A stretch of 28,279 bases of DNA from a virus. The stretch covers positions 1 through 28,279 of the IMG/VR virus record IMGVR_UViG_3300042465_005697; one strand, given 5' to 3'. This document shows positions 1 to 28,279 of this stretch, one piece after another (within the stretch, counting starts at the first letter, position 1; every line of letters starts with the position of its first letter). The notes below the pieces were generated by a model. That model had not been told where the DNA came from. It did not search any database and saw only the letters and a program-made list of their open reading frames with translations. The translations under genes and the position numbers were made by a program.

Positions 1-45
1 ATCAAAAAAATAAATTAAAAAGTTTGTGTATATATAAAAAAGTAT

Positions 46-53
46 TATCTTTG
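46..53 (+). promoter_or_regulatory. Bacteroidota-type promoter (-7 box)
   Basis: TATCTTTG matches the TAnnTTTG -7 consensus. A TTTG at 23-26 lies 19 bases upstream, at the expected -33 position. It reads into the small basic gene at 98. An AAGGAGG at 62-68 follows, but it is about 29 bases before the ATG, too far to be an ordinary ribosome binding site. Confidence 0.8.
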
Positions 54-97
54 TAAGAGACAAGGAGGAAATACTAACTATATAAAAACATAAAACG

Positions 98-211
98 ATG
101 GAAACAATTCAAGTAACACAACAAGAGATCTGGGCGGCAACAAGATCTATGGTATACAAGAGTAAGAAATCTTACACTCGTAAGTCAAAACATAAGAACA
201 AGAAGTTCTAA
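98..211 (+). CDS. Small, highly basic 37-residue protein
   Basis: This short ORF encodes METIQVTQQEIWAAT followed by a Lys/Arg/Ser/Tyr-rich tail ending in HKNKKF. It is a complete single-gene unit with its own host-type promoter (46-53) and a strong terminator directly after the stop (220-247). That layout suggests a real, separately expressed gene. The tail could bind nucleic acid, but no family is recognised. It lacks the leader peptides found on most neighbouring proteins and is probably expressed early, from a host-type promoter. Confidence 0.7.
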   Translation: METIQVTQQEIWAATRSMVYKSKKSYTRKSKHKNKKF

Positions 212-219
212 GATCGTAA

Positions 220-247
220 CCCCGAGAATATCACTCGGGGATTTTTT
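220..247 (+). terminator. Rho-independent terminator
   Basis: CCCCGAG (220-226) pairs perfectly with CTCGGGG (234-240) across a 7-base loop and is followed by ATTTTTT. It ends the unit of the small basic gene. Confidence 0.9.
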
Positions 248-278
248 ATGTTTAAAAAAAAACATTATCACCATTTGA

Positions 279-287
279 TATATTTAT
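279..287 (+). promoter_or_regulatory. Putative phage late promoter box TATATTTAT
   Basis: TATATTTAT ends 5 bases before the ATG at 293. The same box recurs at similar distance before many genes of this window, with no TTG at -33. If it acts as a -7/-10 element, the transcript starts at or near the ATG. Confidence 0.6.
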
Positions 288-292
288 AGATA

Positions 293-952
293 ATGAAATC
301 GTTAATTAGAAGAGTATTACTAGAAGAGACCAAAGAACGTGATTATAATAAGATGCTTAAACTTGCGACAAACTATATTAAAAATGTGGGTCTAAATGGT
401 TTATGTAATGTTAAATTGGTTAAAAGTGATGTAGATATTATTGGTGTAATATTTACTCAGGGACATATTGGAGATACTAAATTACATAATTTGGAAGGGA
501 TATTGAAAAAAATATTTCACATTAGTTTTATATTAGTTGAGTATTGGAAAAGTAGTTGTTCGGAATTTGATGTATTACAGTTGGATGAAGGACGTATTGT
601 TGGGAAAATTCTAAAGGAGGAAATAATGGAAAGCGTTAGAGACAGATTGGTCTTAAAGTGGTTAAACAAGGAGTTTGGTGATTTAACTGAGGTGGTTAGG
701 GATGACAGAACATTTTATGTTGATAAGGACCGAAAACCGTTATTTTTCTATTACCAAGATTTAAAAAATGGGTATGTTTATGTAAATAACAAAAGAATTT
801 GGGTATTTTTTAAAGACATTTTTGGTCTGAAAAAATTGCAAACAAAGGAGATACTGAAGGTGTGGTTGGACCAGACCTATAATTTGAGGGGACTCACACC
901 GTATATAGATCGTTCACCATTTCCATTAAATTGGAACAGACCTATAATTTAA
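293..952 (+). CDS. Leader-A protein with two modules, 219 aa
   Basis: The protein begins with the A-type leader MKSLIRRVLLEET, whose L-x-E end fits the proposed capsid-targeting/cleavage signal. The body has two parts. Residues about 15-90 resemble the small alpha/beta module of the gene at 2208. Residues about 115-219 carry strands and a W/F-rich segment ending in a KILKVWLDQTYNL-like helix, similar to parts of the genes at 17340 and 23614. Between them (about 104-112) lies a second leader-like stretch, VGKILKEEI, so the gene may be an old fusion of two leader-bearing genes. It is the first gene of a run continuing to 2534, behind a TATATTTAT box. Function unknown. Confidence 0.8.
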   Translation: MKSLIRRVLLEETKERDYNKMLKLATNYIKNVGLNGLCNVKLVKSDVDIIGVIFTQGHIGDTKLHNLEGILKKIFHISFILVEYWKSSCSEFDVLQLDEGRIVGKILKEEIMESVRDRLVLKWLNKEFGDLTEVVRDDRTFYVDKDRKPLFFYYQDLKNGYVYVNNKRIWVFFKDIFGLKKLQTKEILKVWLDQTYNLRGLTPYIDRSPFPLNWNRPII

Positions 953-964
953 AATAATATAAAA

Positions 965-1429
965 ATGAAGGAATTAATTAGACATATATTAAAGGAGGAA
1001 ACATCATTACATACCAGATTATTAAAAATGATTAATAATGGTGATTTTTTAACTGCAATTAGATCTGTTGGTGGTTATGGTAATTTAAGAAAGATAATGA
1101 AGGGAATTGACTATCTTTCTAAGGATGTTATGGTTGATACGATTAAAGGGGTTTTGGAAGGTAAAGGGTCTCTTGGTCTTTATGAATTGGGGATAACTCC
1201 AATAACCATAAGAACTATTGGTAACGAAGAACATCATATTGAAGCAATATCGGACAATGGTCTTATTATTGATGTTTATGTTGATTATGATTTGGATGAT
1301 GGTGATGAAACTATTGATAGTTATAGTTTGAGTTATGAGGATATTAAAAGAAATGATTTATTTGAGTTATTTGATGCTATAATTGAATATTATGAGGATT
1401 ATAGTGATGATGAAAACGATCATATGTGA
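965..1429 (+). CDS. Leader-A protein with VGG module, 154 aa
   Basis: The protein starts with MKELIRHILKEET, the most typical A leader. Residues about 17-50 form a helical module with the pattern G-x3-A-x3-VGG-x2-NLRKIM that recurs in the genes at 1429, 3701 and 10136. The rest is an acidic alpha/beta domain ending in a very Asp/Glu-rich tail. It lies 12 bases after the previous stop, and its stop overlaps the next start (TGATG), which suggests translational coupling. No known family is recognised. Packaging in the virion is inferred only from the leader. Confidence 0.8.
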   Translation: MKELIRHILKEETSLHTRLLKMINNGDFLTAIRSVGGYGNLRKIMKGIDYLSKDVMVDTIKGVLEGKGSLGLYELGITPITIRTIGNEEHHIEAISDNGLIIDVYVDYDLDDGDETIDSYSLSYEDIKRNDLFELFDAIIEYYEDYSDDENDHM

Positions 1430-2211
1430 TGAGAGAATTAATTAAACATATATTAAAGGAGGAAACAATTGACTTGTCGCAAAGTCTTATGAGACTTTTT
1501 GAAAAAACATTAATTAAACAGAATAGTGATGAATTATGTTCTATATCTGTGGAACAATTGGGTAAACATTATTCTGTTACTTTATTTATTAAAATTGGTG
1601 TTTTTACAAATGTAAGAGAGAAATTGATGAATGATGCTTGGAATATGGTTTATGATGTTACTGGTAAGTCTTCTGCGATATACCAAAAGGATTGTGAAAA
1701 AAAAGATAACATTAGGGAAGAAACTGATCAAGTAGAGGATAATAAATTATCGTTGAAGAATAAGTTAAAAACCATTAGAGATAATTTCGGGATTGAACAT
1801 GCAATTAAGATTACTGGTGGGCTTGAAAATTATGTTAAAATATTTTTTAATAGTAATTTAAAGGATTACTATAAAGAAAGTGGTATTGAACCATACAGAA
1901 TATCTTCAGAACCCAACTTATTTATTGATGACTTAATTGTTCAGTCGTTAGAATTACCTGATGTCTCACCAAAAGAAAAAAGTTTATATAATTTTGTTTG
2001 GGAGAGTGGAGGTACTAAATATAGATTCACGGCAAGATTATATTTGGTTGAATATGCTAGTGGGATAAAAATGTGGAGAGTTGTTGGGTCTAGTGGTGAT
2101 TCGGGGTTTGGTTATAGTTATATAACAAAAAAAAACACATTAGGAAAAAGAGCAAGAATGCAGATATTCAAACAGGTAATAGATAAATTAAAACTTGACG
2201 ATTATAAATGA
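1429..2211 (+). CDS. Leader-A two-module protein, 260 aa
   Basis: The likely start is the ATG at 1429, overlapping the previous stop as TGATG. A GTG one codon upstream is possible but less likely. The N-terminus MRELIKHILKEET is an A leader. Residues about 15-90 form one alpha/beta module. After a charged linker (about 90-105), residues about 106-140 repeat the helical module with A-x3-ITGGLENYVKI seen in the genes at 965 and 3701. A strand-rich C-terminus (about 180-250) has a G/S-rich segment. It is coupled to the next gene by an ATGA overlap. No function can be assigned. Confidence 0.8.
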   Translation: MRELIKHILKEETIDLSQSLMRLFEKTLIKQNSDELCSISVEQLGKHYSVTLFIKIGVFTNVREKLMNDAWNMVYDVTGKSSAIYQKDCEKKDNIREETDQVEDNKLSLKNKLKTIRDNFGIEHAIKITGGLENYVKIFFNSNLKDYYKESGIEPYRISSEPNLFIDDLIVQSLELPDVSPKEKSLYNFVWESGGTKYRFTARLYLVEYASGIKMWRVVGSSGDSGFGYSYITKKNTLGKRARMQIFKQVIDKLKLDDYK

Positions 2212-2534
2212 AGGAATTGATTAGACATATATTACAGGAAGATGTTAATCGTAAGTTGCTCAAACCTATTAAAAACTATGTAAATGGGATTATTCAACAT
2301 ATGGATGAACTGAAAGGTGAAGTATGTGAAGTTCTGGTTCAGATGGATGGTGATGTAATTGTTATTGATCTTTATGTTAATGATGAACATTACGAATTAT
2401 TGGATCAGGAGTATTCGTTGTATAATGTTAGTAGAAAAATGGACTACAATATTAGTAAAACGTTCGGAATAAAACGAAATAAATTAATTACTTATATTGA
2501 AAAATGTTCCACAAAAAGAGAATATTACGATTAA
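2208..2534 (+). CDS. Leader-A small alpha/beta protein, 108 aa
   Basis: The start overlaps the previous stop (ATGA at 2208-2211). It opens with the leader MKELIRHILQED, ending in L-Q-E. The body is one compact module: helix (KPIKNYVNGI), then two strands (CEVLVQMDGD, VIVIDLYVN), then a helix. It resembles the first module of the gene at 293. It is the last gene of the run starting at 293. Unknown function. Confidence 0.75.
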   Translation: MKELIRHILQEDVNRKLLKPIKNYVNGIIQHMDELKGEVCEVLVQMDGDVIVIDLYVNDEHYELLDQEYSLYNVSRKMDYNISKTFGIKRNKLITYIEKCSTKREYYD

Positions 2535-2591
2535 TAACAAATTAATTTATTATCAACGCACAATATATATAATTGTAATGAAATAATTTAC

Positions 2592-2599
2592 TATCTTTG
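2592..2599 (+). promoter_or_regulatory. Bacteroidota-type promoter (-7 box)
   Basis: TATCTTTG, with a TTG at 2573-2575 about 16 bases upstream, precedes the 2623-3669 gene group. The ATG lies 23 bases downstream, so a short untranslated leader is expected. Confidence 0.7.
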
Positions 2600-2622
2600 T
2601 ATATATAAAAAACTTAATTATT

Positions 2623-2856
2623 ATGAAACCAATGGGTAAAGATGAAATTGATTTCTATAGACTCAAACCATATTTAGATTTTGGTGAAACGGAAAAAGTT
2701 GAGGAATTAATACCTCCTTATGAAATTGTATATTACAAAAATCGTAAAGGTAATTTGGTTACCGCTAGAATTCTTATAAGAAGAAAGAACGGTGAAATTA
2801 TTGTAAGAAACATTAATGGTGTTGATGTATGTTTAACAGAAAAAGATTTAATATGA
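2623..2856 (+). CDS. Hypothetical protein, 77 aa
   Basis: This is a small mixed-charge protein with a strand-rich middle (YEIVYYKNRKGN, ARILIRRKNGEIIVRNI) that could form a small beta-barrel or SH3-like sheet. It lacks the A/B/C leaders and is driven by a host-type promoter, so it probably belongs to the non-virion gene set. Its stop overlaps the next start (ATGA). No family recognised. Confidence 0.75.
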   Translation: MKPMGKDEIDFYRLKPYLDFGETEKVEELIPPYEIVYYKNRKGNLVTARILIRRKNGEIIVRNINGVDVCLTEKDLI

Positions 2857-3395
2857 AAGCAAAATTAATTAAAGAAAATGATTATCATTATTATCTAACG
2901 ATAGATGGTAAAATAATAGCAGACACTGAGGCACATCCATTAAGTAGTATTAATGTAAGTAAACTATCCAAACAAAATTGTGATGAAATATTCGGAGTAG
3001 TTGATTTTGAGAAGTTAGATAAAAAAATCAGAGGGTTAATGATGATTAGTGGAACATCTAATGGTACTATTGACCATCCAAACACAGATAAAATGATTTC
3101 TCTATTCAACAAAGCAATGGAGTTGAATAAAGGTAAGGTGTTTACTTATAATCAAATGGTTTCGGCAATTACTGAATCATCAATATCACATAGATTACCT
3201 TCTTTGATTATACAAGACTTACAACCAACAGAAATTGATGTTGAGATTGTTACTGAATCAAAACTAATAGGTCAATGTAACTGTCCTTGTCATACAAAAA
3301 AAGGAATACGTCATATTAAGGATTGTTGCAACCCTAAACGTGTTGAAACCCCAAAACTTGACTCAGAAGGACAATTAATACTTAAAAATATTTGA
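2853..3395 (+). CDS. Hypothetical protein with Cys-rich zinc-like motif, 180 aa
   Basis: The start was chosen at 2853 (MKAKLIKENDYHYYL), where ATG overlaps the previous stop. The longer frame only adds read-through of that gene. Near the C-terminus a cluster CNCPCH...HIKDCC gives five Cys and two His in about 22 residues, a likely metal-binding knuckle. The N-terminal half has strands (YYLTIDGKIIADT) and a helical middle. Proteins of this look are common as uncharacterised genes of Bacteroidota phages, from general memory of such genomes. Role unknown. Confidence 0.75.
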   Translation: MKAKLIKENDYHYYLTIDGKIIADTEAHPLSSINVSKLSKQNCDEIFGVVDFEKLDKKIRGLMMISGTSNGTIDHPNTDKMISLFNKAMELNKGKVFTYNQMVSAITESSISHRLPSLIIQDLQPTEIDVEIVTESKLIGQCNCPCHTKKGIRHIKDCCNPKRVETPKLDSEGQLILKNI

Positions 3396-3396
3396 T

Positions 3397-3669
3397 ATGA
3401 AAAAATTAATGTTATTATGTGTGTTATTTTTATTCTCTTGTAATGATGGGGATAATGTGACAATTACTAACTCGGAGTATAAAAAATTAAGAGGAGACAC
3501 TTTAGTTCCAGAATATCCAAAGACAGTATATGTTCCAAGTGATGCTGGTGATAATACTCCTTATTTTGAGGTATGGTTAGGTAGTGATGGGCATGAGTAC
3601 CAACTACACGTAGAATCTCACGTAAGGAATCAATGGGTTCATTATGGTGGTTGTAAAAAATGTGATTAA
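3397..3669 (+). CDS. Small putative lipoprotein, 90 aa
   Basis: The N-terminus MKKLMLLCVLFLFSCNDG is a type II signal peptide: basic start, hydrophobic core, lipobox LFSC with the lipidated Cys at about residue 15, followed by N-D. The mature part is about 75 residues, with a CKKC motif at the very C-terminus. It lies one base after the previous stop, within a host-type promoter unit. A phage-coded lipoprotein would sit in the host envelope, and superinfection exclusion is one possible role, but nothing here proves it. Confidence 0.75.
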   Translation: MKKLMLLCVLFLFSCNDGDNVTITNSEYKKLRGDTLVPEYPKTVYVPSDAGDNTPYFEVWLGSDGHEYQLHVESHVRNQWVHYGGCKKCD

Positions 3670-3683
3670 TTATTAAACTATAG

Positions 3684-3692
3684 TATATTTAT
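3684..3692 (+). promoter_or_regulatory. Putative late promoter box TATATTTAT
   Basis: A perfect TATATTTAT ending 8 bases before the ATG at 3701. It marks the switch back to leader-bearing genes. Confidence 0.6.
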
Positions 3693-3700
3693 AATATATT

Positions 3701-4486
3701 ATGAAAGAACTGATTAAACAGATCATCAAGGAAGAAACTTCCACACAAACAAAATTAATGACTTTAATTAAAAAATTTGGTGTTGATTATGGCGCCAAGG
3801 CGGTTGGTGGGTATGATAGACTGACAAAAATAATGGAAGGAACCGATTTTTTGTATGTTAAACTTGATGTTAGTCCTGAATATATTCATCATTATCTTAG
3901 TGGTAATAGAAGATGGGGTAAAAAAACATTATATGAGGTGATATTAGAGGATCCGTGGGAAATACATTATTGGAGTGAATATGATGTTGAAAATTTAATG
4001 GACGATATTGATGAGGTAAATTTAAATAACATTAGGTCAATATTATCCGAAGATAATGATGAAGATTTAAGTGATGTATCTATTGATAATCTACTTGAAT
4101 ATGACACATTTGGTCATATAACTGATGCGATAAACAACGCAGCAAATACTGTTGATGGCGATGCGTATGGTGATTATTTATATAATCAATTAAAAAAGGC
4201 GTTTGAGGAATATGGTGGTGAAGTATACTCTATGGACGATGAGGGTGTTACGTTTAGCGTTAATTTATCAAAATATTTAAAGGATCTAACTGATGAAGAA
4301 TATGGATACTATCGTGATGTGTGTCAGGATAATTATGTATGTATGTTTAATGAAATGGTATATGATGATGGAGGAACAATTGATAAACCAGAACCTTACT
4401 TTGATGAAAATTGGTATAATTATGATCTTAATAAGACTCAATTTAACGAGATATTGTATGAAAACCTATCGGAACATTTAAATTAA
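3701..4486 (+). CDS. Leader-A acidic protein with VGG module, 261 aa
   Basis: It starts MKELIKQIIKEET (A leader, I-K-E end). Residues about 17-50 carry the helical module with GVDYGAKAVGGYDRLTKIM, a close relative of that in the gene at 965. The remainder (about 55-261) is strongly acidic and aromatic, with many Asp, Glu and Tyr and repeated DDxD runs. It may contain two similar strand/helix units. Four bases separate it from the next gene. Highly acidic composition would fit a DNA mimic or a counter-ion-binding protein, but this is speculation. No family recognised. Confidence 0.8.
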   Translation: MKELIKQIIKEETSTQTKLMTLIKKFGVDYGAKAVGGYDRLTKIMEGTDFLYVKLDVSPEYIHHYLSGNRRWGKKTLYEVILEDPWEIHYWSEYDVENLMDDIDEVNLNNIRSILSEDNDEDLSDVSIDNLLEYDTFGHITDAINNAANTVDGDAYGDYLYNQLKKAFEEYGGEVYSMDDEGVTFSVNLSKYLKDLTDEEYGYYRDVCQDNYVCMFNEMVYDDGGTIDKPEPYFDENWYNYDLNKTQFNEILYENLSEHLN

Positions 4487-4490
4487 TGAT

Positions 4491-5108
4491 ATGAAAGATA
4501 TAATTAGAAAGGCATTACACGAAGAGATCCAACGAAGATATAGGAGGGTTACACCTGAGTTATTGGATAGGTTAAGAAGATATTTATCAATCTTACTTAA
4601 AGGGGTTAAAATTACAACATTTGGACCCGAACACACTTATGGTGATATAAGAACTCAATTCTGTAAAAATAATCAATTTATTATGACGGTTATTTTTAAT
4701 GTTAAGGATCATGACGACGAAGAGGACTATCAGGATAATGCCTCGTTACATATAAGTAGAAGTATTTTATCACAGATTCTAAGTACTTTTAATATTAAAG
4801 AAAAATTTGCACTTGAGATTATTGCCGAATATGTAGAAGATAATTATGTTGAGGATATCTCAAAAGAATATGATCTTAACATTTATGATATTGATAGTTC
4901 CGATGTTAGCGATGTTAGTAAGTGTAGACAAAAAGTAATGGACAATCCTCCTGAGTTATCAAAAGAAGATATGATTGAGTGGTTGGTTATAAATCAAAAA
5001 ACCTTCCGTCGCCCTGAGATTGAACGATGGGATGATAAGGACCTTAGATACTGGTACCGTCGTGATTGGATCCGTAATAAAGCCAATGAATTAGGTTATG
5101 ATTATTAA
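4491..5108 (+). CDS. Leader-A protein, 205 aa
   Basis: It opens MKDIIRKALHEEIQRRYRR, an A-type leader ending in L-H-E. A strand-rich segment follows (VKITTFGPEHTYGDIRT, FIMTVIFNVKD), then a long acidic helical part. The C-terminus is basic and aromatic (RRPEIERW, LRYWYRRDWIRNKANELGYDY). It is the second gene behind the box at 3684 and is followed by a terminator at 5127. Function unknown. Confidence 0.75.
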   Translation: MKDIIRKALHEEIQRRYRRVTPELLDRLRRYLSILLKGVKITTFGPEHTYGDIRTQFCKNNQFIMTVIFNVKDHDDEEDYQDNASLHISRSILSQILSTFNIKEKFALEIIAEYVEDNYVEDISKEYDLNIYDIDSSDVSDVSKCRQKVMDNPPELSKEDMIEWLVINQKTFRRPEIERWDDKDLRYWYRRDWIRNKANELGYDY

Positions 5109-5126
5109 TATATAAAAATTAAATGG

Positions 5127-5158
5127 ATCCCACACTTTAACAGGTTGTGGGATTTTTG
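5127..5158 (+). terminator. Rho-independent terminator overlapping the next promoter
   Basis: ATCCCACA (5127-5134) pairs with TGTGGGAT (5146-5153), followed by TTTTG. The TTG at 5145-5147, inside the 3' arm, is also spaced correctly to be the -33 element of the following promoter. Confidence 0.85.
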
Positions 5159-5167
5159 TTTGTGCTA

Positions 5168-5175
5168 TATCTTTG
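5168..5175 (+). promoter_or_regulatory. Bacteroidota-type promoter (-7 box)
   Basis: TATCTTTG with TTG 20 bases upstream (5145-5147). It drives the four small genes 5200-6066. Confidence 0.75.
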
Positions 5176-5199
5176 TAGAAACAAATAAAGATAAGGATT

Positions 5200-5478
5200 A
5201 TGAAAGGGATAGAAACAAAAACAATGGTTAATATATTAAATAAAGCTAATACATTTAATCTCCAAAATGATAGTACATCTAGAGTATTTGGGGCTATTGA
5301 GGGTATACTTCTTTGTTACGGAAAATTGACACCCGGAACACCATGGAACTTTAAAGAGTTTGATGTTGAGGTTACAGGATGGTTTGGTAAAGTTACTATT
5401 GAGAAAAGAGAACAAACCTACAGAGAATTAATGGTTGAGTTGTTAACAGAATTGATTGTAGAACAAAAAGAAAAATAA
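5200..5478 (+). CDS. Hypothetical protein, 92 aa
   Basis: This is the first gene of a four-gene unit behind a host-type promoter; AAGGA at 5193-5197 could act as a weak ribosome site. It is predicted soluble: N-terminal helix, a VFGAIEGILLCYGKL segment, strands around FDVEVTGWFGKVTIE, and a C-terminal helix. No leader and no recognisable motif. Confidence 0.7.
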   Translation: MKGIETKTMVNILNKANTFNLQNDSTSRVFGAIEGILLCYGKLTPGTPWNFKEFDVEVTGWFGKVTIEKREQTYRELMVELLTELIVEQKEK

Positions 5479-5483
5479 AAGAT

Positions 5484-5564
5484 ATGAGTTTAGATACGGT
5501 AATGTTAGGGGTTGGGATTATAGCTGGTTTGATATTGGGGTTAAGTATTAATAGAAAAAAATAA
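5484..5564 (+). CDS. Tiny single-pass membrane protein, 26 aa
   Basis: ATG at 5484 to TAA at 5562-5564 encodes MSLDTVMLGVG, a glycine-rich hydrophobic helix, then NRKK. This is the pattern of a one-helix membrane peptide with its basic end in the cytoplasm. It sits in a gene run with uniform 5-base spacers (aagat/gagat before each ATG), which supports its translation despite the small size. Confidence 0.6.
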   Translation: MSLDTVMLGVGIIAGLILGLSINRKK

Positions 5565-5569
5565 GAGAT

Positions 5570-5881
5570 ATGAAAACAATAGAAGAAAAGAACAAAATGA
5601 TCGCCGAGTTTATGGGATATAGATGGAAAAACGACGATAAAATGTGGATAAAAGGTGAATGGCCGTCATGTAGTTATTTGGATAAATATCTTGAATATAA
5701 TACCTCTTGGGATTGGTTGATGCCTGTGGTTAAAAAATGTAGAGATCTTGTGATAAATCCTAAAAATGGTGATGAGGTTTATATTTTATCCGATCTAGAA
5801 AATAAAGTTATGAGTTGTAATAATGTTATAGCATTTGATGGTCTTGTGGGATTTATTGAGTGGTATAATAATAAAAAATAA
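5570..5881 (+). CDS. Hypothetical phage-type protein, 103 aa
   Basis: It begins MKTIEEKNKMIAEFMGYRW and continues with a W/Y-rich segment including TSWDWLMPVVKKC and a C-terminal FIEWYNNKK. Small proteins with IAEFMG...SWDWLMPVVEK and a WYN tail are frequent uncharacterised genes in Bacteroidota phages and prophages; this is from memory and no search was run. There is no leader. It is spaced 5 bases from both neighbours. Confidence 0.75.
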   Translation: MKTIEEKNKMIAEFMGYRWKNDDKMWIKGEWPSCSYLDKYLEYNTSWDWLMPVVKKCRDLVINPKNGDEVYILSDLENKVMSCNNVIAFDGLVGFIEWYNNKK

Positions 5882-5886
5882 GAGAT

Positions 5887-6066
5887 ATGAAAAAGCACGT
5901 ACAAATAGTAAAAATGGATAAATCTATCCTTGAATATTTTAGAATGGTTATGGACTTTGATAACCAAAGTAAGGAATACAGAGAAGTTACCGAAAAGGAA
6001 TTTATTGGTGAATTAACTAGATCGTTAAATTGTGATTTAAATTACAAAGAAATTATGTGGGTTTAA
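5887..6066 (+). CDS. Hypothetical protein, 59 aa
   Basis: The ATG at 5887 is preceded by the same gagat spacer as the two genes before it. It encodes a 59-residue soluble protein (MKKHVQIVKMDKSILEYF ... KEIMWV). No similarity is recognised. It is the last gene of the unit started at 5200. Confidence 0.65.
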   Translation: MKKHVQIVKMDKSILEYFRMVMDFDNQSKEYREVTEKEFIGELTRSLNCDLNYKEIMWV

Positions 6067-6098
6067 TTTGGTTTATCGGAAAAGATTTAATACTTTTG
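6067..6098 (+). promoter_or_regulatory. Bacteroidota-type promoter (-33 and -7 boxes)
   Basis: TTTG (6067-6070), 20 bases, then TACTTTTG (6091-6098). The ATG at 6103 is only 4 bases after the -7 box, so the transcript is probably leaderless. Confidence 0.75.
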
Positions 6099-6102
6099 TG
6101 TT

Positions 6103-6759
6103 ATGGGAAACATACATTTAATACCAACGGACAATGAACAACATTCTATTGTTCAAAAGAACACAGGATTAGTTTTAATTCAAACACCACGTAAAGAGTA
6201 TAGTGGGACAAAATTAAACATCTACATTACTTCTGATGAAGAAATTAAAGAAGGAGATTGGTATTTATATTGCAATCAAATAAACAAAAGAATAAGGAAA
6301 AATCCTAAAGCTGAATATCCTTACCCTAATTATCAAAAAATCATTCTAACAACAGACCAAGACTTAATCAAAGATGGTGTACAAGAAATTGATAATGAGT
6401 TTTTAGAATGGTTTGTTAAGAATCCAAGTTGTGAGTTTGTTGAGGTTCAGAAATGGTTTGATGGTTTAGATTTTCTTGAATACAAAATCATCATTCCACA
6501 AGAAGAACCTAAACAAGAAACACTTAAAGAAGCGGCTATAAACAATTATCCTGAAGGTGATGTTTGGACTATAGAACAAGCTTTAATTAGAAGACTTGCT
6601 TTTATGAATGGTTCTAAATGGCAAGCTGAAAGAAGTTATAGTGAGGAAGAAGTTAAATCTTTTTTAGATAGATATAGAAGTCAATTTAGGATGGATAAGA
6701 ATGTTGATATTAAACAAAGTGATTTTATACAATGGTTTAACAAATTTAAAAAGAAATAA
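6103..6759 (+). CDS. Phage-type hypothetical protein, 218 aa
   Basis: The N-terminal half is rich in strands (LNIYITSDEEIKEGDW, KIILTTDQDLIKDGVQ) and includes EFLEWFVKNPSCEFVEV, a block often seen in uncharacterised proteins of Bacteroidota phages (memory, not searched). After a Pro/Glu linker (EEPKQE) comes a helical C-terminus with QAERSYSEEEV and an FNKFKKK end. This tail is shared with the next gene, including 33 identical bases at 6622-6654. Function unknown. Confidence 0.8.
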   Translation: MGNIHLIPTDNEQHSIVQKNTGLVLIQTPRKEYSGTKLNIYITSDEEIKEGDWYLYCNQINKRIRKNPKAEYPYPNYQKIILTTDQDLIKDGVQEIDNEFLEWFVKNPSCEFVEVQKWFDGLDFLEYKIIIPQEEPKQETLKEAAINNYPEGDVWTIEQALIRRLAFMNGSKWQAERSYSEEEVKSFLDRYRSQFRMDKNVDIKQSDFIQWFNKFKKK

Positions 6760-6760
6760 A

Positions 6761-7000
6761 ATGGAAAAAGAAACATTAGAAGAAGTGGCTACTAAAGTAT
6801 TAGATACTAAATACCCTTACCATCGACCAACAGACGCTGGTTATTGGAAAGATATGTTTATATCAGGTGTTAATTACCAAGCTGAAAGAAGTTATAGTGA
6901 GGAAGAAGTTTATAATATTTTAGTAGAACATACTATTGAATTATTCAAAGGGCAACCTTGTATGTTAGATGAATTTTTTGAAAAATTTAAAAAGAAATAA
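6761..7000 (+). CDS. Short paralogue sharing the QAERSYSEEEV tail, 79 aa
   Basis: Start chosen at 6761 (MEKETLEEVATKVL), one base after the previous stop; the longer frame would run inside the upstream gene. It corresponds to the C-terminal tail module of that gene: ETLEE helix, then Y/F-G-x-N/K-x-QAERSYSEEEV and a KFKKK end. The shared 33-base block (6878-6910) is identical at DNA level, pointing to recent duplication or gene conversion. Function unknown. Confidence 0.75.
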   Translation: MEKETLEEVATKVLDTKYPYHRPTDAGYWKDMFISGVNYQAERSYSEEEVYNILVEHTIELFKGQPCMLDEFFEKFKKK

Positions 7001-7011
7001 ACCATTACATT

Positions 7012-7320
7012 ATGGGTAAGTTATTAAAATATATTGACTCTTTATTTAAAGGGAATGGTCTAAATAATTGTGAGGTTATTTCATTTGGTGATGGATATAT
7101 TATTGAGATAAATATAGATTGTAGTAACAAATTGATCTTTGGTCCACTTAAATCTGTGTTAATGAGAAGACATACTAACATAGTTAATGAACTATTGTCA
7201 AGATATCCAAATATAGAATATAGAATTAGCTTTAACGATATTAATATCCCACATAGTAAATTACAAACAAAAATAGATAGGGGGGTTATATTAGAACCTC
7301 AATTTTCGTCATATGTTTAA
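7012..7320 (+). CDS. Small alpha/beta protein, copy 1 of 3, 102 aa
   Basis: The layout is a helix (LLKYIDSLFKGNGL), two strands (NCEVISFGDGYIIEINIDC) and a second helix/strand part. The next two genes share the same arrangement (LTNYxxSxLxGxxF, then a D-V-T-Y-x-x-G-V strand), so this is the first and most divergent of three tandem paralogues. Its stop overlaps the next start by 8 bases. Unknown role. Confidence 0.7.
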   Translation: MGKLLKYIDSLFKGNGLNNCEVISFGDGYIIEINIDCSNKLIFGPLKSVLMRRHTNIVNELLSRYPNIEYRISFNDINIPHSKLQTKIDRGVILEPQFSSYV

Positions 7321-7585
7321 TTTAACGAATTATATTTATTCTCAATTAAAAGGTAGAGGGTTATCTTTTGAAATGTGGGATGTAACATATGAAGATGGGG
7401 TAAATATTATAACTTTGATTTTGGATTGTGAGTTTAATTATATTGTAACTTCGGATCATCTGCCGTACTACCAGAATGAGATGGTTTTAAGGTGTAAAAA
7501 TATATTTGGTGGAGTTTTACCTGAAGGATCATATGTGACTAAGGTTGTGGTAATTAATGAGAGAAAAAATAAAGAAACAATATAA
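7313..7585 (+). CDS. Small alpha/beta protein, copy 2 of 3, 90 aa
   Basis: The helix LTNYIYSQLKGRGLSF is followed by DVTYEDGVNIITLILDC and a conserved LPEGSYVTKVVV end. It is clearly paralogous to the next gene (LTNYMKSILIG, DVTYDNGVYVITLYL, LPEGSYKTDV). It shares one base with that gene's start. No leader and no known family. Confidence 0.75.
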   Translation: MFNLTNYIYSQLKGRGLSFEMWDVTYEDGVNIITLILDCEFNYIVTSDHLPYYQNEMVLRCKNIFGGVLPEGSYVTKVVVINERKNKETI

Positions 7586-7809
7586 TGAAATATGGGTTAA
7601 CGAATTATATGAAATCAATCTTAATTGGGAATGAGTTTGATGAATGTGATGTTACATATGATAATGGGGTATATGTTATAACATTATATCTTGAGAATGA
7701 TGAATATTATAGTAATTTATTGGTCGATACTTTGAAAAGATATTGTGGGTGTTTATTTTCTTACTTACCTGAAGGATCATATAAAACTGATGTTAAATGT
7801 AGGGAATAA
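7585..7809 (+). CDS. Small alpha/beta protein, copy 3 of 3, 74 aa
   Basis: This is the shortest of three tandem paralogues: LTNYMKSILIGNEF helix, DVTYDNGVYVITLYL hairpin, acidic segment, LPEGSYKTDVK end. It is followed after about 20 bases by a terminator. The general fold resembles the alpha/beta module found behind A leaders (e.g. gene 2208), which suggests the same module is also used without a leader. Confidence 0.75.
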   Translation: MKYGLTNYMKSILIGNEFDECDVTYDNGVYVITLYLENDEYYSNLLVDTLKRYCGCLFSYLPEGSYKTDVKCRE

Positions 7810-7827
7810 AAAATAATACGAAAATTA

Positions 7828-7859
7828 ATCCTCCGTTTGTAAAGATGGGGGATTTTTTG
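7828..7859 (+). terminator. Terminator that also contains the next -33 box
   Basis: ATCCTCC (7828-7834) pairs with GGGGGAT (7847-7853), with one G-U pair, then TTTTTTG. The loop contains TTTG (7836-7839), placed 20 bases before the TATATTTG box. Confidence 0.8.
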
Positions 7860-7867
7860 TATATTTG
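7860..7867 (+). promoter_or_regulatory. Bacteroidota-type promoter TATATTTG
   Basis: The TATATTTG box lies 4 bases before the ATG at 7872, with TTTG at 7836-7839 (spacing 20). A leaderless transcript is expected. Confidence 0.75.
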
Positions 7868-7871
7868 TTGT

Positions 7872-8264
7872 ATGGAAAAAGAATTTGTAGATTATACAGA
7901 AGCGTTAGAGTTGAAAGAATTAGGATTTGATGGTCCTTGTTGTGGTTACTATGACCATCTAATAAAGGAATTAGATGATATATCTTCAGAAGTGTGTGAA
8001 AGACTTTGTAAACACGATACCCATATTAAAGCACCAACTTATTCACAAGCATTTAGATTCTTTAGAGAGAAGTATAGATTAAAAGGGGGAATAGATACCG
8101 CTGATATGATTTGGTCTAAATGGAGTTTTAATATTGAATTAAAAGGTTCATCCTATATATTATATAGTGGGTTAACAGAAAAAATATATTTTAATTCCTA
8201 TGAAGAAGCAGAACTTGAATGTCTTAGAAAGTTAATATCAATAGTAAAAGAAAAACAGTTATGA
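7872..8264 (+). CDS. Conserved phage-type hypothetical protein, 130 aa
   Basis: The start is the ATG at 7872, directly behind the promoter box; an upstream frame would run through the terminator. The order of segments is EFVDYTEALELKELGFDGPCCGYY, a Cys/His patch, then APTYSQAFRFFREKY and a C-terminal SYEEAELECLRKLISIVKE. This set (ALxLKELGFDxPC, QAFRxFREKY, YEEAELxCL) is widespread in uncharacterised genes of Bacteroidota phages and prophages; this is from memory, no search run. It is coupled to the next gene through ATGA. Confidence 0.8.
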   Translation: MEKEFVDYTEALELKELGFDGPCCGYYDHLIKELDDISSEVCERLCKHDTHIKAPTYSQAFRFFREKYRLKGGIDTADMIWSKWSFNIELKGSSYILYSGLTEKIYFNSYEEAELECLRKLISIVKEKQL

Positions 8265-8437
8265 AAGAATTAATGAAAATAATAAATGGTTGTTTAATTG
8301 TGTCAGGTTTTGCGATCGTGGTTGCGATTGCGATTATGGATAATTTTACAAAAGATATGTTAATACAGGCGTTGGTTGCTTGGGTATATATCCTAATAAA
8401 CTACATTGCGTTAGTGTTACCAAATAAAGAAGAATAA
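8261..8437 (+). CDS. Two-helix membrane protein, 58 aa
   Basis: The ATG at 8261 overlaps the previous stop. The protein starts MKELMKIINGC, then has two hydrophobic helices (about residues 11-26 and 36-52) separated by DNFTKD, and a charged PNKEE tail. It is a small integral membrane protein of unknown role. The start resembles leader A only superficially and lacks the terminal L-x-E. A holin-like role cannot be told from sequence alone. Confidence 0.6.
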   Translation: MKELMKIINGCLIVSGFAIVVAIAIMDNFTKDMLIQALVAWVYILINYIALVLPNKEE

Positions 8438-8439
8438 TT

Positions 8440-8586
8440 ATGGCAACAATTTATAAAGTGGAGGTTGTGTCGTATTGGTGTAGTTATACGAAAGAACAAC
8501 TTGAGAAGATATTACAAGATGCGGTCAATAAAATTGAAAAAGAAAAGGGAAACGAAATTAATATAACGGTAAAAGAAAGATTATGA
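8440..8586 (+). CDS. Hypothetical protein, 48 aa
   Basis: ATG at 8440, two bases after the previous stop; its TGA overlaps the next start as ATGA. It encodes a strand (ATIYKVEVVSYW), a long amphipathic helix (TKEQLEKILQDAVNKIEKEK) and a last strand (INITVKERL). Tight packing between coupled genes supports it being real. No family. Confidence 0.6.
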   Translation: MATIYKVEVVSYWCSYTKEQLEKILQDAVNKIEKEKGNEINITVKERL

Positions 8587-9014
8587 AAAATTTATTATAT
8601 ATAACATTATTAGTATTATCATTATTTTCCTGTGATATTACCGAAAAGAAATATGGGAAAACGGAGAGCATTTATCTCAGACAATTGGTTAAAACCGATG
8701 AGGTGACCAAGAGTGGATCGGCAAGTTATTTTTTGGTTACTGGATCCGCATCATATAGTGAAGATGTGGAGACCAAAATTAAATTAATGGGAAAGGTTAA
8801 TGGGTTTTATAGGTTAATAGAATTCAATTTTGAGGATGTAAGAATCAAGATAGATAATACGATTGGTCGTCCATATTTGTATATTAATTATCAGGATTAT
8901 AATAAACTTAGTGTGGCGAAACTATTGACCTATGATAGATACTCAATTAGATCATATGTTATTGTATGTCCTGAAAAGTATTTGCCCGAACAGTTATTAC
9001 CAATAACGTTATAA
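8583..9014 (+). CDS. Putative lipoprotein, 143 aa
   Basis: It begins MKNLLYITLLVLSLFSCDIT: a lipoprotein signal peptide with lipobox LFSC and the lipidated Cys at residue 17. The mature protein is strand-rich, with repeated GSASYF/GSASYS segments (about residues 40-55). It is the second phage-coded lipoprotein of the window, again within a host-type promoter unit. Envelope location is inferred from the signal peptide; the role is unknown. Confidence 0.75.
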   Translation: MKNLLYITLLVLSLFSCDITEKKYGKTESIYLRQLVKTDEVTKSGSASYFLVTGSASYSEDVETKIKLMGKVNGFYRLIEFNFEDVRIKIDNTIGRPYLYINYQDYNKLSVAKLLTYDRYSIRSYVIVCPEKYLPEQLLPITL

Positions 9015-9018
9015 TATT

Positions 9019-9222
9019 ATGAAAAGATTAGTATATGTTAAATATTTGCACAATGTGAATGGTATTACATATTCCAAACAGAAGGTTGGTACGGTAATGG
9101 ATGAGGATCACCACGGAAATTTAACGGTGAAGATATATAACGATGAGATTAGTGAATACGAGACAAAAGTGTTAAGAACGGATCAATTCTCTGACTCACC
9201 GTATCTTATGGATTTTGATTAG
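9019..9222 (+). CDS. Small strand-rich protein, 67 aa
   Basis: The sequence KRLVYVKYLHNVNG, KVGTVMDEDHHGNLTVKIYNDEISEY, ETKVLRTDQF suggests a five-strand SH3-like barrel. It is the last gene of the unit starting at 7872 and lies 4 bases after the lipoprotein. No known family. Confidence 0.7.
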   Translation: MKRLVYVKYLHNVNGITYSKQKVGTVMDEDHHGNLTVKIYNDEISEYETKVLRTDQFSDSPYLMDFD

Positions 9223-9250
9223 AATAGGGTTAATTAACTCGGGTTATAAC

Positions 9251-9281
9251 AATCCTCCACTAATAATGGGGGGTTTTTTTT
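9251..9281 (+). terminator. Rho-independent terminator
   Basis: AATCCTCC (9251-9258) pairs with GGGGGGTT (9268-9275) with two G-U pairs, then a run of T. Just downstream is the next TATATTTAT box. Confidence 0.8.
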
Positions 9282-9288
9282 ATTATGG

Positions 9289-9297
9289 TATATTTAT
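9289..9297 (+). promoter_or_regulatory. Putative late promoter box TATATTTAT
   Basis: A perfect box ending 4 bases before the ATG at 9302. Confidence 0.65.
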
Positions 9298-9301
9298 TAA
9301 T

Positions 9302-9799
9302 ATGAATCTAAAAGAATCTATAAGAAAGGTGTTAAGGGAAGAGGAGGATATTAACATATTTGGACATAACTATAATGAATTATTGGGTAATATAACAAGT
9401 TCTGATTCAGGATTAATGTATACTGATCCTGAAGATTTATTAAAACAAAAAATTAAGTTTCTTAAAAAAATTGAAAAGAAAAACTCAATAAAACTTTTTA
9501 GGGTTGTATTTTCAAAATCAAAAAAGAAAATTAACATAAAAAAGTTGGGTCACCACTATGTTTATGATATTGATGACTTTCACGAACAAATGTTAGATTA
9601 TTTATATTATAATGCAAAGAGAAAAGATTCAAGTTTAGAAGAAGATGATGTTTGGGTGGTGGAAATAGAAACACCAACAAGTAATATTGATTATTCCGAA
9701 ACAATATTAACATATTCATTACATCCAAAAGAGGATGAAATTACAATTAAATATCCTAATAATGTTAAAATAATAAATATTTCCAAATATTATGAATAA
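9302..9799 (+). CDS. Leader-A protein, possible ADP-ribosyltransferase-like fold, 165 aa
   Basis: Start chosen at 9302, right behind the TATATTTAT box; the longer frame crosses a terminator. The leader is MNLKESIRKVLREEE. The C-terminal half has an order of motifs like phage ADP-ribosyltransferase-type domains: KLFRVVF (Arg67), LGHHYVYD (82-89), a strand VWVVEIETP (117-125), then SNIDYSETI (128-136) and KEDEITI with Glu144-x-Glu146. Arg, aromatic/His patch and E-x-E are the three usual active-site elements, but the match is weak and could be fold-level only. If correct, it would parallel T4 Alt, a packaged ADP-ribosyltransferase with a cleaved N-terminus. It overlaps the next gene by 8 bases. 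Confidence 0.45.
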   Translation: MNLKESIRKVLREEEDINIFGHNYNELLGNITSSDSGLMYTDPEDLLKQKIKFLKKIEKKNSIKLFRVVFSKSKKKINIKKLGHHYVYDIDDFHEQMLDYLYYNAKRKDSSLEEDDVWVVEIETPTSNIDYSETILTYSLHPKEDEITIKYPNNVKIINISKYYE

Positions 9800-10139
9800 C
9801 CTACAGGAGAACATAAGAAAGGTGTTAAGGGAAGATAGTGGTCTTCTACCCATGATACGACGCAGAGTTACTCAGGACCATTTAGAGAAAGAATTTATAG
9901 AATCTTTAGATATGGCATCAGAAATGTTAGATATGAGTTATCAAAGAAGTGGTGGTGTTATGGGTTTAGATAGGTTTATAAGTATCACAATATCAATTTT
10001 AATGGATGGGATCCATTATGAAATATTTAGTACAACACCATTAGATTCCGAATGGTATGGTGATGTTACAAGAAGTTTAAAAAACTATTTCAGATCTAGA
10101 ATTATTACAAGACATTCCCAAATAACAAGAAAATTATGA
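9792..10139 (+). CDS. Leader-A protein, 115 aa
   Basis: The leader MNNLQENIRKVLREDS ends in L-R-E. The DNA encoding IRKVLRE is nearly identical in the genes at 9302, 9792 and 10136 (ATAAGAAAGGTGTTAAGGGAAGA in the first two). The body is an alpha/beta module with FISITISILMDGIHYEIF strands and a basic C-terminus. Coupled to both neighbours by overlap. Unknown role. Confidence 0.75.
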   Translation: MNNLQENIRKVLREDSGLLPMIRRRVTQDHLEKEFIESLDMASEMLDMSYQRSGGVMGLDRFISITISILMDGIHYEIFSTTPLDSEWYGDVTRSLKNYFRSRIITRHSQITRKL

Positions 10140-10555
10140 ACATAAAAGAGAACATAAGAAAAGTATTAAGGGAAGAGAGCTCCCTTAAAAAAAGTGTTAG
10201 AAACTTGGTAAAAACCAAGGGATTTTTTATGGCATCACAGATAGTGGGATCATTAGAAAGGGTTTATGAAATACTTAATTTAAAAGGAACGCAAGATGAT
10301 ATGATCTTTATTGTGACTGCGATATTAGATCACGACATAAAAGAAAAGATATGTAAATTTTTTATGGTAAAAACGTATCATTCTATAAAGATATATATTG
10401 AGGTACCTTCAGAAGATCCTGATAGTGATTATTTTGATCCTATAAATAAAAATGCACGTCGTAGGTTTGGGGATAAAATTAGTATTGCTATTTATGAATT
10501 AGGAAATAAACTTGTTAGGGGTCACGACATAAACATTCAACCAGGAAGTTGTTAA
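10136..10555 (+). CDS. Leader-A protein with VGS module, 139 aa
   Basis: The leader MNIKENIRKVLREES is followed by the helical module KTKGFFMASQIVGSLERVYEIL (about residues 24-45), the divergent fourth copy of the VGG module seen at 965, 1429 and 3701. The C-terminal part has strands (KTYHSIKIYIEVPSED) and a helix. It is the third gene behind the box at 9289. No function known. Confidence 0.75.
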   Translation: MNIKENIRKVLREESSLKKSVRNLVKTKGFFMASQIVGSLERVYEILNLKGTQDDMIFIVTAILDHDIKEKICKFFMVKTYHSIKIYIEVPSEDPDSDYFDPINKNARRRFGDKISIAIYELGNKLVRGHDINIQPGSC

Positions 10556-10579
10556 TATGAATTTACAATAATAAATAAG

Positions 10580-10900
10580 ATGAATATAACATTAGACACA
10601 TATAGAGAATTAGAAGAAAGGGGAGTATATATACATTACTTACCTGAACACTATAACGATGGTAGTAACTTAAACTTTTCAATAGAGTTTAGGAAACAGA
10701 AAACTCAAACGGGATGGTACAACGACAACCACGAGTTCGGTGATGTATATGATACTATGTATAGTTCATTAGAACTAGCCGAATGGTACTTAGAGGATCC
10801 TGATAGAATAGATCTAATTAACTCAGGATATCATAACCCTGAGTACATAAAGTATAAAGATGAATTAAAAGAATTTCTAACCACTGTTACTAAATTCTAA
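10580..10900 (+). CDS. Hypothetical protein, 106 aa
   Basis: It starts MNITLDTYRELEERGVYIHYLPEHYND and has an N-terminal helix, a strand NFSIEFRKQK and a mixed C-terminus. No A/B/C leader is present. It follows the leader-A run after 24 bases, with an A-rich spacer and no clear promoter box, and ends at a terminator. It is probably read through from the upstream genes. Confidence 0.7.
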   Translation: MNITLDTYRELEERGVYIHYLPEHYNDGSNLNFSIEFRKQKTQTGWYNDNHEFGDVYDTMYSSLELAEWYLEDPDRIDLINSGYHNPEYIKYKDELKEFLTTVTKF

Positions 10901-10902
10901 AT

Positions 10903-10932
10903 AAATCCTCCACTAACAATGGGAGATTTTTT
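10903..10932 (+). terminator. Rho-independent terminator
   Basis: AAATCCTCC (10903-10911) pairs with GGGAGATTT (10921-10929) with one mismatch, followed by T residues. Confidence 0.75.
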
Positions 10933-10950
10933 AATTAAAGGATAATAGTA

Positions 10951-11013
10951 TTATATGTAAAAACATACAATTAATACTTATTGGGGGATTTTATATGTAA
11001 AAACATACAATTA
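10951..11013. repeat. Two identical 23-base direct repeats, each with an inner hairpin
   Basis: The 23 bases at 10951-10973 are repeated exactly at 10991-11013, a 40-base period. Each copy holds the inverted repeat TATGT-aaaa-ACATA. They lie just past the end of the minus-strand HAD-like gene and after a plus-strand terminator. They could be paired protein-binding sites or a 3' RNA element for the minus-strand transcript. Confidence 0.75.
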
Positions 11014-11053
11014 CATTTTGTGGTATGATGAACCCTAAAAATTGGGGTCTATC

Positions 11054-11542
11054 TTACATAGAAATGGGATAATCGGAGATAAGTCTTTCATAGTTTCTAC
11101 TGACACCAACCAGATCATAGTCATCCAAGCATCTCCAAGAGTTGGAAGATAAGATACGATTAAATCCGATCTCAGACTCTCTTTTATAATATTCAAGTGA
11201 TTCGTCATCAATGATGAGAAACTTCTTGTAACCCTCTGATTTACGTTTAATAACATATCCCGCACGATCATCAGGATCACCAAAAGATAAGTTATTAACA
11301 ATTATACCTCTACTAACCAAGAAGTCCTTAAATTCATTACCATCTTTAGATCCGTTCCAATACCCACGACCCCAAGTAGAGACAACACATATATCAGCAT
11401 CAAACATTGTGACAATACTATTAAGTACTTCAACTGATTTAGGAATAAAAGAATGTTTACCATCAGGATCTCTATCCATTAGTTTAAGATAACTAACAAG
11501 AACACCATCAATATCAAGATATATAACAAAAGGTTTTTCCAT
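11054..11542 (-). CDS. HAD-superfamily phosphatase-like protein, 162 aa
   Basis: The N-terminus YLDIDGVLV gives the HAD motif I (Asp10-x-Asp12-G-V). Motif II is CVVSTWGRG (Ser55-Thr56-Trp57), and motif IV is FLIIDDES (Asp112-Asp113). This short, nearly capless arrangement, with S-T/S-W at motif II, resembles the HAD domain found in Swiss-army-knife RNA repair proteins and in many free-standing phage proteins. Likely activity is Mg-dependent hydrolysis of a phosphate ester, possibly nucleotide 5'/3' ends; the substrate is unknown. It is the only gene of its unit, on the minus strand, with a host-type promoter immediately before its ATG. Confidence 0.75.
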   Translation of the reverse strand: MEKPFVIYLDIDGVLVSYLKLMDRDPDGKHSFIPKSVEVLNSIVTMFDADICVVSTWGRGYWNGSKDGNEFKDFLVSRGIIVNNLSFGDPDDRAGYVIKRKSEGYKKFLIIDDESLEYYKRESEIGFNRILSSNSWRCLDDYDLVGVSRNYERLISDYPISM

Positions 11543-11546
11543 ATTA

Positions 11547-11576
11547 CAAATATAGTAAAAAAAAATAATATATACA
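11547..11576 (-). promoter_or_regulatory. Bacteroidota-type promoter for the HAD-like gene
   Basis: Read on the minus strand: TTG (11576-11574), 19 bases, TATATTTG (11554-11547), then 4 bases to the ATG at 11542. The spacing fits the consensus and predicts a leaderless mRNA. Confidence 0.75.
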
Positions 11577-11745
11577 ATTAGAGTATACGATTAAATCATT
11601 CATTCCATCCTCCCGTTCGTAAACTCACTACGGATCTTCATTCATAATTTTATCCTATACTCTTATGTAATATTTTAATAGGATAATCGGAATATATCCG
11701 TTTATCTATAATGTTGTTTACACTAAACTACTTACTGTAAACAAA

Positions 11746-11895
11746 ATAATAAGTCTCCAACCTTATAATGGGGTATAATAAGTCTACAACCTTATAATGT
11801 ATATTTGGTTTACATGATACAGTTCTCAAGTATAAAAAGTTTACATGATAATCCCCCATTTAATCGTTCGGTAAACCTCACTCACCCCATTTAAT
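11746..11895. repeat. Cluster of short direct repeats with about 30-base period
   Basis: A 25-base unit at 11746-11770 recurs at 11775-11799 with one mismatch (period 29). GTTTACATGATA recurs at 11808 and 11839 (period 31). CCCCATTTAAT recurs at 11854 and 11885 (period 31). The units differ, so this is a degenerate iteron-like array rather than a CRISPR. Confidence 0.6.
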
Positions 11896-12312
11896 TAGTA
11901 CCCACTTTAAGAGACACATTTATCATACCTCCCTCATACTTCGGTCAGGTTTCATTACACAAAATGTGTAACACAAAATGTATAATTATTATGGGAGACC
12001 AATGGTCTTGATGAGGTAATTGTTGTGGTGTGTTTTTGGTTGGTAGATGAATGGGACAATGAATTTATATATGAATAACCCTACGGGTTTGTAAAAAATA
12101 TAATACATTATGTCCCCACTTATTACCATTATTTACTTGTGTTATGGTGTGTCTATTATTAGGGGGAAAAAGTTTGAAACGGTTAATGAATGGTTCCCTA
12201 AACGGGTCGTTGAAGTAAGATCTAACGTCCTAAAGGACTGTCCACGGCTCTCCTATGATAACTATATGTATTTCGCTGGATTTTATATATAGTAATAAAA
12301 GTGGTCTTCCTG

Positions 12313-12510
12313 ACCCCTACAGAGGGGATTTATTGGTCTTTACACTATCGTAAGAACCAATAATGGATGAAGAATTTAGTTAAAGTGGGAAGGAGTGGTA
12401 AGGTCAAATAGTGGTGAGGGGATTGTCCCCTGTTTAACTCGGGACTGACATTTTGTCATTATCAAGAAAATTAACATAAAGTTATTAACAAAAATCCCCT
12501 CTGTAGGGGT
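12313..12510. repeat. Perfect 19-base inverted repeat enclosing hairpins
   Basis: acccctacagaggggattt at 12313-12331 is the exact reverse complement of 12492-12510. Each arm is itself a small hairpin (CCCCT/AGGGG). Inside lie ATTGGT/ACCAAT (about 12331-12362), GGGGA-ttg-TCCCC (about 12418-12430) and TGACA/TGTCA (about 12446-12459). As RNA this would fold into a long closing stem with a multi-hairpin head. The 3' arm lies about 15 bases before the gene at 12525, so it could also control it. Confidence 0.65.
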
Positions 12511-12524
12511 TACAAATGTAAATT

Positions 12525-12896
12525 ATGAAAGAATTGTTAGATGAATTTATATGTACCGTGGTTAGAGAAAACCGCACCATCACCCTGACATATTGTCATC
12601 CCACCTCTTTATATCAGTCGGGGGAAGATATTCCCACTTTTCCCCACCTCTCTGAAGTCGGGGGATTAACATCCCACAGTGGGACTTGTGTATATGAGAC
12701 TCATTCAATGAAGGGGACATCCAAACCGATTGTTCAGAACTTTATTGTTATGGTAAGTTGTGATATGGGTGGTGTGATAGAATACATCCATCAGAAGATT
12801 GGTTTAACGGAAGAAGATTTCAACGATGTAAATGAGTTGATTAGAAATCACTCAAGGATTATAGCTGAGCGGGTGGATCAAGATCTTGATCTGTGA
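12525..12896 (+). CDS. Hypothetical protein, 123 aa
   Basis: It starts MKELLDEFICTVVRENRTITL. The middle is rich in Ser, Thr, His, Pro and Gly, and strand FIVMVSCDMGGVIEYI is followed by an acidic helix (LTEEDFNDVNELIRNH). The DNA is richer in C and G runs than neighbouring genes (e.g. about 12600-12690), which suggests a different origin. It has no leader-type cleavage motif. The ATG follows the inverted-repeat element and no typical promoter box is seen. Function unknown. Confidence 0.65.
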   Translation: MKELLDEFICTVVRENRTITLTYCHPTSLYQSGEDIPTFPHLSEVGGLTSHSGTCVYETHSMKGTSKPIVQNFIVMVSCDMGGVIEYIHQKIGLTEEDFNDVNELIRNHSRIIAERVDQDLDL

Positions 12897-13081
12897 TGAT
12901 ATATTTTTTAATAAACTTCGTTACCAAACTGTTTGGGAAGTAGTTAAAAAATATTGAGCAAATTATTATGGGGATAAATATAACCCCCGATATAAATAAA
13001 TAGCATAGTATTACTGTCTTCATAATGTAAAGATACTAAAACAAATGTGTTATTCCTAATATTTATTAATAAAAAATAGAT
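12897..13081. other. Intergenic region with a hairpin and a late-type box
   Basis: A stem ACTTC/GAAGT encloses CCAAAC-t-GTTTGG at about 12914-12942, without a T tract. It may be an mRNA 3' end structure. Near the downstream gene lies TAATATTTAT (13057-13066), a variant of the putative late box, 15 bases before the ATG at 13082. Confidence 0.45.
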
Positions 13082-13876
13082 ATGAGAAGAAATAAAGGTA
13101 AAATATTTACTAAGATACAAGACGTAATGGGTATCAAGAATGGGAAATATTGTTCAAGTGACGTTAGTGTTGTTAGTATAAATGGTGGTGGTGGGAAACC
13201 AGAACAATCTTTTGGGAATAAACCTGAAGCACCAACCGCAACAATCGGGATACCATCGGTAACATATACCAATTGTCCCAATAGGGAAACGGTAACGATT
13301 GATTTTAGGGATATACTAATGAATAACAATATTATCCCTGACTGTGTGTTGGGTGGTAGTGTTATATTAAATGATCTTAATGGTTATGTTGTTAATTATG
13401 GGGAGACAATATGTCCCGCATCTACTATAAAACAAATTCAAAGTTGTGATGGTGATGTGAGGTCCATTTCAATTGATTTCAAAGATTATGTTGTTACAGA
13501 TGGTAAGGTTTATGAGCTTTCATTTAATGGTATGACACAACCAGGATGTTATACAATACTTGGGGATACGCCATTTGTTGATTCTCAGGATTCTGTTAAA
13601 AGTGTTGATGAAAAACCTGATTGTAATAGTTGTGGACCAACGCCACAAACAGTTATACAAATACAAAGTTGTGAAAATGGTTTAACTTATAATGTTATTG
13701 GTGATTTTCCATTTATTAGGGTTGGGGATATCTTAAATTTAACATTTAAAAATAATATAGTGACCAATGGTTGTTATACAATAGTTGGAACAACACTTAG
13801 TACACCTTTAGATACTATATCAACAATATTAGGTAAGTCCGATATTTGTGAAAGTTGTATGAAACCACAACCATAA
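13082..13876 (+). CDS. Cys-containing two-repeat protein, possible virion component, 264 aa
   Basis: Residues about 116-185 and 190-260 are two copies of one domain. Each has IQIQSC at its start, then strands, then L-x-F...GCYTI(L/V)G and a closing CxxC (CNSC at 181-184, CESC at 256-259). A shorter related part lies at about 60-112 (Cys65, Cys88, Cys111). The N-terminus is basic and followed by a GGGG linker. Repeats of small beta domains with paired Cys occur in phage structural proteins, so a virion surface or tail role is plausible but unproven. It sits behind a TATTTAT-type box and is read towards a large hairpin at 13893. Confidence 0.7.
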   Translation: MRRNKGKIFTKIQDVMGIKNGKYCSSDVSVVSINGGGGKPEQSFGNKPEAPTATIGIPSVTYTNCPNRETVTIDFRDILMNNNIIPDCVLGGSVILNDLNGYVVNYGETICPASTIKQIQSCDGDVRSISIDFKDYVVTDGKVYELSFNGMTQPGCYTILGDTPFVDSQDSVKSVDEKPDCNSCGPTPQTVIQIQSCENGLTYNVIGDFPFIRVGDILNLTFKNNIVTNGCYTIVGTTLSTPLDTISTILGKSDICESCMKPQP

Positions 13877-13879
13877 ACA

Positions 13880-14146
13880 AAATAAAGAAAATTATAACAA
13901 CCATTGAGATTATTTCAGTGGTTGTTATATTTATATATAAGATTAGTTATTTTCCCCATGGTAGGGAGTTAGTTATTCAGTCGCTACGGCACGTAAAGAA
14001 TAAGATGACAATGATCTAAAACAAACTTAACACTCTCTCACAAACATGGGGGAATTTTTTTGTGCTTTATATATTATATAAGGCAGGTTGGAGTCTACAC
14101 TCCAAACAATCAAAGACTGCCAGCCCGTTTCAGGTTCCCCCACCAA
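13880..14146 (-). ncRNA. Candidate structured small RNA
   Basis: A good promoter on the minus strand (TTTG, 20 bases, TATCTTTG at 14159-14152) starts a transcript near 14146 that meets the T-tailed hairpin at 13929-13893. No ORF of note lies on it. The first 100 bases fold as nested stems: TGGGGGAA (14142-14135) with TTCCCCCA (14054-14047), GGCAG (14121-14117) with CTGCC (14086-14082), and TTGGAGT with ACTCCAA (14105-14088) around a 4-base loop. A closing stem, bulged region and apical hairpin recall 6S-like or antisense regulatory RNAs, but no known family is recognised. The exact ends are inferred. Confidence 0.55.
13893..13929 (-). terminator. Strong hairpin, probable terminator for the minus-strand RNA
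   Basis: TATAACAACCA (13893-13903) pairs perfectly with TGGTTGTTATA (13919-13929), and the inner bases extend the stem. On the minus strand the hairpin is followed by ATTTTCTTTATTTT; on the plus strand the next bases are only T-poor ATTTATATA. It may also protect the 3' end of the gene at 13082. Confidence 0.65.
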
Positions 14147-14151
14147 CAATA

Positions 14152-14159
14152 CAAAGATA
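14152..14159 (-). promoter_or_regulatory. Bacteroidota-type promoter for the candidate RNA
   Basis: On the minus strand TTTG, 20 bases, TATCTTTG. No start codon follows closely, which argues for a non-coding transcript. The plus-strand promoter at 14218 points the other way, making a divergent pair. Confidence 0.7.
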
Positions 14160-14217
14160 CAAATTATAATTGACGTGACCAAATAATCCCCAATGTTATT
14201 TCAATTAATATTATTAC

Positions 14218-14225
14218 TATCTTTG
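14218..14225 (+). promoter_or_regulatory. Bacteroidota-type promoter (-7 box)
   Basis: TATCTTTG lies 7 bases before the ATG at 14233; no clear TTG at -33. Confidence 0.65.
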
Positions 14226-14232
14226 TGGTAAT

Positions 14233-14583
14233 ATGAAAGAGAAATATGAAGATCTAATATATAGGATCGTATCAAAAAATTATCCATATGTTAAAAAGAT
14301 TACCTTCACAACCGTGGAGGATGATCCAGATCTTACTGTGACCGTACATATAGATACAGATATGCTTAGTCCCCAATCAAACGATGTGGATGAACCAGAG
14401 GACTATGTTCATCTCCTATTCAATTATCCTTATAGTAATGATATCCGTGATGACTCGTATAATTTAGATGGACTATTGTTTGAGATAACATCCCCACTAT
14501 CTAAACTATTGGTACCAAAAAGTAACACAACCTTTAACACAGGTTCATTCATACAATACATAAAATATGAAAGAGAAATATGA
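14233..14583 (+). CDS. Tandem-duplicated small protein, copy 1, 116 aa
   Basis: It begins MKEKYEDLIYRIVSKNYPYVKKI and contains DPDLTVTVHIDTDMLSP, DVDEPEDYVHLLFNYPY and a C-terminal GSFIQYIKY. The next gene is a clear paralogue over the full length. The last 17 bases of this gene are the first 17 of copy 2, which is why this protein ends YEREI. The helix followed by YPYVKKI resembles the start of the proteins at 24765 and 26708 (RKYPFV, RKFPFI), hinting at one wider family. Function unknown. Confidence 0.8.
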   Translation: MKEKYEDLIYRIVSKNYPYVKKITFTTVEDDPDLTVTVHIDTDMLSPQSNDVDEPEDYVHLLFNYPYSNDIRDDSYNLDGLLFEITSPLSKLLVPKSNTTFNTGSFIQYIKYEREI

Positions 14584-14923
14584 AGATCTAATATATAGGG
14601 TGGTATCAAAACATTACCCATACGTTAAGAGGATTGATTTCCTTGTTGGTACTAAAGAACATTGTGATGAACTAACAGTGATCGTACACATAGATACAGA
14701 CATGCTTAGTCCCCTCAGTAAAGATGTGGATGAACCAGAGGACTATGTACATAACCTATTTAATTATCCCTATGGTTCGATAATAAGTGTTGAATCATAT
14801 AAGTTAGATAATCTAATACAAACTATGACATCCCCATTCACCAAACTAATACCAACCAATGATGATGATCCCTTTATATCAGAATCATTCATACAGTACT
14901 TAAAATATGACAATGTGTCATAG
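14567..14923 (+). CDS. Tandem-duplicated small protein, copy 2, 118 aa
   Basis: Paralogue of the preceding gene, starting inside it in another frame (17-base overlap). It shares the start MKEKYEDLIYR, HIDTDMLSP, DVDEPEDYVH-LFNYPYG and the SFIQYLKY end. The two starts share about 33 identical bases, and the start-to-start distance of 334 bases defines the duplicated unit. Followed by a G-run stem at 14926. Unknown role. Confidence 0.8.
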   Translation: MKEKYEDLIYRVVSKHYPYVKRIDFLVGTKEHCDELTVIVHIDTDMLSPLSKDVDEPEDYVHNLFNYPYGSIISVESYKLDNLIQTMTSPFTKLIPTNDDDPFISESFIQYLKYDNVS

Positions 14924-14925
14924 AG

Positions 14926-15033
14926 GAGGGGGGGTTACATATGTGAATTGTTAATAACTTATATTACCCCCCTCATTTCCTGGCACACCCCCCATATTGG
15001 GGATATACCCCCTCCCCCCTCCCGTATGCCCCC
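14926..15033. other. G/C-run block with stem and G-quadruplex potential
   Basis: In an otherwise AT-rich sequence this stretch has a G7 run (14928-14934) and C runs at 14967-14972, 14988-14993, 15008-15012, 15014-15019 and 15029-15033. The first G run can pair with ACCCCCCTC (14966-14974). The remaining runs put at least four G tracts on the minus strand. There is no believable gene; a minus-strand ORF here is Gly/Pro-type low complexity. Confidence 0.65.
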
Positions 15034-15151
15034 TATATATGACATTTTGACAGTCTAAAAGGGGGGACAATCCCTTAAACAAAGTATTCATAAAAAAAAT
15101 TCTGGAAAAAAATTTGATATTTTTATAGGTAAGTATTATATTATTCATTAT

Positions 15152-16120
15152 ATGGGAAGAAGTGATATTAAAATTGGAGATCGTTATGGTATGTTAACTA
15201 TAATAAAAGAAGTGGATCCTACAATCCGTATTGGGGGTAAAGGTTTTAAAAATAGTATTTGGAATGTTAAGTGTTTATGTGATTGTGGTAATAAAACAGT
15301 TGTAAAATTTAGTAATCTTAAAAAAAGCATTAAGAGAGGTACGACCCCATCTTGTGGATGTAAGAAATTTTTTAGTAGATCTAAATTAGAAGGTTTTGAA
15401 CGTGACGAGACAATTGTTAATATGTCAAAAGAAGAAAGAAAAGAAGTGGTAAAGAAAATGATATTGGAAGGTTGTAATAATAAACAAATTTCTTTAATGT
15501 CGGGACGTTCTGAAGGTTTTATTTCATTAATAAGAAAAGAATTAGGTTTGGGTAAGTTTATTGTTGATAGAGAAATTCAAATTGGTAAAAAATTTGGACT
15601 ATTAACAATTATTGATATTGACATAAACAATACTGAAAGATACAAAAAGGTTTTATGTGACTGTGATTGTGGTACAAAAAATAAATCAATTAAATATGGT
15701 AATTTAAAAAAAGGTGTTACAGTATCTTGTGGTTGTTATGTTAGATCATTAGCAAAGAAAATGATGGTGGAAAGTATATTACCTACTATGTTAACTCACG
15801 GAGATTCAAAGGTAGATTCAAAACATCATTATATTTATGATTTATACACAAGTGCAAAACAAAGATGTTATAACCCCAATAATAAAAGGTACTCAACCTA
15901 TGGTAAATTGGGTATAACAATGTATGATGAGTGGATAAATAATTACCCATTATTTAAAGAATATATATTAACTAATCTTGGTGAAAGACCTGTAGGTAAA
16001 TCTAATAATAAGGTTGATTGTTACTCTATTGATAGGATTAATGTAACAAAAGGTTATGAACCTGAAAATCTTAGATGGGCAACATTTATAGAACAAGCGA
16101 ATAATAAACATAAGTCATAA
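15152..16120 (+). CDS. Probable HNH-type (homing) endonuclease with two zinc-finger-like modules, 322 aa
   Basis: Residues about 7-70 and 143-196 are two copies of one module: IKIGDRYGMLTII / IQIGKKFGLLTII, then a CxCDCG knuckle (Cys41/43/45; Cys171/173 region), then N-L-K-K and SCGC (68-70; 193-195). Between them (about 92-135) a helix-turn-helix-like part has NNKQISLMSGRSEGFISLIR. The C-terminus (about 225-322) has YGxxGITMYDEW, SIDRIN (292-297) and GYEPENLRWAT (301-311), the pattern of HNH-related phage endonucleases with weak metal residues. Likely a DNA nicking or cutting enzyme that spreads itself. It stands alone between a G/C-run block and a terminator, consistent with insertion. Confidence 0.6.
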   Translation: MGRSDIKIGDRYGMLTIIKEVDPTIRIGGKGFKNSIWNVKCLCDCGNKTVVKFSNLKKSIKRGTTPSCGCKKFFSRSKLEGFERDETIVNMSKEERKEVVKKMILEGCNNKQISLMSGRSEGFISLIRKELGLGKFIVDREIQIGKKFGLLTIIDIDINNTERYKKVLCDCDCGTKNKSIKYGNLKKGVTVSCGCYVRSLAKKMMVESILPTMLTHGDSKVDSKHHYIYDLYTSAKQRCYNPNNKRYSTYGKLGITMYDEWINNYPLFKEYILTNLGERPVGKSNNKVDCYSIDRINVTKGYEPENLRWATFIEQANNKHKS

Positions 16121-16125
16121 CACGA

Positions 16126-16227
16126 CCCCCTCTTTTAATTAACCCCCATTTTAAACAGGTGGGGTTTTTTTATAATCTGTAAAATAAAATCCTTCTAATC
16201 TGTAAAGTGAACCCCCCTCTTTTAATT
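16126..16227. repeat. Short direct repeats after the endonuclease gene
   Basis: CCCCCTCTTTTAATT occurs at 16126-16140 and again at 16213-16227. TAATCTGTAAA occurs at 16173-16183 and 16196-16206. These repeats flank a terminator and may be traces of insertion or duplication. The 16121-16299 gap holds nothing else that I can see. Confidence 0.55.
16141..16171 (+). terminator. Rho-independent terminator
   Basis: AACCCC (16141-16146) pairs with GGGGTT (16161-16166), with further pairing through a bulge, followed by T residues. Ends the endonuclease unit. Confidence 0.75.
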
Positions 16228-16299
16228 TATACCTCATTATAGAAAAATAAATTTTCAGAAATTTTTGATAAAATTGGGGATTATGTTTATTATTACATT

Positions 16300-16572
16300 A
16301 TGGAGAATGGAATTGTGATTGAGTATGAGGTTAGGGAAGATGGGAGGATGTATTTGGATCTTAAGAGTTTGGTTCCAAAAATTAAGAATGGTAAACACGT
16401 TAAATACCCCGAACTACTATCGGTTATGACTGGGGCCTTGGGTATGGTTATTAGAATGTCTGGTGAACACGGACATAAAACTGAGGGTGAAGTCTTCAGG
16501 GATGTTATGAATCACCTTACAGATGAATTTGTGAACCCCGATTCATTTAAGGACTTGGATATAAAACGATAA
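16300..16572 (+). CDS. Hypothetical protein, 90 aa
   Basis: It starts MENGIVIEYEVREDGRMYLDLKSL, followed by a helical middle (ELLSVMTGALGMVIRM) and a C-terminus EVFRDVMNHLTDEFVNP. No A/B/C leader. The upstream sequence is AT-rich with no clear box. Probably a small soluble protein; no family recognised. Confidence 0.7.
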   Translation: MENGIVIEYEVREDGRMYLDLKSLVPKIKNGKHVKYPELLSVMTGALGMVIRMSGEHGHKTEGEVFRDVMNHLTDEFVNPDSFKDLDIKR

Positions 16573-16578
16573 TATCCG

Positions 16579-16587
16579 TATATTTAT
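16579..16587 (+). promoter_or_regulatory. Putative late promoter box TATATTTAT
   Basis: A perfect box, 5 bases before the ATG at 16593. Confidence 0.65.
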
Positions 16588-16592
16588 CTAAT

Positions 16593-16982
16593 ATGAAAAA
16601 CGTTATTAAAGAAATCCTTAAAAGAACATTAGAGAACAAGACATATGAATCTTCATTTGAAGATGAGGTTGATAGTTGGGGTGGGGAAAGTGATTATGAG
16701 GAATATTCATTTAAGTATTACATTGAGATTGGAAAGGTAGTTGGTAAGGGTGGCGACACCGTTGCTGGAATCAATGTGGTTATTACAGATATTGATAGAG
16801 ATGGTGATGATTATTATTATGATTGGGTTGAATCTGATTATAGTGAAAACACTTGGTATATTGATAAACTGTCGGATATCGTATATAACGAAATATTATC
16901 TATGTATCCATTCTCCATTGTTCCCACTTTCTATGGTTATGATGAATATGATAATTTATCTGACAATCAAAAACATCTATAA
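16593..16982 (+). CDS. Leader-A-like acidic protein, 129 aa
   Basis: It begins MKNVIKEILKRTLENKTYE; the leader ends in L-E-N or T-L-E, a looser version of the A type. The body is strongly acidic and aromatic (many Asp, Glu, Tyr), with a strand hairpin KYYIEIGKVVGKGGDTVAGINVVITDI and a C-terminal Tyr/Asp-rich part. Single gene behind its own box. Unknown role. Confidence 0.75.
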   Translation: MKNVIKEILKRTLENKTYESSFEDEVDSWGGESDYEEYSFKYYIEIGKVVGKGGDTVAGINVVITDIDRDGDDYYYDWVESDYSENTWYIDKLSDIVYNEILSMYPFSIVPTFYGYDEYDNLSDNQKHL

Positions 16983-17001
16983 TTAACTTTTTATTTTATC
17001 A

Positions 17002-17010
17002 TATATTTAT
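17002..17010 (+). promoter_or_regulatory. Putative late promoter box TATATTTAT
   Basis: A perfect box, 5 bases before the ATG at 17016. Confidence 0.65.
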
Positions 17011-17015
17011 TGTAT

Positions 17016-17312
17016 ATGAAATTTATTATCACCGAAAATCAAAATGTTTTGTTAAGACGATATCAAGTGGTTAAAGATGAGGTATTAAAACAAATGAATA
17101 TTTATAACCCTTGTTATTACAATGATTATTTTGATTTTAATAAATACAAATCGGATATGATACATTCCTCAATTAATGAGGTTGTGGGTGATTTGGGTAT
17201 TGACGAAAGATCATTGGATCATTTCAGGAATGAATTATCGTCTAACTTAAATGGTATCATTAGAAGATACTATAATAAATATCTTAAGGAGAACTGTCGT
17301 CCAAGATGGTAA
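17016..17312 (+). CDS. Leader-B protein of the RR/PC family, 98 aa
   Basis: Start chosen at the ATG 17016, five bases after the box; the upstream TTG lies inside the box. Leader MKFIITENQN is followed by VLLRRYQVVKDEVLKQM, then YNPCYY, a helical middle and an IIRRYYNKYLKENC end. The order leader, paired Arg, PC-aromatic, and a final Y-x-x-L...C defines a family also seen at 18416, 18777, 20066, 21520 and in the C-terminal part of 24765. All-helical prediction. Function unknown; inferred to be packaged. Confidence 0.8.
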   Translation: MKFIITENQNVLLRRYQVVKDEVLKQMNIYNPCYYNDYFDFNKYKSDMIHSSINEVVGDLGIDERSLDHFRNELSSNLNGIIRRYYNKYLKENCRPRW

Positions 17313-17325
17313 TTATATGTGGGGG

Positions 17326-17334
17326 TATATTTAT
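17326..17334 (+). promoter_or_regulatory. Putative late promoter box TATATTTAT
   Basis: A perfect box, 5 bases before the ATG at 17340. Confidence 0.65.
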
Positions 17335-17339
17335 CTAAT

Positions 17340-17720
17340 ATGAAAAACATCATTAAACAAATACTTACGGAAACTGTGATGGATAAACTCATTAGTGATG
17401 TATTCCCCCAACTTAATGATTTAAAAACCAAATCCAATCATAACGCAACAATATATGGTATAAACACGGTTTATTACAACAAAGATGATAAGGAATATTA
17501 CTTTAGGGTTTCTGAACCAAGAAATCAATGGGTTATGAATTGGGATACTGATAAAGTTGATGATAAAATGAGGCCAAAGACATTATGGGTTAATGGTGGG
17601 GTTTATGATGAAATATTAAATTATCTTCCCAATAAGGATATGATTTTAAAATGGTTTAATGAGAAGTATAATCAGGATGCTGAAATAATTATCCGTAGAT
17701 CCCCACTTAAAGGTAGATAA
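17340..17720 (+). CDS. Leader-A protein, 126 aa
   Basis: Start at 17340 behind the box; an upstream in-frame ATG would place the box inside the gene. The leader MKNIIKQILTET ends in L-T-E. The body has a helix (VMDKLISDVFPQLNDLK), strands (TVYYNKDDKEYYFRV, NQWVMNWDT), a KTLWVNGGVYDEI part and MILKWFNEKYNQ, then a basic end. The strand plus ILKWF helix layout resembles the C-terminal module of the gene at 293 and the gene at 23614. Unknown function. Confidence 0.75.
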   Translation: MKNIIKQILTETVMDKLISDVFPQLNDLKTKSNHNATIYGINTVYYNKDDKEYYFRVSEPRNQWVMNWDTDKVDDKMRPKTLWVNGGVYDEILNYLPNKDMILKWFNEKYNQDAEIIIRRSPLKGR

Positions 17721-17723
17721 ACA

Positions 17724-17732
17724 TATATTTAT
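17724..17732 (+). promoter_or_regulatory. Putative late promoter box TATATTTAT
   Basis: A perfect box, but with 14 bases to the ATG at 17747, so this transcript may have a short untranslated leader. Confidence 0.6.
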
Positions 17733-17746
17733 AACTAAAAGATAGT

Positions 17747-17995
17747 ATGAAAAAAATTATAAAACTTACAGAATCAGATTTAACAAGGATTGTTAAACGT
17801 GTGTTAAAGGAAAGTTTTATGGAAGAAAGGGATTATGATTACATTATGGAAATCTTGTCAAACGACGGACTACATCCCAATCATGGGTGGTTTGATGAAT
17901 TTGAGAATTCAAGGTTCTATGATGAAGATATGACTGACGACAAATATGCCGAATCAATATATGATTTTATAATTCACGGAGATAACGAATATTAA
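17747..17995 (+). CDS. Leader-C small acidic protein, 82 aa
   Basis: It carries the longest leader type, MKKII then KLTESDLTRIVKRVL and KES. It holds two hydrophobic-x-Glu sites, L-T-E before Ser and L-K-E before Ser, either of which would fit a T4-type prohead protease. The remaining 58 residues are acidic and aromatic (ERDYDYIMEIL, GWFDEFENSRFYDED). The same leader DNA recurs at 25487 in front of an unrelated body. Single gene between box and terminator. Confidence 0.8.
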   Translation: MKKIIKLTESDLTRIVKRVLKESFMEERDYDYIMEILSNDGLHPNHGWFDEFENSRFYDEDMTDDKYAESIYDFIIHGDNEY

Positions 17996-18000
17996 TTATT

Positions 18001-18030
18001 AACCCCACCTCATCAGTGGGTTTTTTTGTT
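18001..18030 (+). terminator. Rho-independent terminator
   Basis: CCCAC pairs with GTGGG (AACCCCAC 18001-18008; GTGGGTT 18017-18022), followed by TTTTTTTGTTTT. Confidence 0.8.
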
Positions 18031-18035
18031 TTCCA

Positions 18036-18044
18036 TATATTTAT
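18036..18044 (+). promoter_or_regulatory. Putative late promoter box TATATTTAT
   Basis: A perfect box, 5 bases before the ATG at 18050 and directly after a terminator. Confidence 0.65.
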
Positions 18045-18049
18045 TGTAT

Positions 18050-18412
18050 ATGAAATTTATTATCACGGAGAGTCAGTCATTAAGAATGGGTAGGTTTATT
18101 ACTGAAGAGAATATTCCCACCGAAACTGACTACTTACATTGGAAGTTACCAAAAAAATTAATTGATGAATTGGGAATTGAATTATGGGATGATGGTGACT
18201 CGGCTTATATTGAGGAGATTCATTTTGACACAAGGAGGGTTTTTATTATGTTATTCCGCAATACCGATGGTATGGAAGAACTGTACGATCACGTTCCCAC
18301 CATACCAGGAGATTTTAAGGATAGTTATTTGATTCGTATTGATGATCTACCACAAAGTGTTAAAAACTTTATTTCAAGAAGATTAAAATATGATTATGCT
18401 AAACACCTATAA
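18050..18412 (+). CDS. Leader-B protein, 120 aa
   Basis: Start at 18050, behind the box. Leader MKFIITESQ, then SLRMGRFITEENIP, which holds a second I-T-E. The body is alpha/beta: LPKKLIDELGIELWDDGDSAYIEEIHFDTRRVFIML, then DLPQSVKNFISRRLKYDY. It does not belong to the RR/PC family. Three bases separate it from the next leader-B gene. Function unknown. Confidence 0.75.
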   Translation: MKFIITESQSLRMGRFITEENIPTETDYLHWKLPKKLIDELGIELWDDGDSAYIEEIHFDTRRVFIMLFRNTDGMEELYDHVPTIPGDFKDSYLIRIDDLPQSVKNFISRRLKYDYAKHL

Positions 18413-18415
18413 GAT

Positions 18416-18751
18416 ATGAAAGTTATTATAACCGAATCACAATTTAATGACCTGTTCTTTAAACGGAGGTTTGCCCAAATTAATTCACTTGTTGAGGAAA
18501 AGATGGTTTATTACCCCCCTTGTGATTATACCTATGATCCGTATTATGGTTTTCACGAGTACTATGGTGATGTTCGTAACGCAGTTATTTACAATTTCAT
18601 TACTGAAAATATTCGGTTAGATTGGGAAGAAGGTAATATGAGTAAGATTGAAGATCTATCTGAAACTATGAATGAATGGATGTATGAAATATTCTATGAT
18701 AAGGTTAGGGGATATTTTGATGGGGTTATGGAAAAAGGTTGTGAAGAATAA
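18416..18751 (+). CDS. Leader-B protein of the RR/PC family, 111 aa
   Basis: Leader MKVIITESQ, then FNDLFFKRRFAQINSLVEEKM, PPCDYTYDPYYGFHEYYG, a helical middle and an end with a terminal Cys (MEKGCEE). It has the family's two conserved Cys. Coupled to the preceding gene. Unknown role. Confidence 0.8.
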   Translation: MKVIITESQFNDLFFKRRFAQINSLVEEKMVYYPPCDYTYDPYYGFHEYYGDVRNAVIYNFITENIRLDWEEGNMSKIEDLSETMNEWMYEIFYDKVRGYFDGVMEKGCEE

Positions 18752-18761
18752 TATTTAATGT

Positions 18762-18770
18762 TATATTTAT
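18762..18770 (+). promoter_or_regulatory. Putative late promoter box TATATTTAT
   Basis: A perfect box, 6 bases before the ATG at 18777. Confidence 0.65.
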
Positions 18771-18776
18771 AATCAT

Positions 18777-19103
18777 ATGAAAATCATTATCACAGAAAAC
18801 CAAAACTATATTCTTAGACGACTTCAACAATTTATTGAGATTGTTGAAGATCGGATTTTTGAGTATGGAAGAGAAGATAATCCTTGGTGGTGTTCGGCTT
18901 TTTATACTCCCGACATATTTTTTAATAGTTTTAGATCTAATTCTATTGAAGATTTTATTAATCAGAATTGGGATTTCTTTCACAATGATTCTGAAATGGG
19001 TGGTTCCGATATGGATATTTCTATTTTGGATGATTTCATTGAAAACAACTACGGTAACCATCTAAGAAATCTTTGGGTGAGTAGGTGTCAAACCAAACGA
19101 TGA
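18777..19103 (+). CDS. Leader-B protein of the RR family, 108 aa
   Basis: Leader MKIIITENQN, then YILRRLQQFIEIVEDRIFEYG, a PWWC segment, then FIENNYGNHLRNLWVSRC at the end. Closest relative in the window is the leader-less gene at 20066 (FIRRLPSIINYVE, NKNYGNYLRNLYVRLC). Ends at a hairpin region shared with a convergent gene. Function unknown. Confidence 0.8.
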   Translation: MKIIITENQNYILRRLQQFIEIVEDRIFEYGREDNPWWCSAFYTPDIFFNSFRSNSIEDFINQNWDFFHNDSEMGGSDMDISILDDFIENNYGNHLRNLWVSRCQTKR

Positions 19104-19168
19104 TTTAAATTCTTCCTTTTTTATTGGCGCCGGAATTCCGACTTCGTCGGTTAATTTTCCACACTAAA
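19104..19168. terminator. Hairpin region between convergent genes
   Basis: CCGAC-ttc-GTCGG (19138-19150) is followed by TTAATTTT, and just upstream lie the palindromes GGCGCC and CGGAATTCCG. It is placed to end the plus-strand gene at 19103 and perhaps the minus-strand gene ending at 19169. Confidence 0.55.
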
Positions 19169-19426
19169 TTATTTTATATACTTATAACCCTCTTTTAGTT
19201 GTTGGTTAAATTCTCCTGAGATCAATCTCATCATATCGGTTTTAATAAATCCTATCTGTGGGTTTTTATGTCTGAATATTAACGTAGATCTATGTATTAC
19301 CCACGATTCATACTGTCCAAAATTTCTCGGAGGTGGAGATCCGTCCTCATTTACAAACACATATATAATTGAATCCTTCACATAACCCTCCAACTCTGGT
19401 AATCTTCTTTTAAGGTCTTTATTCAT
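19169..19426 (-). CDS. Minus-strand hypothetical protein, 85 aa
   Basis: The start is chosen at 19426 (MNKDLKRRLPELEGYVKDSI), five bases from a minus-strand TATATTTA box; the longer frame would run into the divergent gene. The body has IIYVFVNEDGSPPPRNFGQYESWVIHRSTLIFRHK, suggesting a beta hairpin with a Pro-rich loop, then a helical C-terminus. The start could be a loose leader (LPE or ELE before Gly). One of only three minus-strand genes in the window. Unknown role. Confidence 0.7.
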   Translation of the reverse strand: MNKDLKRRLPELEGYVKDSIIYVFVNEDGSPPPRNFGQYESWVIHRSTLIFRHKNPQIGFIKTDMMRLISGEFNQQLKEGYKYIK

Positions 19427-19431
19427 ATTTG

Positions 19432-19439
19432 TAAATATA
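19432..19439 (-). promoter_or_regulatory. Putative late promoter box TATATTTA (minus strand)
   Basis: On the minus strand TATATTTA ends 5 bases before the ATG at 19426. It stands back to back with the plus-strand box at 19442, forming an inverted repeat with a 2-base centre. Confidence 0.65.
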
Positions 19440-19441
19440 GT

Positions 19442-19450
19442 TATATTTAT
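19442..19450 (+). promoter_or_regulatory. Putative late promoter box TATATTTAT
   Basis: A perfect box, 6 bases before the ATG at 19457; divergent partner of the minus-strand box at 19432-19439. Confidence 0.7.
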
Positions 19451-19456
19451 TGATAT

Positions 19457-19759
19457 ATGAAAATCATTATTACTGAAACCCAAGATAAACAAATTCGTTC
19501 ATTTATACGACGAATTGGTATTGCAGATGAAATTATTTCTAAATTGAACCCTAAAGACATTTGTAAATATTGGGACAATACCGAAAATGATGCGTTACAT
19601 TTTTCTGACGATATAATTGTGGGTATAGTTTGGGAAATTAATGATACCCTTAATATTAATTCGTACCACAATAAGGATCTATATAAATTTTTTGAGGATA
19701 TTGGTTATTACGACAAACTAATAAAATTTTTTCATAAATCTTTTGAATCATGCGAATAA
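19457..19759 (+). CDS. Leader-B protein, 100 aa
   Basis: Leader MKIIITETQ, then DKQIRSFIRRIGIADEIISKL, PKDICKYW, an acidic helical middle and an end with a terminal Cys (KSFESCE). It resembles the RR/PC family in order of elements but is more divergent. Overlaps the next leader-B gene by 10 bases. Unknown role. Confidence 0.75.
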   Translation: MKIIITETQDKQIRSFIRRIGIADEIISKLNPKDICKYWDNTENDALHFSDDIIVGIVWEINDTLNINSYHNKDLYKFFEDIGYYDKLIKFFHKSFESCE

Positions 19760-20073
19760 TCATAACCGAAACCCAAAAAGAATTATTGGATTATAATAGG
19801 TTATCTAACTGCGTTAAACGAAGATTGGAGCTTAATGTTCTTGATGAAACGGTTATATCTATTATGGACGAACTACCTGTTTCTAGATTCTCATTATCAA
19901 ATTTTGTTGATACGATAATAGATTACCTATATGAAAAACTTGAAACAATAAGTAATTTTGAAATATGTTGGGGAGATGAATCATATTACCAATTTTCAAC
20001 ATCAATTAAACGATTTTTAACCTCAAGATATGAGGACACAATAACAAAATATTATAAAACCTATTATGTTTGA
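19750..20073 (+). CDS. Leader-B protein, 107 aa
   Basis: Leader MRIIITETQ; body mostly helical (KELLDYNRLSNCVKRRLEL, LSNFVDTIIDYLYEKLETI) with a C-terminal RFLTSRYEDTITKYYKTYYV. It starts inside the previous gene and ends inside the next, a chain of three coupled genes behind the box at 19442. Function unknown. Confidence 0.75.
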   Translation: MRIIITETQKELLDYNRLSNCVKRRLELNVLDETVISIMDELPVSRFSLSNFVDTIIDYLYEKLETISNFEICWGDESYYQFSTSIKRFLTSRYEDTITKYYKTYYV

Positions 20074-20380
20074 TAGTCAAAATTTCTTCATTAGAAGATT
20101 ACCCAGTATTATTAATTATGTTGAATTGGACATTGAAGAGGTTGAATCCGATGAAAATGGACATAATATGTGTAGTTATTACACTATTGATAGTTTTGTT
20201 TATTCTTTTGTTCAGACAACGATGGATAAATTTGCTGACGATAACGTCCAATTCTTTAATAATCGTGATGGTATGGTGAGATTTACAGATGAAGAAAAGG
20301 AATTCTTTGTTAACATCATAAATAAAAACTACGGAAACTACCTTAGAAATTTATATGTTAGGTTGTGTGGGCATAAATAA
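20066..20380 (+). CDS. RR-family paralogue that has lost its B leader, 104 aa
   Basis: The body matches the gene at 18777: SQNFFIRRLPSIINYVELDI against NQNYILRRLQQFIEIVEDRI, MCSYY, and NKNYGNYLRNLYVRLC against ENNYGNHLRNLWVSRC. However, the start is MFDSQN where relatives have MKIIITE(S/N)QN, so the hydrophobic I-I-I-T-E part is missing. The gene is otherwise intact and overlaps the previous one by 8 bases. If the leader is a packaging signal, this protein should stay in the infected cell. Confidence 0.75.
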   Translation: MFDSQNFFIRRLPSIINYVELDIEEVESDENGHNMCSYYTIDSFVYSFVQTTMDKFADDNVQFFNNRDGMVRFTDEEKEFFVNIINKNYGNYLRNLYVRLCGHK

Positions 20381-20389
20381 ATTATATTG

Positions 20390-20398
20390 TATATTTAT
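20390..20398 (+). promoter_or_regulatory. Putative late promoter box TATATTTAT
   Basis: A perfect box, 5 bases before the ATG at 20404. Confidence 0.65.
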
Positions 20399-20403
20399 CA
20401 AAT

Positions 20404-20892
20404 ATGTCTTACCCAATTAAATCTATTGAAAAAATCTTTAACACTCTTGGTCACCATAAGATTAAGGATTTATATGGTCTTGATTTAACTTTTAATATTG
20501 TTGATATTGAGGTACTTTCCAATATAATAAATATTAAAGTTAATTTTATTGGAGATTTACCCTATATATTTAGGAATCTAAGTGTTGGTGATGATGAGTG
20601 GAGTATAACTAGGTACCATGACCGTCAACATATTACAAAGATATTGGGAGATATTTTAAAATATGTTGGTATAAACAATGGTTTTGTTAGTATGGAATAT
20701 GAACCTAACACCAACGAATGTTCTAAAACGGGATATTTAACTGGTGTCGGTTGGACTATATGTCTTGATAATGGAATGTTGGATCCATTCATGCCCGATA
20801 GACGTAAATTATTAAGTAATGCAATCTCAGGTAGATGGTGGGATAGTTTATCAACAAAAGATAAAAAGATGTTAAAATCTAATTTTGGATAA
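20404..20892 (+). CDS. Hypothetical protein without leader, 162 aa
   Basis: It starts MSYPIKSIEKIFNTLGHHKIKDLYG; no A/B/C leader even though it has a perfect late-type box. Strands LTFNIVDIEVLSNIINIKVNFIG, then a helix KILGDILKYVGI, then a Gly/Trp-rich C-terminus (GVGWTICLD, GRWWDSL). It shares one base with the next start (TAATG). A candidate non-packaged late protein; family unknown. Confidence 0.7.
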   Translation: MSYPIKSIEKIFNTLGHHKIKDLYGLDLTFNIVDIEVLSNIINIKVNFIGDLPYIFRNLSVGDDEWSITRYHDRQHITKILGDILKYVGINNGFVSMEYEPNTNECSKTGYLTGVGWTICLDNGMLDPFMPDRRKLLSNAISGRWWDSLSTKDKKMLKSNFG

Positions 20893-21503
20893 TGAAAATA
20901 ATAATAACTGAATCTCAAAAAGATAAATTATTTAACATCTTTAATAAGTTGTTAAATGATCTTATGGATAACATTAAGGTTGATTCTGAAGATTGGGGAT
21001 TGGGTGAGATGGACGAATTGGATGAGGTTAATTCTGTCGATCATATTGGCGTTGATAGAGTTGTTACCTTTGATGGTATTAAGGTTTATGTTAATCTATA
21101 TGTTAACAAGGAAAGGGATAGTTGGGATAATGTTTGGTCGGAGATTCAATATAGAGTTAATCAACATATACCCCACGCAAAGATTGTTTTAAACGATGTT
21201 ATTGTTGAACAGGAGATGGGATCTTTAAATGAATCTAAAGATAGAAACTTTATTAATCGCAGGATTCATTTAATTGATGACGAATTTAATAGGTCAATTG
21301 ATTTATTTAATCCGAGAGACTTTTTTGATTTTGATGACTACCAATTTTCATTGGTTAATTCCTCAATACATCGGGCAATGGCAGATAAAAAATCTTTTGG
21401 TATTACAAAGAAAGATAATCAATGGATTCCCACTTATGAACTTTTCCGTGATTATTTAAGGGATAAATATATTGATGAAATGAAAAAAAGATTTTATTTG
21501 TAA
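20892..21503 (+). CDS. Leader-B fusion protein with C-terminal RR module, 203 aa
   Basis: Leader MKIIITESQ; residues about 10-105 form an alpha/beta module (helix KLFNIFNKLLNDLMDNI, strands RVVTFDGIKVYVNLYVN). After LNESKDRN the rest looks like a RR-family body: FINRRIHLIDDEFNRSI ... LFRDYLRDKYIDEMKKRF. LNES may be a remnant leader, so this appears to be two leader-B genes fused in frame. About twice the length of single members. Unknown role. Confidence 0.75.
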   Translation: MKIIITESQKDKLFNIFNKLLNDLMDNIKVDSEDWGLGEMDELDEVNSVDHIGVDRVVTFDGIKVYVNLYVNKERDSWDNVWSEIQYRVNQHIPHAKIVLNDVIVEQEMGSLNESKDRNFINRRIHLIDDEFNRSIDLFNPRDFFDFDDYQFSLVNSSIHRAMADKKSFGITKKDNQWIPTYELFRDYLRDKYIDEMKKRFYL

Positions 21504-21519
21504 ATAATGATTTAAGAAA

Positions 21520-21864
21520 ATGAAAATAATAATAACTGAATCTCAAAATAAACTTCTATGGTTACGTAGAAGATTAGGTGTTCCTGAAATAATGGATACC
21601 TTAAAGGATATTGTTATTGAGGGTTTTGATTATACCGATCCTTGTGATTATGAAACTTATTATAGTTATGAAACTAACGTGGCAAATGATTCTGCAATAA
21701 CATTTATTAATTCATATATTGAACTTTATGGTGAAGAACATTTTGATTCAACTGAACTTGAGGGTTTTGTTCGTGAATTAGTTATTAGTAAGTACCGTCA
21801 CTTAATTAAAGGAGAATGGAGGAATCGTAATTGTAATGATGATGAATATGAATCGGATTATTAA
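21520..21864 (+). CDS. Leader-B protein of the RR/PC family, 114 aa
   Basis: Leader MKIIITESQN, then KLLWLRRRLGVPEIMDTL, TDPCDYETYYSYET, helical middle, end HLIKGEWRNRNC plus an acidic tail. The first 24 or so bases after the ATG are identical to the start of the gene at 20892 (atgaaaataataataactga...), pointing to recent leader copying. Function unknown. Confidence 0.8.
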   Translation: MKIIITESQNKLLWLRRRLGVPEIMDTLKDIVIEGFDYTDPCDYETYYSYETNVANDSAITFINSYIELYGEEHFDSTELEGFVRELVISKYRHLIKGEWRNRNCNDDEYESDY

Positions 21865-21872
21865 CTATTTAT
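21864..21872 (+). promoter_or_regulatory. Variant late promoter box
   Basis: ACTATTTAT, overlapping the previous stop codon, 5 bases before the ATG at 21878. Confidence 0.45.
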
Positions 21873-21877
21873 AAAAT

Positions 21878-22249
21878 ATGAAAATTATTATCACCGAAAA
21901 TAAGATTGAATTGGCAATTATTAAGTATCTAAACACTCATTATAATGTTGATGAGATTCATTCTAACCCATTTCACGATGATTATGGTGATCCTACAGAT
22001 GATGCAATAGAATATTATAATGGAGACTATTTTGAGGATGACTACGGACCTTTCACATTATATAAGGAGTCTTATTGGGTAAATGATGATGATCCTAAAA
22101 AGGAATTATCACCATTATTAATAATTGAGGACGAGAGTTTTTATCAGAGTCTTAACTCTATGTTTGGACCATATTGGGAACCCGTATTTAAGAAGTGGTT
22201 TGAAGATAATTTTGGTGAAAAAATAAAAACTATTGAACTCACCCGTTAA
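21878..22249 (+). CDS. Leader-B acidic protein, 123 aa
   Basis: Leader MKIIITEN, then KIELAIIKYLNTHYNVDEI. The body is highly acidic and aromatic (FHDDYGDPTDDAIEYYNGDYFEDDYG), ending FKKWFEDNFGEKIKTIEL. It does not belong to the RR family. Seven bases separate it from the next gene. Unknown role. Confidence 0.75.
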   Translation: MKIIITENKIELAIIKYLNTHYNVDEIHSNPFHDDYGDPTDDAIEYYNGDYFEDDYGPFTLYKESYWVNDDDPKKELSPLLIIEDESFYQSLNSMFGPYWEPVFKKWFEDNFGEKIKTIELTR

Positions 22250-22256
22250 AATTGTT

Positions 22257-22451
22257 ATGGAAATCATTATAACCGAACAACAATATAGATCACTAAATGA
22301 GATGATTAACCTTGATATTAAGGTTGGTGATACATTGTTGGGTGGTAAATTTAAAAACAAGAAGGTTGTTGTTAAAAAAATCGGAAAAAATGATAAGGGG
22401 GATATTACAATTAACGGAAAACCGTTATTAAGGTTTAGAATAATTTCTTAA
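22257..22451 (+). CDS. Leader-B small beta protein, 64 aa
   Basis: Start at 22257 (MEIIITEQQYRSLNEM). After the leader comes LDIKVGDTLLGGKFKNKKVVVKKIGKNDKGDITINGKPLLRFRI, a compact beta-barrel-like unit. Small phage proteins with KVGDxxxGGxFKNKxVxVKxI...TING-LLxFR are familiar as uncharacterised proteins in large phages; this is from memory and not searched. The upstream frame start at 22233 lies within the previous gene. The core looks intact. Confidence 0.7.
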   Translation: MEIIITEQQYRSLNEMINLDIKVGDTLLGGKFKNKKVVVKKIGKNDKGDITINGKPLLRFRIIS

Positions 22452-22477
22452 AACATAATTAATAGAAAATATTTTAC

Positions 22478-22485
22478 TATCTTTG
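22478..22485 (+). promoter_or_regulatory. Bacteroidota-type promoter (-7 box)
   Basis: TATCTTTG, 7 bases before the ATG at 22493; no clear TTG at -33. Confidence 0.6.
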
Positions 22486-22492
22486 GAATGTT

Positions 22493-22807
22493 ATGGAAAA
22501 ACACTTCAAAATAATCTTATCTAAATTGTTATCGTATTCGTCTGTTGGGAAAGTTCGCACCATTACCGTACCTCATATTGCTTTTTTTAATAAAAATGAT
22601 GAAGTAGTTATGGTTTATAATATAAACACCCAAACAATGGTCTTAAAGACTGATTATATTATCACATTAAGACATATTTTAGGGTTGGAAAAGATAACAC
22701 CACATATTAACAACATCCAAAATCATTTAATTGTAACCTTTCCAACACTAATTATTAATACGTGGTTCTCAGCAATCTATTTAAATTCTAACACTTCCAT
22801 TCGTTGA
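22493..22807 (+). CDS. Hypothetical protein, 104 aa
   Basis: It starts MEKHFKIILSKLLSYSSVGKVRTITVPHIAFFNKNDEVVMVYN. The order is helix, strand pair, then IITLRHILGLEKITPHINNIQNHLIVTF, similar in plan to the strand-plus-FGL module of genes 293 and 23614. No leader. Its stop codon sits in the -35 part of the next putative promoter. Unknown role. Confidence 0.65.
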   Translation: MEKHFKIILSKLLSYSSVGKVRTITVPHIAFFNKNDEVVMVYNINTQTMVLKTDYIITLRHILGLEKITPHINNIQNHLIVTFPTLIINTWFSAIYLNSNTSIR

Positions 22808-22832
22808 CAATCCACAAAAAAAATCATATAAT
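22804..22832 (+). promoter_or_regulatory. Perfect sigma70-type promoter consensus
   Basis: TTGACA (22804-22809), exactly 17 bases, TATAAT (22827-22832), then 6 bases to the ATG at 22839. This is the E. coli consensus, unusual for a Bacteroidota element. It could be coincidence. Confidence 0.45.
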
Positions 22833-22838
22833 TTTATT

Positions 22839-23306
22839 ATGACTTTAAATGAAAAACAACTTAGAAAAATAAAAATAACCTTGGAGATATTCAGATCTCA
22901 AATTGGATTATATAATAAGTTAAAAGATGATGGGCAATCCTTGGATGAATTTATATCCTTAAATAGGAACCCATTCTTTGATTTAACAACTAATAAATTC
23001 TTTAAGACGGGATTGGTGTCCAATGAGGTTAAACGATTAAACCTAACACCTAAAAACGTGGTTCACGACCATTTTATTCAGAGAAAGAAGTCAATGAAAT
23101 TATTTTTTGATCAGTTAATTCAAAATCCAAATATGGATGTTAATCAATTCATTGATTTTATGAAAAAATACGTATCAACCGTTGGGTTAACAAAGGAAGA
23201 ACATATGAAGGTAACGATGTTGGCAAAGAATAACGACGAATACAATTTTAACCTATATACCGAATGTGATATTATTATTGATGGTATGGATAAATTTGTT
23301 ATCTAA
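22839..23306 (+). CDS. Hypothetical helical protein, 155 aa
   Basis: It begins MTLNEKQLRKIKITLEIFRSQ and is mainly helical, with VVHDHFIQRKKSMKLFFDQLI in the middle and VSTVGLTKEEHMKVTMLAKNN, then strands FNLYTECDIIIDGM at the end. The H-D-H...E-H spacing could bind a metal, but no nuclease family is firmly recognised. It lacks a leader and stands alone between a putative sigma70-type promoter and the next unit. Confidence 0.65.
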   Translation: MTLNEKQLRKIKITLEIFRSQIGLYNKLKDDGQSLDEFISLNRNPFFDLTTNKFFKTGLVSNEVKRLNLTPKNVVHDHFIQRKKSMKLFFDQLIQNPNMDVNQFIDFMKKYVSTVGLTKEEHMKVTMLAKNNDEYNFNLYTECDIIIDGMDKFVI

Positions 23307-23376
23307 AAATCTTCTTTTCTTAATAACACCATCTTTGTTGTATTTATAAGGAAAATAAATAGATTATATTTTAATT

Positions 23377-23556
23377 ATGGATAATTCACAAAAAGCCGAA
23401 AGGTACAATCAACTAATGTATGAGTACACTAGATTACAAAACCAAGTTTCCTCAATAAAAGGGGAATCAATAAATTTGGATCAAAAACAAGTCAATGATA
23501 TTAAAAACCTTGAGAATAAGATGAGGTTTATAATGGAATCGGCTTCTAAACTCTAA
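23377..23556 (+). CDS. Small coiled-coil protein, 59 aa
   Basis: ATG 23377 to TAA 23554-23556 encodes MDNSQKAERYNQLMYEYTRLQNQVSSI, a charged turn, then a second helix ending MESASKL. The heptad-like hydrophobics suggest a helical hairpin or coiled coil. TGTATTTAT at 23339-23347 lies 29 bases before the ATG and a terminator follows directly, so it is a one-gene unit. Without a leader, a structural or adaptor role is possible but unsupported. Confidence 0.65.
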   Translation: MDNSQKAERYNQLMYEYTRLQNQVSSIKGESINLDQKQVNDIKNLENKMRFIMESASKL

Positions 23557-23560
23557 TTTT

Positions 23561-23591
23561 AACCCCACTTAATTATATGTGGGGTTTTTTT
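23561..23591 (+). terminator. Rho-independent terminator
   Basis: AACCCCAC (23561-23568) pairs perfectly with GTGGGGTT (23579-23586), followed by TTTTT. Confidence 0.9.
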
Positions 23592-23599
23592 ATGTTTAT

Positions 23600-23608
23600 G
23601 ATATTTAT
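23600..23608 (+). promoter_or_regulatory. Variant late promoter box GATATTTAT
   Basis: Five bases before the ATG at 23614, immediately after a terminator. Confidence 0.6.
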
Positions 23609-23613
23609 ATGGT

Positions 23614-23946
23614 ATGAAGAAAAAACTTTATAATTTAATGGATCGGATGTTTAACTTTATACCTGAAGAGGGCAAAGATAACGGTAGATATGATATTTTT
23701 TTTAATGCAGATAAAGAACCATTAATAATTATAGACACTCAAGATAACGATATATCTTTTTCTAACCCCCATATTACCACCGTAATGAGAATTATGGGTA
23801 TTAATGATGCTAAGGAATTATTTGGAAAAAGTGAAGGTGTAGATTTAAATGATTATATACTTGAATGGGCAAAGCAAAGGTTTAAAGGTTATTACGAAAT
23901 AAACGATTGGTATATGTCTGGTGACTTATTGGATTATTTAAATTAA
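23614..23946 (+). CDS. Hypothetical protein, strand-plus-FGL module, 110 aa
   Basis: It starts MKKKLYNLMDRMFNFIPEEG; strands RYDIFFNADKEPLIIID, then TTVMRIMGINDAKELFG, then DYILEWAKQRFKGYYEI. This plan matches the C-terminal module of gene 293 and the gene at 17340, but here without an A/B/C leader. Coupled to the next leader-B gene (3 bases). Function unknown. Confidence 0.7.
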   Translation: MKKKLYNLMDRMFNFIPEEGKDNGRYDIFFNADKEPLIIIDTQDNDISFSNPHITTVMRIMGINDAKELFGKSEGVDLNDYILEWAKQRFKGYYEINDWYMSGDLLDYLN

Positions 23947-23949
23947 AAT

Positions 23950-24237
23950 ATGAAAATTGTTATAACAGAAAATCAACGTCACTTGTTGAGAAGACATAAG
24001 GAAATTGAAGATGAGATATATAGTCAATTACTGGGTTATGGATATCTTCCCCATAATCTTGAGAGTTTTATGGGTGAGATAACTTGGGATGTGGGATCAA
24101 CTCTTGCCGGTAAAATGATCCCTAACGTGGTTGGGGGTGACTATGTAACCTTAAGAAATCAAATCATCCACTACATTAGAAATAATTTTTATGATGAATT
24201 AAAAGAGTATTGGGAAAGTCGCCAACCAAGATATTAA
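23950..24237 (+). CDS. Leader-B protein of the RR family, 95 aa
   Basis: Leader MKIVITENQ, then RHLLRRHKEIEDEIYSQLLGYGYLP and a C-terminal NNFYDELKEYWESRQPRY. It keeps the paired Arg and the Y-x-x-L-x-x-x-W end of the family but lacks the PC motif and final Cys. Coupled upstream. Unknown role. Confidence 0.75.
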   Translation: MKIVITENQRHLLRRHKEIEDEIYSQLLGYGYLPHNLESFMGEITWDVGSTLAGKMIPNVVGGDYVTLRNQIIHYIRNNFYDELKEYWESRQPRY

Positions 24238-24243
24238 AGAAAT

Positions 24244-24416
24244 ATGAAATCATAGAAAACCAAAATTCTTTTATACGAAGAATTGAAATGATTGATGAAT
24301 TTTTAATGGAAGATTTAGATGTGATTGACCAAGATATTTGTGATTATAATTTTTTTTCATTATACTTTACATATGAATCACGAAAGAGGTTTAAGACAAA
24401 TTCAAAAAATATTTAA
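24244..24416 (+). pseudogene. Broken leader-B RR-family gene
   Basis: The expected start MKII(I/T)ENQN is disrupted: ATGAAATCATAG... reads Met-Lys-Ser-stop, while a different frame continues EIIENQNSFIRRIEMIDEFLMEDLDVI and CDYNFF. Compared with the gene at 18777 about seven bases are missing between ATGAAA and AGAAAACCAAAA. The body also stops early at 24416, and the next gene overlaps its end. The upstream TTG at 24210 could still start the frame, but without a proper leader. A sequencing indel is the alternative explanation. Confidence 0.65.
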
Positions 24417-24741
24417 AATATGTTATCCGTCACTAACGGCAGACATTACCTATCAATGTGGTTTTTATCATATTGACATTCTCAATGAACATACATCTGT
24501 TTATAATCCTACAAATTTTTCACCCATTTATCGTTTTATAGTTCGTAGAATAGGACATTCGGATGTTTATTATGATGTTGATGATAAAGACATTTACCAA
24601 TATTTTTATAATGTTTTACCAAATATGGTTGGTAAAATTATGATTCATTCCAAAACCCAATATACCGAAATAAAAAAAACGTTTTATGATGAAAATTACG
24701 ATTCCAATTACCACATACCATTCCGTTCCGTAAAACAATAA
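24373..24741 (+). CDS. Hypothetical protein, 122 aa
   Basis: Start chosen at 24373 (MNHERGLRQIQKIFKICYPSLTADITY); the frame is open further upstream but overlaps the broken gene. Helix, then strands QCGFYHIDIL and PIYRFIVRRI, an acidic YYDVDDKDIYQYF stretch, and a basic, Tyr-rich end. The helix followed by K-x-C-Y-P is reminiscent of the YPF/FPF family (24765, 26708). No leader. Its reading may depend on the decayed gene before it. Confidence 0.55.
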   Translation: MNHERGLRQIQKIFKICYPSLTADITYQCGFYHIDILNEHTSVYNPTNFSPIYRFIVRRIGHSDVYYDVDDKDIYQYFYNVLPNMVGKIMIHSKTQYTEIKKTFYDENYDSNYHIPFRSVKQ

Positions 24742-24744
24742 TTG

Positions 24745-24754
24745 GAATATTTAT
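24745..24754 (+). promoter_or_regulatory. Variant late promoter box GAATATTTAT
   Basis: Ten bases before the ATG at 24765. Confidence 0.55.
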
Positions 24755-24764
24755 AGGTAATATT

Positions 24765-25484
24765 ATGAAAAAAAAGATAATTGAGAAAATATTAACTTTA
24801 GTCCAACGAAAATATCCGTTTGTTAAAAATTTAAAGAGTTTAAAGACTAAATACAATTATGATACTTGGAGTGTACTTGTTGATAAAGACAAATACTTGG
24901 ATTATTTTAACGCTACTGAGGATATGTTGGATACTGATTTGGTTGTTGGGTATGTTGATAGATTTCTTCAAATGAAATATTGGGATAGTGATTTACAGAA
25001 TCTTGGAGCTGAGATTGATAAATATATTGGTGGTGTTATAAAAATAATTATTGGTTCATACCCCAAAATAAAAGATCTTGAATTTGAGAGTATCGGATCA
25101 TATTATATGGATAAAAAACAAAAACAAATGGAACATAATTTAAGTAAAATAATAAAGAGGGTCATTAAGGAATCCGAATTAACTCATTACGCAAGAAGGA
25201 TCCAAGAATTGAGGGATTTAATAAACAATCAAGTTGAGATGCAAGATCCTTGTAATTTTGAGGATGGTGATGAGTATGCTGATTTTTGTATCTCAACAGG
25301 TATGGGTTGGTTTTTTGGGTTTGATCCGTGGAGTGATACTGATTATAGTGATGACGAAGAAGTGGTTAGACCAACTAATCCTGATATTAGTGTTGACGAT
25401 TATAATAAAATAAATACTGAGATGACCAATGAGTTCTATGATGATCTTGTTGCGTTGTGGGATGAATATTCTGAAGAATGTTAA
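24765..25484 (+). CDS. Fusion: YPF-family domain + internal leader + RR/PC module, 239 aa
   Basis: Residues 1-115 are a YPF-family domain (KILTLVQRKYPFVKNLKSL, like the genes at 26708 and 14233). Residues 122-137 are MEHNLSKIIKRVIKES, a C-type leader in the middle of the protein, ending I-K-E before Ser. Residues 140-239 are a RR/PC body: HYARRIQELRDLI, QDPCNFEDG, FYDDLVALWDEYSEEC. Codon 122 is an ATG (25128) after an A-rich stretch, so it could also be an internal start producing a normal-size leader protein. Either a fusion or two products from one gene. Confidence 0.7.
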   Translation: MKKKIIEKILTLVQRKYPFVKNLKSLKTKYNYDTWSVLVDKDKYLDYFNATEDMLDTDLVVGYVDRFLQMKYWDSDLQNLGAEIDKYIGGVIKIIIGSYPKIKDLEFESIGSYYMDKKQKQMEHNLSKIIKRVIKESELTHYARRIQELRDLINNQVEMQDPCNFEDGDEYADFCISTGMGWFFGFDPWSDTDYSDDEEVVRPTNPDISVDDYNKINTEMTNEFYDDLVALWDEYSEEC

Positions 25485-25486
25485 AT

Positions 25487-25831
25487 ATGAAAAAAATTAT
25501 AAAATTAACTGAGTCAGATCTAGTTCGTATTGTAAAACGAGTTATATCGGAGGCAAATGTTGGATACGTTAAAGGAACTCGTGGGATTGAATCCGAAGTG
25601 TTTTCAAATGTATTAAAGAAATACATTGAGATTGTACCAGAAATGAAAGTCACAATTGAACCAATAATAAATTCAAACCCCCTTGAGGTTAAGTGGAAAG
25701 ATAGACAAATAATTAAGGATGCCTTTGGTAAAGTTGAGGAATGGTGTCACAATAACAACGATGATGTGTGTGGTGAAGTACTTGATTATACCGCAGGTGA
25801 TAGATCAACAATTGTAAATTTAATACCATAA
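25487..25831 (+). CDS. Leader-C protein, 114 aa
   Basis: Start at 25487, two bases after the previous stop. The leader is MKKII, KLTESDLVRIVKRVI, SEA, giving L-T-E before Ser and I-S-E before Ala; the latter is a classical T4-type cleavage site. The body (GYVKGTRGIESEVFSNVLKKYIEI, KVTIEPIINSNPLEVKW, IKDAFGKVEEWCHNNNDDVCGE) is unrelated to that of 17747, the other gene with this leader. Unknown function. Confidence 0.75.
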   Translation: MKKIIKLTESDLVRIVKRVISEANVGYVKGTRGIESEVFSNVLKKYIEIVPEMKVTIEPIINSNPLEVKWKDRQIIKDAFGKVEEWCHNNNDDVCGEVLDYTAGDRSTIVNLIP

Positions 25832-25850
25832 CAATATTTTACAACTTAAT

Positions 25851-25860
25851 GAATATTTAT
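25851..25860 (+). promoter_or_regulatory. Variant late promoter box GAATATTTAT with long leader
   Basis: The box precedes the ferritin-like gene, but the ATG at 25897 is 36 bases further on; an ATG at 25864 is followed at once by TAA. This is one of the few late-type units with an untranslated leader. Confidence 0.5.
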
Positions 25861-25896
25861 ATTATGTAAGATTGAATTAATTAAACAAAAATAATT

Positions 25897-26490
25897 ATGG
25901 AAGAAAAAAAATTAAAAGAAGAACTTTTTAGAGAAATAAAAAGAAGAGGTCTAATGGAACAGGAAGATGATTCCGAAAATGAAACTGAAGAAGAAGGTGA
26001 TGGCAAATTGTATAAATTAAACAGTAAGACCATTAAAATCTTAACAGATAGAATTAAAGATGAGTACACCGCACACTATTTTTATAGAGCAGCAACGAAT
26101 TGGTGTAGAGATAAGAACTACAAGAAAGCTGCAGAATTTTTTAATAATGAGGCGGATGATGAATTAACTCACGCAAAGAAACTTCAAGAATATATGACAG
26201 ATTTTAATATCATCCCTGTCATCCCACAAGCACCGATTGATCATAAATTTGATGGTTTAATTGAAATTATTTATGGGGCATATAAAATGGAATTGGCATT
26301 GATGAAAGCATATAATGAAAATTCAAAAGATTTGTTCTCGGATGATATGACAACATTTGACTTCTTAGGTGAATTTAGAGAGATCCAAAAGGGTGCGGTT
26401 GTTGAATATAACGACTTAATTAACGGAAGTGAATTGGTCGACACCAAAGACAAATTCCAAGTATTATACTTTGAACAAACTTATTTCTGA
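25897..26490 (+). CDS. Ferritin-like (diiron four-helix) protein with N-terminal extension, 197 aa
   Basis: Residues about 40-180 fit a ferritin-like four-helix bundle: helix A with IKDEYTAHYFYRAATNW (Glu56), helix B with NNEADDELTHAKKL (Glu85, Glu89-x-x-His92), helix C with YKMELALMKAYNE (Glu132), helix D with FREIQKGAVVEYNDLI (Glu162 region). These are the usual iron ligands and spacing. The first 35 residues are an extra, charged extension: FREIKRRGLMEQEDD followed by an acidic linker. It contains L-M-E and resembles a packaging leader on a long arm. Likely iron storage or oxidative protection; location in the capsid is inferred only. Confidence 0.7.
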   Translation: MEEKKLKEELFREIKRRGLMEQEDDSENETEEEGDGKLYKLNSKTIKILTDRIKDEYTAHYFYRAATNWCRDKNYKKAAEFFNNEADDELTHAKKLQEYMTDFNIIPVIPQAPIDHKFDGLIEIIYGAYKMELALMKAYNENSKDLFSDDMTTFDFLGEFREIQKGAVVEYNDLINGSELVDTKDKFQVLYFEQTYF

Positions 26491-26510
26491 TAAGAATAAA
26501 ACCTACTACG

Positions 26511-26539
26511 AACCCCATCCTCAGCAGGTGGGGTTTTTT
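26511..26539 (+). terminator. Rho-independent terminator
   Basis: AACCCCA (26511-26517) pairs with TGGGGTT (26529-26535), plus CC/GG, with one bulged T, followed by TTTT. Confidence 0.85.
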
Positions 26540-26597
26540 AATGTTTTGTTAATACTCACATAACATACTTTCAACATTTTATGCCTATATATTGTAT

Positions 26598-26687
26598 ATG
26601 GTAATATTTTCACTAATAAGCGTGTCATTCATTTTAAGAACAATATTAAAAGATCGTAAGGATTATTTTAAATTCATAAATAAATAA
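26598..26687 (+). CDS. Possible 29-residue membrane peptide
   Basis: ATG at 26598 encodes MVIFSLISVSFILRTILKDRKDYFKFINK: one hydrophobic segment followed by a basic tail, the pattern of a tiny single-pass membrane protein. It lies in the gap between a terminator and the next promoter, with no clear promoter of its own. Weakly supported. Confidence 0.3.
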   Translation: MVIFSLISVSFILRTILKDRKDYFKFINK

Positions 26688-26694
26688 ATTCATT

Positions 26695-26702
26695 TATCTT
26701 TG
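26695..26702 (+). promoter_or_regulatory. Bacteroidota-type promoter (-7 box)
   Basis: TATCTTTG, 5 bases before the ATG at 26708; predicted leaderless. Confidence 0.65.
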
Positions 26703-26707
26703 TATTT

Positions 26708-27163
26708 ATGAATATGGAGATCACCGAAAAACAAGAAAAGGGTATTGAATTATTAATAAAAGGTTTAAGACGAAAGTTTCCTTTTATTCTTGGTGTGGAA
26801 ATTAGAGAAATAACGGAATTCCATATTTGGGTGGTTATTATCGTTGAATTTACTAGGTTTTTAAAATTCTATAATGTACCACCAAGTCGTTTCCATTTAA
26901 AATATGGGTTAGAAACTAGTAAAGAATATTTTGAGGGTTATAAAAACCCGGGATATTTAATGGGGTTAGTTGATGAAGACCATAAAGATGAATTTGGTAA
27001 CGAATATAACAATAAAATGGAGAATTTTTTGAGTGGGCTATATAACTCATTACCGGAAGAATATACACTACAATATAATGGTAGAGCCAATTTGATACAA
27101 ATATGGGGTTACCAAATAGAAGTAGATGTGGATGGAGAATTCCCCACCCACACCGATTCTTAA
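26708..27163 (+). CDS. YPF/FPF-family hypothetical protein, 151 aa
   Basis: It starts MNMEITEKQEKGIELLIKGLRRKFPFILGVEI; the helix then RKFPF-I-x-G-V is shared with the N-terminal domain of 24765 and the duplicated genes at 14233/14567. Strands WVVIIVEFTRFLKFY follow, then a long acidic/aromatic part ending in LIQIWGYQIEVDVDG. Although it contains I-T-E, it is behind a host-type promoter and is not counted as a leader protein. Its stop overlaps that of the convergent FKBP gene by 3 bases. Unknown function. Confidence 0.75.
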   Translation: MNMEITEKQEKGIELLIKGLRRKFPFILGVEIREITEFHIWVVIIVEFTRFLKFYNVPPSRFHLKYGLETSKEYFEGYKNPGYLMGLVDEDHKDEFGNEYNNKMENFLSGLYNSLPEEYTLQYNGRANLIQIWGYQIEVDVDGEFPTHTDS

Positions 27164-27585
27164 CCAATACTTATAATTTCCAAATCAAAGATTAGTTTTT
27201 TTCCTGATAACGGATGGTTAGCATCAAGGATAACTACCTCATCCTTAACTTCAAGAACTTTCGCATTAACAGGACCTTGTGGTGTCATTGCTTGTAACAT
27301 TTCGCCAGCTTGAACTCCTTCAGGAACTTGTGTTCTTGGAACTTCATTTACCATTTGATCATTTGGGTGACCATATGCCTCTTCAGGACTAATTTCTACA
27401 GTCTTCTTTTCACCGATTTCCATATCAATTAAACCATTTTCAAATCCTTTAATTAAAGATCCTTCACCCAATTTAACGGTGATAGGTTCTCTACCTTCAT
27501 CCAACGATGAGTCAAAAACTGAACCATCTTCCAATTTTCCTGTGTAATGTACTGTTACAACATCACCATTTTGTACTTTTCCCAT
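27160..27585 (-). CDS. FKBP-type peptidyl-prolyl isomerase, SlyD-like, 141 aa
   Basis: The N-terminal part GDVVTVHYTGKLEDGSVFDSS is the FKBP core start, with Y14, F25 and D26 of the active site. PITVKLGEGSLIKGFENGLIDMEIGEKKTVEI follows, and SPEEAYG leads into the inserted chaperone flap (about 72-120). The end DANHPLSGKKLIFDLEI is the SlyD signature. The His-rich metal tail of E. coli SlyD is absent. Expected role: proline isomerisation and folding help in the cytoplasm. Single minus-strand gene, convergent with 26708. It looks like a captured cellular gene. Confidence 0.9.
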   Translation of the reverse strand: MGKVQNGDVVTVHYTGKLEDGSVFDSSLDEGREPITVKLGEGSLIKGFENGLIDMEIGEKKTVEISPEEAYGHPNDQMVNEVPRTQVPEGVQAGEMLQAMTPQGPVNAKVLEVKDEVVILDANHPLSGKKLIFDLEIISIG

Positions 27586-27642
27586 ATTTTATTTGTTTTT
27601 TATAAGTGTAGAAATATTTTTTTGTAATGTAAAATGTTTTTG
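27586..27642. promoter_or_regulatory. Divergent intergenic region with promoters for the FKBP gene and 27657
   Basis: It is AT-rich. On the minus strand TACACTTATAAAAAAC lies about 20 bases before the FKBP start and may hold its promoter, but neither box type is clear. The plus-strand late-type box follows at 27643. Confidence 0.35.
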
Positions 27643-27652
27643 TAGTATTTAT
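27643..27652 (+). promoter_or_regulatory. Variant late promoter box TAGTATTTAT
   Basis: Four bases before the ATG at 27657. Confidence 0.6.
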
Positions 27653-27656
27653 TAAT

Positions 27657-28244
27657 ATGAATTCACCAAGTCGTAATAAAATTAAACAAATCTTAAGGGA
27701 AACATTGTTTTATACTCCATCGGAAAAAATGAAGAACTCAATGTTTAAGTTATGGGATAAACAAAAATCTAAAGGATTAAAGCCCGAGGTGAATACCGCA
27801 TTGGCAAAATCTATGGGATTACACAGTACCTCAATGTTGAATGATTGGGTTGTTGAGTGGTATGGTGGTGTTGACGTGGTGTTTGGTATGATTAAAGAAG
27901 ATTTAGACAACAAAACTTTTACTACAGATGAATTAGGTAGTATATATCACGTTAATATTGGTAATTATGATTTTACATTTGAATTAACTAACCTTAAAAT
28001 GCGTAACCAACGGTCTCGTGATCCAGACATTAGTGTTGATATGGAAATACTTGATGGTGGGGTTGAGTTAATGACCGATGGTGAATATTATGATCTGACA
28101 AGAATTAACGAACCTGGATATATTTATGATGATTTATTGTGGGAGATTAAAATGGAAATAAAAGGGATTATTGAAGAATTTGCGTGGAAAGTTATTGGTC
28201 AATATAGATTCAATGCCGATTCGATTAGTGTTGAACTTATTTAA
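27657..28244 (+). CDS. Leader-A protein, 195 aa
   Basis: The leader MNSPSRNKIKQILRET ends in L-R-E before Thr. Body: helical MKNSMFKLWDKQKSKGL, then SMLNDWVVEWYGGVDVVFGMIKEDL, which recalls the GG-containing helical module of 965 and 3701. A strand-rich centre (SIYHVNIGNYDFTFELTNL, DISVDMEILDGGVELM) and a C-terminal helix follow. Behind its own box, followed by another box at 28251. Function unknown. Confidence 0.75.
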   Translation: MNSPSRNKIKQILRETLFYTPSEKMKNSMFKLWDKQKSKGLKPEVNTALAKSMGLHSTSMLNDWVVEWYGGVDVVFGMIKEDLDNKTFTTDELGSIYHVNIGNYDFTFELTNLKMRNQRSRDPDISVDMEILDGGVELMTDGEYYDLTRINEPGYIYDDLLWEIKMEIKGIIEEFAWKVIGQYRFNADSISVELI

Positions 28245-28250
28245 TAAAGA

Positions 28251-28259
28251 TATATTTAT
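28251..28259 (+). promoter_or_regulatory. Putative late promoter box TATATTTAT
   Basis: A perfect box, 12 bases before an ATG at 28272. Confidence 0.6.
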
Positions 28260-28271
28260 AATAAAAAAGGA

Positions 28272-28279
28272 ATGAAATT
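28272..28279 (+). CDS. Start of a further gene, cut by the window edge
   Basis: Only ATGAAATT is visible (Met-Lys-Phe/Leu), preceded by AAAAAAGGA and a perfect late-type box. The first residues would fit a leader-B protein such as MKFIITE, but this cannot be confirmed here. Confidence 0.4.

Follow-up and report, generated by a model that had tools for sequence, protein, structure and literature searches.

Exchangeable terminal tags on unrelated proteins of large Bacteroidota phages: a probable signal for head loading and cleavage

Introduction

Encapsulins load ferritin-like cargo into an HK97-fold shell through a short terminal peptide. The internal proteins of phage T4 are basic. IPI-III and Alt of T4 carry a capsid targeting sequence that gp21 cuts after L/I-x-E, and T4 gp23 is cleaved after residue 65 (PMC9026906). 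In phiKZ and SPN3US, a diverged gp21-type protease removes N-terminal propeptides, each with several redundant sites, from many head proteins after a Glu-ending motif; in SPN3US this motif is A-x-E, most propeptides span 111-254 residues and ~80% of head proteins are uncut (PMC10052503). The bS21-encoding Bacteroidetes phages have predicted Bacteroidetes hosts and genomes of up to 331 kb, and a term search of the text describing them found no statement on leaders or packaged proteins (PMC9723584).

Here we analyze a 28,279-nucleotide stretch (the window) of a 149,690-base virus genome, IMG/VR record IMGVR_UViG_3300042465_005697. A sequence-only reading had proposed that about 25 of its proteins bear one of three interchangeable N-terminal leaders that direct capsid packaging and cleavage; we found no earlier description of such a system in the open-access literature searched. 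In end motif and layout the leaders resemble those of T4: short candidate N-terminal propeptides (here ~7-22 residues) ending in (I/L)-x-E precede unrelated proteins, the bodies are fast-evolving and variable like the T4 internal proteins, and the genome encodes an S77 protease with a gp23/gp20 head module. Unlike T4, with its few tagged proteins and single tag class, there are ~45 tagged genes and at least five classes here; tags also occur at C-termini or inside fused ORFs, the cargo includes ferritin and cell-wall enzymes, and the bodies are not basic (median pI about 5-6.6). A gp21-type protease and a propeptide ending in Glu are shared with phiKZ and SPN3US, whereas the present leaders are exchangeable, 7-22 residues long and end in I/L/V-x-E, and are not long N-terminal propeptides without a common tag, cut after A-x-E or similar. 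A tagged ferritin in an HK97-fold head would parallel the encapsulins, with the same kind of cargo, shell and short terminal peptide (homology is not claimed), but in this case the shell, a phage head, contains DNA, and a protease apparently removes the peptide.

Results

Leaders in the window and the source genome

All 25 genes of the original list begin with ATG where that reading had placed them and carry (I/L/V)-x-E close to the N-terminus (Table 1); [ILV]-x-E falls within residues 4-24 in 25/25, against a mean of 12.6 and a maximum of 20 in 2000 shuffles. The weakest is gene 16593, whose sole site is IKE at residue 7. Across the ORFs of the genome, pairs of N-terminal 30-mers outnumber internal pairs by 24 to 0 at a score of at least 60 and by 66 to 4 at a score of at least 40. 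Classes A, B and C stand, but they are part of at least five (A-E), with C-terminal versions as well, and the set of proteins is larger than about 25, gaining gene 26708, the ferritin gene 25897 and, at the window edge, gene 28272 with leader B. As the reading had anticipated, the same leaders occur in the remaining genome and in related phages: A/B/C profiles, which were partly self-trained, detect 31 in the whole genome, and inspection by eye gives ~45 by adding classes D and E and weaker A forms.

The bodies had been called otherwise unrelated. This holds broadly, since 175 leader proteins fall into 98 body clusters, but one fast-diverging family supplies the bodies of at least five of the B/C genes (17016, 18416, 21520 and the second halves of 20892 and 24765), and 18777 joins it by way of its L033 relative. 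In gene 20892 the second body copy comes after an internal SLNE↓SKDRN (arrows mark putative cleavage sites).

Table 1. Tags in the window, in window coordinates; all lie on the + strand
Feature	Sequence	Gene	Position	Strand	Basis or remark
Leader A	MKSLIRRVLLE↓E	293-952	293..325	+	[ILV]-x-E
Leader A	MKELIRHILKE↓E	965-1429	965..997	+	profile, [ILV]-x-E
Leader A	MRELIKHILKE↓E	1429-2211	1429..1461	+	profile, [ILV]-x-E
Leader A	MKELIRHILQE↓D	2208-2534	2208..2240	+	profile, [ILV]-x-E
Leader A	MKELIKQIIKE↓E	3701-4486	3701..3733	+	[ILV]-x-E
Leader A	MKDIIRKALHE↓E	4491-5108	4491..4523	+	body relative in L107 has leader B
Leader A	MNLKESIRKVLRE↓E	9302-9799	9302..9340	+	profile, [ILV]-x-E
Leader A	MNNLQENIRKVLRE↓D	9792-10139	9792..9833	+	profile, [ILV]-x-E
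Leader A	MNIKENIRKVLRE↓E	10136-10555	10136..10174	+	profile, [ILV]-x-E
Weak leader-like start	MKNVIKE↓I	16593-16982	16593..16613	+	doubtful
Leader B	MKFIITE↓N	17016-17312	17016..17036	+	profile, [ILV]-x-E; body in diverged family
Leader A	MKNIIKQILTE↓T	17340-17720	17340..17372	+	profile, [ILV]-x-E
Leader C	MKKIIKLTESDLTRIVKRVLKE↓S	17747-17995	17747..17812	+	profile
Leader B	MKFIITESQSLRMGRFITE↓E	18050-18412	18050..18106	+	sites at residues 7 and 19
Leader B	MKVIITE↓S	18416-18751	18416..18436	+	profile, [ILV]-x-E; body in diverged family
Leader B	MKIIITE↓N	18777-19103	18777..18797	+	profile; body family via L033 relative
Leader B	MKIIITE↓T	19457-19759	19457..19477	+	profile
Leader B	MRIIITE↓T	19750-20073	19750..19770	+	profile, [ILV]-x-E
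Leader B	MKIIITE↓S	20892-21503	20892..20912	+	profile; second half in diverged body family
Leader B	MKIIITE↓S	21520-21864	21520..21540	+	profile; body in diverged family
Leader B	MKIIITE↓N	21878-22249	21878..21898	+	profile, [ILV]-x-E
Leader B	MEIIITEQQYRSLNE↓M	22257-22451	22257..22301	+	[ILV]-x-E; sites at 7 and 15
Leader B	MKIVITE↓N	23950-24237	23950..23970	+	profile
Internal leader	MEHNLSKIIKRVIKE↓S	ORF 24765-25484	25128..25172	+	downstream part in diverged body family
Leader C	MKKIIKLTESDLVRIVKRVISE↓A	25487-25831	25487..25552	+	profile
N-terminal extension of ferritin	MEEKKLKEELFREIKRRGLME↓Q	25897-26490	25897..25959	+	Ferritin PF00210
B-like leader	MNMEITE↓K	26708-27163	26708..26728	+	by eye
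Leader A	MNSPSRNKIKQILRE↓T	27657-28244	27657..27701	+	[ILV]-x-E

The head module and its predicted cleavage sites

A gp21-like prohead protease had been predicted elsewhere in the genome, and an S77 protease gene is present at genome positions 89577-89996 (PF03420, E 4.5e-23; PHROG head maturation protease, 2e-40). It is part of a full T4-type head module that also encodes TerL, a gp20 portal and a gp23-type major capsid protein (PF07068, 1e-70); with protease and capsid genes both encoded in such a module, the genomic refutation of the packaging reading fails. The leader phages probably belong to the clade of bS21-encoding Bacteroidetes phages, as a bS21 gene lies, in reverse orientation, between those for the portal and the protease.

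In 19 of 20 relatives the capsid propeptide ends in LINE↓A/T/S, preceded as QAS-x-LINE, and in the remaining one in LLNE↓S; LINE↓A aligns with the T4 gp23 cut position. The scaffold protein has a conserved C-terminal site, LIE↓S. Read from the capsid LINE↓A/S and the scaffold LIE↓S, the likely specificity of the S77 protease matches the leader ends.

Specificity, conservation and exchange of leaders

The leader profiles gave zero matches in reversed decoys and in 1.05 Mb of viral loci drawn at random (with a random 14-mer), and one true leader was found in 257 Gb of cellular genomes. Loci picked solely for leader C contain, in addition, leaders of class A (13), B (9), D (7) and E (1) (Fisher 4e-11). 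The leader classes A-E are nearly always N-terminal. Among 106 distinct C leaders, P1 is Glu in 102 and P3 is I/L/V/M in 105, conservation ends at the site with variable residues downstream, and the Glu of an inner LTE is invariant (106/106). Synonymous codon differences are 0.48 observed against 0.47 expected for B, 0.46 against 0.50 for C and 0.37 against 0.48 for A; the B and C values are as expected, so it is the peptide that is conserved and not the DNA. Leaders are also swapped between orthologues, namely 18050 (B) and L094 (A, MKTNLKNIIKRVLNE↓E), 28272 (B) and L048 (C), and 4491 (A) and L107 (B), with (I/L)-x-E retained at the junction despite the different class.

The S77 protease occurs in 34/58 leader-C records of at least 34 kb against 6/29 random ones, and in 11/12 against 3/8 at 145 kb or more, counts that come from records not dereplicated. 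Having the protease is not enough to predict the leader system, since the random set includes S77 phages that lack leader C. No S77 match was found in the 200-kb leader record G074; the 322-kb record G078 has one, and its leader protein L106 resembles that of G074. In cultured phages, tblastn with a 23-mer and with joined leaders gave no match to leader C, short queries of this kind being insensitive, and no relatives of genome gene 45064 or of the ferritin were found. A motif scan covering two of the four segments of Flavobacterium phage immuto detected only divergent leader forms. Immuto, whose host is LMO8, has the closest head module among cultured phages, and the candidate sites in immuto26A_191 and the gene at 111675 are IIKE and IITE. 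No virion mass spectrometry data for immuto were found in a paper on Baltic Flavobacterium phages, which does not mention it by name.

C-terminal tags and the scaffold tail

Tags can also be C-terminal, in which case the final Glu is lost. The tail of genome gene 68664, RIKDIMKKII, nearly equals the scaffold C-terminus of relatives, RMKDIMSKIIK, and in a blind search with scaffold tails it was the top C-terminus of its own genome (score 39). At scores of at least 28, C-termini were matched in 0/1437 controls and in 9/1244 from the own and related loci. For E-class matches to the scaffold tail, C-termini beat all controls and the N-terminal excess was weak. Some tags thus probably imitate the docking peptide of the scaffold itself. 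A separate candidate, leader C as a copy of the scaffold N-terminal segment EINQLVKESLSEQ, was rejected, as it scored no better than the number of sequence windows predicts.

Cargo proteins

Recognizable cargo comprises ferritin, muralytic or peptidoglycan-binding proteins and an HD-domain protein; a transglycosylase and a probable peptidase are among the tagged proteins. The product of gene 25897 matches Ferritin PF00210 over residues 46-175 (E 1e-17), and PDB ferritins align with it from ~residue 41. Its relatives bear other N-terminal extensions or none: seven ferritin phages with an extension have C leaders, which are absent from the three whose ferritin has no extension with a site, and some extensions (L322-L325) do not contain the motif. 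The transglycosylase relatives L381 and L382 are tagged but lack the final Glu, and together with the C-terminal tags and the motif-free ferritin extensions they indicate that cleavage would not be universal. In the peptidase-like family L375 has a full A leader, the others only M-x-(L/I)NE and a C-terminal tail, and Asn-Glu is invariant. AlphaFold modelled genome gene 68664 poorly (pLDDT 54) and a Foldseek search found no match, so its 'M15-like peptidase' label is drawn from motifs only. Muralytic cargo could occupy another virion location.

Discussion

By their sequences, the tags are modular, fall into several classes, precede or follow bodies of about a hundred families, are exchanged between orthologues and are restricted to one phage clade. 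We infer docking, cleavage, packaging and ejection of the tagged proteins: a tag would dock its protein on the core or the shell of the prohead during head assembly, the S77 protease would cleave after (I/L)-x-E, releasing the body inside the head while the tag leaves, and the body would travel in the virion and presumably be ejected together with the DNA. The leaders are probably capsid-targeting propeptides that the S77 protease removes, the bodies staying in the virion until their presumed ejection, and the best reading is an expanded, modular form of the T4 targeting and propeptide system. Large Bacteroidota phages would then most likely tag dozens of unrelated proteins for head loading and delivery with DNA. 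'Effectors', the name first given to this cargo, is unproven.

In one unlikely alternative, tags that mostly stay uncut would bring proteins into the head, neck or tail of the virion, and (I/L)-x-E would belong to a docking helix. The invariant inner LTE Glu lies inside the tag, and the final Glu is missing from C-terminal tags and from L381/L382, as such a helix would allow; against it, conservation ends directly after the Glu, differently tagged orthologues have only the (I/L)-x-E junction in common, the peptidase-like family retains Asn-Glu after losing other leader residues, and the capsid propeptide and scaffold carry the same motif. Less probable still is that the tags address proteins within the infected cell, for instance to the membrane or replication site, with no relation to the virion. 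Most bodies have no recognized identity and several bind or cut peptidoglycan, which would suit such an address, but the site predicted for the head protease of the clade stands at the end of the tags, which co-occur with the S77 head module and show no hydrophobic signal peptide, and one tail imitates the scaffold C-terminus. Common ancestry of one duplicated family, or conservation of the 5' ends for translation or recombination, is very unlikely despite the shared family of B/C bodies and the slightly low variation of A-leader codons, given the 98 body clusters and the tags at C-termini and within ORFs, and a DNA element is rejected on the essentially randomized synonymous codons of B and C.

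Should the tags act in this way, the proteins that these uncultured phages carry into cells could be read straight from sequence, otherwise possible only through virion proteomics. About a hundred gene families of unknown function would become a testable class, packaged and probably early-acting; more packaging tags would be available for Bacteroidota phages, and copying of a scaffold docking tail would hint at how targeting peptides originate. A broader proposal is plausible, though we lean slightly against it: a general cargo-loading code of tag dialects, some copied from the scaffold, at either protein end and freely exchanged, by which any gene product could be packaged and injected. Each dialect may then dock on a prohead core or shell partner, tens of different proteins would be delivered per virion, ferritin and cell-wall enzymes included, and the leaders would mark the injected proteome in a way that can be read from sequence.

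As a minor observation, the body of gene 293 has a ~100-aa domain in common with the leaderless genome gene 72191 and weakly matches the body of a protein with leader C in L061.

Tags and the bodies behind them

All 25 genes to which the sequence-only reading assigned a leader of class A, B or C begin with ATG at the position it gave, and its description of a hydrophobic-x-Glu ending also holds: [ILV]-x-E falls within residues 4-24 in 25 of 25, while 2000 shuffles averaged 12.6 such genes and never exceeded 20. The window makes up bases 1-28279 of a virus record of 149,690 bases. Among the mechanically called ORFs of the genome, mutual similarity is far commoner between N-terminal 30-mers than between internal 30-mers, and BLASTP of the leader proteins gives few related pairs once the first 24 residues are removed, so the leader is the common part for most genes. 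The suggestion that the bodies (the parts after the leader) are unrelated thus stands for most genes but not for at least five B or C genes sharing one diverged body family. Iterated profile searches place in it genes 17016, 18416 and 21520 (named by start position) and the second halves of 20892 and 24765; 18777 joins them by way of its relative in viral locus L033. Each copy is closely preceded by an (I/L)-x-E, supplied by leader B, by an internal C leader (VIKE/SELTHY; a slash marks the predicted cut) or by an internal SLNE/SKDRN.

Two other stretches lie in the B-leader tandem array. ORF 20066 resembles a further copy of the body family, and its start, MFDSQN where its neighbours have ITESQ or ITESQN, is apparently a decayed leader; the other retains EIIENQNSFIRR, lacks a clear start and is apparently a decayed copy.

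Coordinates of features in the window and the rest of the genome
Feature	Position	Location	Remarks
ORF with E-type-like start	13082-13876	window	
ORF 20066	20066-20380	window	
Apparent decayed copy	24210-24416	window	
Ferritin body	25897	window	
PKD/SprB-repeat protein	31221-33440	genome	L002:3022-5241
GH19/PG-binding protein	33583	genome	
A-leader protein, HELKH	40104-40718	genome	
tRNA genes	52.2-65.3 kb	genome	L003
Lytic transglycosylase	67095	genome	alignment match 1.2e-9 to solved transglycosylase
TerL	83996	outside window	
gp20 portal	86073	outside window	
bS21 (ribosomal protein S21)	88643-88828	genome	minus strand; PF01165; L005:5644-5829
S77 protease	89409-90137	outside window	
Acidic scaffold	90501	outside window	
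gp23 capsid protein	91944	outside window	

Tag exchange and C-terminal tags

The 175 leader proteins form 98 body clusters and, by sequence comparison, different leader classes occur on orthologous or related bodies. Gene 18050 has leader B (...FITE/E) and its counterpart in locus L094 leader A (...VLNE/E); 28272 has leader B (...LVE/S) and its L048 counterpart leader C (...MVNE/A); 4491 has leader A and its L107 counterpart leader B. Genome gene 68664 is a candidate M15 peptidase, judged by eye from its motifs. Within its family the L375 member bears a complete A leader and lacks a tail, the others start with just M-x-(L/I)NE but end in a tail (RIKDIMKKII in this genome), and Asn-Glu is invariant throughout.

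This tail is closely similar to the scaffold C-termini LRMKDIMSKIIK, and when every C-terminus was compared blind with scaffold tails, it scored highest in its own genome (39). Scores of at least 28 were reached by 9 of 1244 C-termini in this and related loci and by 0 of 1437 in controls, the prohead protease being among the matches. The conserved tail at the protease C-terminus (KSLDLMKKLxDYLGK in relatives) resembles scaffold tails and is possibly a targeting propeptide for the protease itself. Leader C is also found at the C-termini of two protein families, where the final Glu is absent and the inner LTE present, and one L025 protein has A at its N-terminus and C at its C-terminus.

The head module and its predicted cleavage sites

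A search of the genome for a prohead protease, as the sequence-only reading had advised, found an S77 (gp21-type) protease, and a gp23 capsid protein is also present; the head-gene order is that of the cultured Flavobacterium phage immuto. The bS21 gene inside this module groups the phage with the bS21 phages of Bacteroidetes described in PMC9723584. The capsid protein begins with a 60-residue propeptide ending QASFLINE/A, and this position corresponds to the point after residue 65 where T4 gp23 is cut (full-length and mature gp23 in the PDB). Of 20 related capsid proteins, 19 keep LINE with A, T or S as the next residue, the most distant having LLNE/S; the immuto site is IVSE/A. In T4 the gp21 site is L/I-x-E, and capsid targeting sequences of internal proteins are described (PMC9026906). 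The scaffold C-terminus has the conserved pattern (L)IE/SKTYENPQFLRMKDLM-x-KL.

In two phages (G028 and G121, the records of L065 and L292) the S77 match falls within an open frame of 632 aa that has two S77-like stretches; both phages bear the C-terminal tag VIGGK.

Distribution of the tags

Looking for the leaders in other phages proved productive: a degenerate DNA pattern recovered leader C from at least 119 viral loci. Among the matches listed, nearly all copies are N-terminal, and in the 106 distinct leaders Glu occupies P1 before the predicted cut in 102, I/L/V/M occupies P3 in 105, and conservation ends after the Glu. In leaders B and C, synonymous codons are as variable as independent draws would make them (in A slightly less): selection acts on the peptide, not on the DNA. 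We added two classes, D (DDSEKxRILEMH...LxEQ) and E (NEIxRIKxLMG...NE); A/B profiles and D/E motifs gave 30 matches in leader-C loci, among the matches listed, and none in 1.05 Mb of randomly drawn viral loci or in reversed proteins. One window ORF, found by the scaffold-tail profile, starts KIFTKIQDVMGIKNG without a Glu site, a possible E-type leader.

Whole records of phages chosen by leader or ferritin contain leader C 3-17 times each (once in one), and 29 random records contain none, bar one marginal match. The C pattern picked out one true leader in 257 Gb of bacterial and archaeal genomes, its remaining matches falling within unrelated ORFs or short frames. Of the leader-C records that reach 34 kb, 34 of 58 have S77, versus 6 of 29 random records (Fisher 0.0007); at 145 kb or more the figures are 11 of 12 versus 3 of 8 (Fisher 0.018). 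These p-values are optimistic because some records are near-duplicates and many are fragments. Leader C is absent from the S77 phages of the random set, so the tags characterise this clade rather than S77 phages in general.

Putative cargo

Besides the ferritin and the transglycosylase, the recognisable bodies are LysM, PG-binding, lysozyme, OmpA and HD domains. The GH19/PG-binding protein is leaderless and is the likelier lysis enzyme. One A-leader protein matches M91 weakly and contains HELKH, a metalloprotease-like motif.

Ferritin relatives occur in 52 viral loci, with several different N-terminal extensions ending (L/I/M)-x-E/Q, A or S and some versions without extension; the phage ferritins of L357, L358, L361 and L368 have none at all. 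In ten large ferritin phages, this genome included, leader C was present in 7 of 7 with an extended ferritin (one extension having no clear site) and was not found in 3 of 3 whose ferritin N-terminus is short or site-less.

A probable enlarged T4-like system

The simplest account is that the capsid-targeting and propeptide system of T4 exists here in an enlarged, modular form. The tags and their motif, the protease, the site in the capsid protein, the swapping of tags and their confinement to the clade can be read from the sequences themselves; the tagged proteins would then dock, be cut, be packaged and be ejected. Three features speak against a mechanism that is uniform throughout: some tagged proteins lack the final Glu (loci L381 and L382, and the C-terminal tags), the inner LTE is invariant, and the bodies are acidic. 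A search of an open-access library for the leader strings found no paper, and a published description elsewhere is possible.

Elsewhere in the genome, a phage protein with PKD and SprB repeats carries a CHU_C type IX secretion signal and apparently uses the host's T9SS, and 24 tRNA genes cover nearly all amino acids.
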